A DNA stretch of 64,000 nucleotides, from contig NZ_PVYX01000001.1 of assembly GCF_003001695.1 (NCBI RefSeq), forward strand, positions 248,001 through 312,000. The letters are read 5' to 3'. The first letter of the stretch is position 1; every line of letters starts with the position of its first letter. Shown one piece after another: positions 1 through 64,000 of this stretch. The position numbers and the translations under genes were made by a program. The DNA comes from Flagellimonas meridianipacifica. GTDB taxonomy: Bacteria > Bacteroidota > Bacteroidia > Flavobacteriales > Flavobacteriaceae. The notes beneath the pieces were generated by a model that was not told the origin of the DNA, made no database searches, and saw only the letters and a program-made list of their open reading frames with translations.

Positions 1-195
1 AAGGCAGGATACAAAAACACGGATATTACCCGGATTACTTTGTATACCACATCCTTTGATGAATTGGGCCAGAACTTTGGAACCATTCAGGAATGGATTG
101 TATCGAACAACATTAGAACGGCAATAACCGTGGTGGAGGTCAGTAAACTGTTTGAAACCACAGTGGTGGAACTGGAGGCAACAGCCGCGAAATAA
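1..195 (+). CDS. RidA (YjgF/YER057c) family protein, C-terminal part
   Basis: The frame is open from the first base to a TAA and gives 64 residues of a protein whose start lies before the window. The C-terminal pattern (an ITLYTTSFDEL stretch, then RTAITVVEV, then VVELEATA) is typical of the RidA family, small trimeric enamine/imine deaminases or relatives that clear reactive 2-aminoacrylate-type intermediates. The following hydrolase starts 12 bases later, so the two are probably co-transcribed. Substrate class cannot be judged from the tail. Confidence 0.7.
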   Translation, partial: KAGYKNTDITRITLYTTSFDELGQNFGTIQEWIVSNNIRTAITVVEVSKLFETTVVELEATAAK

Positions 196-207
196 CAAAA
201 CATTAAA

Positions 208-1239
208 ATGATGAAGACTTTAATTAAACTTTTAATACTTATTGCGATAAGCAATCCGGTAAAGGGTCAAGTAGAGGACTATTTGACAGATCAACACCTT
301 GATCGAGGAACCAAAGAGTTTTTAAAAGCTCTCAATACCTCCGGTGGACTTGCCCTGGAGACGCTTTCAAAAGAAGATGCCCGGCAGGTCTTAATTGGGG
401 CACAGGCCGCTGCGGATGTTGATTTTTCTGGTATCGAGGAATCAGAAAAAACAATCGAGGCGGATGGATACGAAATCAGCTTGAACGTTGTTCGCCCCGA
501 AGGCGTGGAAGGGGAACTTCCAGTATTCATCTTCGTTCATGGTGGCGGATGGATTTTGGGAGATTACCCCACACATAAGCGGATGGTGCGGGACTTGGTT
601 GTAAGATCTGGCTTATCGGCGGTATTTGTAAACTATACTCCATCCCCAGAGGCTAAGTACCCGAAGGCCATCAATGAAATTTATGCTGCCACCAAATGGG
701 TTTCCGAAAATGGGAAACAGATCAATGTTGATGGATCAAGATTGGCCTTGGTCGGAAACAGCGTAGGGGGCAATATGGCGACGGTAACTGCAATTAAGGC
801 CAAGGAACAGGGTGGACCCGATATCAAGCTACAAGTGCTTCTTTGGCCGGTAACGGATGCTTCATTTTCCCAAAAGTCATATGAAAAATATGCCAAGGAC
901 AGGTTCCTGACCACTCCGATCATGAAATGGATGTGGGACCAGTATACGACAGATCCAGAAGAAAGAAGATCCATTTATGCTTCTCCGCTCCAAGCTTCTT
1001 TGGAACAATTGACAGGCCTCCCACCGACTTTGATTCAAGTTGCAGAGAACGATATCTTAAGGGATGAAGCAGAAGCCTATGGGGGAAAACTTGATAAAGC
1101 GGGTGTACCTGTGACCATAGTGCGCTACAATGGAATGATTCATGATTTTGGGTTATTGAACTTCTTGGCCGAACTACCGACAACCAAGTCTATGTTCGAT
1201 CATGCAGCCACAGAGCTTAGAAACCACCTGTTTAAATAA
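208..1239 (+). CDS. Secreted alpha/beta hydrolase of the hormone-sensitive-lipase type
   Basis: The 343-residue protein begins with a signal peptide (about residues 1-20, hydrophobic LIKLLILIAIS core), so it is probably periplasmic. The oxyanion-hole motif HGGGW is at 111-115, the nucleophile elbow GNSVGG places the catalytic serine at 185, the acid is probably D282 in DILRDE, and the histidine is H312. These are hallmarks of the HSL/Aes (alpha/beta hydrolase-3) carboxylesterase family, which hydrolyses short acyl esters. The natural substrate is unknown. It follows the RidA-like gene closely and is ended by a strong terminator, so it is probably the last chromosomal gene before the conjugative element. 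Confidence 0.85.
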   Translation: MMKTLIKLLILIAISNPVKGQVEDYLTDQHLDRGTKEFLKALNTSGGLALETLSKEDARQVLIGAQAAADVDFSGIEESEKTIEADGYEISLNVVRPEGVEGELPVFIFVHGGGWILGDYPTHKRMVRDLVVRSGLSAVFVNYTPSPEAKYPKAINEIYAATKWVSENGKQINVDGSRLALVGNSVGGNMATVTAIKAKEQGGPDIKLQVLLWPVTDASFSQKSYEKYAKDRFLTTPIMKWMWDQYTTDPEERRSIYASPLQASLEQLTGLPPTLIQVAENDILRDEAEAYGGKLDKAGVPVTIVRYNGMIHDFGLLNFLAELPTTKSMFDHAATELRNHLFK

Positions 1240-1256
1240 CCGGTACATCCATCAAC

Positions 1257-1284
1257 AAAAAGCCACTCACATGAGTGGCTTTTT
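1257..1284 (+). terminator. Rho-independent terminator after the hydrolase gene
   Basis: A perfect 9-bp stem (AGCCACTCA / TGAGTGGCT) with a two-base loop, preceded by A's and followed by TTTT, lies 17 bases after the hydrolase stop. The A/T symmetry means it could also act on the opposite strand. Confidence 0.9.
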
Positions 1285-1562
1285 GTCTTGTATTCTATAT
1301 TTTTCCAGGGATGAAGTGCCCTTAGGCTCAAAGTTTCCAATGTATTTACCATAATAACCAACATGAAGTGGTTTCTGGCAGATTCTAGGTGTCCAGTAAA
1401 ACCGTCTTTTCATGAGACAAATTCGCCTGATTTTTACTTTTTAAACTATCAAGTTCAATTCTTGGTCTTTTTATGTTGTATCACAAATTGACTTTTTATG
1501 GAACACATCAAAAACTGTGGATGAATATATAATTCGGGTTCTTGGCAGTATACTATCAATAC
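1285..1562. other. Gene-free junction between hydrolase and mobilisation genes
   Basis: About 280 AT-rich bases without a credible gene. This is the most likely place for the left edge of the conjugative element. I could not find a repeat here that matches sequence beside the tRNA gene near 48.1 kb. Confidence 0.4.
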
Positions 1563-1766
1563 TTATGGCGGGTAAATTACACCCATGGAAACCATCACTT
1601 TTATCCAATGTGTTTTTTGCTGTTCCCTTTCTGACATAGGTTTGGGTTGTGGTGCACTATCCATTCCGTCCCTTTCCTTTTTCTTTCGGACAAGGATGGC
1701 TTCCAACTCCTCTATAGAGAGGGTTTCTACCACGGCATCGAGTATTTTGTTGTTCACCAAATCCAC
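1563..1766 (-). CDS. Small helical protein downstream of the relaxase
   Basis: A 67-residue protein starting at a GTG 12 bases after the relaxase stop, so probably the last gene of the mobilisation operon. The N-terminal half is amphipathic and helical (VVETLSIEELEAILVRKKKER), followed by a Pro-rich hinge and a short hydrophobic end. I do not recognise a family. Position and composition suggest an accessory mobilisation protein, but the weak start and short length leave some doubt that it is made. Confidence 0.45.
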   Translation of the reverse strand: MDLVNNKILDAVVETLSIEELEAILVRKKKERDGMDSAPQPKPMSEREQQKTHWIKVMVSMGVIYPP

Positions 1767-1778
1767 ACCTACAGATTC

Positions 1779-2822
1779 TTAAATCCTTCTCCTCCTTCGT
1801 TTTCTTTTTCGCTTGTACCTATCCTGTTCTTGAAGTTCCAGCCTGAAAGCATTCCAAGGATTGTCATCGACCAATGGCTTTACCCATCCCATTGTTTTAT
1901 TCTTTCCCACATGGTACTCTGATTTCTCATGAGCATTTTCAGGCCGCTGAGCATTTCCCTTTGGAGTTCCAACAGTTCTTTTCGGTCCAGGTCCGATTTC
2001 TCCAAAAGTTCCCGCATTTCGTTGACTTGGTCGGCTATTTTCGAGAATAATTGAACGGTCTCTATCTTGTTCATAATCCAGATGTTTGATGATATTGTTC
2101 CATGAATACTGTCTGCCCAGGGTGCTACCTTTATAAACCACTCCTTCGTGGTCAAAAGATATCCCTGTGACCTTTCCTGTGGTCAAGCTCGCATTGAACA
2201 TGGGATACACTTTCTTTTTCTTGAGCTCCTCTATAAACCCAACCACGTTGTTCGATCGGAGCAGTGCGCCGTCTATCCGTTGTTGCAGTACCAGTTTTAT
2301 GGGTGCTTGTCCCGTGCGAATCGCCTTTTCGATTTCGTTTTGGGTGATGCCCGCTTTCTTTTTCAGTTCGGACCTTTCCAACGTGGAAAGTCCATATTTG
2401 GTCTCCAGCTTTCGCACCAGTTTTTCGCTTCGCTTATAATCCTTGCTATCGGAGACCACCTTGCCCGAATACTTTACCCTATTGGCAATGATGTGGATGT
2501 GCTCGTGCTGGGTGTCCGTATGGCGGTACACGATGTACTGATTGTTGTCAAAGCCCATTCCTTTGAGGTAATCAAAGGCCAGTGCCGTGAATTCCCTATC
2601 GCCCAGATTATCCCCTATCGGAAGGCTGAGCGATACATGGTAGACCACCTTTCCAAGGCGAGGGCGTAGCTGTCGTACTATATTAAACTCCCTGGTCATA
2701 TTGACCACGGTATCATGGGTAATATTGGTGTCCAGCACGCATCCTTGGTCATTTTCGACCTTTCTTTCGTTATAGGCCAAGAGCCCGTAGAAATCCTTGC
2801 CCTTAATCTGCTTTGCTATCAT
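1779..2822 (-). CDS. mobB: Relaxase / mobilisation nuclease (MOBP-like)
   Basis: The 347-residue protein would nick one strand at oriT and stay covalently attached to lead the DNA into the recipient. The three-histidine metal motif is clear: HTDTQHEHIHIIANR at 101-115, with H106, H108 and H110 as ligands and D103 nearby. A second conserved block is YHVSLS at 61-66. The nucleophilic tyrosine is probably Y12 or Y17 in FYGLLAYNERK. The last 100 residues are charged and end in an Arg/Lys-rich tail, and an unrelated open frame overlaps them (see findings). It overlaps the MobC-like gene by 20 bases, as relaxosome genes often do. Confidence 0.9.
   Translation of the reverse strand: MIAKQIKGKDFYGLLAYNERKVENDQGCVLDTNITHDTVVNMTREFNIVRQLRPRLGKVVYHVSLSLPIGDNLGDREFTALAFDYLKGMGFDNNQYIVYRHTDTQHEHIHIIANRVKYSGKVVSDSKDYKRSEKLVRKLETKYGLSTLERSELKKKAGITQNEIEKAIRTGQAPIKLVLQQRIDGALLRSNNVVGFIEELKKKKVYPMFNASLTTGKVTGISFDHEGVVYKGSTLGRQYSWNNIIKHLDYEQDRDRSIILENSRPSQRNAGTFGEIGPGPKRTVGTPKGNAQRPENAHEKSEYHVGKNKTMGWVKPLVDDNPWNAFRLELQEQDRYKRKRKRRRRRI
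1880..2074 (-). CDS. Possible overlapping gene inside the relaxase 3' end
   Basis: In another frame of the same strand, an ATG at 2074 opens 64 residues that look like a real coiled-coil protein: heptad-like runs such as LFSKIADQVNEMRELLEK and a compact C-terminus. The relaxase frame is compositionally poor here. Overlapping mob genes are known (ColE1 mobA/mobB). The frame extends upstream to an earlier ATG at 2155. No ribosome binding site decides the start. It may also be a chance by-product of the Lys/Arg-rich relaxase tail. Confidence 0.35.
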   Translation of the reverse strand: MNKIETVQLFSKIADQVNEMRELLEKSDLDRKELLELQREMLSGLKMLMRNQSTMWERIKQWDG

Positions 2823-3159
2823 TGTTCAGGATATTTGATTTTAGGCCATTCAAAAGGTGTTTGAGTTCGTTCAGTTGCCCATCGAGATATATCGGGTTCC
2901 GCATGCCCAAATGTGCCTGTTTGGTAAGTTGGTTGATGTTGTTCCCGATACGGGAAAGTTCCACGTACACCTTTCGGTCAATGGGCGAATACCGCATCCT
3001 TGGTAGGGCTGACCCAGATATCTTTTTCCGAATGAATTGGGGAATGGTGAGGCCCAATGTCTCGGCATTGCTGGCCAGTTCAAGGTAACCGTCCACATTG
3101 AGCCTAAAACTTACGATTATAGCCTTTAACGATTTTACATCCTTTTTGGGTCGTGCCAT
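2803..3159 (-). CDS. MobC-like relaxosome accessory protein
   Basis: A 118-residue protein starting at MARPKK, preferred over an ATG ten codons upstream because relatives begin with a short basic stretch. The N-terminal part (VSFRLNVDGYLELASNAETLG) reads like a ribbon-helix-helix, and the later LSRIGNNINQLTKQ block is the signature of MobC-type mobilisation proteins. Such proteins bind oriT beside the nick and help load the relaxase. It overlaps the relaxase gene and is the first gene after the candidate oriT. Confidence 0.85.
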   Translation of the reverse strand: MARPKKDVKSLKAIIVSFRLNVDGYLELASNAETLGLTIPQFIRKKISGSALPRMRYSPIDRKVYVELSRIGNNINQLTKQAHLGMRNPIYLDGQLNELKHLLNGLKSNILNNDSKAD

Positions 3160-3330
3160 TTTTAGGGGTTTGGGGAGGATCCCCGACAAGCCTTGCGAAC
3201 AGGGTGAGCAGTTTTTGTTTACAAAAACATGGCTTGCTTCGTGACCTCCGATTTCTTATGGCAAACCTAGGGCAGTGTCGGATTTATTATGGGCAGTAGC
3301 GTACACGGGTTGCTGTACGCTACCCAGGGA
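3160..3330. other. Candidate origin of transfer (oriT)
   Basis: The spacer directly upstream of the MobC-like and relaxase genes holds two perfect inverted repeats: GTTTTTG/CAAAAAC with a 4-base loop at 3211-3228, and GTAGCGTACA/TGTACGCTAC with an 8-base loop at 3296-3323. The second arm pair lies just after the stop of the next gene and lacks a T-run, so it is not a classic terminator. Location and structure fit an oriT, but no nick consensus was identified. Confidence 0.4.
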
Positions 3331-3816
3331 TCAGCATTGCAGAACATCCCTGTAGGTTACTTCCAACGATAGTGCCGCTTCCTTGATTTCAAAATACAAT
3401 TGGGAATAGGTGACCAGGTGGGCGAGGGTCTGTCGGTATTTTGCCTTTCTGAGACCATCGTTCTCATAATGGCGGCAAGGGTCTTTTGGATGGACCTCGT
3501 TCGGTGTAGTAAAGGAATTCATGGCACGATGGGAAAACTCAAATCGTTGGGAAGCTTTTCTATGGATGCTCTCAAGGGTCAGCTCTTTTGGATATTCCTT
3601 GACATCATAATAGCCTTCTTCAAGAATTACGATAAAGGCTCGCCTTCTGGATAATTTCGGTTTTTTTCGGGACTGGTACAATTCCTTTTGGGCATCCGTC
3701 AGGAGTTGCTGTGCCAATTTTATCTGCTCTGAGGTATAGGTATTTCCCTCGATCAAGATGTCTGCTCCCTTGTCCCTTTTTTTAAGGTATCGCAACAAGG
3801 CACCGACCTCACTCAT
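3331..3816 (-). CDS. Conserved-looking hypothetical protein of the mobilisation region
   Basis: A 161-residue soluble protein without signal peptide or membrane segment, rich in Lys/Arg in the middle (QSRKKPKLSRRR) and helical at both ends. No family recognised. Its ATG overlaps the stop of the upstream gene as ATGA, so the two are translationally coupled and probably work together. Position next to oriT suggests a role in transfer or its control, but this is inference only. Confidence 0.6.
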   Translation of the reverse strand: MSEVGALLRYLKKRDKGADILIEGNTYTSEQIKLAQQLLTDAQKELYQSRKKPKLSRRRAFIVILEEGYYDVKEYPKELTLESIHRKASQRFEFSHRAMNSFTTPNEVHPKDPCRHYENDGLRKAKYRQTLAHLVTYSQLYFEIKEAALSLEVTYRDVLQC

Positions 3817-4601
3817 GGTTTGGGCCCTCCCCTATCTTTTCCCTTTGAACGGCTGTTTTCGATGGCCGTCTTTAAAACCGTCGCCAATTGCTCCTTCCGA
3901 AGATGAAGCCCGACCAAATTCGATTGCACAATATCCCCGGCAAGTATATAATCCATCAAAGTGGTATTCCCTTCCATTAATTTAGCCTTGGACATTAGCA
4001 ACAAGAGGCCTTTTTCATGGTCGTCCAACTCGGAGCCAAAAAGGTCAAGGTGGTTATCAAAACTGTAGAGGTACTCCTCTATTTTGATCTCATTCTGTCC
4101 GATGGCAAGCTGCTCAGTTTTCCAATCCACACTTTCCAAAAATTCTTTGGCCATATAGTCCATTGCATAGCGGCCATATTCCCATTTCCTGTACGAGACC
4201 GATGGGTCGATCAATTCCATTTCCACAAAGTCCATGAGCTGTTCATTGGACAGCACATCCTTAAGGTTATGTTGCATCTCAAGTAGTTTCTGAAATTGTG
4301 ACCTTGCCCCCTCGTCCAGATTATTCAGCAAATGTCCACTGAAGGATTGGGGAATATCGAACATACCATTGGTGTTGTACTTTATGGATTCCATAAAAGT
4401 TGGCCTTTTTTCCTCACTTACTTCATCATAATGTAGGCCATAGGTAAACAATACTTTTATAACTGAAATGAGCTGCGCTTCCGACAGTCGTATGCTGGTG
4501 TTGTCAGGGGAAGAACCGCCCTTTTCCCAAAAAACTTCTCTGAAGGAAAGTCCCCCTACAGGGCGGGATAGGTCCAAAACGGTATGGAAGGTTTGCGACA
4601 T
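3813..4601 (-). CDS. Hypothetical protein, coupled to the preceding small gene
   Basis: The 262-residue protein is acidic and mostly helical, with no signal peptide, membrane segment or catalytic motif I can name. It resembles in size and place the regulatory or accessory proteins found beside mobilisation genes of Bacteroidota elements (RteC came to mind), but I see no diagnostic RteC motif and make no assignment. Its stop overlaps the start of the 161-residue protein by 4 bases. About 210 bases without a gene separate it from the RadC-like gene. Confidence 0.6.
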   Translation of the reverse strand: MSQTFHTVLDLSRPVGGLSFREVFWEKGGSSPDNTSIRLSEAQLISVIKVLFTYGLHYDEVSEEKRPTFMESIKYNTNGMFDIPQSFSGHLLNNLDEGARSQFQKLLEMQHNLKDVLSNEQLMDFVEMELIDPSVSYRKWEYGRYAMDYMAKEFLESVDWKTEQLAIGQNEIKIEEYLYSFDNHLDLFGSELDDHEKGLLLLMSKAKLMEGNTTLMDYILAGDIVQSNLVGLHLRKEQLATVLKTAIENSRSKGKDRGGPKP

Positions 4602-4815
4602 AGGGTAAATTTAGGCAAAAGAAGTATTCTTTTGACCAACCCTTATCGATGGAAAAGAGAGCAACGGTAAAAAACCATGGCACTACATAGGACCCATGAA
4701 GGCCATATTTGAAAAATCTATGTTATGGTGTTGTTTTGGTGATGGTGCGTTTTTATGGTCTCTTTATCCTCATGCCAAATCCGTCCTTTTTAAAATGTTT
4801 TTGATGGAAATAGCA

Positions 4816-5262
4816 TCAGATACAACCATCATCGGCAAAGCTATAGTAGGAACCATCGGGGGCCAGTATGATATGATCCAGCACCTGAATATCAAAAAGT
4901 TTGGAGGCGTTCTGTATCTTTTTGGTGATGCTCTTGTCGTTGGCACTTGGCTTTAGGGTGCCACTGGGATGATTATGGCAAAGTAGGATTCCCACGGTAA
5001 GGCTCTTGAGGATAACCGCAAAAAGGATGCGCAAATCGACCATAGTTCCCGTTATCCCCCCTTTGGAAATCTCATAGATGCCCTTGACCCTGTTGCCATT
5101 GTTGAGCAGTACCACCTTAAAGGATTCCTGCAGTCCTATCGTGCCCTTGTCCCAATGCTCGTACAGGACCTCAGCCGCATCGGCTGATGAGCCTATTTTT
5201 TTCCAGAGGGACGCTGGAATCTCGTGCCGATAACTCACCTCTATTTCATTGATGGTCCCCAT
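4816..5262 (-). CDS. RadC-like JAB-domain protein
   Basis: At 148 residues this is just the MPN/JAB domain of RadC, without the N-terminal helix-hairpin-helix part of chromosomal RadC. The JAMM metal motif is complete: H96, H98 (CHNHPSG) and D109, with E46 as the likely catalytic glutamate. Short RadC proteins are common cargo of mobile elements in Bacteroidota, and their biochemical role is unsettled (proposed links to DNA repair or anti-restriction are not proven). It stands alone with its own spacers. Confidence 0.85.
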   Translation of the reverse strand: MGTINEIEVSYRHEIPASLWKKIGSSADAAEVLYEHWDKGTIGLQESFKVVLLNNGNRVKGIYEISKGGITGTMVDLRILFAVILKSLTVGILLCHNHPSGTLKPSANDKSITKKIQNASKLFDIQVLDHIILAPDGSYYSFADDGCI

Positions 5263-5390
5263 AGTGCAAAATACAATTTATTTGTCTGTTTTTCAATTAC
5301 TTAACTTACCTCAAGATACGATCACACCTCTTTAAAAACCAGTAAAATCCCCGCTATTCCCACCTTCCACTTCTTTCTCCCCCATCCACA

Positions 5391-5411
5391 AAAAGGCACC
5401 CTTCAGGGTGC
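5391..5411 (-). terminator. Rho-independent terminator after the small membrane gene
   Basis: On the minus strand, GCACCC/GGGTGC with a 4-base loop is followed by CTTTTTG, about 100 bases downstream of the 79-residue membrane protein gene. Confidence 0.7.
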
Positions 5412-5438
5412 AACTCAAGGCATGGGTAAAACCAATGT

Positions 5439-5462
5439 GATAGGGCGGTTTCACGCCCTATC
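5439..5462. repeat. Perfect 9-bp inverted repeat
   Basis: GATAGGGCG/CGCCCTATC with a 6-base loop, between the membrane protein gene and its terminator. It has no T-run of its own. It may stabilise the mRNA 3' end or be a second, tandem termination hairpin. Confidence 0.6.
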
Positions 5463-5508
5463 GCATTACCAAGGAACACGGACAGGGATTTCCGCACCTC
5501 CAAAGGTC

Positions 5509-5748
5509 TCAGGCAATCGGCCATGGCCATTTGCTCGCCAGATAATAGCCCCAAATGGACAGTTCCATGGCAGCGAACAGCCATAGCAGATCCTTGATAA
5601 AGGGAACGGCCAATAGCAGGAACAGGATGAGCAATAGGGGAAGCCGTAAAAAGCGTTTCAGTCGGAATACGCCTTTTACGGTCAACAAGACAAAGAAAGC
5701 AAAGGCCAAAAAGGGCAATTTTGAATAAAGGGTCTCCAAGGGTAGCAT
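5509..5748 (-). CDS. Small membrane protein of the conjugative element
   Basis: A 79-residue protein with two hydrophobic segments (about 10-27 and 36-60) separated by a basic loop VFRLKRFLR, so probably an inner-membrane hairpin. No family recognised. It lies alone among leftward accessory genes of the element. Hydrophobicity and a plausible ATG support it as real. A longer overlapping frame (5354-5584) is rejected. Confidence 0.55.
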   Translation of the reverse strand: MLPLETLYSKLPFLAFAFFVLLTVKGVFRLKRFLRLPLLLILFLLLAVPFIKDLLWLFAAMELSIWGYYLASKWPWPIA

Positions 5749-6149
5749 AGGTTCTTGTTTTAGGGTTTATTCTTTTAGTTGTATAGTTGGTCCGGTGGTC
5801 ATTGCATATGAAAATGGTGAACTTTTGGATGTCCCTTTCGCCCGGGCATTTAAAGCTTGTTTTTATGGATTTTCTGTTTTCGGTTATACCTTCAATTTAC
5901 CCTAAAGCATAGATAAAACACAGTTTTTCAATAGTTTACATCACCTCTTGCTTCATTTACCCCTATCCAAAAATATGCGCCCCTATGGGGCGCTGCGTTA
6001 CCGATTGCAGCGATAGCTCTTCACGGTGCCCTCCTGGGGGTCACCGTGGGGACTTTAAGCGGAAAGCGGGCCCGAACGCCCAAAATATACAATGAAAGTA
6101 CTTTTGATATTGAATGGAACTGTCAGATAAGGATAGTATGACGACCCCT
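5749..6149. other. Gene-free spacer with GC-rich hairpins
   Basis: About 400 bases without a gene. It holds the terminator at 5968-5993 and a second inverted repeat, CACGGTG/CACCGTG at 6022-6048, both downstream of the M23 peptidase gene. Confidence 0.6.
5968..5993 (-). terminator. Rho-independent terminator downstream of the M23 peptidase gene
   Basis: Minus-strand GCGCCCC/GGGGCGC with a 3-base loop is followed by ATATTTTT. It sits about 155 bases after the peptidase stop with no gene between. Confidence 0.75.
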
Positions 6150-6959
6150 TCAGTTCGATTGGCTCAAACGCCTGTAGACATCATATTTGATGTTAAAGGA
6201 AGGTGCTGGATCCAATCGATTACCGTCCTTGATGGTCTCATAGTGCAGGTGTGGTCCGGTCGAAAGGCCGGAGTTTCCGACCGTTCCGATATATTCATGA
6301 GGGGGAACTTTTTCCCCTATGGTGACGGCCACTTGGTCCATATGGCCGTATAGTGTCACAAACCCATGGCCATGTGTAACCATAACATGAAGCCCATGCC
6401 CATTTGGGTCGTTTCCGATATGGGTGACGGTCCCTGCCGCTGTACAATAAATTGGGGTTCCCTTGGTTGCGGCGAAATCCACTCCAAAATGGTGTCTCGT
6501 AATTTGATGAATGGGGTGGAACCGTTGCCCGTAAGGACTTGATACTACAAAGCTTTCCTTGTACAGGGGAACACAGGAAGGCACACTGTCCAAAATGAAC
6601 GGTCGCATGGCAAAAAAACGCAGTAACTTCTCCATTTGGCCGAAGTCCGTAATCTCCGATAGCTTTAGGGCCATTCCCTTAAAGAGCACATCACCGGTGA
6701 GCGTTTGCCTATTTTCCATGGAAAGGGTCGATGGCCTTTCCATGGTTCCTTGCGGGGGAAAGGAATCGTCCGTCCAAAAGAAACGCAGCCCCCAGCACAG
6801 GAAAAACAGTGCAATAAAGGCCCAATAGTATCCATTATTTGGGGTAAAGTGGGATGTATCCTTGGAGTCTATCTGTTGCTGCACTCTGTCAAATCCATAG
6901 TTGACCCTCCAATTTTTGGAGAGGAATCTAAACTTCGATTTGAGGTTTCGGCGCCACAT
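6150..6959 (-). CDS. M23-family metallopeptidase, membrane-anchored
   Basis: The 269-residue protein has a single N-terminal membrane anchor (about 44-62) and a C-terminal LytM/M23 domain (about 138-255). Zinc ligands are visible as H157 and D161 in HHFGVD and H239 in HLHYE, with H206 in the YGH motif and H237 as catalytic histidines. Such enzymes cut peptide cross-links of peptidoglycan. In a conjugative element it most likely opens the cell wall for assembly of the mating pore. It is transcribed divergently from the rightward transfer genes, from a shared promoter region. Confidence 0.88.
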   Translation of the reverse strand: MWRRNLKSKFRFLSKNWRVNYGFDRVQQQIDSKDTSHFTPNNGYYWAFIALFFLCWGLRFFWTDDSFPPQGTMERPSTLSMENRQTLTGDVLFKGMALKLSEITDFGQMEKLLRFFAMRPFILDSVPSCVPLYKESFVVSSPYGQRFHPIHQITRHHFGVDFAATKGTPIYCTAAGTVTHIGNDPNGHGLHVMVTHGHGFVTLYGHMDQVAVTIGEKVPPHEYIGTVGNSGLSTGPHLHYETIKDGNRLDPAPSFNIKYDVYRRLSQSN

Positions 6960-6984
6960 GGTCAGAAGAATTCTTGCTTTGGGT

Positions 6985-7013
6985 TTGTCATTTCCAAAAT
7001 TTAATTATATTTG
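6985..7013 (+). promoter_or_regulatory. Bacteroidota-type promoter for the rightward transfer genes
   Basis: TTG at 6985-6987 and TATATTTG (consensus TAnnTTTG) at 7006-7013 with an 18-base spacer, about 50 bases before the ATG at 7064. Confidence 0.7.
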
Positions 7014-7025
7014 TAGTGTTATTTG

Positions 7026-7033
7026 CAAATATA
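7026..7033 (-). promoter_or_regulatory. Divergent -7 element for the M23 peptidase gene
   Basis: Minus-strand TATATTTG matches TAnnTTTG about 65 bases before the peptidase ATG at 6959. The upstream -33 box is weak. It lies only 12 bases from the rightward promoter, so the two may compete. Confidence 0.5.
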
Positions 7034-7063
7034 ATCGATTTTTACACATATAAAAATATATTC

Positions 7064-8275
7064 ATGAACAACAAATGGCGAAAATGGGACGACCTTCTGG
7101 ACCTGAACGCCCTTTTTAAGTATTCCGGTTTTGAGCCATCTCGCAAGGAAAGCGGGTTCCATAGCTACAAGATGGGAAAGGACCATGCCATGGTCATCCA
7201 AACTGAGGAGGGGCAACGCTATTATAAGGCCAGCAGACCTGAGCACAAACTGGCAGCGTTTGACCTTGTGCTGGAACAGCTCTCCAAAACGGAGGGCTCC
7301 ACAAAACTGGGGCTCTGGTCAAAAATCGATGCTTTTTATACAAAGCTGGAGGAAAAGGGCCTATTTCTTTTGGAACAGGAAAAAAGCGACGTCCTAGAAA
7401 CTAAGAAGAAAACGTATAACCATTTTGAGGGGATGACAGCGACCCATTCCCTACTCCCCTATGAAGTAGTCAATGATGACGAAGGCCAGTTCGCGGGAAA
7501 AGTGTTCGCCGATACCAAGGGGAGGCTGGTTTTTCCGTTCTACAATCTTGCCAATACCCTGACCGGTTATGTCGTCGCGGATGGAAATGGACATTCCCTA
7601 TTGGGGGAAAGTGATATATCGGCCTCGGTCTGGTTCAGTAACGTCCCGAAGTCGATAGAACATTTGGTGGTGCTTAGAAGTCCCATGGAAGCCCTGGCCT
7701 TCCATGGCCGTTTCCAGTTGCGCAATGCGGTCTACCTTGCTTTTTTGGACATCAACTACGATACCGCAAAGATTTTGGTACGCATCCACAAGACCACCAA
7801 ATTGAGCAAGATGGCCCTCAGTCTTACGGGAAGGTCCAAAATTGAGGGCTATATCCATGATCTTATGCTGATGTCCTTTCTGAACGATTCCAAATTTTTG
7901 GTGCGGGTGGGCAAGGATCATTTGGGCATCCGTTTCGCCCCGGAAACCGATAAGGCCCTCACCAATCTGTTCAAAGAGATAAAGAAATTCAACAATTCAC
8001 TGGCCCAAGAATATCTGGGCTTCAATAAGATGCCGGACCAATCCCTATTGAACCAGCACAGCATCGTACTCACACGGGAAAAGGACATGATTTTATGCCG
8101 TCTGCCCTTTGATGTAAACGCGCTCCGCTATTTTTTGTGGAGCTATTACAGAAACTATATGGGCAAGACCATAGAAATCATTAAACCCGTGGATGTAAAC
8201 TGGGCCAAGGAGTTGGAACGGAGCGGTATATACAGTGGAGAAAGGGCAATGGAGGCCTTTCGTATGGCCGTATAA
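7064..8275 (+). CDS. Toprim-like element protein with a weakened active site
   Basis: The ATG at 7064 (MNNKWRKWDD) is chosen because the upstream extension covers the promoter. The 403-residue protein resembles the 444-residue Toprim protein 1.2 kb downstream: a similar N-terminal block (DLNALFKYSGFEPSRKES) and a Toprim-like centre (LRSPMEALAFHGRFQLR) where the other protein has FESAFDALAYHE. The acidic glutamate of the Toprim core is missing from its usual place and no DxD is seen, so catalysis is doubtful. Possibly a DNA-binding or regulatory paralogue of the element's primase-like protein. It ends in a strong terminator. Confidence 0.6.
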   Translation: MNNKWRKWDDLLDLNALFKYSGFEPSRKESGFHSYKMGKDHAMVIQTEEGQRYYKASRPEHKLAAFDLVLEQLSKTEGSTKLGLWSKIDAFYTKLEEKGLFLLEQEKSDVLETKKKTYNHFEGMTATHSLLPYEVVNDDEGQFAGKVFADTKGRLVFPFYNLANTLTGYVVADGNGHSLLGESDISASVWFSNVPKSIEHLVVLRSPMEALAFHGRFQLRNAVYLAFLDINYDTAKILVRIHKTTKLSKMALSLTGRSKIEGYIHDLMLMSFLNDSKFLVRVGKDHLGIRFAPETDKALTNLFKEIKKFNNSLAQEYLGFNKMPDQSLLNQHSIVLTREKDMILCRLPFDVNALRYFLWSYYRNYMGKTIEIIKPVDVNWAKELERSGIYSGERAMEAFRMAV

Positions 8276-8300
8276 AAAAAGGGGCGCTCCCGCCCCTTTT
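8274..8300 (+). terminator. Rho-independent terminator
   Basis: GGGGCG/CGCCCC with a CTCC loop, preceded by a run of A's and followed by TTTT, starting at the stop of the Toprim-like gene. Confidence 0.9.
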
Positions 8301-8387
8301 ATCCTTAATTCCGGATATGAAAATGGAAAGACATATCCAGATGGTAAAGTTAAACAAATTCGTATTAATCCTTAATTCAATTATAAA

Positions 8388-9203
8388 ATGGAAAGACAGA
8401 TCGCAGAAAAGGTTTTCGTCAAAGTGAACCAAAAGTGGCAAAAGGGAACGGTCATCTCCGAAAAGGACAGTACCGTTTCGATCAAGACCAACGAGGGACA
8501 GGTTTTTGACCTTCCCCGCAACAGTAGATGGTTGGAAACCCTGAAATCACCGGCACAACGGTATGCATATGGTGATGTCAAGGAGCAATTGGAGGGACAG
8601 TACATCAGTTTTGAAAAACTGCCCGAAAACATCCAGGACAACCTTGTGCAAGGCAGGGAGTACATGCACGAATCCACCTACATTTCCGAAGGGCAGTTAA
8701 AGGACAGTTCGAAAATGATCCAAATGGTGTATGACCGCGACCAAGGCTCCCGTCTTGACGTGCAGTACAAAAGGAACGAGCCGGTGACCTTGGAAAAGGC
8801 CGTTGCCTATAACCACAGGTTCACTGCCAAGGAATTTGAGCGAATGGTCGAGAAAAAAGAATTCATCGTGTTCCAGGGCAGTACCAACGATGGGGAAATC
8901 TTTCAGAAATTGGCCTATTATGAACCAAGACTCCAGGATATACGGACCAAACCTGCCCTCACATCCAACACGTATATCTATGGGGAGAAATTGACCTTGG
9001 AACAGGCCAATGCCCTGAATAGCGGAAAGGAAGTGGAAATCGAGATAAAGAGCAAGGCCAACGGCAAAAAGCCCTATCTGGTCAGCTGGTCGCCCAGAAA
9101 GGAGACCTTTATCACCAAGAACATCGATATGGCCAAGGCCATGAAAATGGAAGTGGTCACCGATGAAAAAAAAAAGACACCCAGTAGAGGGGTAAAACTT
9201 TGA
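8388..9203 (+). CDS. DUF3945-like protein of Bacteroidota conjugative elements
   Basis: The 271-residue soluble protein has the segment LTLEQANALNSGKEVEIE (about 206-223), which is the kind of motif seen in DUF3945 proteins that accompany Toprim proteins in Bacteroides-type elements. The start is a clear ATG, but the 14 bases around it (AAAATGGAAAGACA) also occur 65 bases upstream, where they open a short reading frame. Function unknown; probably DNA processing together with the flanking Toprim genes. It has its own terminator. Confidence 0.6.
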   Translation: MERQIAEKVFVKVNQKWQKGTVISEKDSTVSIKTNEGQVFDLPRNSRWLETLKSPAQRYAYGDVKEQLEGQYISFEKLPENIQDNLVQGREYMHESTYISEGQLKDSSKMIQMVYDRDQGSRLDVQYKRNEPVTLEKAVAYNHRFTAKEFERMVEKKEFIVFQGSTNDGEIFQKLAYYEPRLQDIRTKPALTSNTYIYGEKLTLEQANALNSGKEVEIEIKSKANGKKPYLVSWSPRKETFITKNIDMAKAMKMEVVTDEKKKTPSRGVKL

Positions 9204-9221
9204 ACGGGGAACTACCCATAA

Positions 9222-9249
9222 GGGCCGTCCGCACCGGACGGCCTTTTTT
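9222..9249 (+). terminator. Rho-independent terminator
   Basis: GGCCGTCCG/CGGACGGCC with a 3-base loop and a T6 run, directly after the DUF3945-like gene. Confidence 0.95.
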
Positions 9250-9269
9250 ATCAACAGAATCGTATTTCA

Positions 9270-10604
9270 ATGAAAAGTTATTCGGAAGATCCGGGCCATT
9301 ACAAGGCCCTGATATCCAAGATCAACACGGAAATCGATTTTCCAGGGTATTTGGGGGCCATGGGATATCGCTTGATAAAACGCAGCGCTGGTTCTTCGGA
9401 GTTTGAAAAGGACGGGGATCGCATTGTGCTGCAGACCAAACGAATCCCGGTCACCTATTTCAATCGCTCGGATTCGTTGGACAAGGGCCGATTCTTCACC
9501 TTTCTCAAGCGGAGATCGGACAATTTCTATGAGGCGGTACGGCAGGGATTGGAAAGTATAGAGAGGTCCTATGAAATCGTAGGACCTACGGCCGTAAAAA
9601 AAAGGCCTGCCCCAACACAATCCCTTGAGGAAAAGTACCATATCGGTCCCTTGAGCCGATGGGATTATCTGATAAAGGAACGAAGCCTTGACCAGGCGAC
9701 CTTTCAATCCGAAGCCTTTAAGGGACGTATTTTCAATGCCTTCCATGTCAATGACAACAAGGGGCGTATTGCCAATATTGCCGTACCGAAATACGGTGTT
9801 GATGGAATTGTCAAGAACTATACGCTGTACAACCGGCCCTATACGGACAGGCGGGACGGTAAGACCAAAAAATTCCGACTGTTCCTCAACGAACGCTACC
9901 AATATCTTTTTGTCAGCAATCCGGATATCAAGGCCCAGAAAATTGTGTGCTTTGAAAGTGCCTTTGACGCCTTGGCCTACCACGAGCTGCACAAGAGGCC
10001 CAACTGCTTTTACATCTCGCTCTCAGGACATATCGATGACCGAAAGTTGGACCAACTCTTTCAATGGAAAGCATTGGTCGACCCCCATGACAATCTGCCC
10101 CTCCACCTGGGGTTTGATTCTGATATGGAGGGCATGCGATATGACCTAAAACTTTTATCCGCTTGGATGAACCGAAAATCCAAGACTGTTTTCATGGAGG
10201 TGGTCTGGAAACGCCCCGTCGCGGAAATCCGGCTGAACTACCGCTCAGGGCAACACGGCCAGATGGAAAGGGACAGTGAACAGCTCAATACCCTTATGGA
10301 CCAGCGGTTCCAGGGCCATCCGCAGGCTATGAAAAAGGCCCTTGGCTTCAAGGACAAGGTGATTTGGGAAATGGACCTACAGCAAATTTTGGATATGGGC
10401 GAGAACCCCCTGATTTCCCGCGCCTATTGGAAAACGGTGATGCATGCCTTAAGCAAAGTTTACTCGGGCAACAACATCCAAGTGGCAAAACCAAGGATGG
10501 GAAAGGATTGGAACGACGAACTGATTCTAGTAAAAAAAAACTGCATTCGTTGGGCCAGGAAAAAATCAAAAAGATGGGTCAAGGAATTGGAAAAGAACCA
10601 ATAA
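9270..10604 (+). CDS. Toprim-domain primase-like protein
   Basis: In this 444-residue protein the Toprim core is visible: catalytic glutamate E229 in CFESAFDALAYHE and the DxD pair D283/D285 in LGFDSDMEG. An N-terminal block (about 10-100) is typical of DUF3991-like proteins, but no CHC2 zinc-finger cysteines are seen. Such proteins probably prime the complementary strand of transferred DNA or relax it. The coupling-protein gene starts 9 bases after its stop, so this gene likely opens a long transfer operon. Confidence 0.75.
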   Translation: MKSYSEDPGHYKALISKINTEIDFPGYLGAMGYRLIKRSAGSSEFEKDGDRIVLQTKRIPVTYFNRSDSLDKGRFFTFLKRRSDNFYEAVRQGLESIERSYEIVGPTAVKKRPAPTQSLEEKYHIGPLSRWDYLIKERSLDQATFQSEAFKGRIFNAFHVNDNKGRIANIAVPKYGVDGIVKNYTLYNRPYTDRRDGKTKKFRLFLNERYQYLFVSNPDIKAQKIVCFESAFDALAYHELHKRPNCFYISLSGHIDDRKLDQLFQWKALVDPHDNLPLHLGFDSDMEGMRYDLKLLSAWMNRKSKTVFMEVVWKRPVAEIRLNYRSGQHGQMERDSEQLNTLMDQRFQGHPQAMKKALGFKDKVIWEMDLQQILDMGENPLISRAYWKTVMHALSKVYSGNNIQVAKPRMGKDWNDELILVKKNCIRWARKKSKRWVKELEKNQ

Positions 10605-10613
10605 CACGAAAAA

Positions 10614-13079
10614 ATGCAAGATAGAAACCGCGGCTACATAGGCATGTACCTTTCGGCCTTTTATTTTACCCTGGTACTCTTCACGGAGTATTATGTCCTA
10701 TATGTTTACTATTTCGGCCATCGATGGCTAGCCGATCATGCCTATGCCCTACTGCTCCAAAGCGGATTGCCAACAACTGGAATAGAATCACGGTGGATTC
10801 TCTGTGGGATGCTCTTTGGAGGTATCATGATGTACCGACCAAAGAAGAAAAAAGGGCTGCACAAAAAAAGGATTGTCATGGGCCTTATGGTAAGTGCGGC
10901 ACTTTTGCTTGTGCCCGCTTGGTTCCCTGCCAAAAGCCCGGGTTGGATGTTGTTGTCGATGGCGGGTTATGGGCTATCCTATTTTGGGCTGATGACCTAC
11001 GGGATGCAACTCTTTGCGCTTTTCAACTTTAGCAACCCGGCCGAGGAGGACCCTTTCAATGAAGGCAATGAGACGTTTTTGCAGATGGAGGAATGCCTGG
11101 ATACCGAGTATTCGGCCAACATTCCCTATACCTATTTCCATAAGGGAAAAAAGCGAAAGGGCTGGCTCAATTTTGTAAACCTTTTTAGGGCCCTTTTGGT
11201 CATCGGCACCCCTGGCAGCGGCAAGTCGTTTTCAGTAATCGAAGAGATTATGGGGCAGTTCATTTTCAAAAAATACGCCATGGTCATCTATGATTTCAAG
11301 TTCAATGCCTTGACCAAAAAAGCCTATGGATACCTTCAAGAGGCGAGATCAAAGTTGGGAAAACAGAGGGAGCGGAAATTGCCCAAAATGTACTTCATCT
11401 GTTTTGACGATCTCCAAAGGACCCATCGCAACAATCCCATTGACCCCTATGGCCTGGTCAACCAGTCGGATGCCATAGATACGGCGGCAACCTTGATGAA
11501 AAACCTGAATCCGGAATGGATCAAGAAACAGGACTATTTTTCACGCAGTGCCATCAGTTTTACCAGCGGTTGCATATGGTATTTGAAAAAAAAAGCGGAA
11601 GAAACCGGACTGTATATCTGTACTCCGGGGCATTTGGCCCTATTGACCACCGTAAAGATCGATGTGCTGATGGAAATTATGATGCAGGATGTGGAGGTAC
11701 GCCAGATATTGGTACCCTTTAGGGACGCCCTTGAAAAAAAGGCCATGGACCAATTGGCGGGGCAGACCAGTACAGTACAGATAAGCTTGTCAAGTATTGC
11801 CACCAAGGAAATCTTCTATGTGATGTCGGGCAACGATTTCAATTTGGAGGTCAACGACCCCCAACATCCCAAAATCATCTCGTTGCAGAACAATCCGGGC
11901 CGCAAGGAGGTATATTCCGCCCCTTTGAGCCTTTACATGAACACCATTCTCAAACGGATAAACCGTCCAGGGAGAAGGCATATGGCGCTCATTATCGATG
12001 AGCTCCCAACCATTTTTATCATGTTGCTTCGTACGATCATCGACACGGGAAGGGAAAACAAGATTGCCACGGTGCTCGGAATACAGAGCGTGGGGCAGCT
12101 CATTTTGGATTATGGCAGGGAATTGGCCGATGTCATCTACGACAATTGTGCGAACATCATTTGCGGGGCAGCGAAGGGGGAGACCGCCAAACGGTTGACC
12201 GAACTTTTCGGGAAAATACACCAGGAGAAGATATCCACCAATACCAGCAGCAGCGATACCAGCACGAATCTGAGCACCCAGATGATGGACCTGCTCCCAA
12301 AAAGCAAGATTGCGGCCATGTCCACGGGGTATTTTGCGGGGCTGACGGCAGATACCTTCGAGGACACCATCACCGAGAAAAAATGCTATGGGCTGTTACA
12401 GCCGGATATATCTGCCAAGAAGCGCGCCTCGGCCCACGAGCTTCCCATAGTGAAGGACTTTAGGCCCAAGGATTTCAAAGACCAACAGGAAGAGTATATG
12501 CGGTTGGTCGATGAACTTGATCTTCTGGAAGGCGTCATACCGCTTTTCCAAAAGGAAGTGGGGTATCTGGAGTTTTACGGGACGGTATTGGACAAGGTGG
12601 CCAAAACGCGGTTTCAAAATGGAACCCAACGTAAGTTGTTCAAGGACCTGGTGAAGCGCTTAAAGCTCTTTGATTACAGACAAGGGTTTGGGAAGGCAAT
12701 GGAAAGGGAAAACAAAAAAGGGGCTTTGCGGAGGCTCTATGTCGAAATCATAGATGAGTTTTTGGTCCACTGTGAAATGGACCGCATAGCGCAGGAAGTC
12801 TTTGATCAAATCCTCGACGAGGTAGATGCGCTGGTAAAAATGGAATACAGGGCCATAACGGGCAACGAACTTGAGACGGCCATATTTGATGAAAAGAAAA
12901 TAAATGGTGAAATTGCAAAATCAATGAATCGGTCAAAGACCGAGGTTAGCGCTTTTTACGATCATTGGGGAAAGGGACTCGATAATGAGACCGCTGCAAT
13001 GATCGATGGATTAAAGGATGAATTTGAGAACGAAAACAGGGAAGGGTATTGTAGCTTTCCTGTAGAAAACATGGATTAA
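10614..13079 (+). CDS. Type IV coupling ATPase (VirD4/TraG-like)
   Basis: The 821-residue protein begins with several membrane segments (about 5-30, 60-75, 88-105, 110-140) and then a cytoplasmic ATPase. Walker A is GTPGSGKS at 198-205 and Walker B is LIIDE with D462/E463. It would recognise the relaxase-DNA complex and pump it into the mating pore. A charged, helical C-terminal region (about 620-821) exceeds the ATPase core and may recruit substrate. The stop TAA shares its last base with the ATG of the next gene, a tight coupling to the XRE regulator. Confidence 0.9.
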   Translation: MQDRNRGYIGMYLSAFYFTLVLFTEYYVLYVYYFGHRWLADHAYALLLQSGLPTTGIESRWILCGMLFGGIMMYRPKKKKGLHKKRIVMGLMVSAALLLVPAWFPAKSPGWMLLSMAGYGLSYFGLMTYGMQLFALFNFSNPAEEDPFNEGNETFLQMEECLDTEYSANIPYTYFHKGKKRKGWLNFVNLFRALLVIGTPGSGKSFSVIEEIMGQFIFKKYAMVIYDFKFNALTKKAYGYLQEARSKLGKQRERKLPKMYFICFDDLQRTHRNNPIDPYGLVNQSDAIDTAATLMKNLNPEWIKKQDYFSRSAISFTSGCIWYLKKKAEETGLYICTPGHLALLTTVKIDVLMEIMMQDVEVRQILVPFRDALEKKAMDQLAGQTSTVQISLSSIATKEIFYVMSGNDFNLEVNDPQHPKIISLQNNPGRKEVYSAPLSLYMNTILKRINRPGRRHMALIIDELPTIFIMLLRTIIDTGRENKIATVLGIQSVGQLILDYGRELADVIYDNCANIICGAAKGETAKRLTELFGKIHQEKISTNTSSSDTSTNLSTQMMDLLPKSKIAAMSTGYFAGLTADTFEDTITEKKCYGLLQPDISAKKRASAHELPIVKDFRPKDFKDQQEEYMRLVDELDLLEGVIPLFQKEVGYLEFYGTVLDKVAKTRFQNGTQRKLFKDLVKRLKLFDYRQGFGKAMERENKKGALRRLYVEIIDEFLVHCEMDRIAQEVFDQILDEVDALVKMEYRAITGNELETAIFDEKKINGEIAKSMNRSKTEVSAFYDHWGKGLDNETAAMIDGLKDEFENENREGYCSFPVENMD

Positions 13080-13477
13080 TGGATATTGAATCGATTATCA
13101 ATTTGGATTCCAATGATTTGGGATATATCGGCGAACGCCTTAAAGAGATCCGCAAGGAACTCGTGGACATGGATGATATCCAGGACAAGCGGTTCAGCGA
13201 GTTTTCCCTGACCAAATTGAGCGAGCGTCTGAACATGGCGCGTTCCACGTTGGCCAATGTGGAGCGGGGTTCCTCCATGGTCAATTCCATTAAGATCATT
13301 CTTTACTTCTATAGCCTTGGGTACAACCCTATTTGGATACTCTTGCCTGACAACGAGTTCGTCACCAAGCGAAACCTTGGGGAGAACATGGTATACAAGG
13401 AGGACATCCAGGAAAAGTACCGCGACCTCGAAAAAAAGGTGACCGATGCCCTTGGGGAATTCAAGAAATCCCTTTGA
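13079..13477 (+). CDS. XRE-family DNA-binding regulator
   Basis: The 132-residue protein has a helix-turn-helix at about 40-65 (SLTKLSERLNMARSTLANVERG) followed by IKIILYFYSLGYNPIWIL, the usual arrangement in Cro/CI-type regulators. The C-terminus is a short charged helix. Coupled to the coupling-ATPase gene and followed by a palindrome-rich spacer before parA, it is a good candidate to control the downstream operon. Confidence 0.8.
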   Translation: MDIESIINLDSNDLGYIGERLKEIRKELVDMDDIQDKRFSEFSLTKLSERLNMARSTLANVERGSSMVNSIKIILYFYSLGYNPIWILLPDNEFVTKRNLGENMVYKEDIQEKYRDLEKKVTDALGEFKKSL

Positions 13478-13624
13478 GCACTTCTTTCCGTTTTTGCATT
13501 TTCGCACATACTTGAACTCTTTAGGGCACCATAGGTCCCTAAGGCACTGCGGGCTTGGAGGCCCTGTAGGGCAATCCGGGGAAATCGATGAATAGTGGGC
13601 ATGTGATCCTACTTTTTTAGAGGC

Positions 13625-13837
13625 TACCGGGTCATATATAGCCATATAGATAGTACTGAATATTGCGATAATCATTGCTGTCAATACATATAGCTATACT
13701 CATATATAGCAATAATCAATTCATCATTTGACCATAGCATGATCGTATTACATGACCATAGGGTCATTCATTCAAATGGTAGAATGCCCATAGCATCATA
13801 TGGTCATATGCTACCCTGGTCAATTAATTTTATTTTT
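13625..13837. repeat. Cluster of palindromes and direct repeats before parA
   Basis: Within about 210 AT-rich bases there are CATATATAGC twice (13633-13642 and 13701-13710), the palindrome TATAGCTATA (13689-13698), CCATAGCAT twice (13732-13740 and 13788-13796), ATGACC/GGTCAT around ATAG (13752-13767), and CATATG twice (13797-13802, 13805-13810). This density suggests operators for the XRE or ParA/TraB proteins, or a centromere-like site. Confidence 0.6.
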
Positions 13838-14521
13838 ATGGACACAAAAATTATTTCTTGTGCCGGTGAAAAAGGCGGTTGTGGAAAGACCACAATGAAC
13901 ATTATCCTGGCGACCAACCTCTCTAAATCCTACGGGAAAAAAGTGGTTCTTATCGATATGGACGACCCACAGTATTCCGTGTTCAAAAAAAGGGAACGTG
14001 ACCTACAAAGGGTTTCCCTAGGGAAAAGGGATGATTTGGAGTTGTATCCCGTGGTGCGTTCCAATGTGGGAACTTTGGACCAATGGATACGAAAGTATTA
14101 CGGAATAGTGGACTATATCATCATCGACTTTCCCGGAAACCTCAACGAGGAAATGGTACAGGGGCTGCTGTACATCGAGCACTTGTTCATCCCGTTTTTC
14201 CTCGATGAACTGGAAATAGACAGTACGGCGATGTTCTACAAGACCTTGGAGGCGAATTTCCTCAATAACGAAGATCGCGTCTTACGGTCGCTCAATCCAT
14301 TTTTCAACCGATATGAACTGGTGAAGGCCAACAAGTTCAAAGCCGTTCGGAATACCTTTGAACGGGCCGGAATGCCCATCATGGAGGAGGTGGTCATGGA
14401 CCGTACCGTGTATCGGGAACGTTACAGAAACACCCTTTACCCCATACCGGAGGGAAAGGAGAACAGCGAAATGGGAATCAAAAAATTTATAGAACGGGTA
14501 CTAAAAATTTCAAAAGGATAA
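13838..14521 (+). CDS. traA: ParA-family ATPase (TraA of CTnDOT-like elements)
   Basis: Translation is taken from the ATG at 13838 because the upstream extension covers the repeat cluster and reads unlike protein. The 227-residue product starts with the deviant Walker A motif KGGCGKTT (12-19) and has IDMDDPQ as the A' motif and IIIDFPG as Walker B. ParA ATPases use a nucleoid gradient to partition DNA; in conjugative elements they may also position the transfer machinery. Next gene 3 bases downstream. Confidence 0.9.
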   Translation: MDTKIISCAGEKGGCGKTTMNIILATNLSKSYGKKVVLIDMDDPQYSVFKKRERDLQRVSLGKRDDLELYPVVRSNVGTLDQWIRKYYGIVDYIIIDFPGNLNEEMVQGLLYIEHLFIPFFLDELEIDSTAMFYKTLEANFLNNEDRVLRSLNPFFNRYELVKANKFKAVRNTFERAGMPIMEEVVMDRTVYRERYRNTLYPIPEGKENSEMGIKKFIERVLKISKG

Positions 14522-14524
14522 AAA

Positions 14525-14995
14525 ATGGGAAAGAAAATAAACGTCCAGGAACTACTGGATTCCGCAGTACTGGACAATGTGGATACTGGTGAGGAAACCA
14601 GGGAATTGAAAGCGCAACGCAATACGGAGCTGTCTGCCAGCGTTGAGAATGATGGTAAGAAAGAGAGCGCAGCCCTGAAAAAAGGAAAGGAGGGGACGGG
14701 TAATAGGTTCAGTGGAATAACAAACGCTACCGGTCTATCGAAACCAAACACTGGAGAACGGAAAAAAATAGAAGCATTTATGGCCCTAATGGAAAGCGAT
14801 AACTATCCGGACAGGAAAGAGCAATTTATCTTTAGGCTCAGTAAGGCCTGTTTTTCAGATTATGAAAAACTGACCAGTGCCTATAATTACAAAATGGGAG
14901 AAAAGGCATCCAGGAACGATATCATGCGGAAGGTGCTCGAACACTTCCATAGCCAGTATATTCCACAACTGTTAAAAACCTTGGAGCGGATTTGA
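14525..14995 (+). CDS. traB: TraB-like protein (DUF3408 type)
   Basis: A 156-residue protein, disordered and charged for about 80 residues, then a helical C-terminal domain (RKEQFIFRLSKACFSDYEKL and following). This layout and the place directly after the ParA ATPase fit the DUF3408/TraB family of Bacteroidota elements, which may be the DNA-binding partner of ParA. Its stop overlaps the TTG start of the next gene. Confidence 0.7.
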   Translation: MGKKINVQELLDSAVLDNVDTGEETRELKAQRNTELSASVENDGKKESAALKKGKEGTGNRFSGITNATGLSKPNTGERKKIEAFMALMESDNYPDRKEQFIFRLSKACFSDYEKLTSAYNYKMGEKASRNDIMRKVLEHFHSQYIPQLLKTLERI

Positions 14996-15348
14996 ACCTG
15001 GACTGGGACCATATCGTATATATCATCATCGGGACGTTGTGCCTGATATGGTATGTGGTGGTTTTTCGAATACTTCGAACGGACCGCAAAAAAAACCTTT
15101 CAGAAAATAAGTCATTTGTGCAAAAAATAAATATATTTGCTAAAAATGAATCGTATCAAAACGTAGACATGGACCAATTACTCAACCAAGTCAATGAAAA
15201 TGAAACCAGCTCTGAGCTGTTGGATATTTTCAGTGCGTCCGATACCGATGAACACAAACAATCCTTAATTCCGAAAGAAAATGAAAAACTCAAGGTCATC
15301 AAAAACACCGATGATCCCCCGGAAGGGGATCCCAAGGACACGGGCTAA
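14992..15348 (+). CDS. Small single-span membrane protein (TraC position)
   Basis: A 118-residue protein starting at a TTG that overlaps the preceding TGA (TTGA). One membrane segment (about 8-26, IVYIIIGTLCLIWYVVVF) is followed by a polar cytoplasmic or periplasmic tail rich in Asn, Glu and Asp. No other start is available before the membrane segment. The place fits TraC of CTnDOT-type operons, but sequence similarity is not evident to me. Confidence 0.6.
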   Translation: MNLDWDHIVYIIIGTLCLIWYVVVFRILRTDRKKNLSENKSFVQKINIFAKNESYQNVDMDQLLNQVNENETSSELLDIFSASDTDEHKQSLIPKENEKLKVIKNTDDPPEGDPKDTG

Positions 15349-15637
15349 ATATCTTCTAGTCCTCACTCTCCTGTTATTTTGCCACACACCCGGTCTGGCC
15401 CAGATAGAGGAACTTGTCAACCAGGTCGATGCCGCCGAGCAAGGGGCAGAGCGCATCAGCGACAGCATTTTCAACATTGTTCATTTTTGTGCCGGGACGT
15501 TGACCATTATCTCGGGGCTCGCTTTTTTGATCATCCGTGAACAGAACCAGGATATGGCCAGGAAAGTGGGCAATCTGGTCATTGGCCTATTGATATTTTG
15601 GGCGCTTGCAGCCATGGCGGATACTTTAGCCCAATGA
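15311..15637 (+). CDS. traE: TraE-like pilin candidate (DUF4134, VirB2-like)
   Basis: From the ATG at 15311 the product has 108 residues: a signal peptide ending LAQ, an Ala-rich amphipathic stretch, then two membrane segments around VHFCAGTLTIISGLAFLII and VGNLVIGLLIFWALAAM. This is the layout of VirB2-type pilins and of DUF4134 proteins. An earlier in-frame ATG at 15281 is possible but would add a Lys/Arg-rich lead and more overlap with the previous gene. Confidence 0.75.
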   Translation: MIPRKGIPRTRAKYLLVLTLLLFCHTPGLAQIEELVNQVDAAEQGAERISDSIFNIVHFCAGTLTIISGLAFLIIREQNQDMARKVGNLVIGLLIFWALAAMADTLAQ

Positions 15638-15963
15638 CCATGGAAAACCGTATGGTCAAAATACCAAAAGCCCTACAGAAGGATGTCTTCTTTTTCGGGC
15701 TAAGGGCCAAATATGTGGATCAGGCTTTCAAGGGCACTTTCATTTCATTGGCCATGGGCCTGGTAATCAGCAGTATCCTTCCTACCCTTTTGAGCATGCT
15801 CCTGTCATTTGCCCTGGCCATACTCTACACGGGCCTAATGTTGTACTACTCCAAAGCTTATGGGAGCAATGGCTTTATAAAATCCCAAGCGGACCGAAAG
15901 CGGCCGAATAGCATCAAGGGTCACGTTAACAAAAAAAAGCTGTTGGTATGGCGAAGAAAATGA
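15634..15963 (+). CDS. traF: TraF-like inner-membrane protein (DUF4133, VirB3-like)
   Basis: The ATG at 15634 overlaps the previous TGA (ATGA). The 109-residue product has a short N-terminal helix (KALQKDVFFFGLRAKY) and two adjacent membrane segments (about 37-75), as in VirB3. VirB3 proteins work with the VirB4 ATPase encoded next, and here the two genes overlap by 16 bases. Confidence 0.75.
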   Translation: MTMENRMVKIPKALQKDVFFFGLRAKYVDQAFKGTFISLAMGLVISSILPTLLSMLLSFALAILYTGLMLYYSKAYGSNGFIKSQADRKRPNSIKGHVNKKKLLVWRRK

Positions 15964-18506
15964 CCCTCATGGACGCATTTCCCATTTATGGCTATGAGTA
16001 CCCCATACTGGTCTCAAAGGAGCGTGGTTGTTTGGGGATACCCTTACGATTGGAGCTACCCGAAGTGTATACCCTTGATGAAGGGGACTATCTGACATTG
16101 AACCGTTTGGTATCGGGCATCATCGAAATCATGGGGGAAAATTGCCTACTCCACAAACAGGATATGTTCTTCGGTGAAAAATACACCATGGACCGGGAAC
16201 GTTTGGAACGGGATTTCTTTGAGGCCGAGGACGAATGGTATTTTCAGGACAGGCCCTATTTGGAACACCATTGTTTTTTGACCCTTCATAAGGTACCAAA
16301 AAACTACATCGATAGGACCCCACAGGGCGCCAATCAGTATTTGCGAAAGGACAGAAAGTACTTTTTCAATAACCATGTGCCCAGCGAATATCTGAATGCT
16401 GATGTCGCGTCCGACTTCGAGTCCAGGGTTCGTGCGGTGAACGACCTGATCAACGAATCGGAGCTGATGCAATCCCGAATATTGGATTATGAGTCTCTCT
16501 TCGGCGAAGGCGGGTATTATGACACGTATTTGGAGGCTGGTTTTGGTCAGGGAACGGGAAGGGACCTCGACTTTAGTGACCATAAGATATATATCGGAAA
16601 CAAACGCGCCCAGTTTTTCACTTTGGAAAATTTGGACCAGTTCTTTAAGGAGGACATGGCCCAGCATGAATATTTTGGAAAGTATTGTATCGGGGAGAAC
16701 CTATTTCCCATAGGCAACCTGTTCTCCCTGGGGTTCAAGATTCCACAGGAGCATATCATCAACCAGTACATCTACATCCCTGAAAAAGAGAAGGCCATGT
16801 CTCGGTTACGGGCCAAGGCAAGACGCTTGGACAAATATGCCCGCAATACCAAGGGCGATAAAAACAGTGCATACAGGGACCAGATATATGAGTTCCAGCA
16901 CCAAATATTGAACGACCACAAAGAACTGGTCTACTACCATTTGAACGTAATGGGCCTATCGGCCTCTGAAAAGGGTTTTGGGGCCATGTGCAATACTATC
17001 CGGTCCCGTTTCAAAAAACTGGGCATCAACGTGAAGGAAAATACAGTAGACCGGAAAAACCTGTTCCTGGGGGGTATCATGGGCAATGGTATAGGGACCA
17101 GTATGGAAATGTTCAGTCCCTTATCTTCTGAAATGACGGCCAGTCTCTGGTATTTTGAGGGTGGCTACAGAAATCCATTGCATGGCACACACGGTCTTCG
17201 TATGGTGGACAGGACTTCGGGAAAACCCTTGTTGGTAAGCATTTATAAGGAACCCGAACGCATGGACTGGATATTCAATCGGGGGATGTTGGTCGCCTCC
17301 GGTTCTGGAGGGGGAAAGACCTTTTTTGCGAACAGCTATCTGTTTTCAGAATACCGGGAAGGTGCCGATATCGTGATCTTGGAAAATGGCAATTCCTATG
17401 ACAAGCTATTGGCGGTTCTTGACGGGGTGGTTGTGGAAAATGACGACGAGCACCCATTTACCTTCAATCCCTTTGCCTTGGATCGATACGATACGGTGGT
17501 CAAAAATGGGAAAAGGACCCTTTCGGAGCATAAGCTGACCCAGTTGGTCGCCTTGGTACACCTTTTGACCACCCATCATGGGGAAGGAACGGAAAATACA
17601 ATTAATGCAAGCGTTTCCCAGACACTCATAGAATTGATGGTCCAAGGCTATTATGGCAATAATTTGGGCCAGGAAAACGCAAAATTCTCCTTTAACGGCT
17701 TTTACGACCAGGTAAGGGAACACTTGCCCAAAATCGTAAAAGAAAAGGGCATACGAAGTAAGGTGTTTGACCTCAATGTGTTTTTGTTGCTTTTGGGGAA
17801 ATACGCTCATGACGGACCCCGCGCTTATCTCTTGAACAGTGATGACGATAGGATTGCGCGCCTCAGCCAAGAGCGGCTCATCTATCTCAAATTGAGCAAT
17901 TTGATAGACAACGAACAATTGTTCCCCATCATCGCTTTTTTGATGATCGATGTCTTCAACAAAAAATTGAAGGACCCGCGAAAATTGGCAGTGAACAAGA
18001 TACTGAACGTGGACGAGGCATGGAACCTCTTCGACAACCCTATAATGGCCAATTATCTGGATGCCCAATCCAGAATGGCGAGGAAGTTCGGCGGACAGCC
18101 CATCTTTATTTCGCAAAAGGTGGACGATTTTGTGAAATCCAAATACATCGGGAACACCATTGTGGTAAACAGCCATATCAAGGTTCTTTTGGATCTGAGC
18201 GAGTTCAGCAATTCCTTTGAAAGTATTCGTGGCATGCTGGGCCTTAACAAAAAACAACAGCAAGCCGTCTTGTCCCTGAACCGTGATCTGCCAAAGGGAA
18301 GAAAGTTGCGGGAGATGGCCATTTGTTGGAAGGACCGGGTCAAGGTCTTTGGACTGGAGACCTCGCTGCCCACCAAATGCATTTTTGAGACCAATCCCTA
18401 TGAAAAGGCCAGCATAGCTGAACTGCATGAACAGCAGGGAAAGGATTGGCAGCGGACCGCAAAGGCCTATGAACGTATAAACACCCATGCCCATGGAAAA
18501 ATATAA
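15948..18506 (+). CDS. traG: TraG conjugation ATPase (VirB4-like)
   Basis: The 852-residue protein is the motor of the type IV secretion channel. Walker A is GSGGGKT at 452-458 and Walker B is ILNVDEAW with D689/E690. The N-terminal 400 residues are the VirB4 assembly domain. Length is normal for TraG of CTnDOT-type elements. It overlaps traF upstream and the next gene downstream by 20 bases. A 362-codon open frame on the opposite strand (17406-18494) is a codon-bias shadow. Confidence 0.95.
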   Translation: MAKKMTLMDAFPIYGYEYPILVSKERGCLGIPLRLELPEVYTLDEGDYLTLNRLVSGIIEIMGENCLLHKQDMFFGEKYTMDRERLERDFFEAEDEWYFQDRPYLEHHCFLTLHKVPKNYIDRTPQGANQYLRKDRKYFFNNHVPSEYLNADVASDFESRVRAVNDLINESELMQSRILDYESLFGEGGYYDTYLEAGFGQGTGRDLDFSDHKIYIGNKRAQFFTLENLDQFFKEDMAQHEYFGKYCIGENLFPIGNLFSLGFKIPQEHIINQYIYIPEKEKAMSRLRAKARRLDKYARNTKGDKNSAYRDQIYEFQHQILNDHKELVYYHLNVMGLSASEKGFGAMCNTIRSRFKKLGINVKENTVDRKNLFLGGIMGNGIGTSMEMFSPLSSEMTASLWYFEGGYRNPLHGTHGLRMVDRTSGKPLLVSIYKEPERMDWIFNRGMLVASGSGGGKTFFANSYLFSEYREGADIVILENGNSYDKLLAVLDGVVVENDDEHPFTFNPFALDRYDTVVKNGKRTLSEHKLTQLVALVHLLTTHHGEGTENTINASVSQTLIELMVQGYYGNNLGQENAKFSFNGFYDQVREHLPKIVKEKGIRSKVFDLNVFLLLLGKYAHDGPRAYLLNSDDDRIARLSQERLIYLKLSNLIDNEQLFPIIAFLMIDVFNKKLKDPRKLAVNKILNVDEAWNLFDNPIMANYLDAQSRMARKFGGQPIFISQKVDDFVKSKYIGNTIVVNSHIKVLLDLSEFSNSFESIRGMLGLNKKQQQAVLSLNRDLPKGRKLREMAICWKDRVKVFGLETSLPTKCIFETNPYEKASIAELHEQQGKDWQRTAKAYERINTHAHGKI

Positions 18507-19110
18507 AATACTATTCTACTGCACCTGTATTGTTCCGGTCCTGGCATTCGGTCAGATACCGGTGACGGATGCCGCTGCAAATTCCCAATTGGCCATTCTG
18601 AACAAGAACATTTTGGCCATGAACTCACAGCTATCGACCTTGAATTCCAACATGGCCACCTTGCTCAAGCTCATGGAACGCAATACCGTGGCCAACAGCA
18701 ATTCCTCGCAATTCCTCTCCCAAGAGGTCACCGCGAAAAGGACGCCGGCCAGTTACGTATTGGACTCCCCTGAGATTTCTGAACTGTCAGCCCTTAAGGA
18801 CAAGGTGTTGGAGGCCTACAAGGGCACACGAAAAAGTTTGGACACCTTTACCTATTTGCAGGCAACGGAAAAAAAGGAAGCGATGGACTTTTTGGTCACG
18901 GTCGTGTCCCAAGTATCCACTTTGACGGCCCAAGGAGCAAAGGTATCCTCTACCCCTGAGCTTATTGATTCTGCAAACCGTTTGTCCGCCCTGTCCACCA
19001 TTAATGAAAAGATATCCAAAGTATTGGAGGAGGTCATTTCGTTGAACAATGCACTTATCCAGAAAAATGAGCACCGCAAGGCGATGTATTCCATGATAAA
19101 AATTAATTGA
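18487..19110 (+). CDS. traI: TraI-like secreted protein (DUF4141, VirB5-like)
   Basis: A 207-residue protein with a signal peptide (about 1-22, ending AFG) and a fully helical body, including an Asn/Ser/Leu-rich repeat (NSQLAILNKNILAMNSQL). DUF4141/TraI proteins sit between the VirB4 and VirB6 homologues in Bacteroidota elements and are thought to be periplasmic, like the pilus-tip protein VirB5. The next gene begins directly after its stop. Confidence 0.75.
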   Translation: MPMEKYKILFYCTCIVPVLAFGQIPVTDAAANSQLAILNKNILAMNSQLSTLNSNMATLLKLMERNTVANSNSSQFLSQEVTAKRTPASYVLDSPEISELSALKDKVLEAYKGTRKSLDTFTYLQATEKKEAMDFLVTVVSQVSTLTAQGAKVSSTPELIDSANRLSALSTINEKISKVLEEVISLNNALIQKNEHRKAMYSMIKIN

Positions 19111-20025
19111 ATGTACTTGGTAAGAACGGAAACAGGATTTAGGGGCGTGGTCAACAACATTTTCGACCAATATGTGGATGATGCCTTCAATTCCCTTGGC
19201 CCCACTTTGGGCATTGGTTTCCAGGTGGCCAAGATCGGTCTGATCATTTTTGCATTGACTCATTATACATCAGATGACAGGGCCGATGTGCTCAAGGCCC
19301 TAAAATGGTTTCCGCTGATGTTCATTCTTTGGAACTACCGTGAGTTTGCCTATGCCATATTCGAGTTTTATGACAATTTGGGAAAGGCCTTTATAGGGAC
19401 CCAACGGAATTGGGATTCCATTGGTGAGCGGGTGGCTCTGGCACAAATTGATGTGGCCGCACAGAACGGTCTCAGTTGGAACCTATTGGACATGGACATC
19501 GACGCGCTACAGTCCATAATGCTGGTCGGAATGGCCAGTTCGGTAACGAACTTTGCCCACATCATCTCGACCTTGATATTCGTCGGCATAAAGGCCCTTT
19601 CCATTATTTACCTGTTCATCATCATCATTTTCGGCCCAATCAATATCGGCCTTTCTTTTGTACCGGCCTTTTCCAATATGTGGAGGGCATGGTTGCAAAA
19701 GTTTATGAGTGTATGTCTTTGGATTCCCATGCTCTATGTAGTGGACCTCTTTATGGTGAATCTGGTGGATAAGCTGGTGGAGCATTTGATCACTACGGCA
19801 GCCAAGGATATCGCATTGATCATGACCTCATCGCTCCTCATCCTGATGACCTCGTTTTTTTACATCAAGGCCCCTACCCTGGCCAATTTCGTGGTACAGG
19901 GCATGAACATATCGGGTTCGGGCATCGTTTCCAAACCGAAACATTATGGAAAAAAGGCAGTCCAAACGGCCATGGATATCAAGACCGGTGGGGCGAGCAA
20001 GGGGGTGCGCACTTTAATACAATGA
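19111..20025 (+). CDS. traJ: TraJ polytopic membrane protein (VirB6-like)
   Basis: The 304-residue protein has several strong membrane segments (about 30-50, 65-80, 150-205, 210-225, 240-255), a VirB6-like topology. The conserved IIIIFGPINIGLSF block is characteristic of TraJ of CTnDOT-type elements. It forms part of the inner-membrane channel. Confidence 0.9.
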   Translation: MYLVRTETGFRGVVNNIFDQYVDDAFNSLGPTLGIGFQVAKIGLIIFALTHYTSDDRADVLKALKWFPLMFILWNYREFAYAIFEFYDNLGKAFIGTQRNWDSIGERVALAQIDVAAQNGLSWNLLDMDIDALQSIMLVGMASSVTNFAHIISTLIFVGIKALSIIYLFIIIIFGPINIGLSFVPAFSNMWRAWLQKFMSVCLWIPMLYVVDLFMVNLVDKLVEHLITTAAKDIALIMTSSLLILMTSFFYIKAPTLANFVVQGMNISGSGIVSKPKHYGKKAVQTAMDIKTGGASKGVRTLIQ

Positions 20026-20029
20026 CGTT

Positions 20030-20656
20030 ATGAAAGGAAAGTATGTCATTTTCAACGATATAGAAAGAAGCAGGAAGCATCAGCGCAATGTCGTATATCT
20101 ATGCCTTCTTTTGGTGGTCTTGACCTTCGGTACCTCCCTGCACTTCATTGGAAAGGCCAACGAGCGGGCCAGAAACAATGCCTATATGCTACATGGGGGG
20201 CAACGGTTGTCTCTAGACCCATTGCGCGACAAGCAACAAAATCTCGAGATTTTATGCGAGGGGCACATCCGCAATTTCCACGAACTGTTCTTTTCCCTGG
20301 AGCCTGACTTACAAATGATAAAACGAAACATTGAGGAAAAAGCACTTTTTATGACAGATAATTCTGGTAAACGACTATACGGTCGTTTGGTCGAAAAAAG
20401 ATATTTCCACGATGTGGTAATGCGTGATTATCGCTACATTGTTGAGCTCGACTCCATTGATTTGGACTATGCGAGCTACCCCTTTTATTTTACCTACTAT
20501 GGTAAACAGGCCATTGAAAAGGGCAGGTTTACCACCTACAGAAATCTAATGACAAGTGGCTACCTGAAAGAGGTAGGCACGACCCCCAATAATTTGAACG
20601 GTATCAAGATTTTGGATTTTAAGGTACTGGACAATTCAGATATACGGGACCAATGA
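20030..20656 (+). CDS. traK: TraK (VirB8-like) membrane protein
   Basis: A 208-residue protein with one N-terminal membrane segment (about 22-40) and a periplasmic domain of alternating strand/helix character, as in VirB8/TraK. It links inner-membrane and core-complex parts of the channel. Its stop overlaps the next ATG by 4 bases. Confidence 0.85.
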   Translation: MKGKYVIFNDIERSRKHQRNVVYLCLLLVVLTFGTSLHFIGKANERARNNAYMLHGGQRLSLDPLRDKQQNLEILCEGHIRNFHELFFSLEPDLQMIKRNIEEKALFMTDNSGKRLYGRLVEKRYFHDVVMRDYRYIVELDSIDLDYASYPFYFTYYGKQAIEKGRFTTYRNLMTSGYLKEVGTTPNNLNGIKILDFKVLDNSDIRDQ

Positions 20657-21687
20657 AAATACGGAACACAAATAGCATACAGGCATTCAAAAGATGGGTG
20701 GTACGGTATCGGAATTTTGCCATTGCCTTGCCCATAGCGTTGATCCTTACCAGTTTCTTTATAGTTGAGAACGTGAAAAAGTTCAATGGCCCCAATGACC
20801 GGGAACAGATACAGGAAAATGGGCTGAACCTTGAGCTTCCCGGAGAACAACCTGATTTGGATGTCAAGGAGAATACCCGGCTACGCACCAACGGACAGGA
20901 CGGTCAAACTAAACGGAATAGTCTTCCCCCTAGTCCATCACTGGAAAGTGAAAAAGCATCGGAAAAGGATTCCCTTCAGGAAATCGTAAAGCAATTGGAG
21001 GCACTTTCCTTTGATACATCCAAGGAAGTCGACGGCAACCGAAATCCCCCATCGCTATACCGGACGACTACTATGACAAAAGAAAAGGAGACCCTGAGTG
21101 AGGAGGAACAAAAACAACGACTAGTGGAGCAGCGTTTGGCCTATCGGGAAATGCTGCAGGAGGGTAAGGAAAAGATTGTGGGCAGCACAGGGTATGCCCC
21201 TTCAAAAAATGACCGTAGAACTGATAAAATTAATACATCTAGTGTTTTTAGAGCGGCCGTGTACCGCGACCAGTTCATTCTCCCTGGTGACAATGTGGAG
21301 CTCATCCTATTGGAGGACATGGTGCTGGGCGGAAAGTTCTTCAAGAAAAACACATTTATATATGCACTGGCCTCGATTCAGGGGAACCGAGTGCTATTGG
21401 ACATCGATAATATCAACCACGTCCCAGTTCAGGTGACGGTAAAGGATTACCGTGATGGACGGGAAGGGATTTACAATAAAAGGGCGGGTGAACTATGGAG
21501 GGAATTCAGTGCGGGAATCGGCGACGATGCCCTTCAAGAAGTCTCCAATTCGGTCGTGAATGACTCTGGGGGATTGGTCCGTGATATGGTCAGTGAAGTT
21601 GGGACCTTCTTACGAAACAAAAGGCTCAAACAACGGGACCGGATACTGTTAATCAACGACCATGAGGTTTTGCTTTTGATGGAATGA
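20653..21687 (+). CDS. traM: TraM (VirB10-like) core-complex protein
   Basis: The 344-residue protein has one N-terminal membrane segment (about 24-40), a long disordered Glu/Lys/Ser-rich linker (about 45-190), then a C-terminal beta-rich domain beginning around FRAAVYRDQFILPGDNVELIL. This is the TraM/VirB10 plan: an inner-membrane anchor spanning the periplasm to the outer-membrane core. Overlaps neighbours on both sides by 4 bases. Confidence 0.88.
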   Translation: MKIRNTNSIQAFKRWVVRYRNFAIALPIALILTSFFIVENVKKFNGPNDREQIQENGLNLELPGEQPDLDVKENTRLRTNGQDGQTKRNSLPPSPSLESEKASEKDSLQEIVKQLEALSFDTSKEVDGNRNPPSLYRTTTMTKEKETLSEEEQKQRLVEQRLAYREMLQEGKEKIVGSTGYAPSKNDRRTDKINTSSVFRAAVYRDQFILPGDNVELILLEDMVLGGKFFKKNTFIYALASIQGNRVLLDIDNINHVPVQVTVKDYRDGREGIYNKRAGELWREFSAGIGDDALQEVSNSVVNDSGGLVRDMVSEVGTFLRNKRLKQRDRILLINDHEVLLLME

Positions 21688-22676
21688 AAAAACTGTATAT
21701 ACATACGATCCTCTTTTTTGGTGCGGTCTTCTTCGCATACGGACAGGTGGATACTATCCAGGTCGCGAGGGACTATAAGACCATGCTGGTTTTTCCAAGT
21801 CCCTATGATTTTGCCGTGAATGGCAAAGAACTCAATTTTCTGGAGTCCTTTCCACAGGGAAGTAATTCACCCACGGCACAAAACATGGTCCTATTGATAT
21901 ACAACGATGTGGCCCCGGACAAGATGGACTACACGAATTATACCGTATACACCAAGGACGGGCTTGCCTACGATTTTATCCTGCAACTGGTGGACATTCC
22001 AGAGAAAATGAGATGGGCCATAACCATTCCCATGGCCGATAACAAAAATCAGATGGTTCGTAGCGCAATGGTAAAGCAATTCCAAAACAATGGCCTAAAT
22101 GACCCAATGCGAGCACTGGAAAGCATGGAAGCTCCAAGGCATAATTTCAGTGCTGGTAGCGAGGGGGGCTTAAGAAATGAAGGGGAGAAAAAGGATGCGG
22201 AGGTTTCACAGCCCATTACCTTGGAATTGTACAAAAAAGATAAAAAGGAGTACATCCGTAGGCGTTGTTTTTACAACCAGTTCAACAAACCCAAGGTGGC
22301 AAGGTTGTTCGACAGGTCAGGCAGGGTATTCCTCTGGCTGGACGGGGTGTACTATGACAACAATGAGATCTATCTGCAGTTCCGTATCGAGAACAAAGAG
22401 TCCATTGATTACGACCTGAACTTTTTAAAGTTCAGTATTGCCACCAATTACCGGAACAGTTCCAGCAACCAAAAATTGGACCATCGGCCCCTATTTGAGT
22501 ATAAGGTCCCAAAGCGCATTAAGGGCAATTCGGCAAATCACTTCATTGTCGTATTTGAAAAATTTACCCTGGACCGCAAAAAGGTATTGGTGGTCGATAT
22601 GGATGAGGACAAGGGGAACCGGAACCTTTCCCTGCCCATTGACCACTACTTGATCAATAAACCCCTAAGCTTTTAG
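21684..22676 (+). CDS. traN: TraN (VirB9-like) core-complex protein
   Basis: The 330-residue protein starts with a signal peptide (about 1-20, ending AYGQ) and is beta-rich with typical DUF4138/TraN strings such as FPSPYDFAVNGK and LDGVYYDNNEIYLQFRIEN. VirB9-like proteins complete the periplasmic core complex with TraM. Gene order and length are usual. Confidence 0.88.
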   Translation: MKKLYIHTILFFGAVFFAYGQVDTIQVARDYKTMLVFPSPYDFAVNGKELNFLESFPQGSNSPTAQNMVLLIYNDVAPDKMDYTNYTVYTKDGLAYDFILQLVDIPEKMRWAITIPMADNKNQMVRSAMVKQFQNNGLNDPMRALESMEAPRHNFSAGSEGGLRNEGEKKDAEVSQPITLELYKKDKKEYIRRRCFYNQFNKPKVARLFDRSGRVFLWLDGVYYDNNEIYLQFRIENKESIDYDLNFLKFSIATNYRNSSSNQKLDHRPLFEYKVPKRIKGNSANHFIVVFEKFTLDRKKVLVVDMDEDKGNRNLSLPIDHYLINKPLSF

Positions 22677-22679
22677 CCT

Positions 22680-23228
22680 ATGACAAAACGATTACGCTAC
22701 CTTGTTTTTTTGATTTTGATGTTGTCCAGTGTGTCACTAATGGCCCAAATGCGTGGAAACCTGGCGTCTTCGGTCGGGGTCAGTGGAGGTTACGTGGAGG
22801 ACGGCTTTGGAGTGATGGGAACCTTTAACTTCCATCCCAATCGGTTCAAATATTTTCAGATAAGCGTTCTGGCGGCTTTTGCTGAGGATGGCCCTACGGA
22901 CATCCCCTATAACATATTTACCATACAGCCCGGGCTCTACTACAGGGTCTATATATCACCCCGTAGAGGTTTCAGCCTTTTTGTGGGCGGGGGAGGCCTG
23001 TTCGGTTATGAGGTGATCAATAATGGAAGCAACGAGCTTCCCAATGGAGCATTGATTGATGCCGAGAGCCAGTTTATTTATGGCGGCTATCTGGGTGCAG
23101 AGGCTGAGTTTGCATTGAGCAATGATTTTTCGCTTTTGATCAAGGCCAACGAATATTATCATATCAATTCCGATGTAGGAAACTTTTATCCCTATGCGGG
23201 ATTGGGATTGCGCTATTTTTTGTTTTGA
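22680..23228 (+). CDS. traO: TraO outer-membrane beta-barrel protein
   Basis: A 182-residue protein with signal peptide (about 1-22, ending LMAQ) and alternating amphipathic strands ending in an aromatic residue (GLGLRYFLF), the outer-membrane insertion signature. TraO of CTnDOT-like elements is predicted to form part of the outer-membrane pore. Confidence 0.85.
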   Translation: MTKRLRYLVFLILMLSSVSLMAQMRGNLASSVGVSGGYVEDGFGVMGTFNFHPNRFKYFQISVLAAFAEDGPTDIPYNIFTIQPGLYYRVYISPRRGFSLFVGGGGLFGYEVINNGSNELPNGALIDAESQFIYGGYLGAEAEFALSNDFSLLIKANEYYHINSDVGNFYPYAGLGLRYFLF

Positions 23229-23246
23229 GAATTTATATGGAACACT

Positions 23247-26200
23247 ATGAGAACACACACCCCACGCTATATAGTATCCGCTACAGTACTGTGTCTAATT
23301 CTATTTTTCGCATGTAGCAAGGATTTTGAAAATATCATCGAGGACTCCTTCGATTTTTCCTTTTCGGGAACCAACGAAGAGGACATCTTCATTTTTGAGG
23401 CTTCCAAGACCGACTTTTCCCTTGAACCTGAGCGCACGGTCTCCGATGTGACATATTACATGCGTTATACCATGATAGATGGAAAGGGCTATTATTTGGG
23501 AAGCGAAAACGATACGATACGGGAAAACGACACGATTCCCCTAACTGATTTTGATATAAGCCTAAACTATATGGCCGTTGATACTGGTGCCCATAAGGTT
23601 AAGTTATATGCTTGGGATTCCAATCAACTGACCAAGGAACTGGACCTTGTCTACAATACCAGCTTTGCCAGTTTTGGCTTTGTATTGACCAAAGGTTCTG
23701 AGGCCCTTATCATCAATAGTAAAAATCCAATCAATGCCACGCTGATACGGGACAAGGAGACGGTCGGACCACAGAGCGACGGTACTGGGGATTTCAAAAT
23801 CACCTATCAGTTGGAAAACGGCACAGGGCTTTTATATGTTGGGGATACCGCCCATGAGCCGGGCAAGGAGTTCCGTTTGCCGAAAGGGGTGACCGAGTTT
23901 GGCTATCAGCCCGAGACCTTGGGGGAGCATCGTCTGACCATGACGGCGGTAGCCCCCGATGGGGCCACGATAACCCGGGAACTGTTGTTACAGGTCGGCA
24001 ATCTGAACTTTAGTTTTCGGGCAACTGCAGGCTCTTCCCAAGTGGAATTGAACACCAACCTGGCGGTGAACATCGACTTGCAGACACAGGATGAGGAAAG
24101 CGATGTCACCTATGAAATAAGCCATGCCTTTTCCCCAGAGAGCGAGGGAGGAGGAACTGTCAGGGATCAGAACGGTGGGGTCATGGACCCTGGAACCAAC
24201 AGACCAATATTGCCCGGCAACTATAACTATACCTTCCAAAGTGTGGAGCTTGGCCAGCGTAAAATCTATTTTGATGTTAGGGACAGTAACGGTCAGACCA
24301 AAAGGGACAGCGTCGAGATAGCCGTGGCCAACATTCCATTTACCTTTTCGGGAAGTTCGGAGAGCAACTCCGTCTTTATAGGGGAGCGGACTCAATTCAA
24401 CTTCAACATCAAGTCCAATGGGAATACCAATAATATCCAGTACAGTGTATCCTATGAGATCTTGGATGGAAACGGTACGCTCAGAAATGAAAGTGGTACG
24501 GAGCTCAGGAATTCCACGGATTATCCCGTGAACTTCGGCAATTTCTCATTGTTCTACATTCCGGAAACCACGGACACGCACAGGATTTCCTTTGTTGTCA
24601 CGGACAATTTTGGACAGTCTTCCGAACCTGTCATCATTGATCTCGAGATCAAGCAGAACGAATTTGAAGTGACCTTCACGCCATCCAAGACCTCGGAATT
24701 CAGCAATATCCCAGTTTCGGGCATTATCAATATCGATGAGGAACCCGAGGGCACCAATGACACTTATGAGGCATTTTTCACTTCCGGTAAGAGCGGGCAG
24801 GTGAGCATTGGCGGAAACACCTATGGACCAGGCGAAAAGTTTAATCTGGGTGCGGATGCCAATAACATCTTTTATACGGGCTTTGAGCCCGGGGAGCACA
24901 ATCTGGTCTTCAGCGTGGAATCCGGCTCAGGGGTGACCCACGCCACGAATCCCATTGCCATCACCTACCAACAGGTCGATTTTTCATTTACGGGAGGTAT
25001 CCAAAAATCGGATATTTCCATTGGGGAGGTCACCTCGGTCAATTTCAACATTTCGGAGACGGTGGGATCTTCCGACTATACCATGCGGTTTACAATGACC
25101 GGGAACGCACTGATAAAGGATACGAATGGGAATACCGTAAGCCCTGGCAACAGTTATGACATTCCCAAGGGGAATTTCAACTGGAGCCTGGAGGGGGTGA
25201 GCGAGGGAACGGTATTGATAACCTTCTTCGCCCAAAACGAAACGGGATTGGAGAAACCTGTTGAAATTACGGTCAATGTCAGTCCCAAGGATTACAATTT
25301 CACGGCCAATGCAACGGGGCCCGGTGGTTTCATTGGGGAATCCACCACAATTAATTTCAACATCACCGAGTTGGGACTAGGGGGCGACACGTATACCCTG
25401 TACTATTCCACGGGCAATGCCAATAGCAGTTTTGAATTTGATGGAAGCGTTTATGGTCCAGGTGAAACGTTCACTGTCCCGGTAGGATCGTTTACAGGGA
25501 ACTATACAGGCCTCTCTGAGGGCGACCATGATATTGTATTCAATGTCAGATCTTCATCCAATGTACCAAAGATGGCCAATGTGAGCCTATCCTATGAACG
25601 ATATGTGGAACAATTTGATCTTACCATAAGCCAGGCACCTGGAGACCGCCTGGAGGGAGATGCGTTCAACATTACGGTGATCACCAATGCCGAGGGGACG
25701 CATGACCCAACGGTGACCTATGAGATGGTCTTCTCATTTCGTGGGAATCGAGCAGGATACATCATTTATTCGGGAACTCGATATGATGAAGGGGAAACCG
25801 TTCCCTTAAATTATGGAAGTACCAACATGACCTTTTATCCAGATACCCCGGACAAGTTTTCCATCGATTTTGCAGTGGACAATTCAACAGGCGAGACCCG
25901 AAACGGAAGTACTTTTGTGGATACCCTACGAAGGCCAGTCGCACTTGTTAAAGGCGAAAAGCACAATGTGAGCTGTGGTGGATTGAACGGCTGTGATTAT
26001 CAGGTACGGATATATACCTGCTTTGACATCGGGTGTTCCGAAGCGTATGGTGGAGCCACATTGGACCAAGTGGAAATCAGGATTTACAATAGAAGGGACA
26101 ACCGCTGGGATACACGGGTCTTCAACTACAATGAAGCCATCGGCAATGGGGTTGACCGATACTTTTTGTTAGAAGAAGAAGCTCGGGAAAGCCGCTTGAG

Positions 26201-26288
26201 ATACCTTGATCAAGATTTTGAGGTCCGGGTCAGGGATACCAATAATCAATGGAGCGAAAGGGTTACTGGAAGAGTAGTCAGAGTTTAA
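23247..26288 (+). CDS. traQ: Giant TraQ-like lipoprotein with about eight Ig-like repeats
   Basis: The 1013-residue product has a lipoprotein signal (LILFFAC, Cys about 23) followed by SKDFE, similar to surface-export signals of flavobacterial lipoproteins. About eight repeats of roughly 100-110 residues follow, each starting with an FxFxG-type strand and containing a GE..NFNI motif; each resembles the single DUF3872 domain that makes up ordinary TraQ. The end (about 900-1013) differs and carries four cysteines (CGGLNGC, CFDIGC). Ordinary TraQ is only about 150 residues. A surface stalk or adhesin that holds mating cells together is a reasonable inference. Last gene of the transfer operon. 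Confidence 0.75.
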   Translation: MRTHTPRYIVSATVLCLILFFACSKDFENIIEDSFDFSFSGTNEEDIFIFEASKTDFSLEPERTVSDVTYYMRYTMIDGKGYYLGSENDTIRENDTIPLTDFDISLNYMAVDTGAHKVKLYAWDSNQLTKELDLVYNTSFASFGFVLTKGSEALIINSKNPINATLIRDKETVGPQSDGTGDFKITYQLENGTGLLYVGDTAHEPGKEFRLPKGVTEFGYQPETLGEHRLTMTAVAPDGATITRELLLQVGNLNFSFRATAGSSQVELNTNLAVNIDLQTQDEESDVTYEISHAFSPESEGGGTVRDQNGGVMDPGTNRPILPGNYNYTFQSVELGQRKIYFDVRDSNGQTKRDSVEIAVANIPFTFSGSSESNSVFIGERTQFNFNIKSNGNTNNIQYSVSYEILDGNGTLRNESGTELRNSTDYPVNFGNFSLFYIPETTDTHRISFVVTDNFGQSSEPVIIDLEIKQNEFEVTFTPSKTSEFSNIPVSGIINIDEEPEGTNDTYEAFFTSGKSGQVSIGGNTYGPGEKFNLGADANNIFYTGFEPGEHNLVFSVESGSGVTHATNPIAITYQQVDFSFTGGIQKSDISIGEVTSVNFNISETVGSSDYTMRFTMTGNALIKDTNGNTVSPGNSYDIPKGNFNWSLEGVSEGTVLITFFAQNETGLEKPVEITVNVSPKDYNFTANATGPGGFIGESTTINFNITELGLGGDTYTLYYSTGNANSSFEFDGSVYGPGETFTVPVGSFTGNYTGLSEGDHDIVFNVRSSSNVPKMANVSLSYERYVEQFDLTISQAPGDRLEGDAFNITVITNAEGTHDPTVTYEMVFSFRGNRAGYIIYSGTRYDEGETVPLNYGSTNMTFYPDTPDKFSIDFAVDNSTGETRNGSTFVDTLRRPVALVKGEKHNVSCGGLNGCDYQVRIYTCFDIGCSEAYGGATLDQVEIRIYNRRDNRWDTRVFNYNEAIGNGVDRYFLLEEEARESRLRYLDQDFEVRVRDTNNQWSERVTGRVVRV

Positions 26289-26322
26289 AAAGAGGGGGCG
26301 CCCCAGGTTAACCTAACTTAAA

Positions 26323-26811
26323 CTAACTTCTTTTAAGGGTGTAAGTGATGACGACTGCCTGTTCATCCAAAAAATCCTCCTCTTCAACTACCAATCGATT
26401 TTGGGTAAATTTAATGATGAGCCAATCGTTACGATTATCAAAGCGTATGAGTTCATTATTGATGAGTTCATAAGTATCATCTTCCACATTCTGGAAAGCT
26501 GGTACTTCTCCACAGGACAGGCCATTTTCGTTTATTGAAAATGCACTTTTTTCACCTGACCCTCGAGAACTAAAAAATGTCAAATTATCTTTTATACATT
26601 GACGGATTTCATTGGTATTGAACAAATCCACATTTACGGTTCCATCTCCATTGATATCCACAGCGGTATCAGAATCGATGGCTTCATATTCCCATTGTCC
26701 GAACAGGGTCTCTGCCCTATTATCCATGGCAACGGTGCCATCGTCATCACTACAGGATAAAAGGAGCGTCACAACGAGCAAAGGTAACAGCAAATTTTTT
26801 GAAGTTTTCAT
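26323..26811 (-). CDS. Small lipoprotein, lipocalin-like, with a Ca-loop-like motif
   Basis: The ATG at 26811 gives 162 residues with a clean lipobox (LLLSC, Cys about 21). The mature part starts after a short Asp-rich stretch with LFGQWEYEAID, as in lipocalin-like lipoproteins of Bacteroidota, and contains DINGDGTVN, which looks like a calcium-binding loop. It converges with the TraQ-like gene. Function unknown; an entry-exclusion or surface role is only speculation. Confidence 0.7.
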   Translation of the reverse strand: MKTSKNLLLPLLVVTLLLSCSDDDGTVAMDNRAETLFGQWEYEAIDSDTAVDINGDGTVNVDLFNTNEIRQCIKDNLTFFSSRGSGEKSAFSINENGLSCGEVPAFQNVEDDTYELINNELIRFDNRNDWLIIKFTQNRLVVEEEDFLDEQAVVITYTLKRS

Positions 26812-26868
26812 TACAGTAGATTTGTGGGGTTTATGGTAAAGATAGCGATATCGAGGAATTGTAATCAA

Positions 26869-27189
26869 GGAAGCCCCCTAAGATTCAAAATTTCGGTAAT
26901 CGAGTTGGCCAATGGTTAAGGCCTAATGATCACTGATTTACCAAATTATTTTCAAAGGACCCTTTATTTGAACTTTTAGACGGTTAATAAAAATGGCTTT
27001 ATAGTAGATTTAAACTCTTTACAAAAAGCGGATTTTGGAAAGAGTTGAGATTTTTTGAATCGGAACTAGGGGGTTCAGCCAAAACTGAAAAATATATCCA
27101 CAGGTCAAAATGTAAAGAGTTTATAATCTTTTTATGAATAAACGCCGTATTTTCTTATTTGTATAATTAAAAGCTTCCCTGTTTTTGTT
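26869..27189. other. AT-rich spacer with CTCTTTAC inverted repeats
   Basis: About 320 bases without a gene at the transition into the AT-rich defence operon. It carries AAACTCTTTACA at 27012-27023, AAAGAGTT at 27039-27046 (a hairpin with 27013-27020) and TGTAAAGAGTTTA at 27111-27123. Confidence 0.7.
27012..27122. repeat. CTCTTTAC-type inverted repeat, left of the defence operon
   Basis: AAACTCTTTACA (27012-27023) and its perfect inverse TGTAAAGAGTTT (27111-27122) lie 87 bases apart. The same motif pair recurs at 45324-45357 on the other side of the operon. Confidence 0.75.
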
Positions 27190-27897
27190 CTACTTCATGG
27201 AAAGGAATATAAAACTAGCATTATCTTCTGCCTCCATTTTTAATCTTCTGCGAATTTTTTCAATCACTTCATCCAATGATTTACAGCTATTTAGTAAATA
27301 CTCAATACTATGACTATCAATAATATTGTGCAATCCATCTGAGCAAATTATTAGCTTGTCTGTTTTATAGTTTAATTCCAATTCATCGTAAGAGACGATA
27401 GATTTCTTTGCATTACCTTGAACAGAGCGGGTTACTACGTGTGAATATTTTGATTTTATTTCTGAAATATTGGGAGTAACATCATCTAAGGTCTCATTAA
27501 ATAAATTGTGGGACTTGCTTTCAAAATCTAATTTGCTTTCTGAGTACTTTAGAATTTTTATATCCCCTATCCAAAAACATCTGGCTATATTGTTTTCAAC
27601 AATCACGCCCCCCACTGTTGCTCCTAGTTTGGACTGATTTAGTTCTTGAAATTGTCGAATTACCAGATTTGCTTTGTTAACTGCTTTCTGAATACTTTCC
27701 TCGTTAATTTCATCGACGGTAGACAAAAAAGTAGAAATGCTTTCTACTATCATCGATGCTGCGAGCTTTCCATTATCGTAACCTCCCATTCCGTCTGCTA
27801 TTAAATAGAGATTCGTTCCTGAACTTAGGCTGCTCTCCCAAATCACATCTTGATTTGTTCCCCTGTTTCCTTTATATGAAAATGCAATTGATTTCAT
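27190..27897 (-). CDS. PP2C-type Ser/Thr protein phosphatase
   Basis: The 235-residue protein contains the PP2C motifs in order: GNRGTNQD (10-17), ADGMGGYDNG (34-43), GATVGGV, FWIGD, CSDGLH and EDNAS near the end. The metal-binding aspartates (D17, D35, the Asp of SDG and of EDN) are all present, so it should be active. It overlaps the ATPase gene by 4 bases and is the last gene of the defence operon. The obvious partner is the kinase encoded in the same operon; it may hold that kinase pathway off in healthy cells. Confidence 0.9.
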   Translation of the reverse strand: MKSIAFSYKGNRGTNQDVIWESSLSSGTNLYLIADGMGGYDNGKLAASMIVESISTFLSTVDEINEESIQKAVNKANLVIRQFQELNQSKLGATVGGVIVENNIARCFWIGDIKILKYSESKLDFESKSHNLFNETLDDVTPNISEIKSKYSHVVTRSVQGNAKKSIVSYDELELNYKTDKLIICSDGLHNIIDSHSIEYLLNSCKSLDEVIEKIRRRLKMEAEDNASFIFLSMK

Positions 27898-30800
27898 TTA
27901 TTACCTGTAGCCTGTATAGTGCCTCCTCCATGCTTTGTCACTCTAGGTCTAGTCGAAACCTTTACCGGTTTAACTGAGATACTTTTTTCCGTTGCCTTGG
28001 TTGCCCATAAAAACCCTTCCCCAGGGGTTAAAGCGCTCATGTCCGCAGGAGTTAGAGTAGAAAGTTGGGTTATTGACTTTTGAATATGTTTAAGCCACTG
28101 CGGACTATTAAACTTATGTAGTAGCACAATAGAACTCAATTCAATAATTTCGTTAGGAAGACTTGGCGGATCTTGACTTGCAATCATTATACTCACTCCC
28201 TTATGTCTCATTTCCCTTATTGCTGTTACAATATTTCCAGTCAGGTCTTTATTGTCCATATATTTATGTGCCTCATCGAAGACAATGAATTTATTAAAGT
28301 GCAATCCGTTAAGATTCTTTACCGCAGAGAAAATATTAAGCATTATAACAAAAAGTCCTAAGGCTTCATCTTTTACAATAAATTCATCCCTCAAATCAAC
28401 AATGACTAATCGTCCTGGCATTAATACATCGCGCATCATAAAGCTGTCATTAATATATTCGCGAGCAAAACTTAGTTTCTGTCTTGCCAATGCTTTTTGA
28501 GAATTACTCAATAGTTCTGACTCTTCTACACTTTCCGAAAGAGCATTTATAGTTATATTAGATCGATGCTGTTTCATAATTGATTTGAGTTGTCTAATAT
28601 AGGTAGAGTCATTTCCTACTGCTCCTAAAATAAACAACCAATCTTGAACATTAAGTTCCTTAGAATTAAAGGCTATTGGCAATACTTTAATAGATGGATA
28701 TTCAGCTTGCCTTTCTACAATTTTGTCTTTTGGGGTGAGAATAATAACGTCCTCGATGTTATCCGCTTCAGCTCCATAACGTGCCTTCAATTTTTCTAAT
28801 TCCCGATTTTCATCATTAGAATGTACCATTGAGGTAAACTCAGGCGCATAGTCCATACTTTCACTATAGTGAAAAATGACCCCAGCTAGTGGTGATGGAA
28901 GTAGGTTGATATTGCTAAATTGTTTAAGAACCATTTCTGAGATAGTCCCAATAGTATAACTTTTACCGCCGCCTTGAACTCCAAATAGACTAATGGTGTT
29001 TGTCTCGCTAAGGTCAATAGCAATTTTTTTCTGTAAAGTACTTTCCCCGAGAATTCCAAATTGATTGCTTGGTAATGTTTTACCAATTAGCATGTCAAAT
29101 TCAGGACAGATATGTTCATTATGATTTGACACGAATTCCATAGAATCATCTTCTGTGTTTAATTCTATTTCCGTTTCGGCCGCCCTAAGGGTACCTTCTT
29201 GATTTGTCGGATATACCGTTTGCTCGGTCGGCGGACTTGCTGTAAAGTTATCAGGTTGAGAATCTGCTTCTGTTGAATTCTCAACCTCATCATCTCCGCT
29301 AGAATCGGATGTACTCTCGCTGGATTCAAATTTCGATTTGAATCTTTGAATAAAAGGTTTAAGTTCACTTATATTTCCAAAGGCTTTTGTAAGGTCTTTG
29401 TCAAAATCACTTTCTTCAAGTCTCTTAGTATTTAAATCTGAATAAGGGTCAAGAATATCATCAATCAACTTCCCTCCGAAAGTAAAAAAGGTGGACTCAT
29501 TATCTAGGACTACCTTTTTATGCCTTTCTGATGCTGCAAAATCAAAAATTAAACCTAGTTTTCTAAAGCAAAGACTAAACCCCGAATCAAGTTTTTGTAG
29601 AAAAGCTAAATACTGATTATATGCTTTATTGGATAGATACTCATATCTATGTGCTCTATCCAAATAAAAGGTCAATAGTGATTTTAGTTCCTTGTTTTTA
29701 ATTTCTCTATCTAACCTATCAAAAGAACTATTGTATGAAGGATCAAAATGATTTCTCAAGGCTTCTATTGTATTTTCTATCTGTTCGAGCATTTTTAACC
29801 TAAGAGCATCTTTTTCATTTTCTCCTAAGGCTTTACGGCATTTTATCTCTATTACCGAGATTAATATTTCTTTTCTATCGAGATCGATTGAAACAAGCAA
29901 GTTATCTGCTCTTGATTTACTTCCAGAAGGTAAATTCTCGAATAGGTTTTGATGCAAATCGATCGGGATCAGAAAAGCATCTTCTAACATTTCCTTTTTT
30001 TCCAACACTCGCTTGGTAAACGCAGAGCCAATTACCTCAAACGCCTTGTTTTTCGAAGAATTCAATTGAAGCACCAACGAACTACTAACTGCTCTTAAAT
30101 CTTCAAGAAGAATTTTTATTTTATGCTCGTCCTCTTCATTATGAATATCAAGGTTGAATTCTTCAAAGTGAGGCCCTAGTAGCCCTAATACTTCAGAGGT
30201 AGGCCTTGTTGTAAGATATGACGAAATTCCTAAAGCCTCTTCTCCAGGAACATAGTCCAGTAAAAATGGGATTTTACCATCCTTAGATGGTTGATCAAAT
30301 ATCTGTGGCCCTAGGTCTTTATCAAATGTTATTACCCAATCAGAATAATCGTGCAAGTGAGTAAGTAGAACCTTATCCTTATCATTTAACCTAAGTTGCG
30401 TAGAAGGTACGGATGGAGTGTGTTTTGACACTAAAGCCCCGCTTATAAAACTTTGAAGGTTTTCAAAAAGTTTAATGCCGTTTGCACCTGCCGTATCATA
30501 TTTTAGTGATAGTTTATTACCTTGAATGAAACGATTCCACTTAATTTGAGATCCATTTGCATCTACCTTCACTGTAGACTCAGTAATTAAACCATTCAAA
30601 TAAAAGTTGCGATCTTCTATAGTTGGTTTTATAAGTTCGATAGTTATAGGGAATGGACTTACCAAAAAACTCAAATGAGAGGTATAAGATGAGGGGTCTT
30701 TTAAGAAGTCTGAAATATCGTTGATTGAAAAACGTAATTTTGGAAACAATCTATTCCTAGAAGGTTGCGAAAATGCCTCAGCTTCTTCAGAGATATTTGA

Positions 30801-33338
30801 TTCTGGATTGATTAAGGTCTTTAAAGCTTCTCCATGCTCAATTATTTTGTCATCTCCCTTAAAAATTCGGACTTCATAATTGATACTCTCAAATGATTTT
30901 TCTTTTTCTAACTCGACAAATGCATTAGCAAATACCTCTGCATCCCCCGCATTGAATAAATTAACTACCAATTTATCTATATAAGGATGTTGCAATAGGT
31001 AATTTTTAATATGTCGAATTACCAATTTGATACTTAAATCAGTCTCTACATAGTTGTCCCTTGTGATATTAAATAACAACCTTAAATAATGCTGGAGTTG
31101 CCTAGAAATAGAAGTCATTCCATTTTTAGATTCTTGGGATACCGTACTTAGGTAAAGCCCCCATCCAAATGATAGCTCGCCACTATAATTAAATTGTTTT
31201 TGAGATATTGTCTCAATTAGAACTTGTTGGTTATTTTCAGGAGAGAGCTGACCAATAAACAATTCTTCTAAATGTTCTGACCAAGATTCTTTGTGCCCTG
31301 AAAATTCTTTTGTTCTTTGTTCCCAATTCTCAAAAACTTCTAAAAGTTGTAAAGTCCAACATAAGCGTAATGGATGTAAAGGTGATAGGAGAATTGCTTC
31401 GACTTTACTTCCGTCAGGTAATTTACTTTTGACCTTAACAAGGTCAATCATTTGCAATTCGATGAGAAACTCTCTAAGTTTTGTTTTCTCATCTAACGTT
31501 ATCTCGTCTGTCGCTAACTGGTTATTTAATTTTGTTGTCCATTTGGTATATGTATAGACATATTTTCTGATGTTCTGTTTGAGATTGAATATGTCTGCCG
31601 TTTCAAAAATTCCATTAGCTCTTGTATTTGAATTAATAATTGCTTCAAAAAGTTGCAATCTTGACTTTAGTAATGATTTCGGTACAATTTCGTTTAGTTC
31701 GCTTTTTACAAATTGTAATTGTTCAAAACCTATTGCCAGCTTATTGCCTTTTAGTTGACATCTTACATAGCCTAAGCTATCGGCATTTGTGAGAAATTTA
31801 TTTTCTATTTGACGCAGTTTAGTCGAGATGTTGATTTGATAATTATGTTGGTCAGAATAATTGATGTGAAACGTAGAGTTATGTTTTTCCTTTCCGTCAT
31901 TAATCCAAATGTTTGATGTTTCCGAAGGTTTTGGTAATTCAATTTCGATATCATTCTTTAACGCTTCTATGCGATATTTGAAATAGGCTTGTAAAACATT
32001 ATTTAGTTTATCCTTACGCTGATCTTCATCGCGTTCTAATGACTCCTCAATTACGTAGTCAAAATCAATCGAATCACAGCTGAGCTTATATGGAAAAGAA
32101 CTTTTTGGTGTACTTTCATCTTCTTTCTTAGCCTCCTCCCACGCTTTTTGAATTTTGGACTCACGAAACTCGTCATTAGCATTTAACATATTACCATGTT
32201 CGTCTTCAGCTAAAACCTTTATAAAATAGGATCCTTCCTCGATGATATTCGGGTTCAGCTCAAGTGTGGCATCTCTATAAGGTCTATTAGAATTTGAGTT
32301 TTTGATTTTTCTTAGTACTGTAATTTCTTCTCCATTACTTCCATTAACAGCCATCAGTATAATCCTAAAGAATCGTAAATCTTTTATATCCTTTGGATTT
32401 GGATTGGTGTGAAAACGAACTTTTAACTTTGCTACATTACCTTCTTGTGCGTAAAGGACATTGGTCCCATCTTCCACTTTTAAATCTTTAGACTTTATCT
32501 CGTCAGTTATCAATTTAATATGCGTAAAGTCTAAATCCGGAATAGGCCAGTAACTGAAATTTAATTCGTTATAGCCATTTTTAATAGCATTACAAATCTC
32601 TTGGGCATTTCGTGCTCCTTTTTCAGTTTTGAGAAAATTGACAATATCCTTTTGTATAGAATCATTTTCTAACCTTAGTTCAGCTATTCTATCATATAGT
32701 GGTTTATTGAAAGCTGATAATAACTCAACACTTTCTCTATTGAAATTCAATCTTGACCTAATTTTTTCAACATGTTTTGAAAGAATCTCATCAGGTATCA
32801 AAGAAAGTTTAAATAGACAATTTCCAATTGCCGAAGGCTCATACCTCTCTTGGTCAATAGCTATTAAGTAGTCTATTACTTCAGTATTTGAAGGGTTTAA
32901 ATAGTTTATAATATCATTAACTACCGTGTCATAAACATCATCGGGAACTTGTTCTATTAGAGTATTGACCAATTCTTCTTCCATACCTTCTAGAGATATC
33001 TCTTTAAAGGTTGCGTTACCATACGAATCTTCCGCAGCTGTGCGGCTGTTTGATGGTATTAAGATAAGTAGAGGTTTGTCCAGCTTATTGCGAAGCTCGA
33101 TAAGTTTTGTCGCGGAAATAAATTTGTGACTTGTGTTTTCGACTTCGGAAACAATATAAATATCTAGATGTGAATGTTTTTCAATAAGAAGATCCCATAA
33201 ATATTCTAATTCTATAACACCTAGGCCTGTAATTTTCATACAATGACCAGGGTCTGCCGCTTTGAAGTCAGTGTCGTGCAACTGAAGAATAAGGCCTATA
33301 ATCTTTTGGTAGTAAACGTTTATGGTAGTCGATTCCAT
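27894..33338 (-). CDS. 1814-aa HerA/FtsK-like ATPase with an apparent nuclease motif
   Basis: The C-terminal third is a P-loop ATPase: Walker A GVQGGGKS at 1453-1460, Walker B FIVFDEAH with D1688/E1689, and ASQDP soon after, as in HerA/VirB4-like DNA pumps. Upstream, D1145 (in ADNLLVSIDL), E1164 and K1166 (VIEIKC) have the spacing of a PD-(D/E)XK nuclease core. A linker rich in Ser, Glu, Asp and Thr (about 1340-1420) separates the two. The first 1100 residues are not recognised. In the operon it occupies the place I recall for the ATP-binding protein MAD8 of the methylation-associated defence system. It may translocate and cut unmodified DNA, since no HsdR is present. Confidence 0.75.
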   Translation of the reverse strand: MESTTINVYYQKIIGLILQLHDTDFKAADPGHCMKITGLGVIELEYLWDLLIEKHSHLDIYIVSEVENTSHKFISATKLIELRNKLDKPLLILIPSNSRTAAEDSYGNATFKEISLEGMEEELVNTLIEQVPDDVYDTVVNDIINYLNPSNTEVIDYLIAIDQERYEPSAIGNCLFKLSLIPDEILSKHVEKIRSRLNFNRESVELLSAFNKPLYDRIAELRLENDSIQKDIVNFLKTEKGARNAQEICNAIKNGYNELNFSYWPIPDLDFTHIKLITDEIKSKDLKVEDGTNVLYAQEGNVAKLKVRFHTNPNPKDIKDLRFFRIILMAVNGSNGEEITVLRKIKNSNSNRPYRDATLELNPNIIEEGSYFIKVLAEDEHGNMLNANDEFRESKIQKAWEEAKKEDESTPKSSFPYKLSCDSIDFDYVIEESLERDEDQRKDKLNNVLQAYFKYRIEALKNDIEIELPKPSETSNIWINDGKEKHNSTFHINYSDQHNYQINISTKLRQIENKFLTNADSLGYVRCQLKGNKLAIGFEQLQFVKSELNEIVPKSLLKSRLQLFEAIINSNTRANGIFETADIFNLKQNIRKYVYTYTKWTTKLNNQLATDEITLDEKTKLREFLIELQMIDLVKVKSKLPDGSKVEAILLSPLHPLRLCWTLQLLEVFENWEQRTKEFSGHKESWSEHLEELFIGQLSPENNQQVLIETISQKQFNYSGELSFGWGLYLSTVSQESKNGMTSISRQLQHYLRLLFNITRDNYVETDLSIKLVIRHIKNYLLQHPYIDKLVVNLFNAGDAEVFANAFVELEKEKSFESINYEVRIFKGDDKIIEHGEALKTLINPESNISEEAEAFSQPSRNRLFPKLRFSINDISDFLKDPSSYTSHLSFLVSPFPITIELIKPTIEDRNFYLNGLITESTVKVDANGSQIKWNRFIQGNKLSLKYDTAGANGIKLFENLQSFISGALVSKHTPSVPSTQLRLNDKDKVLLTHLHDYSDWVITFDKDLGPQIFDQPSKDGKIPFLLDYVPGEEALGISSYLTTRPTSEVLGLLGPHFEEFNLDIHNEEDEHKIKILLEDLRAVSSSLVLQLNSSKNKAFEVIGSAFTKRVLEKKEMLEDAFLIPIDLHQNLFENLPSGSKSRADNLLVSIDLDRKEILISVIEIKCRKALGENEKDALRLKMLEQIENTIEALRNHFDPSYNSSFDRLDREIKNKELKSLLTFYLDRAHRYEYLSNKAYNQYLAFLQKLDSGFSLCFRKLGLIFDFAASERHKKVVLDNESTFFTFGGKLIDDILDPYSDLNTKRLEESDFDKDLTKAFGNISELKPFIQRFKSKFESSESTSDSSGDDEVENSTEADSQPDNFTASPPTEQTVYPTNQEGTLRAAETEIELNTEDDSMEFVSNHNEHICPEFDMLIGKTLPSNQFGILGESTLQKKIAIDLSETNTISLFGVQGGGKSYTIGTISEMVLKQFSNINLLPSPLAGVIFHYSESMDYAPEFTSMVHSNDENRELEKLKARYGAEADNIEDVIILTPKDKIVERQAEYPSIKVLPIAFNSKELNVQDWLFILGAVGNDSTYIRQLKSIMKQHRSNITINALSESVEESELLSNSQKALARQKLSFAREYINDSFMMRDVLMPGRLVIVDLRDEFIVKDEALGLFVIMLNIFSAVKNLNGLHFNKFIVFDEAHKYMDNKDLTGNIVTAIREMRHKGVSIMIASQDPPSLPNEIIELSSIVLLHKFNSPQWLKHIQKSITQLSTLTPADMSALTPGEGFLWATKATEKSISVKPVKVSTRPRVTKHGGGTIQATGNK

Positions 33339-33345
33339 TCTTTTC

Positions 33346-34899
33346 TTAATCGTTTAATTCGTATCGAGGACGCACTCTTTGTAATATGTAGGCATCACTT
33401 AAATCGTTGTAAAAGCCTATTTGGCGTAGTTTCATTTTAAATGATTCTACATTTTCCTTAAAAGCTAAATGCGTATTCAAATCTGCATCTGTAAATCTTT
33501 CCTCAGAAAGGCCATTGATGATTAATCCATATCGTGTTCTTATGTTTTCTATTAATTCCTCTATGGATAGCGTTTTCGTAGTAAAATGATCTTCTTCAAC
33601 ATTTAATACCAATATTTGAACTAGCGTCTCCAATAGTCGAGTCCCTAAGACGAAACGCCGTGGATGCTTTTTACTTCGTCCTTGGGCCATAAATCCCCGT
33701 TCCGAATTCTTCTGTGAGAGATTATCAATAAGCTGTATATGATACCTATATTGATAAGCGCCGCGTGCTTTCACTATTAGTTCAATATATTTATCAAAAT
33801 AAGAGTCTTCATACTTTACCATATCTTTAATCAGTTCCCTATCATCTTCTTCTAGCGAATTGTATAGATTATCCCATTGAGTCTCAAAATAAATTTCAAA
33901 TCCCATAGGCTTTTCCGCTAGGACCTTAAGCGCTTTTTCTAGATTTGTTGAGTTTGTTTTCTCCAATTTTAATCTTCTCAGGGCAGCATTAATTTGAAAG
34001 GTAGCCTTGATATAATCGTAAATACTATTCGTTAAACTCTCAGCGTCATAACTCGCAAGTTTTGCGATTTTGCTTTCAAAATCATCTGTTGCATCTATTA
34101 CAATACTCCAATTATCACTATGCCTAATAGCTCCTTTTTCTACCATTTCAGGTAGTAGAAAAACTAGCTTTTGTATATAAATTGACAAATGAAATGACGT
34201 AATAGTCTTCAAATAATCTACCACAACGTTTCTCGGAATTTTTCTTTTATAAACTAGCAAACGTCTCACATCATCACAATAGAGTTTGGCTTGTTCCTCT
34301 AATAGCGGCTTGATTTGATTTAAAGAACTATTCGTATCTAAAAAACCAGGTTTAACATTTTTAATAACATGCAATAGTCCAAGACTGTCAACATCCAAAC
34401 CAGTTCTTATATTAATTTTATTAGTTGTGTTATCCCAACCTTCCATTAGAAAGCTCTTTAGTTCCTCTTTTACGTTGGGATTTGCGCCAAGCATTAAATA
34501 TACTTGATCTGCGGTGTTGTAATCTCTTGTGTGGGCTGCGTTTCTAACTCTATAACTTTCGAGGTGGATTGGTCTAAGAGAAGATATTTTCTCCTTATCC
34601 AGATTGCCTCTATAAACCATGTTTACCAGATTACTTCTCATCCAAAGCACTGCGGCTTCCTTGTTCTCGCTAAAGCCTTTTACAGAACCATCTTCTTCTA
34701 GCTTTCCAAAAACTCTCTGTAGAGTATCCAAGTCAATAAAAGAATTGCTTCTTGCGCGTTGTCTAGGTCTTATGCCATTGTGCTTTAAGAGCATAAACAA
34801 ATTCACAAATACATTATCTATGTTTACAGCTTTTGCATCCCCAGCATAAATAAGTTCGTTCCTCAAGACGCTTTCTTCTTTATTTAGTTTTATCGCCAT
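33346..34899 (-). CDS. Unrecognised 517-aa protein between kinase and ATPase
   Basis: A soluble, mostly helical protein without signal peptide, membrane segment or catalytic motif I can name. The middle is Lys/Arg-rich (GRSKKHPRRFVLGTRLLETL). Gaps of 2 and 7 bases link it to the kinase and ATPase genes. The place matches the uncharacterised MAD7 of the methylation-associated defence system as I remember it. It may be a scaffold between signalling and DNA-acting parts, but that is inference. Confidence 0.65.
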   Translation of the reverse strand: MAIKLNKEESVLRNELIYAGDAKAVNIDNVFVNLFMLLKHNGIRPRQRARSNSFIDLDTLQRVFGKLEEDGSVKGFSENKEAAVLWMRSNLVNMVYRGNLDKEKISSLRPIHLESYRVRNAAHTRDYNTADQVYLMLGANPNVKEELKSFLMEGWDNTTNKINIRTGLDVDSLGLLHVIKNVKPGFLDTNSSLNQIKPLLEEQAKLYCDDVRRLLVYKRKIPRNVVVDYLKTITSFHLSIYIQKLVFLLPEMVEKGAIRHSDNWSIVIDATDDFESKIAKLASYDAESLTNSIYDYIKATFQINAALRRLKLEKTNSTNLEKALKVLAEKPMGFEIYFETQWDNLYNSLEEDDRELIKDMVKYEDSYFDKYIELIVKARGAYQYRYHIQLIDNLSQKNSERGFMAQGRSKKHPRRFVLGTRLLETLVQILVLNVEEDHFTTKTLSIEELIENIRTRYGLIINGLSEERFTDADLNTHLAFKENVESFKMKLRQIGFYNDLSDAYILQRVRPRYELND

Positions 34900-34901
34900 A
34901 A

Positions 34902-37900
34902 TTATAATTGCATTGTTTTTATACTAAGATGATTTTTAACATCCTTGCTTATTTCATAAAACTCAAGATTATCCCTTGTTACTATTACCTTATTATAAGT
35001 GATGTTCTCAAGTAGATTTTTAAAGATGGTTAGCTCCACAAACTTTCCTCTTATATCATTAAGGGAAGGACTGTACCCCTGCTGAATAAAATAAAGCATT
35101 TCAAAAAGATCTAGTGAAATAACTAATTCAATATGTGTTTCTTGTTTATGTCTAAATACAAGACTATCTGGTTCGTATTCTAGATATTTAACTAGATGAT
35201 CCGTACGACTTACAAATAGCTCAAAATCACTGAGATCGAATAATCTGAACGATCTACTAAATGGATCGTTGATTTCAGAGGTACTTAATACTAAGTTTTT
35301 TCGCCAAATAGCCTCATTCTCACATCCTTCATTCATTGATATGGCTCTAGAAATAGATATTTTAAGACGCAATAAAGAGTCTTCTGTTAGTTGTTCGTAT
35401 AGTCTGGGTATTGCTTTTTTTACAGTTAGCGTATTTGTAGCTCTTTTAAAGTCTGTCCAACTATAGCCCTTATAGGAATCCAAAGAAATTACTTCCATAA
35501 ATTCAGTAGCCTGATTAATAATTGACAATTGCTTTATTCCTTTTTCCTCCCTTTGTACAAGAGGTTTAATTTGTTTCAGGCATGCTTTTGTGAAAGTAGA
35601 ATTATCCACAAAATCTTCTTCATCAAAATGGAACTGTTTGCTTTTAGATTGTTCATCATTTGTGATGTAATGTAGTTTTACATCTGAAACACTATTCTCT
35701 TTTTCCACATTAAGCGCTTTATAAAAACTCTGCAAGGATTGATACGGAAGCCGTTTTTTATAATTGCCTACACGTCCTTCATAATATTGATGGCGCACGA
35801 AGGATTTCTGAATTGACTTTATCTTATCCAATATTTCATTATCCTGTTCGTGAGCTGGTACCCAAATCTTGTTTGTATTGAAATCATCAAGTAAATGGAA
35901 TTCACGATCAGCAAATTCTAAATAATGTCTTGCCACGTGTTGGCCAAAAAACAAATCTCTATCTAGATTCGGTATTGCTACACTACCCACGTCTGTTTCG
36001 CGTAATAATTTCACTAAGCGATCATTATTCCCAGAATCCTTATAATCCGGATTCGTGATATTGAAATAATATAGCTGCCAGTATACTTCTGGTTTGTTTA
36101 ATAAGCTGTTATAAGCATCATCTACTTCTTCGCAACTATGGTCACGTGCAATCATAAAAGCAATAAAAGATCGTAAGTCACGCATTGTAATGTGCAACTC
36201 GCGCTTTAACCCAACTGTACGAAGTAACCATTCCAATCTTGTAATAACCTCATTGCCAGAAGCTGGGTCGTTCAAAGAATCAACATTGTATTTGATAAAA
36301 CATTTGTTTGCTAATGAGCACCCTTCACACTTAGTCCAAAGACTCTTTTTAGTCAATGCTTTGACTTGTTGTCTGAAGAGGCTAGGTTCCTCACCATCGA
36401 TAGCAGTAATTGATCTTAAATTAAGATTGATAATCATTAATCCTGGAGGTAGGTCAAAATGACCTTCTTTGTAGAAATATTGGTCAATTGTGTCGTGAAG
36501 CGATTTGTACTTTTTAGAAGTTTTCAAAAATTCCACCAATCGCCCTTCATTTATGGCAATGATTCTTCCTTCACTAGCTTTGTAAAAATTTCTCAGTCCT
36601 TCAAAAGGATGAAAGAAGGATTCTAGAACTTCATTATTCACTTTCCCGTCTTCATCCTGTGACCCATCATAATTACTTTCGAACGAAATACCGTTTACTT
36701 CAAATTCAGCTCCATTTTTATGTTTAAACCGATTTAGTTTTTTCACACTAGCCGCGTCTTCTATTTTTCTAATGAAAGCCGTCTTACCATCCCCCGCATT
36801 GCCAGTAATTATTATTAGTTTAAATCGTGCATCTAGTATATCTGGTATTAATTTTCTATCCAATTTAGAAGGTGAATATGTGGCCTCGTCATATTGTGAT
36901 CCTCGATCATTAACACGTGTTCCCCAATTCCCAGACTTTGATTGACTATAAAGTGAATTAACATAATCTACCATATCAATTCCTTCAACATCTATCTTGT
37001 GCTCCTTTAAGCGGTTAGTATTTTCTTTAAAGGAGTGCTTTAAAGCGTCGTATACTTTAAGGATATTCCCATCATTAAAATTACGAGCACCACCTGCCCA
37101 AAAAGTCTCATTGATCAAGACTTCATTATCAACTTTGATTACCACTTTTAATTTCTCTTTTAAAGAAATAGAGGTTTTGTAGCCATCGATTTTTTCTTTG
37201 AATTTGTTTAAGGAAGAATATATGGTTTTCCGTAATTGACCATAATTTGACATTTCATTTAATAGAGTAATAACTGTACTACCTTGTCTAATCGAAACTT
37301 CTGTATGATATTCTTTCTGATCAAGTACTACGGAACCAGCTTTTTCTTTGTTCTCTGAAAGGAGATTTTTTATTCCTATTTCACGCAAGCTGTCTAACAT
37401 TTCTTGAGCAGAAGAAAATCGCTTATTACTATTTGTTCCAATTGATTTTAGTAGAAATTCACAAAATTCATCGGAAATCCTTTGATTAATTGTTTTCGGA
37501 TTTTCCGGGTCAATGCTTATTTTAGGAATGCGACCTTGTGGCCATGGGTATTTTTTGGTGACTAGTTCATATAATGTAATTCCCAATGCAAAGGTATCTG
37601 CGGAAAGATCCCAATTGATATGATGTCCATCCACTAAATCTGGTGCCAAGTACGGATTAGTTCCAACATAAGCCTTATCATCTTGCTTAAGGGAGGCCAC
37701 ATTAAAATCAATAAGTACAAAACGTCCTTCATTATCCCATATAATGTTTTGCGGTTTTACATCACGGTGCAGAATAGGTTTCTCTCTATTTTGCAAATAG
37801 CTTAGTGCACAGAGCATATCCTCTGCTAGTTTATAGACAGTGCCTATTGGTAAATTCGCATCGGTTTTTGTATAAGTGCTTAAATTGTCTCCATCAAGAA

Positions 37901-39638
37901 ACTCAGTTGTGGTGTAAAATTGCCCATAACGGGTCTGTCCGTTCCATACAAATTTCACAATATTAGGATGGTCTAATTCCGCTAACGCTTTGTATTCATC
38001 TATTACAGAAGCAACACTAACACTTTCATGAAATAGTTTTAAGGCAAAATCACGTCCTTGCAAATCATGTTTCGCTTTGAAAACACGAGAATAACCCCCA
38101 CGCCCTAAAATCTTATGAATAATATAGTCATCTACGCGATCCCCTTCCTTTAAATCATATGTATCAAGTTGGTCATTTGCTATAGGAGAATTTGTAGCCT
38201 TCGTAGGTTCTTTGCTTGAAAACTCAACTTTTAAAGCTTCTTCGATATTAGTTTCTAATTCTTCTATACTATCTATGCGCTTATCACTATCGGTTAAGAT
38301 GGTTTTTAAACAGATATCATCTAGCCATTTTGGTAACGAACTATTCTCCGCGGACGGTAATCTATCTGTTGATAGTTGCCCTCCTAGTTTATCAAGTTCA
38401 AAAGGATTTTTTATGGGTTCTTTTCCTGTAAACAACCAAGCTATTAATACCCCTAACGAATATATGTCCGATGCTCTAGAAGCGTCTTTAGCAATAAGTT
38501 CTAACGGATGGTACGGTGTGGCACTAGATTCATTAATCGTAGGCATCACTGTGTAGCCATGGTCATTATGATCCGTAAAGTAGGACTTACCAAAGTTCCC
38601 TAAATACGCATAGCCATTACTTAAAAAGATATTATCAGGATTAATATCCCTATGGAAAATATTCTCCTTATGGGCTGATTTTAGAGCACTCATTACATTC
38701 TTTAAAATGCTTATACGTTCATCAAACGTGAAGGTTTTATTTCGTGACGCTGAACGTAAAGAATCATCTTCCATCAAGTCCGTAATTTCGTAAAAAAGAT
38801 GATTTTCTTCATCCAGTTTGAACTCGACAGGAAGAATGAACGGATTTGAACGGATTTTTATGAGCGCATTATATTGATTTAAGATACTTTCCTCGCGCTT
38901 TAGCAGTTCTACAGGTGATAAACCTACCACCTGTAGTGAATACTCCTTAACCCTTTTCCGTATGTTTGAGGTTACATTTTTGAGCTTTACCAGATATTCT
39001 ACATAATTATCCGATTCTTGTTTTAAGATTTCTACAATCTCGTAGCCTTGTACTTCTTTCTTTTCATTAGGAGCTTTTTTATTTTGCTCTCCTATTAAGA
39101 ATTGAACAATATCATTTTGAATATCAACGATAGCTGTTTCCCATTTACCAATTTGTTTGGGATTTTTAATATAATCAACTAGTTCGTTGGTAAGTATGAA
39201 AGATAGCTTACCTGCCTCCTGTCTTAGATTTGGAATGAATGAATTGGGATAGGAAAGCGTCACCATGTTTTGAATCCAAGCCTTTCCCCAATCTCTATTG
39301 GCCTCCTTAAGTTTTGATGCTAGAATAGCTGTTTTTTGGCGACCAGTTTTGAGTGGATTCGGTTTTTGTCTATCATTAATGTACCAGTAATCATCAGCAC
39401 CTTCTATGCGGCCTTTCCAGTCTTTATTTTCTATATTATAAATAGCATGGGGAGCAACCACTATCAGATCATATTCCCAAAACTGAGTGCGATTATTTCG
39501 GGGGTTGGTAGAAGCTATTTCCACATTTGGTATCAAGAAGTAGGTGTCAGGGAGTTTTATCTGCAAAAAATCAAGCAAACGCTTCTCCCCGGCATTCACT
39601 ACCGTTTCAAAATAAGGTGGTTTAATTATTTTTGCCAT
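34902..39638 (-). CDS. 1578-aa NERD, pseudokinase, kinase and P-loop NTPase fusion
   Basis: Domains in order: a NERD-type nuclease-related domain (about 10-130, with EYDLIVV and IENKDWKG); a first kinase-like domain with HRDINPDN at 329-336 but no glycine-rich loop and NFG in place of DFG, so probably inactive; a second kinase with loop GRGGYSRV (about 512), ALK lysine, HRDVKPQN at 624-631 and DFN for DFG, probably active; and a C-terminal NTPase with Walker A GNAGDGKT at 946-953 and cysteines at 1104, 1107 and 1112. Its start overlaps the hsdS-like gene. It fits the MADS kinase position (MAD6 as I recall) and would be the signalling hub of the system. Confidence 0.85.
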   Translation of the reverse strand: MAKIIKPPYFETVVNAGEKRLLDFLQIKLPDTYFLIPNVEIASTNPRNNRTQFWEYDLIVVAPHAIYNIENKDWKGRIEGADDYWYINDRQKPNPLKTGRQKTAILASKLKEANRDWGKAWIQNMVTLSYPNSFIPNLRQEAGKLSFILTNELVDYIKNPKQIGKWETAIVDIQNDIVQFLIGEQNKKAPNEKKEVQGYEIVEILKQESDNYVEYLVKLKNVTSNIRKRVKEYSLQVVGLSPVELLKREESILNQYNALIKIRSNPFILPVEFKLDEENHLFYEITDLMEDDSLRSASRNKTFTFDERISILKNVMSALKSAHKENIFHRDINPDNIFLSNGYAYLGNFGKSYFTDHNDHGYTVMPTINESSATPYHPLELIAKDASRASDIYSLGVLIAWLFTGKEPIKNPFELDKLGGQLSTDRLPSAENSSLPKWLDDICLKTILTDSDKRIDSIEELETNIEEALKVEFSSKEPTKATNSPIANDQLDTYDLKEGDRVDDYIIHKILGRGGYSRVFKAKHDLQGRDFALKLFHESVSVASVIDEYKALAELDHPNIVKFVWNGQTRYGQFYTTTEFLDGDNLSTYTKTDANLPIGTVYKLAEDMLCALSYLQNREKPILHRDVKPQNIIWDNEGRFVLIDFNVASLKQDDKAYVGTNPYLAPDLVDGHHINWDLSADTFALGITLYELVTKKYPWPQGRIPKISIDPENPKTINQRISDEFCEFLLKSIGTNSNKRFSSAQEMLDSLREIGIKNLLSENKEKAGSVVLDQKEYHTEVSIRQGSTVITLLNEMSNYGQLRKTIYSSLNKFKEKIDGYKTSISLKEKLKVVIKVDNEVLINETFWAGGARNFNDGNILKVYDALKHSFKENTNRLKEHKIDVEGIDMVDYVNSLYSQSKSGNWGTRVNDRGSQYDEATYSPSKLDRKLIPDILDARFKLIIITGNAGDGKTAFIRKIEDAASVKKLNRFKHKNGAEFEVNGISFESNYDGSQDEDGKVNNEVLESFFHPFEGLRNFYKASEGRIIAINEGRLVEFLKTSKKYKSLHDTIDQYFYKEGHFDLPPGLMIINLNLRSITAIDGEEPSLFRQQVKALTKKSLWTKCEGCSLANKCFIKYNVDSLNDPASGNEVITRLEWLLRTVGLKRELHITMRDLRSFIAFMIARDHSCEEVDDAYNSLLNKPEVYWQLYYFNITNPDYKDSGNNDRLVKLLRETDVGSVAIPNLDRDLFFGQHVARHYLEFADREFHLLDDFNTNKIWVPAHEQDNEILDKIKSIQKSFVRHQYYEGRVGNYKKRLPYQSLQSFYKALNVEKENSVSDVKLHYITNDEQSKSKQFHFDEEDFVDNSTFTKACLKQIKPLVQREEKGIKQLSIINQATEFMEVISLDSYKGYSWTDFKRATNTLTVKKAIPRLYEQLTEDSLLRLKISISRAISMNEGCENEAIWRKNLVLSTSEINDPFSRSFRLFDLSDFELFVSRTDHLVKYLEYEPDSLVFRHKQETHIELVISLDLFEMLYFIQQGYSPSLNDIRGKFVELTIFKNLLENITYNKVIVTRDNLEFYEISKDVKNHLSIKTMQL

Positions 39639-41038
39639 TTTTCTATTTCTTTTTCTACTAATGCTATTGCCTCTTCTTCTTTCGACAAAGCTTGATATAA
39701 CATAGTATGAGCTTTTTTTACTGATGTATCTATTTCATTCATGACAGGTTTCTCCAGAATTGGGACGGGAATATCCTTTAGTAGTGATGGAATCGGCCTA
39801 CAAAGTTTAGTACCGGACTGAGTAGCCCTTATCAATCTAAATCCATAATCAGAAGAGAGCCAACTATAAAGATAACCAGAGGGGACGTTATCGTTAGTTT
39901 TCATTCGAATGAACTCACCTGCAACCAATTGCCCTTTTAGTTCTTCATTAGCAAAAACAGGTCGACAAAATGCTTCGTTTTCCCCTAAAGTTCCAACGCC
40001 GGCTATTAGAACTTCCCCATATTCAACAAGCTTCTCGGTATTTATATATCTTTTCGATAACATTTTCCCTTTTTTTCTAAAATTGAAAATATCAGATTGA
40101 TTTATAAGTTTAATTGACTTTGAGGAATCTATTTCTAACCGCTTGAATGAACCTGTTGAGAATAAACCCGTTTCATTTAGGCATTCTCCCAACGGTTTAT
40201 GCACCACTTTCTTAATTCTCTTTTTTACTCTCTCAAGACGAGAGGAGTGATTGAAGGCATTAATCGTCAAAGAACTAATTTCCGAGATATTTTTATGAAA
40301 TGCAGAAACCTTTCTGTTTGAAGAGTGATTTCCAAAACAATCGTAATCTTCAATATCTAAAGCCTTCAATCCAACTTGACTAATTAGTTCTTTCTGGGTT
40401 TTTTTTAAAAGCAAATTGGCATTAGACAATAAATCTGAAGATTCTATAATTAAATTATGTATTTGCTCTTGTAGTTTTTGACTGGGAAGTAAAATTGGCA
40501 AATGGCCTAGTTCTACTGGTGAGATCCTGGGAACGACTGCACCATAAATCATAGATTGAATGTAATCCTTTATTATTGGCGAACTTATATATGCATACAA
40601 AAACCCATTCTTTACTTTTTCTGACTCAATTCTTATAATTTCTTGTGAGCCTACCGATCCAGAAAAACTTTTGTTAACTAAAGCCGTGTTGCCTACTGTC
40701 CCTGCACAGCTAACCAAGAACTGAGATTCCCTGAGAGTCATTTCTTCTATCCAAGGAGTGTACTTCTTTGAAATCTTTTTCGCTGTGTCTAAAGGCTGCA
40801 CCTTCATCATATCCGTTGCTGTAACATATTTAAAAGAATTGGTTTCAGACTCAACGAATACTCTTTTAAATATTCCTCCTTGATAAATTTTGTCACATAA
40901 ATTTGAAAGACTATCGTATTTAACGCCTTTTTCGATTAAGTCCGTAATGGTTTTCTTTCCTTTATTTAAATAGTAGTCAGGTTTAAGAACGGTTAATCCC
41001 TCGTCAAATCTTGATATTTTAATTAATCCAGTCTTCAT
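39626..41038 (-). CDS. hsdS: Type I specificity subunit (HsdS-like)
   Basis: The 470-residue protein has two target-recognition halves, each ending in a helical spacer. The strings GAVVPRISPVELGHLPILLP (about 165-185) and RPIPSLLKDIPVPILE near the end are the usual TRD-to-helix transitions of HsdS. It directs the methylase to a bipartite DNA site. The gene begins at the base after the methylase stop and overlaps the kinase gene by 13 bases. No HsdR is encoded anywhere in the window, so S presumably serves a non-classical system. Confidence 0.9.
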   Translation of the reverse strand: MKTGLIKISRFDEGLTVLKPDYYLNKGKKTITDLIEKGVKYDSLSNLCDKIYQGGIFKRVFVESETNSFKYVTATDMMKVQPLDTAKKISKKYTPWIEEMTLRESQFLVSCAGTVGNTALVNKSFSGSVGSQEIIRIESEKVKNGFLYAYISSPIIKDYIQSMIYGAVVPRISPVELGHLPILLPSQKLQEQIHNLIIESSDLLSNANLLLKKTQKELISQVGLKALDIEDYDCFGNHSSNRKVSAFHKNISEISSLTINAFNHSSRLERVKKRIKKVVHKPLGECLNETGLFSTGSFKRLEIDSSKSIKLINQSDIFNFRKKGKMLSKRYINTEKLVEYGEVLIAGVGTLGENEAFCRPVFANEELKGQLVAGEFIRMKTNDNVPSGYLYSWLSSDYGFRLIRATQSGTKLCRPIPSLLKDIPVPILEKPVMNEIDTSVKKAHTMLYQALSKEEEAIALVEKEIEKWQK

Positions 41039-43060
41039 CTATATTTTGGAATTTATAAATTGCAGATATTCATTATAGATTTCAGGCAAATCATCGTCTA
41101 GCTGCTTTAACTTTTCTTTTCTAATTTTCAATATTTTCTCGCCATTTCTCTTTTTTGAGAGATACCTTGTTTCGGAACTAAATAATAATTCAGCTCCTTC
41201 ATCATCACGCAAGTAAATTGGATTTCCTCTTCTGTCCTTACCCAATTTTTCTGCTATTGCCATAAATACATCATAGCCTTCGTCTTGTTCTTGTGCCAAT
41301 TGTACTTCTTGTTCTGTTTTCTTTTGCAAGAATAGTAATGAGGCTTGGACACCAACTTGTGGCAAGAACGCTTCTACTGGAAGATCTACGGAGGCAAGTA
41401 TTTTGAAGTGATTAAGAATCCACTCTCTTACCGAAAGCATATTGGGATTTCCTAGAATGCCATCTGGCAATACAATCGCCATTTTACCACCTTCTTTCAG
41501 AAGATTGTAGCAAGCCTCAATGAACAAAACTTCTGGCGCACTACTATACTGGCTTAGGTAGTAGCGGGACGCAATTTCCGTTTCGACCTTCACTTTGGCA
41601 CCAAATGGTGGATTGGTAAAAACTAAATCAAACTTACCACGAGCATCGGTAGTGTATACATTTTCAATATCCTGCATAACTCTGATACTCTCTTCTATCG
41701 TGCGGTTTATTTTTTCAACCTCTGCAGGGTGCTCCCATAGCGGGTAAGCAAGTGAGTTTACGTGAAAAATATTGGCGTGACCATCGCCGCCCATAACCAT
41801 GTTCATGCGTGCTGCTTTCTTTAGATCAGGGTCAAAATCAAACCCAAAAATGCTATGCTCGGCGTAAGTTCGAACACGTTCGTTCACTTCTATAGAATTA
41901 TATTTTTCTTCTAATAATGGCCCTTCCAACTCTGGATACATGTATTTGGTAATTTGCTGGCGAACATGGTCAAGAACCATTACCAAAAAGCCACCCGAGC
42001 CACAAGCAGGATCCAATACACGATGATGTTCTTTAGGATCAAGCATTTCTACCATAAATTTCACAATGTTACGTGGCGTAAAGAATTGTCCCGCCTCTTG
42101 TTTTAGGGTATTGCTCACTATAGTTTCATAAGCAAGCCCTTTTACATCTACGGAAGCATCTAGAAAAGAATATTTTGAAAGTTCTCCCGCAATAAAGGCC
42201 AGTCCTTTATCCGTAAGGTCAATGCTTTCATTTCCTTGAAACACTTCAGAGAACAAATTATCGTTTTTGAGTTCTTCAAAAAGACTTTTAATTCTTTTTG
42301 CTACAGCCTTTCGACCTTCTTCTGAATTCTGTTCTTTAACACCTACCCAAAATTTACGGCGGTAGCTTTCTCCGTTGGGTAACTCCATGAATCTTCGCTT
42401 CTCATCGTAGATTTTGCAAAATATAAGGTTCAGTAATTGCCAGAAGGCATCTTTTTTTCGACCTTCATTTCCATAGATATAATCATGCGAACGTTTGAAT
42501 ACTTTTATCAAAGAGTCATTTGCGGGCGTACGTGTATGCGAGCGGTCTGCTCGGTCTAAATCTTCCAAGGTTTCTCCTTCTCCGGGAAAGTCTGATAAAT
42601 CGGTAAATTCAAAATCAAAACCAATCCCATCATCTTCTTTTTGAAGAAAATGATAGCTAGAGCCATTTGCCCAAAGACCAAATTCACAACTATTAACTGC
42701 ACCCATTGCATTCTCCAAAGTAGCAGAAAGGCCTTTTTTCTTATCGGTTTCCTTAACCTTATCATCTTGTACTACACATATACGAATAATAAAATCTTGT
42801 TCGTGCGGTTTGTCTTTTTCAAAGATGGCTAAATCTATCTTTTGTTTTTTAGTTCGACCAGTATCTGGATCTTCGTAATCAATGGTATAATTGCGCTCCA
42901 TATCACCTAAGTCGAATCCATATTCTTCATTGAGCATTAAGATTACGGATTGCAAATTAGTTTCTTGCGCCTTTATTTTTTTTACTTCTCCTGTTAGTAT
43001 GCAAACGAGTTCATTATCTTCTAATACTACTTCTTCTTTACTTTTTATAGTTGTGGCCAT
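41039..43060 (-). CDS. hsdM: Type I N6-adenine DNA methylase (HsdM-like)
   Basis: The 673-residue protein carries motif I as DPACGSGGF (350-358), motif IV as NPPF (483-486) and the GQFFTPR block common to type I methylases. An N-terminal extension with RTKKQKIDLAIFEKDK looks like the HSDR_N/type I-associated domain. It would methylate adenine at sites chosen by the S subunit. At this length it is longer than simple HsdM, as in other defence systems that use a methylase without HsdR. Confidence 0.92.
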   Translation of the reverse strand: MATTIKSKEEVVLEDNELVCILTGEVKKIKAQETNLQSVILMLNEEYGFDLGDMERNYTIDYEDPDTGRTKKQKIDLAIFEKDKPHEQDFIIRICVVQDDKVKETDKKKGLSATLENAMGAVNSCEFGLWANGSSYHFLQKEDDGIGFDFEFTDLSDFPGEGETLEDLDRADRSHTRTPANDSLIKVFKRSHDYIYGNEGRKKDAFWQLLNLIFCKIYDEKRRFMELPNGESYRRKFWVGVKEQNSEEGRKAVAKRIKSLFEELKNDNLFSEVFQGNESIDLTDKGLAFIAGELSKYSFLDASVDVKGLAYETIVSNTLKQEAGQFFTPRNIVKFMVEMLDPKEHHRVLDPACGSGGFLVMVLDHVRQQITKYMYPELEGPLLEEKYNSIEVNERVRTYAEHSIFGFDFDPDLKKAARMNMVMGGDGHANIFHVNSLAYPLWEHPAEVEKINRTIEESIRVMQDIENVYTTDARGKFDLVFTNPPFGAKVKVETEIASRYYLSQYSSAPEVLFIEACYNLLKEGGKMAIVLPDGILGNPNMLSVREWILNHFKILASVDLPVEAFLPQVGVQASLLFLQKKTEQEVQLAQEQDEGYDVFMAIAEKLGKDRRGNPIYLRDDEGAELLFSSETRYLSKKRNGEKILKIRKEKLKQLDDDLPEIYNEYLQFINSKI

Positions 43061-43077
43061 ATAAATAATGGTTGTGT

Positions 43078-43923
43078 TTAATTAAGTTGGTTGATTATGT
43101 TTTCTATACTATTTAACACCTCTTCAAACGAGAATGCCTTGTGCGTTTCTATAATTTGATTGATCAGTTTACTGTCTTCCTTTTTATTGTTTTCAGCAGT
43201 TAATATTTCAACTATGGAAGCTTTGGTTTTTTGATGGGTTTTGAGCAATTCATTGATATCCTTACCTAAGAGAGTTGCGCCACTAGTTATTGTTGAAAAA
43301 GGTTCAACTCCATAAACTTCATCATAATGTTCCATAGCAGCTCGCTCTGAATTGATATTGAGATAGTTTTCTAAGATGAATCCCATATCATCAGCGTCCT
43401 TGTTATTTTTATGATTTCGGTCTTTCCACGCGGCTATTTTCAATAAAAAAATACCACTAAGGGTGGCAATTTTAATATCAGTCTCTTTATCGATACTAAT
43501 GGATAAAGCTGCTTCATCGGCAGCCGAAAATCCTAAGACTGACATAGCAAACTCTTCATCGGGCGGCCAGAATATTCTACTATCCTGTTTCATTATTTCT
43601 CCAAAAGGCACAATATCCAATTGAAACTTACCCTTATAGATAAAGCGTTGTTTTTGGTTCTTGTCTTTGGTAAAATTTTCAAGACTTATAATTTCCTCTT
43701 CAACCTTTTTCCATTGTTCCCAATCGTTGACTGTTATGGCGATATCGAGATCATGTGTTAAGCGACCAGATTTTTCATTATGTAATTCCATAATGATGTC
43801 TCTTGCCGTAGCTCCAATCACAAAAAAGGAGATTCCTGCCTCTTTAAAGTATTGTGTAAGCTCCATTAAAATGGGCTTTAACAGCGGATGAGTGAATCTA
43901 CTGCTAGATATATTGTAAGTCAT
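43078..43923 (-). CDS. AbiEii-like nucleotidyltransferase
   Basis: The 281-residue protein has the nucleotidyltransferase signature: FVIGATARD at 34-42 and THDLDIAI with D58 and D60 as metal ligands. The C-terminal half is helical, as in AbiEii/AbiGii toxins. Its start overlaps the AbiEi-like gene by 20 bases and it precedes the methylase by 17 bases, so it belongs to the same transcript. In type IV toxin-antitoxin pairs the transferase is the toxin. Here it may instead be a signalling or effector part of the defence operon. Confidence 0.8.
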   Translation of the reverse strand: MTYNISSSRFTHPLLKPILMELTQYFKEAGISFFVIGATARDIIMELHNEKSGRLTHDLDIAITVNDWEQWKKVEEEIISLENFTKDKNQKQRFIYKGKFQLDIVPFGEIMKQDSRIFWPPDEEFAMSVLGFSAADEAALSISIDKETDIKIATLSGIFLLKIAAWKDRNHKNNKDADDMGFILENYLNINSERAAMEHYDEVYGVEPFSTITSGATLLGKDINELLKTHQKTKASIVEILTAENNKKEDSKLINQIIETHKAFSFEEVLNSIENIINQLN

Positions 43924-44905
43924 TCTCCAATATTTGTTTTGCCGTTTCTATATTTCTGCCGTAACCGCTATTAATCAAATCAGCATATACCAAGAGGGCA
44001 GGGGCTACACCAGTGTCATCAAAATCATTCTTCCAAAATTTTTGTAATACTTCAATTTCCCCATCTTCACTTGGCACTAATCGAAGCACCTTAGCCAATT
44101 CTGATAGTTCTAGGTCAGTAAAAAGAGTGAAGTGTTCCGGTCTTAGATTATTGGTAAGAATAGCGCCACCAGGCTCCCCACCCCAAAGAATTGTTCCAAG
44201 ATTAGTATTCGTATTTATATTTCGCCAATGTTGTAAATAGTCTGGATCAATAAAACGCATACGTTTTCTTACGATACGTGGTCTAAGAACTTCATTGTAT
44301 TCGACAATCCATCGTTCTAAGAGTGCTCCTGTGTTCTTAAGAACACGTTTATCACTAGTTTTTAAAAGATAATTTAAGTCTTCAAGCTCTGCCATAACAT
44401 TGCTTACTGAACCTATAGAAACATCTGCCTTTTCTGCGATTTTTCGGTAAGAATCCTGAAGGTGTTCGGGCTTCGACAAAAGATGGAAGAGTATCTTTAA
44501 ACCAGCCTCTTGAAAGGCACGAGATTGATTAGTTTTTTCTCTTTTGACCTTCTTTTGCCCCTCAATATATATTACTAAATCATTGTGCTTGATAAAGGCA
44601 TTGCCAGCTACATCGATATAATTGATAAGACGTTCCTTCAATTCCTTTGCAGCCATTTTAGAAATATACTCAGCAATTAAAATAACAGGCCTACTGTTAT
44701 TATTTTTCATCTCCTGTAGTTGAGATAAAACAAGACCTTGATTAGAAGTTCTAACAGCAGATTTTGCTTCGACGATGAATTGCTCGTTTTTGATGCGCAA
44801 TAGAGCGTCATAATTTTGACGGCTACTATCTATTTCTATAGGAATGTTTATGAGCTGCTCAAGCTTAGAAGTGGCTTCATATATAAAGTCATTGTTACGA
44901 TACAT
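43904..44905 (-). CDS. AbiEi-like regulator with HTH and nuclease-like N-terminus
   Basis: The first gene of the operon, 333 residues. The N-terminus has D33, E46 and K48 (ALLRIKNEQFIVEAKS), spaced like a PD-(D/E)XK fold. A winged helix-turn-helix lies at about 151-182 (KIAEKADVSIGSVSNVMAEL). The C-terminal WGGEPGGAILTNNLRPEHFT is typical of type IV AbiEi antitoxins. It probably represses its own promoter, which carries three TGTTCATT motifs. The place corresponds to the HTH protein that I recall as first gene in MADS (MAD1). Confidence 0.8.
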   Translation of the reverse strand: MYRNNDFIYEATSKLEQLINIPIEIDSSRQNYDALLRIKNEQFIVEAKSAVRTSNQGLVLSQLQEMKNNNSRPVILIAEYISKMAAKELKERLINYIDVAGNAFIKHNDLVIYIEGQKKVKREKTNQSRAFQEAGLKILFHLLSKPEHLQDSYRKIAEKADVSIGSVSNVMAELEDLNYLLKTSDKRVLKNTGALLERWIVEYNEVLRPRIVRKRMRFIDPDYLQHWRNINTNTNLGTILWGGEPGGAILTNNLRPEHFTLFTDLELSELAKVLRLVPSEDGEIEVLQKFWKNDFDDTGVAPALLVYADLINSGYGRNIETAKQILENDLQYI

Positions 44906-44914
44906 AGTTTTTTA

Positions 44915-44967
44915 TGTTCATTATTTTCATTTGTTCAGCGACAATGAACATTCAAATATAATGAACA
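44915..44967. promoter_or_regulatory. Candidate operator: three TGTTCATT motifs
   Basis: AATGAACA at 44943-44950 and 44960-44967 (17 bases apart) and the inverse TGTTCATT at 44915-44922. They overlap the -7 box and the transcript start of the defence operon. Confidence 0.6.
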
Positions 44968-44982
44968 CTTTGTTAAATGCAA
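44953..44982 (-). promoter_or_regulatory. Promoter of the eight-gene defence operon
   Basis: On the minus strand TTG at 44982-44980, a 19-base spacer, and TATATTTG at 44960-44953. This is a near-perfect Bacteroidota promoter, about 48 bases before the ATG at 44905. No terminator is visible inside the operon. Confidence 0.8.
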
Positions 44983-45065
44983 AATATTCTTGTATACTAT
45001 TAATGATGTATCCGACAACAAGTTTTCTTGCCTTCAAATACCTCCAATATAATAAGGGTTTGAAA

Positions 45066-45495
45066 TGAACAGTTTGAAAGCCGATTTAAATCACTGAGAA
45101 ATTTCTGACAACCTTAGAACTAAAATAAGTTGCGAAGAAAACAGATAAGATACATATTAAAAAAGCACTTCACTCAATAAAAAAGGCAGCTACATTCTTA
45201 TGTTAACACCTGTTTTAGGCTTCCACATATTGGACTCAAATCAAGCCCCCCGATTAACAGCCTGATACTATATCCAATTGAACAAAAGGGGATTCCCTTT
45301 ATATAAAAGTTAAAACTGGTGACACTCTTTACAGATTGCACCTTGTGTAAAGAGTTTAATGTGCGGCGAGAGTTTTAATATCTTCCTAAAAAGTTCAAAA
45401 AAAAAAAAACGATACGTTCATAAATACCCCTCAAATTGATTTAACTTTCTCTTTAACAGAATTTGAAATATATTTAGCACCTACCAAAGCCGACC
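45066..45495. other. AT-rich spacer right of the defence operon
   Basis: About 430 bases with no credible gene. It contains the CTCTTTAC inverted repeat (45324-45357) and a run of twelve A's near 45400. Confidence 0.6.
45324..45357. repeat. CTCTTTAC-type inverted repeat, right of the defence operon
   Basis: ACTCTTTACA (45324-45333) and TGTAAAGAGT (45346-45355) form a 10-bp hairpin. The arm TGTAAAGAGTTTA (45346-45358) is identical over 13 bases to 27111-27123. Confidence 0.75.
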
Positions 45496-45711
45496 ATGAC
45501 TGAAAACATAAGAAGATTGTTCAAGCTGATGGACCATAATACCAAGGAGGAAGCCTTGGTCTGCCTAAAGAAAGAGTTTAACCTCCAAAATAGGAAATTA
45601 ATAATAGACGGATGGATTTTAGGTGGACTAATACCCGAGGCCTATCAAGAAAGAACCGTCAAATTGTTTCAAAATCTACTTAGGAAGCAGCAGGCTTTAA
45701 AAGCTAAATAA
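45496..45711 (+). CDS. Small hypothetical protein
   Basis: A 71-residue basic, helical protein with a good ATG and no membrane segment. The middle (LIIDGWILGGLIP) is hydrophobic and the end is Lys/Gln-rich. I do not recognise it. It stands alone between the defence operon and the HipBA pair, converging with hipA. Confidence 0.5.
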   Translation: MTENIRRLFKLMDHNTKEEALVCLKKEFNLQNRKLIIDGWILGGLIPEAYQERTVKLFQNLLRKQQALKAK

Positions 45712-45763
45712 AAAGAACGGAATTTAAGACCATAGTTCAAATTAAGCATTAAAATTTATGTCG

Positions 45764-47017
45764 TTATTCCCACCTAAAGGCACCTTCCATTAGCTGCACT
45801 TCGCTGTTCTTGATTCCTAATTTCTTAGCCACATCTTTCCAACATCTAACTGCTGTCAATACTTCACTCAAAATGACATTCATTTCCTTTTCATTTAAAC
45901 GAAAATATTCCCCAACACTTTTAGCCAAATCAAAGTTTAAAGCATTATCATCCATATCAATATTTAGAGATAAACCATCCTTTTCAATCGATGGATTCAA
46001 GTCATAAGCGGGTGAGAGCACCCAACCCTTATCCCGTAAAATAAAACCGTGGTTTCGCAAATGGTCGTCGGTGTTTGAGATGGCAATATTAAATACAATG
46101 CGTCGCCAAAGTTGGTGCAAGTTGGCTTCGACATCAACTCCGTAATTCTCAATAAATTCCACAATTTCGAGATAGTTTGGGGATGCATCTTTAATGGTCT
46201 CTTCTGTATTCCCTGTCATGGTCATTGCCGAGGCAAAGTGTATGCGTTTATCCTCTTCCCTATCAAAGCGTTTGGTCAAGAAAGTATGATGTTGGCCGCT
46301 GATTTTTTCCACTTTGGATTCTGCCATATCGATGCCGGCAGCTATGGCCAATCGATAGGCCAAAAATTCCCATAGCGCTTTGTCAATTGTATCTGTTTTG
46401 GATGAAAACTTTGCAATCCACAAGTTTTTCCTTGTATCAAAAACATTGGCCTTGGGTCTGGCACCACCCAATGAGGAACCTGGCGCAATCAATACGGCGA
46501 TCCATTTTTTCAGCGCTTCATCCTGAGCATCACTTTCCAACTGTTTGACAGCTTCCTGCAAGTCGCCCAAGGATGACCAGGGCGGTGTTGGCGTCTGGGC
46601 ATCGTTATCCAAAAACGGACCTTCCAAGTCGGTCTTAAATCGTAAAGCGCCCATTCGGCTTTCATCAAAAACACCTAGTAGATAATCTATTTCGTAAAGG
46701 GCTTTTGGCTTTTCATTTTTCGCCCGAGCATCTTGTGCAGCCCTACGTTTCATAAGGGTTTTGCCCCAAGTATCAGGCATACTGTCTAGAAAAATGCCAA
46801 AATTCTCTTTGTTGGTAGGAAACTGTGGCCCGGAATAAAACTCAATGTCAGGGTCGAGCAAACGCTGTGCATCGGTTTTTAACCACGCTTTATCGTATTC
46901 AAAACTGAAGGCTTTCTTTCCTTTAGCGAAATGCGCCGATAGCGTACCGATGAGGGTTGGTTTTTCTAAACAGACCCAATCTGCAAAAACATATATGTCA
47001 AACTTTCCTTCTGCCAT
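45764..47017 (-). CDS. hipA: HipA-family toxin kinase
   Basis: The 417-residue protein shows the HipA plan: an N-terminal HipA domain, the P-loop-like GSSLGGARPKA at 180-190, the catalytic NTDDHLRN at 315-322 (D317 as base) and SPAYDLNP with D339 as metal ligand. HipA phosphorylates glutamyl-tRNA synthetase in E. coli; relatives have other targets. All catalytic residues are present. It lies 2 bases after hipB in the usual antitoxin-first order. Confidence 0.92.
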   Translation of the reverse strand: MAEGKFDIYVFADWVCLEKPTLIGTLSAHFAKGKKAFSFEYDKAWLKTDAQRLLDPDIEFYSGPQFPTNKENFGIFLDSMPDTWGKTLMKRRAAQDARAKNEKPKALYEIDYLLGVFDESRMGALRFKTDLEGPFLDNDAQTPTPPWSSLGDLQEAVKQLESDAQDEALKKWIAVLIAPGSSLGGARPKANVFDTRKNLWIAKFSSKTDTIDKALWEFLAYRLAIAAGIDMAESKVEKISGQHHTFLTKRFDREEDKRIHFASAMTMTGNTEETIKDASPNYLEIVEFIENYGVDVEANLHQLWRRIVFNIAISNTDDHLRNHGFILRDKGWVLSPAYDLNPSIEKDGLSLNIDMDDNALNFDLAKSVGEYFRLNEKEMNVILSEVLTAVRCWKDVAKKLGIKNSEVQLMEGAFRWE

Positions 47018-47019
47018 TA

Positions 47020-47307
47020 TTATAATAAATCAAGGTCTTGCAGTTTTCTTCCGAATTCATCGTCTACTGCTAGCTTTTTAAAATCCTCTTCAAGATTCAA
47101 TACTCTAAACACATTGAAGTAAGAACCTATGGCAACCTTTGGGTCACCCTTTTCTATTCTATACAATGTAGTTCGGTTAATTCCTGCGCGTTCGGAAACC
47201 TGCTCGGTCGTAAGCTTTCTTCGCTTTCTCGCCAACTTTATATTCTCGCCCAACTGCTCAAAAATCTTATGGTACTTTGGCAATAGAATAGCTTTCTTAG
47301 GATTCAT
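47020..47307 (-). CDS. hipB: HipB-like antitoxin (XRE regulator)
   Basis: The ATG at 47307 gives 95 residues. A longer frame would begin with TTG inside the promoter. The helix-turn-helix is about 33-54 (LTTEQVSERAGINRTTLYRIEKG), followed by a dimerisation helix. It would bind HipA and repress the operon at the inverted repeat upstream. Confidence 0.9.
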   Translation of the reverse strand: MNPKKAILLPKYHKIFEQLGENIKLARKRRKLTTEQVSERAGINRTTLYRIEKGDPKVAIGSYFNVFRVLNLEEDFKKLAVDDEFGRKLQDLDLL

Positions 47308-47309
47308 TT

Positions 47310-47358
47310 TGTTGCATATTTTCCACAAATTTAATATTTATGTTGATATTATGCAACA
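47310..47358. promoter_or_regulatory. hipBA promoter and candidate HipB operator
   Basis: A perfect 9-bp inverted repeat, TGTTGCATA (47310-47318) and TATGCAACA (47350-47358), brackets a minus-strand promoter: TTG at 47356-47354 and TAAATTTG at 47333-47326 with a 20-base spacer. Bound dimers would cover both the -33 box and the transcript start. Confidence 0.7.
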
Positions 47359-47377
47359 TTTATGATAATTCACTAGC

Positions 47378-47587
47378 ATGTACAGCATTTTCAATCCAGA
47401 CCACCATTTGTCCATTCCCATGGGCCTACCCCATGTGTTTCGATTCCGACCGCCAAATGATTATACTCTAAGCGAGATTGAAAAAAACTACATTTGGTTT
47501 TCTGACAGGGATTCGTTGAATGACGAAATGGATTCAAATCCAGAATTTGTGAAGCTTTCATACATATCTTTATACATTCCAGAATAA
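47378..47587 (+). pseudogene. N-terminal fragment of a DUF2971-type gene
   Basis: The 69 codons include FRFRPPNDYTLSEIEKNYIWFSD and SLNDEMD, which match the start of DUF2971 proteins (usually above 200 residues). The frame then stops and no continuation is visible in the next few hundred bases. It looks like a broken gene in a region of turnover. Confidence 0.45.
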
Positions 47588-48090
47588 GAATCTAGAGGAT
47601 ATGGTCACCTATCAGGGGACAAGTTACACCACTTAGTAAACTACCATTTGACAGTACTCCAAATTCAAAAAGTTCAATTAAATCCTGTCATCGTAGTTTA
47701 AGACCATCTGTTTGTTATCAAAGAATATTGACCCCGCCATCACTATTTAACTATTGAATATCAATATATTACGAAACTATTCACTATTGGCTTTTAGCCT
47801 ATTTCGAGTAAAATTTTTGTAAAAGCGAGCATCTTACCGAACAAAATTTACAAAGTACAAGCCTAGGAAACCAACATAAAATTGACCTCAACACCAACTA
47901 TATCAATCCGGTACAATTACAACTATAGCATGGAATATGAAAGGTGTTAGAATTTTGTTTTTTAAAAATAAATCGTACTTTTACCTTCTTGAAAAGCGTA
48001 CACGCGACCGAACAAAACGGGCATTTTCAAGAAATTTGACGGAATTATTAACCTTTTGGCTTTCAAGGGCTTAGGATTTAAAATATACAT
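47588..48090. other. Gene-free AT-rich stretch before the tRNA gene
   Basis: About 500 bases with no gene. The last 60 bases carry the promoter region of the tRNA gene, but I could not place a convincing -33/-7 pair. Confidence 0.5.
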
Positions 48091-48163
<73 letters not shown>

Positions 48164-48173
48164 CTATTAAAAT

Positions 48174-48202
48174 AAAGGGTTTCCAAAAATGGAAACCCTT
48201 TT
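48174..48202 (+). terminator. Rho-independent terminator after tRNA-fMet
   Basis: AAAGGGTTTCC/GGAAACCCTTT with a 6-base loop ends the tRNA transcript 10 bases downstream. Confidence 0.9.
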
Positions 48203-48424
48203 CATTTGTTCTGGGTACAACATAGGTACAACATTTTGAAGTCCTTACAGCCCCATTTTAGATGATATTATTCAATATTATATTTAATTATTTTGTACCA
48301 CAACATTTAATTGGTGTCCTTAAATACGTTGACTTTAAAGGCCTATTGTTGTATTGAATGTCTCATGGTCAAATATGGCGAGATAATCACTATAACTACC
48401 ACTAAAAATTCAAATGGACATTGT

Positions 48425-48595
48425 TTAATCCCAAGCAAATCCTGTCAACAATCTATAGCAAAAGGCGTACAGGACCACTGCAAGTAGAGCGGTGCAAATC
48501 CAAAAGTAGATTTTAAAACCATTTTTAAGAATTTTGTGTCCGAGGTTACGGAAGGCCTCCGCATAAATCTTTTTAAAGAGTAAAATTTGGTCCAT
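48425..48595 (-). CDS. 56-aa single-span membrane protein resembling DUF6747
   Basis: The ATG at 48595 opens MDQILLFKKIYAEAFRN, then a membrane segment (about 29-46) and the ending YRLLTGFAWD. This is the plan I recall for the small DUF6747 proteins of Flavobacteriaceae (an N-terminal ILLFKEIY-like motif and a TGFAF-like end). Function unknown. It is the only gene in the 660 bases between the tRNA terminator and the OmpA gene. Confidence 0.75.
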   Translation of the reverse strand: MDQILLFKKIYAEAFRNLGHKILKNGFKIYFWICTALLAVVLYAFCYRLLTGFAWD

Positions 48596-48872
48596 AATGA
48601 TTTGGGTTATAAGTTCAGTACAAACCTACGCCCACTGTCGGCATTAAAACCTTCCACTCTGATAATCGGTTTTGATTTTCGGTAAAACATCAAGCTTTTG
48701 GTGAGAATGCCCTATGGTGAAAGATTATCCAAATTCTAGTTTGGACAAAGGGTTGGGTTTAACCGATAAATGTCTCTCGTTACCATGTATTGCAATTATA
48801 CTGGAGGAAATATGGTCTCGTCACAGCCATTCCCGAACTTTTTCCACAATGCCCGTAAACTTGTCATCACCA

Positions 48873-50813
48873 TCAATCCAAAGTGACAATGATAAACTCC
48901 GATCTCCGGTTAATATCATGTTCTGAATTGGAACACCGCACCCCATTGGAACAATGGTTCAACAATCTCTTTTCACCGTATCCTATGGCACTTTCTATTC
49001 GATTGCCCTCTATCCCTTGGGATACGATATAATTTCCCGTGGATTTGGCACGACGGTCCGATAGTTTTTCATTGTACCTATCACTGCCCCTAGAATCCGT
49101 GTGGGATTCGATCTTGATGACCATTTTGGGATATTCCTTCATGACCTCCACGATTTTGTCAAGCTCCTGCGCTGCATCGGCCCTGATATCCGCTTTGTTG
49201 AGATCAAAGTAAATGTCGTCAATCTTGATTTTCAACACCCCATTTTCCATGACTATCAATTTGTTCAATTCCTTGGTCATGATCAAGGGGACATTGTTGG
49301 TCTCTCCCAAAACTTTACCTGTACTGAACTCCTCGGATACCCCATCATATCCCTCCTTGGAGACCTCAATGGAATAGCTCTCTTCACAATCCAATATGTT
49401 TTCAAAAGTAAATGCACCATAGGCATCCGTATTGCCAGCGGCAATCAATGATCCATCTTTCTTCTTTAATTCAACGATGGCATTGACCACAGCTTGGTCA
49501 TTGGCTTTTCTGAGTACTGTTCCCTTAACAAACTGTTCGCATTTGGGTTCCAACCGTCGAAAGGAATAAATATCATCATCACCTGTTCCCCCTTCGCGAT
49601 TGGATGAAAAATAGCCTCGGTTGGAAGCTTCATCCACGATATACGCAAAGTCATCTTTGGGGCTATTAATCAGCGGCCCCAAGTTTGAAGGAAGTGAAAA
49701 ACTATTTCCCAATTCACTCTCGAAGATATCCAGTGCCCCAAGACCTAAATGTCCATCCGAGGCAAAATATATTTTTTCATTGGTCACAAAGGGGAACATT
49801 TCCCTTCCACTGGTATTGATAGTGGGCCCTAGGTTGACAGGCTTCGAATAGTTTCCGGTACGGTCAATGGATACATAATAAATATCGGTTCCTCCAATAC
49901 CTCCAGGCATATCGGATACAAAAAACAGTTTTTTACCATCAGGACTTAATGCTGGCTGTCCGGTGGAGTAATCCCTACTGTTAAAAGGTACTTCCTCCGG
50001 AAAGGTCCAATACCCCCCTTCCAACTGTGTGCGATAGATTTTAAGGTGATTGGTGCCAGTACTGTCCCGTTCGAGGTTTTTGGCTGTATAATTATTCCGG
50101 GTAAAATACATAATAGTACCTTCCGGGTTGAAGGTTGCTCCGGCCTCGTGGTATTTCGTATTGATGTTATTACCAAATATCCTGATATCCACTAAATCAC
50201 TGCCCAGTTGTACGGTATCTGCCTCATAAAGGTTGAGATAGGGCTGCTTGTTCCATTCGTACACCCGTGTATGGAGTTTCATGGTATCCCTGCTAGAGGC
50301 GAAGACAATCTTGTCCTGATAATACATTGGTCCAAAATCGGCCAAGGTTGAATTCAGTGACAAATGGGTAACCACAAATTGGGGTTGGCGATTTCGAAGT
50401 TCATCCAGGGCGAGGTCATTATCACTGAACTGGGAAACCTCGAAATCATCCCCATTGAACTTTTCAGCATAGATTTTCATCAGTGCTTTGGCAAGAGGAT
50501 AGTTCCCAACTCCTTTCAACGTATGGATATACCTGAAAATGTATTTTGCGGCCAGTGTTTCCTCATATTTGGAGAAGAGTTGACCATACCACTTTACAGC
50601 GTTGGTCATATCGGAGTTATAATAATAGATATCCCCTAAGCGTTGCAGGGTTTCCTGGGAATCGTCCCCTTTTTTTGCCAAGCGCTCATATTCAGCAGCA
50701 GCTTGGATGTAATGATAATTGTGATATTTTTTTTCCGCTCTTGAACCTTTGTCTTGGGCAAATCCAAAACTGAAAATCAGTAATACCGTGATTATATGGA
50801 TAGATGTTTTCAT
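48873..50813 (-). CDS. OmpA-family protein with PD40 propeller
   Basis: The 646-residue protein has a signal peptide (about 1-20), a TPR-like helical part (25-130), PD40/WD40-like beta-propeller repeats (150-400, e.g. ALSPDGKKLFFVSD), a carboxypeptidase-regulatory-like beta domain (430-510) and a C-terminal OmpA domain (530-646) with the peptidoglycan-binding signature THTDSRG-like SHTDSRGSDRYNEKLSDRRA. It anchors an outer-membrane complex to the cell wall. Such proteins regularly follow PorP/SprF genes in T9SS-linked operons. Confidence 0.92.
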   Translation of the reverse strand: MKTSIHIITVLLIFSFGFAQDKGSRAEKKYHNYHYIQAAAEYERLAKKGDDSQETLQRLGDIYYYNSDMTNAVKWYGQLFSKYEETLAAKYIFRYIHTLKGVGNYPLAKALMKIYAEKFNGDDFEVSQFSDNDLALDELRNRQPQFVVTHLSLNSTLADFGPMYYQDKIVFASSRDTMKLHTRVYEWNKQPYLNLYEADTVQLGSDLVDIRIFGNNINTKYHEAGATFNPEGTIMYFTRNNYTAKNLERDSTGTNHLKIYRTQLEGGYWTFPEEVPFNSRDYSTGQPALSPDGKKLFFVSDMPGGIGGTDIYYVSIDRTGNYSKPVNLGPTINTSGREMFPFVTNEKIYFASDGHLGLGALDIFESELGNSFSLPSNLGPLINSPKDDFAYIVDEASNRGYFSSNREGGTGDDDIYSFRRLEPKCEQFVKGTVLRKANDQAVVNAIVELKKKDGSLIAAGNTDAYGAFTFENILDCEESYSIEVSKEGYDGVSEEFSTGKVLGETNNVPLIMTKELNKLIVMENGVLKIKIDDIYFDLNKADIRADAAQELDKIVEVMKEYPKMVIKIESHTDSRGSDRYNEKLSDRRAKSTGNYIVSQGIEGNRIESAIGYGEKRLLNHCSNGVRCSNSEHDINRRSEFIIVTLD

Positions 50814-50823
50814 AAATTTTGAC

Positions 50824-51759
50824 TTAGTAGAATCTTGGGGATTTTAAACGCTTTTCCTGTGTCTTTAATTCGAAGCGGAGAAATACCTCATGGGTTCCGC
50901 TATTGAAGTTTCTAAGGTCGGTTGTGGTACGGTCGTAAGCATAGCCCACGTTCAATGCCGGCGAAATCTGTAGGCCCAACAGGCCTGAGAAAGAATCATC
51001 CCAACGATAGGCGATTCCGGCGGTCACCGTCTCCCGGATCATGAAGTTTGCCGACAGATCTGCTATCACCGGAGCCCCAGGCACCCACTTGACAAAAAAT
51101 GCGGGCTTGAACTTGATATCCGCCGATATGTCCCTGACCAATCCACCGATCAAAAAATAATGGAGGCGTTCGGTGGCAATCTCCTGGGTCGCCCCGTCAT
51201 AGTGGTCCTCCGAAAAGAAATTGGGGATGGCAAAGCCAAGATACGAACGTTCTGTATGGTAATACGCTCCCGCTCCCACCGTCGGGAAGAACCGGTTTTC
51301 TATGTTATTTTGGAAAGCAACATCTGGGTTTCGAATTAGACCCTCAGAAAAGTCCACGTTAAAGATACGTCCACCTGCCTTCAGTCCGAAGGAAAGCCTT
51401 TTATTGTTTGCCCCGACCTGGATACTGTACGAAACGTTGCCATCCAAAAACAATTCATTGGAAGGACCAAGTTCATCATACGTGGCAACAACCCCTAAAC
51501 CTACTTTCTCACTTACGGGGCCATCGATTGCCAAAACCTGTGAGGTGGGAGCCCCATTGATGCCAACCCATTGTGAGCGATGCATCCCCAAAATGGACAG
51601 GTGCCCTCTTGAGCCCGCATACCCGGGATTTACCGTTATGGTGTTGTACATATACTGTGTAAACTGTGGGTCTTGCTGTGCTTCCAACTGAAATGATATC
51701 AGCACGAACAGAATCAAAAATGCTTTTTTGAACATTGTTTTTAATGGTATTGTTTTCAT
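50824..51759 (-). CDS. PorP/SprF-family type IX secretion membrane protein
   Basis: The ATG at 51759 (MKTIPLKTMFKKAF) is chosen because a signal peptide ending EAQ follows; the longer frame runs back into the upstream gene. After the signal comes QDPQFTQYMYNTITVNPGYAGSR-like sequence, the PorP/SprF signature, and then an outer-membrane barrel of about 290 residues. SprF-type proteins take part in surface attachment of the large type B T9SS cargo encoded next to them, here the 3618-residue protein. Confidence 0.92.
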   Translation of the reverse strand: MKTIPLKTMFKKAFLILFVLISFQLEAQQDPQFTQYMYNTITVNPGYAGSRGHLSILGMHRSQWVGINGAPTSQVLAIDGPVSEKVGLGVVATYDELGPSNELFLDGNVSYSIQVGANNKRLSFGLKAGGRIFNVDFSEGLIRNPDVAFQNNIENRFFPTVGAGAYYHTERSYLGFAIPNFFSEDHYDGATQEIATERLHYFLIGGLVRDISADIKFKPAFFVKWVPGAPVIADLSANFMIRETVTAGIAYRWDDSFSGLLGLQISPALNVGYAYDRTTTDLRNFNSGTHEVFLRFELKTQEKRLKSPRFY

Positions 51760-51775
51760 AATTGCCGATATCATT

Positions 51776-54700
51776 TTAACGATTGATGTATAGCCAGTCC
51801 GCGATGGGTTCCGAACCATCGCCCAGATCTAAAATGTAGTAGTAAGTGCCTACGGGCAGAAACTCTTCCTTTTGGATGACTGCCCGTCCATTGGATATTC
51901 CGGCGAACTCATTGTTATATCCCTGGGCCTGGAATACCAGATTGCCCCATCTATTGTAGATTTTCAAGGTATTGTTGGGGTATCTTGAAATACAATCGAT
52001 TTCAAAGGTTTCATTTACCCCGTCCCCATTTGGTGAGAACTCATTGTAGAATACCAGACAGGTTGGTTCGATGGATGCCGTATCCGAATCGTTGGCGGTA
52101 TCCATATCAAACTGGTCCACAAAGGCCAGTTGGGCCACATTGAGGTAATCCTCAATATCCAATACTTCCACCGTTAAGGTCAACGTAGCCGTCTCACTTC
52201 CATTTAGGGTGTCAATTTCCCAGAAGCCTTCAGATGCATCGTAAGCGCCTAAGGTGGCGGTAGCGGTGATAAATCGATAGCCGTTGGGCAATTGCTCCTC
52301 GATACCGATGTTGGTTGCTGGCAATGATCCGTTATTGGTCGCCGAAATGGTAAAGTTGATTTCATTGCCAATATTTGGCCTTGCGTTGTCAACGGTTTTT
52401 ACTACAGCAATATCTACCGATTGAGGCATAATTGTGATACTGGCCTCATCATCATCGGGAATTCCATCCGCTAGGTCGTCCGTGTCAAAATCCGATGTAG
52501 CATCACTATCCGGGTCGGCTTGGTTACTAGCCGTAATCTGAACACGATTTGTATATTCCCCGTCGGTCCCAGTTGGTGCATTTACCCGGGCCAAGATGAC
52601 CAAGGTCTCAGTAGTACCATTTGGGATGACCCCATTGGTATTCCAAACACCTGTATTTTCATCATAAGTACCGGCTGTGGCCGTGTGGGCCTCGTAAGTA
52701 AACCCAATGGGCAATAGCTCATTGACAACAACACCGGAGGCATTGCTATCACCACTATTGGTCAAATTAATAGTGAACTCGATCACATCACCAACATTTG
52801 GTTCGATATCATCCACTGTTTTGGTGATCGATAGATCGGCCAAGCCCGTTGGTTCCGGATTTACCGTATCCTGATCATCTTCAGAGTTTAAGTTGTTATC
52901 TGGTGAAGAATCAGGATCGAAAGTGTCCAGAGCAATCAACTCCGCTGTATTGCTGTACTCTCCATTGGACAATACCGTTGCAACAATCACCAAAGTCTCT
53001 GTGGTGCCATTTGGAAGAGATGCAATATCCCAAGAGCCAATAATCTCGTCATAGGACCCAATGGAAGTGGTCGCACTTACAAAATCATAACCACTGGCCA
53101 AAATATCCTCGATTACCAATCCGGCGGCATCACTTGGACCATCATTGGTGATGGCCACGGTAAATGTGATATCAGTACCCACTGATGGAGCGAGATTATC
53201 CGCTGTTTTCACCACAGAGATATCTGTGATAACACGAGGCAGGGTAACTTGCCCGTCCTGATCATCCTCATTGGGGTCATTATTATTTGGGGTTGAGTTC
53301 GGATCCAACTCATTGATTGCAATCAATTCTGCTGTATTTGCATAACTTCCTGTGGTATTAATGCCTACTGTGATATCCAAAGAAGTATTGGTATTGGCCG
53401 CTAAACTTGCTACATCCCAGATGCCGCTTGTAGGGTTATAGGTGCCCGCCCCACTATGCGATACATAGTTATATCCTGTTGGAAGCTGGTCCAACACTTG
53501 AATTCCAGTTGCCTCGCTTGGGCCATCATTGCTCAAATTCAGTGTAAAGGTGATTTGATCCGAAACATCAGGAAACTCATTGTCCACCATTTTGGTCAAG
53601 GAAATATCGGCCAAAGGAATTGGGATAGTAGCTGCCTCGTCGTAATCATCTTCTGCAATAACACTATTTCCAGGAACAGAATCCGGATCAAGATTATCAG
53701 AATTGGTTATTTCCGCACTATTTGTATAAACGCCGGTTGGGTTTACAGTTGCCTTTATTTTAAGCGTTTCCGTTGTTCCATCAGATAAGCTTCCATTCAA
53801 TTGCCAGGCTCCTGTATTTTGATTGTAATTTCCAGCTGTTGCAGTATTTGAGATGTACGTATAGCCATTAGGTAGCAAGTCTTGTACGATTACGCCCGAA
53901 GTGTCACTTGGTCCATTGTTGGTAATGTCAATGGTAAACTCCACTTCATCTCCGACCAAAGGTGTGGTGTTGTCCACAGTCTTTACAAGATCAAGGTCCG
54001 ATACTAAAACAGGGGTTGGCTCAATAGTTGCCTGGTCGTCTTCCGTATCATCATTGTTTGCTGGAAGGGAATCAATATCATCTTCATTTAGATCGGTCAG
54101 TTCCGCGGTATTGGTATAAATTCCATTGGGTAAGACCGTTGCCTGAATAACGATGGTCTCAAAAGTACCATCAGGAAGGTTTCCTACTGTCCATGAACCA
54201 TTGAGTGGTTCGTAAGTGCCAACAGATGGAATCGCTGAAACAAATTCATAACCGGATGCCAACAGATCGGTCACTACAACGGTAGTGGCATCACTGGGGC
54301 CATCATTGGTCACTGTTACTGTAAAGCTGATGTTACCTCCTATGTTTGGAGTATTTGTATCGGCTGTTTTGGTAACGGAAACATCCACAAGTTGTCGTGG
54401 AGTGACCACTACTTCATCTTGGTCATCTTCGGATGGTGTGGTATTGTTTGGTGTAGAATCCTGGTCCAACTGGTCGTGGGCAATAACTTCTGCGACATTA
54501 ACATAGTCCCCAGTAGTATTGACCGAAGCCGTAATGTTCAGAATTGCGCTGTTCCCATTGGCCAAACTTGCAATACTCCATATCCCATTTCCGGAAACAT
54601 AAGCTCCTCCACCATCATCGGATACATAGGTAAAGCCCGAAGGCAGTAGGTCCAATACCTGGATACCTGTAGCTTCACTAGGTCCTTCGTTGGCAACCGT

Positions 54701-57700
54701 TAGGGTAAATATTACATTGTCATTTACATCAGGTGTAGTTGTATCCACTGACTTTGTCAAAGCAAGGTCCGCCACTTGTATTGGTGTTACCACAACATCA
54801 TCTTGGTCATCCTCGGCCAAAATATTATTGTTGGGAGTGGAATCCACATCGAAAATGTCCGTTGCAATAATTTCGGCCACGTTGGTGTAGTTTCCTGTGG
54901 GATTGACCAAAACATCGATTACCAAAGTTTCAGTATCCCCGGCTGAAACGTCTCCTACCTGCCAAATACCTGTATTTTCATTATAAATTCCTGAAGTTGC
55001 GCTGTACAGGACAAAATCGTATCCCGATGGAAGCAAATCCTCCACTATTACATTATCAGCGTCCACACTTCCCACGTTGAACACTGTAATTTCAAAGCTG
55101 ATCTCAGTACCCACCAAAGGTGTGGTATCGCTATCAACAACTATTTTGGTCAGCTCCAGGTCTCCAATGTTAGGAAAGACCTCTAATGTGGTTTCATCAT
55201 CATCGTCCCCATCACCATTTCCATCTTCATCAACTGTATTGTCGGTTGTAGGATCACTGTCCGGGTCAAACTGGTCACTTGCCGTGATTTGGGCACTGTT
55301 CACATATTCATTGGGTGCACCTGTTGGTGCATTCACCGTTGCTTCATAGGTTACCGATGTACTTCCGCCATTGGCAAGTACGGTCAACCCAGCCCAAGAT
55401 GCGGTGTTTCCAAACAAGGAACCTCCATTATTGACCGTGGTCAATGCATATCCACTTGGGAGGATGTCTTCCAATGCGACTCCTGTGGCCACATTGGGTC
55501 CAAGGTTGGTCATTGTTAAGGTAAAAGTGACGGTGTCCCCGACATCTGGCGTTGTATCGTCAACTGATTTGGCCAAACTCAGGTCCGCTTGTTGTGGAAC
55601 TACGGATATGTTATCTTCATCATCTTCACTTTGGTCCCCATTGTCGTTATTGGGTGTACTGTCCGTATCGAATTGATTGGCTGCAGTGACCTGGACTTGG
55701 TGCTCATATTCACCAGTAGTGCCGGTAGGTTCCAGTACTTCGGCATTGAACGTCAAGGTCAAGGTATTGCTTCCAACAGGCACCGTTAGACCGGACCAGT
55801 CGATATTGGCTCCGCCCAAGGAACCACCATTGCTGATTCCGGTTACGTTTCCAAATCCAGGAGGTAATACATCCTGTATGGAAACCCCTGTGGCCAACAC
55901 ATCACCCAAATTGCTTAAATCTATGGTGAAGGTAACAACATCACCGACATTGGGACTGGAATCACTTACATTGATGTCCAACTCTAAGTCAATAATCTGT
56001 GGAGTGATAACAAAGAAATCCTCGTCATCCTCACTTTGATCGCCGTCATCATTGAAGGGTTCACTATCTGGGTCATCTTGATCACTGGCTGTAATCTCGG
56101 TAATGTTCAAATATTCATCTGGGAATCCATTGGGTGCATTTACCGTTACTTGATATGAAACGGTAGTGCTACCAACCGGAAGGGAGGCAATGGTCCAACT
56201 TAAAAAAGTTCCTGCAATGGCTGTACCGCCATTGTTTATTGTGGTCAGATTCAATCCCGAGGGCACCTCGTCCTCTAGGACTACATTGGTCGCTGTATTT
56301 GGTCCAGCATTGGTCACTGTCAATTCGAAGGTGACCGTATCCCCAACATTCGGAGTGGCACTGGATACCCCGGAAATATCTTTAACAAGACTAAGGTCTG
56401 CGGACTGAAGCGCAAAAGCAGCACTGTCCTCATCGTCCTCACTTTGGTCCCCATCATCGTTATTAGGTGTACTATCGGAATCGGGCAGGTCGGACGCGGT
56501 GATCTCTCCTGTTGTCGCATAACTGCCAGTGTCGTTGATGGTTACCTGGTAGTCCAGGTCCAGGGTCGCGCCATTGGCCACATCCAAACTGCTCCAAGTG
56601 ATGGTACCGCTGCCCGGGTTGTACACACCACCGTTGGTGATGCTTCCAGCAATGATGTCCATTCCGGATGGCACTGCCACTGTGACCTCTATCCCGGTCC
56701 CGGCACCGGTCTCTACGGCATCGTTGTTGAATACCGAGACGGTATAGTTTACGGTATCACCCTCATTCCCGTTGGGGCTTGAATTGTTGATACTCAGTTC
56801 CAGGTCGACCTGTTCAAGGGATACCTGCGCACTGTCCTCATCATCTTCGCTCTGGTCCCCGTCATCGTTGTCGGTACCACTGTCAGGGTCGTTCTGGTCG
56901 CTTGCCGTGACCTGTGCCGTGTTCAAATATTCGTTCGTTGCACCGGTAGGTGCGTTCAGTGTTGCGGTGAAGCTTACGGAAGAAGAGCCACCGTTGGTCA
57001 CCGATAGCCCGGACCATGTGATGGTGTTTCCAGACTGCACGCCCCCATTGTTTATGGTCGCGATGGTATATCCCGAAGGGACCACATCGGCAAGGTTTAC
57101 TCCTGTTGCATCGTTCGCTCCACCATTGGAGACCTCAAGTGTAAAGGTAACCGTTTCCCCAACACTTGCAGTGGTAGGGAGTACTGTTTTGTCCAGGCTC
57201 AGGTCTGCGGACTGAAGCGCAAAAGCAGCACTGTCCTCATCGTCCTCGCTCTGGTCCCCATCATCGTTGTTGGGGGTACTGTCGGAATCCGGAAGGTCGG
57301 ATGCTGTAATCTCTCCCGTTGTGTCATAACTGCCAGTGTCGTTGATGGTCACTTGGTAGTCCAGGTCCAGGGTCGCTCCATTGGGCACATCCAGACCGCT
57401 CCAGGTGATGGTACCGCTGCCAGGGTTGTACACACCACCATTGGTGATGCTTCCCGCAACAATGTCCATTCCGGATGGCACTGCCACTGTGACCTCTATC
57501 CCGGTCCCGGCACCGGTCTCTACGGCATCGTTGTTGAATACCGAGACGGTATAGTTTACGGTATCACCCTCATTCCCGTTGGGGCTTGAATTGTTGATAC
57601 TCAGTTCCAGGTCGACCTGTTCAAGGGATACCTGTGCACTGTCCTCATCATCTTCGCTCTGGTCCCCGTCATCGTTGTCGGTACCACTGTCAGGGTCGTT

Positions 57701-60700
57701 CTGGTCGCTTGCCGTGACCTGTGCCGTGTTCAAATATTCGTTCGTTGCACCGGTAGGTGCGTTCAGTGTTGCGGTGAAGCTTACGGAAGAAGAGCCACCG
57801 TTGGTCACCGATAGCCCGGACCATGTGATGGTGTTTGCAGACTGCACGCCCCCATTGTTTATGGTCGCGATGGTATATCCCGAAGGGACCACATCGACAA
57901 GGCTTACCCCTGTTGCATCGTTCGCTCCACCATTGGAGACCTCCAGAGTGAAGGTCACCGTTTCCCCAACACTTGCCGTGATGGGAAGTACCGTTTTGTC
58001 CAGACTGAGGTCTGCGGATTGCAGGGTGATGCTTGCAGTGTCCTGATCATCCTCTGAAGGGATATCGTTATTTGGCGTAGAATCAGGATCAAATTGATCA
58101 CTACCTGTAATCTCCACAGAATTGTCATAATTTCCACTTCCATTGACTGTGGCATCAAAGGTCAGGTTCAATGTGTTTCCATTGGTGACGGAAAGATTGG
58201 ACCAATCAATGGTAAAATTACCTGGATTGTAGACACCATCATTACTAACAGTCCCTAAGACCAGGGTATAGCCCTCTGGTATTACATCCCTAACGGCAAC
58301 TCCGGTTGCATCAGAGCCCGCAGAGACATCATCATTGAATATGGAAATGGTAAATGTTACCGTATCTCCTGGATTAGCTGTCGTGGGGCTAACCGTTTTT
58401 GTCAACTCCAAATCGGCCAAGCCGTCAATAGTGATTGTGACCGTATCACTTTCGTCCGTACAGATTCCGTTCGAAACTGTCCATTGAAACTCATAGGTTC
58501 CAACATCTGTGCCGATAACATCTGTTGCTGGGTCGGTATCATCGATAAAAGATGCGGTAGTAGGTCCCGAAAGCTGCGTCCAGGTTCCAGAACCGACTGT
58601 TGGTGTTGTTGCACCTAAAGTGACCGTTGCGAATTGTTGCAAATTTTGATCGGGACCAGCTTCTGCGGTAACGGGTTGTGAAATAATTTCAACTTCCATG
58701 GTATCGGTAAGGGAACAACCTCCATTGGTTGCTGTCCATGTAAATTCGTATATGCCCGGTTCCAAATCCAAAACCAACGAATTCGGGTTGTTGACCGAGG
58801 TAATGTTTGCTGCTGTTCCAGGGTCGGTTACACCCGGGCCCTCTGTTTGGGACCAAGTGCCCGTGCCTGTGGTCAAGGCAACCGCATTTAAATTGGTCTG
58901 GGTTGCATCACAGAATTGTTGATCGGGACCGGCATTTGGCTCTGAAGGTGGATCATCGGTAAAAGTGATATCCACGGTATCCGTGGACGGTGCACAAAGC
59001 GAAGGTGCTGTAAAAGTGGTACCATTGGTAACCGTCCAAGTGAGCTGATAAGTTCCCAAGACAGTAATATTTGATAAAGTCGTGGTTGGGGAGTTCGGGC
59101 TGTCTATTACCGCGGCTCCTCCTGAAGGGTCTGTTGAGAACGTCCAGGTTCCTATACCCACTGTTGGTGCCGTTGCGTTCATCTGCACGTCCAATTGACA
59201 GGCATTGGGCTGGTCCGCACCAGCATCGGCTGTCGATGGCGCATCAAAAACTTCTATACGGACAACATCTGCCGTATTGGCACAGTTGCCCGATTCAAAA
59301 TTCCATTCCAAAATATAAATACCGGGAACCGAAAGACCTGATAAGGTAGAGGTAGGGCTATTCGGCGAATCTATGGTGGCGACACTCCCAGAAGGTTGTT
59401 CGGCAAACCGCCATTCCGCATTGGTAACATCCACAGGAGCTGTATTTCCCGCCAACGTGGTCTGATTGGGTACGACAAGGTCGCCCTGACAGAGTATTTG
59501 GTCCGGCCCCGCATCTGGATCTACCGAAGGAGCTGTACTGGATACTACGGTAACTTCATCGAAAGTAGAAGTACACGAACCTCCATAATCTGTTGTGAAC
59601 CTAAAGATATAGGTGTTTCCAGGGATGATGGTCACTTCAGCCACATTGCTATTGGCAGGGTTTTGGTTTATTGTTGCTACCGGAGCACCATTCGCAGTTT
59701 GGGTCCAAGTTCCTGTAGATCCAAAAGTGGCCTCCAACAAAAAATTTGTTGTTTCACAAAAGTTCAGATCTGGTCCCGCATCCGCAGGAACAAAGACATC
59801 GACGTCCAAGTCTGCAAATGTGGTGGGACAGTTGCTATCCCCTACTATGGTCCACCTAAAAGTATAAGAACCAGCGACCAAATTGGTGACGTTGGTATTG
59901 GGATCGTTCACATCTGCAATGGTCGGGGTGTTCGGGGCGCCGGAAAGTAATGTCCAAAACCCGGTCTCCACATTGGCATCAAAAGCGTTTCCTGACAATA
60001 TGGTATTCGTAGCGTTACAGATTGTCTGATTGGCTCCGACCGATGCCGTTGTGGGTGGAATTCCGACGGATAGGGTCACTTGGTCCGAATCGGTGGAACA
60101 GGTTCCATTGTCAACGGTCCATTCAAAAATGTACTGTCCCGAAAATCCAAAGGTGAACTGGGCCGTTGGGCTCGTACCATCATCTATGGTGAAACCGCCT
60201 GGTCCGGATATTTGTGTCCATTGACCACTCCCTGTGGAACTGGTGGCTGCCATGGTAAAAGTATTAGAGCACGCAGCTTGATCAGGCCCTGCATCTGCCG
60301 AGGCCGGAACACCAATAGTGATTTCCACATCATCAAAGGTGGATTGGCATCCTGCCTTTGAAATGGTCCAAGTAAGGACATAGCTTTGTTCAACTGTAAT
60401 GTTGGCCGTTGTATTGAACAATGTGGTATCGGTAAATGAAATCCCTGTTGCCGGCACAGCGGTCCACAGACCTGTTTCACCAGCTTGGGGAGCATTTCCG
60501 GCGAGGTTTACCACTGTAGTACCCGTGTTTAGACATTGGTCACTCCCAGCATCTGCCAAAGTTGGCCCTGGAGTTCCACTTGTGGTGACCGTTACAGTAT
60601 CCGAACCCGGTGCGGGACATGTATTGTCATTAGGGTTTTCTATGGTCCATCTAAATATGTATGTTTCATTGGCATTATCCAATCCAGATATCAATGTATT

Positions 60701-62632
60701 TGGGTCATTGGCATCTGCAAATGAAATACTGGATCCAACTGGAGCGGTTTCCACGGTCCAGGTTCCTACCAAGTTGTTTGTGGGAACGTCTCCAGCCATT
60801 TGAATAGGGGCCCCAAAACAGACCAAACCTTGGTCAGGACCTGCGTCAACGACTATCGGCGCATCTGAAGAGACCTCTACCGTAACAGTAGCTTCTGCAG
60901 CGGGGTCACATACGTTTCCACCAGAAATACCATATTGAAATTCATATACCCCAGGTACCAATCCTGATATACCAGTGGTCTGGTCGAATGGACTATCTAT
61001 AGTAGCAGTGTTCGGGCCACTTAACTGTGACCACAATGAACTACCAGTGGTTACCGTATTTCCAGTTAGAGATGTTGTGGTTACATTACAGGCCAATACC
61101 TGACCGGTACCCGCATTGGCGCTTGTTGGAGTAAGTGAAATCGTAACATTGATGGCATCCGTAGCTTCATCACATCCCGTTTGGACCGATCCGCTCACCA
61201 CTCTTCGGAACAAAACGGTATAGGTTCCCTCAACATCAAAATCAATACTCAATGGAGTGCTTCCCGTGTTTTGAAAATTGTTGGAATTGACCAAAGTGGA
61301 TGAAGCAGGTCCGCTTACTATGGCATAGGTATTTGAACCATTACCTGTAGTTGTAAAGGGAATATCTACCTCTGTTTGGCCACATGCGGCAATGATGTCA
61401 TTACCACCATTCGCCGTTATAGTTATTGGATTGGTCGAATATCGTATGGTTGTACTCGCCGAATCATCACAACCTGTGGTGGCATTGGCAATGGTATAGG
61501 TGAACACATACGTACTGCTGCCATCCAATCCAGAAACCTGTGTGGTGCTGTTGGATGGATTTAAAATACTGGCCGCCGGCCCAGAGGTCTGTGTCCATTG
61601 TATGGTTTCCCCAGAAAATTGGGGCTGGGACCCTACCAAGGTCGCCGTGGTTATACCAGGGTCACAAAAACGTATTGTACCGTCCTGGGTACTTGCATTG
61701 GAAATATCCTGGGTTGCCTCGTCCACGGTAATGGTGACTGTATCCTGACCTGAAGCACAGGGGCCTACCACCGTCCAACGCAACACATAAGTTCCCTCGA
61801 TAAGATTGGAAACTGTAGACCTATTATTGTTGACATTTGCGAAATTAGGTGTACTGGGTCCACTTACAAAGGACCATGTACCAACCTGACCGTTGATATT
61901 GTTTCCACCAAAACTACCATCAAGAGTTGTGGACTGGGTAACGGTATAACAGTTGTCCAGATTTTGGTCGGCTCCTGCATCTACAGGTGATTCGCCCCCA
62001 TAATTGGTCACGGTCATGATGTCAAAGGATTCACAGTTTTGACCCGGTGCATAATCAGGTCCCGTGATGGTCCATCTTAGTGTGGTGGTGCCTGCACTTC
62101 CTTCGGGCAATGTTATGGTGGATGTAGGGGAGTTCGGAAAATTTATGATAACACCGGCACTATTTCCACCATCAATAGTCCATAGACCTGTTTCACCTGG
62201 GTTGAGAGGTGTATTTGCTATGATTGATATGTTTCCAGTATTGTCTGGACATGAGGCCACATCTAGACCGGCATCTGCCGTCGTAATGGGCTGCACAGTA
62301 ATATCTACATCTTGGAATTGTGTGGTACCATCGGTACAGGTTGCCGTCAGTCTAAAGGAATAGATATTTCCCCCTATCAATCCATTGATAGCTGTGTTAA
62401 GATCGGAAGGGTCCGCTATTATTACCGAGGGACCCGCTACTTGAGACCATGTTGGTCCGCTTTGCACCAGACCTGTTGCGGAACCGGAAAGGGTAAAGGG
62501 TGAATTTTCGCAAATGGTCTCCGCAACCCCGGCATTGACCGAGCAATTTTGCCCAAAAGTGTCTTGAACCGAAGAAAGCAAAACAACTAAAAATACAAAG
62601 GTTACTTTAAATTTACCTGACAATAGAAACAT
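51776..62632 (-). CDS. 3618-aa surface protein: PKD-like and DUF11 repeats, T9SS type B signal
   Basis: A signal peptide (about 1-27) leads into some fifteen PKD-like repeats (about 28-1400; DAGPDQ and GTWTQxSGP motifs), then sixteen DUF11 repeats (about 1405-3525; D[LI]xLxK...VGDxVTFT and a [13 protein letters not shown] acidic linker), and ends with a gliding-motility-associated C-terminal domain (about 3527-3618, [19 protein letters not shown]). The last is the type B sorting domain for the type IX system. Two adjacent 269-residue units (56401-58014) are almost identical. It is probably a long, calcium-stiffened adhesin or motility filament like SprB. First gene of the operon with SprF-like and OmpA-like partners. 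Confidence 0.92.
56401..58014. repeat. Two tandem 807-bp near-identical units in the surface-protein gene
   Basis: Sequence starting at 56401 recurs at 57208 with period 807 bases (269 codons, two DUF11 repeats) and few differences. The first bases of the unit appear again, diverged, at 58015. A recent in-frame duplication. Confidence 0.9.
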
Positions 62633-62671
62633 AGCTACAGATGTTTAGATTACATTATTTCAAAGAATTTT

Positions 62672-62679
62672 CAAACATA
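62672..62679 (-). promoter_or_regulatory. Possible -7 box of the surface-protein operon
   Basis: Minus-strand TATGTTTG fits TAnnTTTG and lies 40 bases before the ATG at 62632. No good -33 TTG at the usual distance. Confidence 0.35.
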
Positions 62680-62689
62680 TTATTAAAAT

Positions 62690-63237
62690 GTCAAAACCAT
62701 AACAATATGTTGTCATTCGTCGATAGGATGTTGCCAATACGGGTGTAATCGATGAATGGATTTATAAAAATGTAATTTTATACGTGTTAATTAAATCTTA
62801 AGACACACGATTTCATTGTTTGTCACTTTTGAAGTTTTTGCTTTTATCAATGAAACAACAGGTAATTTTATCCGTGCTTTTTCGAGAGGACCTTACCAAC
62901 TATCGGATATAAAGAATTTCATAAATAGGGACTTACTGGCATATTCTCAGAAATGTCCTTTTATAATTTCCTTTGGCAAGGCCCGTTCATTGGATAACCT
63001 ATGGGAATCCAAATTCCATGAAAACATTTTTAAAAAGCATGGTTCAGTGGTGTTTTTTGCGTGGCAACAAGCTACATCCCGAACCTGTAACAACTCGGTT
63101 TGCAATTACAATTTTAAAAATCGCAAGTTGTTCTATAACTTGTAAATAAATACTTACAATCGAAGCTGCGTTTCATGATTGTGGGTTTTTATGGGATGGG
63201 AACATAAAACTTGTCTTATTAACGATATATAAGATGT
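62690..63237. other. Gene-poor stretch
   Basis: About 550 bases. A 109-codon frame from a TTG at 62816 is present but has no coding character I trust. Confidence 0.4.
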
Positions 63238-63525
63238 ATGAATTTTGAAGAGGCTAAAAAGATTGTACGTGCACACACCTATTTATTGGGAAAAACCGTA
63301 AACGGGATGAAAATTGACGAACTTTTTATTTACCCGCTTGATGAGGCATCTTATTCGGTTTTTATCGCGATGTACCGTACTGCCTTGAACAATGAAGAAT
63401 CGTTAAGGCCATTTATCGAAGAGGAAATGGGCATAAAATGTATTCTTAATAAATCAAGTATTAATATGGGCAATAAAATCCATAGCCTGACCATCAATGA
63501 GGTCAAGAATCTTATCGAGGATTAG
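63238..63525 (+). CDS. Hypothetical 95-aa protein
   Basis: A soluble, acidic protein with good codon composition and a clear ATG. It begins MNFEEAKKIVRAHTYLLGK and ends with a short helix (LTINEVKNLIED). I do not recognise a family. It stands alone after an AT-rich spacer. Confidence 0.6.
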   Translation: MNFEEAKKIVRAHTYLLGKTVNGMKIDELFIYPLDEASYSVFIAMYRTALNNEESLRPFIEEEMGIKCILNKSSINMGNKIHSLTINEVKNLIED

Positions 63526-63832
63526 CGAACTTTTACCAAATTACAAGATTGTCAAATTGCAGCTAAAGAGACCGAAAACACAAAAGAAGAGTATCTTTTT
63601 TGATACGAAACTGACCAATGTTATGTTTGGATTTACTTCACAAGGTCCACTAAACCAAAATTAAGGGAGTGGGTGTACCAAACGACAATAACTGAATTTA
63701 ACGGATTGTTGCTATAACAATGCGGCTTTTTATAAAATCACTGGTTAATGGCAAATTTTGAGAAGGAGAGTGGATTCCAAAGACAGGTTCGTTTTATGAC
63801 ATTAATCCGTTACTAAGAATGGTGACAGAAGA
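63526..63832. other. Intergenic spacer
   Basis: About 300 bases in which I see no gene, repeat or clear regulatory site. Confidence 0.5.
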
Positions 63833-64000
63833 TTATTTATTCCGTATTCGTTGCTTTTGTTCAGTTAGAAAATCCCTTATCAAGCGAATCTGTGCATCAA
63901 TATCCTTAATCTTGATAATTTGATAGATAATGCTCCGCTTTTTGCCATCGGTCAGCTTGTTGAAAATCGCTCTTGATTCCGGTTCCTGTTCCAAGAAAAC
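63833..64000 (-). CDS. C-terminal part of a YdeI/OmpD-associated-like protein
   Basis: The minus frame is open from the window edge to a TAA at 63833 and gives 55 residues. ESRAIFNKLTDGKKRSIIYQ followed by a basic helix resembles the C-terminal domain of YdeI/OmpD-associated (DUF1905-linked) proteins, where a FxxLxxxxKRxxxxxI pattern is common. The start lies outside the window, so the family call is tentative. Confidence 0.45.
   Translation of the reverse strand, partial: VFLEQEPESRAIFNKLTDGKKRSIIYQIIKIKDIDAQIRLIRDFLTEQKQRIRNK

Follow-up and report, generated by a model that had tools for sequence, protein, structure and literature searches.

The methylation-associated defence system (MADS) was reportedly described by Maestri et al. 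2024 as a set of eight genes, mad1-8. A February 2026 review gives its mode of phage restriction as unknown (PMC12904381). SspFGH and DndFGH damage unmarked DNA and are harmful to cells in which the modification genes are missing (PMC8092258, PMC11662687). One of these reports finds no sequence homology between the two (PMC8092258), so results on DndFGH, phosphorylation included, transfer by analogy only. Within that limit, the finding that a phage kinase phosphorylates and thereby inactivates DndFGH (PMC12345140) indicates that phosphorylation can act as a switch on a machine of this type. In a described variant of DndFGH, a NERD domain, an inactive kinase and an active kinase precede the DndF core; the same source calls DndFGH stand-alone, without an inbuilt modification module, and its main text mentions neither MADS nor a specificity subunit (PMC10853773). 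Pgl has been interpreted as a toxin/antitoxin system in which the kinase is essential, and it depends on the kinase activity of PglW (PMC4365076). Lastly, AbiEi proteins, known from the type IV toxin-antitoxin system AbiE, autoregulate via inverted repeats (PMC7319586).

The window (the whole stretch of DNA analysed, 64,000 nucleotides from a marine bacterium) carries eight genes at positions 27190..44905, given here in transcription order:

43904..44905, minus strand: AbiEi_2-family regulator/antitoxin-like protein, 333 aa (Pfam AbiEi_2 79.7 bits, cut-off 21)
43078..43923, minus strand: AbiEii-like nucleotidyltransferase, 281 aa (Pfam AbiEii 30.8 bits, cut-off 22.5; PADLOC PDC-M21B 7.5e-6)
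41039..43060, minus strand: MAD2 (M), N6 DNA methyltransferase, 673 aa (NCBIfam MADS2 833.7 bits, cut-off 720; Pfam N6_Mtase)
39626..41038, minus strand: MAD5 (S), type I-like specificity subunit, 470 aa (NCBIfam MADS5 517.7 bits, cut-off 400; Pfam Methylase_S)
34902..39638, minus strand: MAD6, 1578 aa, with NERD nuclease-like, pseudokinase, Ser/Thr kinase and SspF/DndF-type P-loop domains (NCBIfam MADS6 763.2 bits, cut-off 460)
33346..34899, minus strand: MAD7, SspG-like, 517 aa (NCBIfam MADS7 648.4 bits, cut-off 410)
27894..33338, minus strand: MAD8, SspH-like, 1814 aa, with a middle nuclease-like region and a C-terminal HerA-like ATPase (NCBIfam MADS8 222.9 bits, cut-off 175)
27190..27897, minus strand: PP2C Ser/Thr phosphatase, 235 aa (Pfam PP2C_2 47 bits, cut-off 24; PADLOC PDC-M21C 9.5e-10)

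All eight reading frames were confirmed, and the junctions between them, in transcription order, measure -20, +17, 0, -13, +2, +7 and -4 bases, which bears out the one-strand operon with gaps of at most 17 bases or overlaps described in the first-pass annotation. Every gene identity proposed there, the nucleotidyltransferase and the PP2C phosphatase included, is backed by Pfam and NCBIfam. Its reading of the operon as a MADS variant also holds, as MAD2, MAD5, MAD6, MAD7 and MAD8 all exceed NCBIfam curated cut-offs. The proteins that it had listed as a 517-aa unknown and an 1814-aa ATPase are MAD7 and MAD8, both above NCBI equivalog cut-offs, so the possibility that they bear no relation to these families fell away.

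The five genes are ordered as in L044, a Piscinibacter plasmid locus in which every one of the eight MADS positions is occupied. Unlike the eight-gene form, the operon has neither MAD3 nor MAD4 between M and S, which abut with a 0-base gap, and no small HTH MAD1, and it has an AbiEi-nucleotidyltransferase head and a PP2C tail. The absence of MAD3 (the AAA ATPase) and of MAD4 had been claimed before, and we agree with it. The PADLOC mad4 model, which recovers MAD4 in the canonical locus W01 at 5.9e-22 and matches 3 of 14 controls, has no match in the whole genome to which the window belongs, in W02 or in the five further genomes of the genus that carry MADS. The mad3 model is unspecific (matches in 9/9 genomes or records and 14/14 controls), as is the mad1 model (14/14 controls), whose three matches in the genome all lie outside the window. 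Judged by its gene content, the operon is a MADS variant and not the eight-gene form.

A survey of 32 related loci, which include near-copies of one another such as L007 and L008, found the identical eight-gene order in 16 of them, a recurrence that is not due to chance. M, S, MAD6, MAD7 and MAD8 are contiguous in 32/32 loci and are followed by PP2C in 30/32. The absence of MAD3 and MAD4 together with a PP2C tail is thus the common form (30/32 loci found), and only one of the loci compared has the canonical eight-gene form. No catalogue entry for the eight-gene order was found in the defence-system literature searched, with the founding MADS paper standing outside that search. PDC-M21 was considered as a catalogue name and rejected: it is matched weakly, by the nucleotidyltransferase and PP2C only, and the name is absent from the literature searched.

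The most informative relation of the operon had been overlooked in the first-pass annotation. By profile comparison with hhalign, the C-terminal part of MAD6 (MAD6C), MAD7 and MAD8 are homologues of SspF, SspG and SspH, encoded in the same order. The parts concerned are:

34920..36953, minus strand: MAD6 SspF/DndF-type domain, aa about 896-1573 (PADLOC SspF 1.8e-25; limits taken from the match to the kinase-less L055 protein)
29832..29915, minus strand: MAD8 PD-(D/E)xK-like motif, SRADNLL...VIEIKCRK, aa 1142-1169 (conserved; aligned with AD...EaK of SspH)
27915..29045, minus strand: MAD8 HerA-like ATPase, aa 1432-1808, Walker A GVQGGGKS (PADLOC mad8 1.4e-38, HerA 8.3e-7)

Against profiles built from 11 SspFGH loci, MAD6C matched SspF with a probability of 99.6 (E 4.3e-24), MAD7 matched SspG at 98.2 (E 3.8e-14), and MAD8, in profiles that leave out L025, matched SspH at 97.7 (E 2.1e-12), while 12 mismatched pairings and 18 controls reached at most 0.8%. 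The MAD8 alignment is near-collinear (aa 776-1309 on 767-1281), with the nuclease motif aligned. An earlier MAD8-SspH comparison that used only three SspH sequences gave a probability of 8.2, and a plain HMM search with a wider MAD8 profile gave one weak SspH match (L061H, 0.03, in the nuclease region). PADLOC also matched SspG at 1.8e-8, and MAD6C has a Walker A motif (GNAGDGKT) and a Cys motif. AlphaFold models were poor and were set aside, with pLDDT of 53 for MAD7 (20 rows) and 54 for MAD8 aa 500-1400 (21 rows), and a Foldseek search of these models against the PDB gave nothing at E <= 0.001. Searches of PDB sequences with a limit of E 1 gave no match for MAD7, three weak matches for MAD8 (best TdpA, 0.0016) and two for MAD6C (best 0.061).

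The systems share the F-G-H order and an H protein that combines a nuclease-like region with a translocase-type ATPase, but there are also differences. The ATPase of MAD8 is HerA-like whereas that of SspH is FtsK-like, F is fused behind NERD and kinases in our operon, and the self mark proposed here comes from a DNA methyltransferase with a specificity subunit. No phosphorothioate modification genes are among the eight, and a search of the rest of the genome for TIGR03236 alone gave no match. Compared with the NERD-kinase-DndF variants of DndFGH, MAD6 has the same domain order, but M and S are built into the present operon.

Our main reading, to which we assign a probability of roughly 0.7, is that the operon is a MADS variant acting as a methylation-gated SspFGH-type restriction system under the control of a kinase and a phosphatase. 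M and S would methylate host sites, creating a self mark that replaces phosphorothioate. MAD6C as an F-type NTPase, MAD7 as a G-type DNA-reading subunit and MAD8 as an H-type nuclease with a HerA-like translocase would form the attacking machine, which would damage DNA without the mark and would presumably act against phages. While SspFGH reads phosphorothioate, the reading of base methylation by the G/H pair is our proposal. The activity of the machine may be set by reversible phosphorylation, with the PglW-like NERD-pseudokinase-kinase region opposed by PP2C. AbiEi, by binding a palindrome over the promoter, would hold down expression of the operon, and the nucleotidyltransferase may be a toxin or serve as a back-up effector, the head being a separate cassette. 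Correspondence of MAD6C, MAD7 and MAD8 to SspFGH supplies a concrete and testable mechanism for MADS, and suggests that methyl-marking and sulfur-marking defences share one effector chassis.

The proposed control rests on the following parts of MAD6:

39255..39596, minus strand: MAD6 NERD domain, aa 15-128 (Pfam NERD 60.2 bits)
38229..39011, minus strand: MAD6 first kinase-like domain, probable pseudokinase (NFG for DFG; limits approximate)
37395..38123, minus strand: MAD6 second Ser/Thr kinase domain, aa 506-748 (Pfam Pkinase)

Across 33 aligned rows, NFG replaces DFG in the first kinase-like domain (33/33), while K534, HRDxKPxN and DFN of the second are invariant, and the latter domain is probably active. 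The motifs of PP2C (D, DGMGG, GD, SDG, DN) are conserved in 30 loci. Since PP2C is missing from Bacillus, Hymenobacter and Piscinibacter loci that retain the kinase, and is the least conserved of the enzymes (50% identity), it is not essential to the core. With kinase and phosphatase in the same variant, the role of phosphorylation is testable. A tentative extension of our reading, which we regard as rather doubtful, would place MADS within the Ssp/Dnd FGH group as the arm that uses methylation. In the present variant the fused kinase would then keep FGH inactive, much as the phage kinase inactivates DndFGH, until PP2C frees it on infection; if true, a built-in reversible phosphorylation brake would act on a nuclease for which the self mark (methyl instead of sulfur), the specificity subunit and the transcriptional head are all exchangeable.

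The same domains could also fit a growth-limitation system like Pgl (BREX type 2), in which MAD6 senses infection and phosphorylates partners, leading to methylation or suicide, with NERD and the nucleotidyltransferase as effectors and MAD7 and MAD8 as non-nuclease DNA-tracking sensors. The N-terminal 750 aa of MAD6 match PglW (NCBIfam 219.6 bits against a cut-off of 990; PADLOC 1.3e-63), the NERD residues D57...E70-N-K72 are invariant in 33 rows, and the toxin/antitoxin interpretation of Pgl agrees with such a role. However, PglZ has no match in the operon and the methyltransferase is not of the PglX type, as PglX models score 25.5-47.2 bits against cut-offs of 500-900. The PD-(D/E)xK-like residues of MAD8 are conserved and align with SspH, and L055, with the order SspF-MAD7-M-S-MAD8, has neither NERD nor kinase. 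We therefore consider this explanation unlikely.

The head consists of the first two genes and the predicted elements upstream of them:

44915..44967, minus strand: predicted palindromic operator (half-sites TGTTCA/TGAACA), which overlaps the -7 box and lies 9 bp ahead of the first ATG
44953..44984, minus strand: predicted Bacteroidota-type promoter, read from the sequence, with TTTTG (44980-44984), a 19-bp spacing and TATATTTG (44953-44960)

The promoter consensus in Bacteroidota is TTTG/TAnnTTTG. Where the first-pass annotation proposed one strong promoter, a putative -33/-7 pair of this type is visible, placed at the conserved palindrome that precedes the first gene. A pattern scan for sigma-70 promoters and terminators stayed near chance (83 sites against 67.6, sd 8.8, and 13 against 11.0, sd 3.8). 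The palindrome was found in all 12 AbiEi-headed loci whose upstream region measures 60 bp or more, its core identity is 0.90 compared with 0.30-0.38 further upstream (six diverged loci), and its palindromicity was matched by 1 of 2000 shuffles. The core site occurs once in each of six genomes with MAD7 and in 2 of 54 others.

Like type IV AbiE systems, the head combines AbiEi_2 and AbiEii domains, both above Pfam cut-offs as expected of a bicistronic AbiEi/AbiEii pair, with overlapping genes and inverted repeats in the promoter; unlike them, the pair is embedded at the head of a defence operon, and its toxicity is putative. The pair could nonetheless be the real effector, guarding the MADS machine and causing cell death if that machine is blocked. 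The GATARD...THDLD motifs of the nucleotidyltransferase are near-invariant (16 loci), the two genes overlap by 20 bases, and stand-alone copies of the pair, without MADS, exist in two genomes of the genus. On the other hand, 14 of the 32 loci carry a regulator of the DUF6577 type and lack the nucleotidyltransferase, L021 has AbiEi without the nucleotidyltransferase, one other locus has neither, and the head type switches at least four times on a core tree built without L025 (which meets a contig end), L047, L055 and L066. An effector role of this kind is unlikely. The head forms a regulator cassette that can be exchanged and has a conserved operator of its own. Being one of several such heads, it should not define a subtype; the proposed subtype with a toxin-antitoxin-like head and a PP2C tail stands in its composition, not in its use of the head as the defining feature. 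Separating the core from its exchangeable heads should aid annotation tools in which MAD1, MAD3 and MAD4 are expected.

MAD2 has a conserved NPPF motif, and S averages 35% identity across loci compared with 80% for M and 78% for MAD7; the two halves of MAD5 vary independently (half-gene mosaicism). In line with the earlier claim that HsdR is lacking, Pfam, NCBIfam and PADLOC searches found no HsdR gene in the operon; the sole trace was a match to HSDR_N_2 within M that stays below threshold (24.9 bits against a cut-off of 25). An ordinary type I/II restriction-modification operon beside unrelated defence-island neighbours (AbiE pair, kinase, phosphatase) would agree with PADLOC's best models for M and S, which are ordinary methyltransferase and specificity models, and with the MADS-free head pairs, but the unbroken five-gene core, the missing HsdR and the overlapping genes make it very improbable, and we already disfavour it.

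Relatives of MAD7 were not found in phage records by tblastn, in viral contigs by a pattern scan limited to close relatives, or in E. coli genomes by a distant blastn search with the Piscinibacter gene. No empty insertion site was established, and the window contains no second copy of the tRNA-Met 3' end. Homology to a near relative (G002) starts at window position 48849, and the other side of G002 maps elsewhere in the genome of the window.

The eight open reading frames that the first-pass annotation placed on the minus strand between 27190 and 44905 were all found in position, and they are tightly packed as it claimed, with junctions of -20, +17, 0, -13, +2, +7 and -4 bases. The profile search that it proposed assigned every one of the eight proteins. 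Five exceed the cut-offs of NCBIfam equivalog models: MAD2 (833.7 bits; cut-off 720), MAD5 (517.7; 400), MAD6 (763.2; 460), MAD7 (648.4; 410) and MAD8 (222.9; 175). The suspected methylation-associated defence system (MADS) variant is thus upheld, as is the kinship of the 517-aa and 1814-aa proteins with MAD7 and MAD8. The remaining three proteins exceed Pfam cut-offs (AbiEi_2, AbiEii and PP2C_2). The AAA ATPase (MAD3) and MAD4 are absent, as had been noted, and their slot is empty. Because three features of the eight-gene MADS form (MAD1, MAD3 and MAD4) are lacking, the operon is a variant outside that form.

The chief interest of the operon is that, on the evidence of profile comparisons, MADS is tied to the restriction module SspFGH through homology of MAD6C (the C-terminal domain of MAD6), MAD7 and MAD8. 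With PADLOC models, the C-terminal 699 aa of MAD6 match SspF (1.8e-25) and MAD7 matches SspG (1.8e-8), while the mad8 model is matched by SspH of the comparison locus L060 across its ATPase (9.8e-24). We then compared profiles built with 11 SspFGH loci, eight plasmid-borne plus L059-L061. An annotated phosphorothioate-type gene lies near SspFGH in seven of the eight plasmid loci (PAPS reductase; in one also DndB), and none is annotated in the stretch of L104. Profile-profile comparison paired MAD6C with SspF (99.6%, E 4.3e-24, 516 columns), MAD7 with SspG (98.2%, E 3.8e-14, 318 columns) and MAD8 with SspH (97.7%, E 2.1e-12, 776-1309 on 767-1281 over 477 columns). SspH was also the sole match of three MAD8 sub-fragments (81.1, 88.2 and 97.6%). 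All 12 mismatched F/G/H pairings and 18 controls (the MAD6 N-terminus, M, S, AbiEi, nucleotidyltransferase and PP2C, each against F, G and H) gave at most 0.8%. A smaller, earlier profile set of three SspFGH loci had yielded 99.1, 85.1 and just 8.2% for F, G and H, and plain HMM search for SspH a single weak match (0.03). On a Polaromonas plasmid, an SspFGH module is preceded by genes for a Phd/YefM antitoxin and for a DUF6036 nucleotidyltransferase (L103:636-1690), a toxin-antitoxin-like head here too.

Rakesh, Aravind and Krishnan describe a DndF that carries NERD and tandem kinases, a triple-wHTH DndG and a DndH that joins a nuclease to a HerA/FtsK ATPase, and term DndFGH stand-alone; the words "MADS" and "specificity subunit" are absent from the main text of their paper (PMC10853773). 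Other papers describe PglW as sharing this tripartite arrangement (a 2026 BREX survey, PMC12839542), damage to unmarked DNA and harm to mark-less cells by SspFGH and DndFGH, SspFGH being stated to lack sequence homology to DndFGH (PMC8092258, PMC11662687), and inactivation of DndFGH through phosphorylation by a phage kinase (PMC12345140). A 2026 review lists the restriction mechanism of MADS as unknown (PMC12904381), and further literature only cites or lists MADS. Outside preprints and Maestri et al. 2024, we found no publication that calls MADS SspFGH-like or describes this subtype. Composition, homology, conserved residues, operator and exchange are the established parts of the mechanism that we propose, in which DNA would be methylated and unmarked DNA attacked.

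Conserved or near-invariant among relatives are GATARD...THDLD of the nucleotidyltransferase, which may be toxic, the PP2C metal motifs, K/HRD/DFN of the second MAD6 kinase, D...ENK of NERD, NPPF of the methyltransferase and, computed without the truncated L025, RADnLL...IEiKCR of MAD8. NFG replaces DFG in the first MAD6 kinase domain in 33/33 rows, so this domain is probably a pseudokinase. A phospho-switch, putative also in its direction, would form part of the mechanism. The AbiEi-like protein (window 43904-44905) has, in its first 110 aa, the sequence YDALL...FIVEAK, which resembles a PD-(D/E)xK motif.

The gene-order survey that had been suggested was made with a MAD7 scan, which gave 32 loci (31 from Bacteroidota, one from Bacillus). 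M-S-MAD6-MAD7-MAD8 is contiguous and in this order in all 32, with the MAD3/4 slot empty throughout, and PP2C directly follows MAD8 in 30, the exceptions being L025, at its contig's end, and the Bacillus locus L027. Since the scan recovers relatives of the window's MAD7, other forms are under-sampled. The head is AbiEi plus nucleotidyltransferase in 16 loci, AbiEi alone in one (L021) and a ~240-aa regulator in 14 (DUF6577 by Pfam in two, the others assigned by sequence likeness); in one none was found. MAD7 is also present on four plasmids, listed here with two loci from the window's genus.

Gene content of plasmid and same-genus MADS loci
Piscinibacter plasmid: HTH-M-AAA-hypothetical-S-kinase-MAD7-MAD8, treated as the canonical form
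Hymenobacter plasmid: DUF6577 head, without PP2C
B. finegoldii plasmid: HTH head and PP2C
P. massiliensis plasmid: PP2C present
L065, same genus: AbiEi to MAD8, where its stretch ends
L066, same genus: AbiEi through PP2C

On the P. massiliensis plasmid the M gene is split into two ORFs (L047:6423-8434). MAD7 exceeds its cut-off in 6 of 148 relatives' genomes, in 1 of 395 in the phylum sample (the window's own; five others match below it) and, for the phylum of Bacillus, in one of 199 sampled genomes, which is the seed genome (two others match below it). The PADLOC mad4 model, which 3 of 14 controls also match, detects the canonical Piscinibacter plasmid (5.9e-22) and has no match in six genomes of the window's genus or in the B. 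finegoldii plasmid; its two matches in the Bacillus genome are both off the MAD7-bearing contig. The PADLOC mad3 model is unspecific.

Under the label INTERMEDIATES we consider other loci in which FGH-like genes accompany methyltransferases. In L055 (Bacteroidota, G476) the order is SspF/DndF-like-MAD7-M-S-MAD8, without a kinase and without PP2C downstream. Its 592-aa F protein (SspF 2.7e-26, DndF 1.2e-13) aligns only to MAD6 aa 896-1573 and lacks the HRD motif, and its MAD7 scores 363.6 bits, under the cut-off of 410. This kinase-less, rearranged locus probably links Ssp/Dnd with MADS. L056-L058, from one genus, carry genes similar to one another; L058, the one scanned for MADS-model scores, encodes a NERD-kinase-F protein (MAD6 148 bits, cut-off 460; DptF 21 bits, cut-off 50) together with proteins resembling MAD7 (103 bits) and DndH (2.9e-21) and, upstream, an adenine methyltransferase-like protein (64.9 bits, cut-off 292). 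These loci are perhaps a further methylation-coupled FGH system. FGH-like machines thus accompany methyltransferases in more than one arrangement.

Immediately 5′ of the AbiEi start lies the palindrome TGTTCATTATATTTGAATGTTCATTGTC(A/G)CTGAACA with an extra TGAACA arm, kept in 12/12 upstream regions of at least 60 bp. It contains TATATTTG, which we take to be the Bacteroidota -7 box. Core identity is 0.90 in six diverged loci, against 0.30-0.38 further upstream, and only 1 of 2000 shuffles was equally palindromic. Of 60 genus genomes scanned, the six that are MAD7-positive have the operator core (at most one mismatch) a single time each, and 2 of the 54 MAD7-negative ones have it as well. The latter two (L097, L098) hold a stand-alone AbiEi and nucleotidyltransferase with the same operator; their stretches contain no MADS, and the element appears to be the same one. 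In loci headed by the ~240-aa regulator the element is another one, whose half-site TGCC(A/G)AA was read by eye in 14/14. On a quick 36-row tree of MAD2+MAD7+MAD8, which carries a long-branch warning for L044-L046, at least four changes of head class are seen. From the operator distribution, the differing elements and these changes, we conclude that the head is an exchangeable regulator cassette, in which AbiEi would repress expression. This agrees with AbiEi autoregulation via inverted repeats, as described in PMC7319586.

Identity of S among relatives averages 35%, that of M 80%, MAD7 78%, MAD6 and MAD8 71%, and PP2C 50%. The window's S differs from that of L007 in its N-terminal half and from that of L009 in its C-terminal half, the pattern that an exchange of target-recognition halves would produce.

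Conjugation genes at window 1779-22676 encode a relaxase, coupling protein (T4CP), ParA, VirB4/TraG, TraM and a TraN-like protein (DUF4138), and a HipA-like toxin/HTH pair adjoins the operon (window 45764-47328); the operon is therefore probably carried as cargo by an integrative conjugative element. The ends of this presumed element were searched for and not found. Close to the MADS locus of the B. finegoldii plasmid, too, there is a HipA/HTH set.
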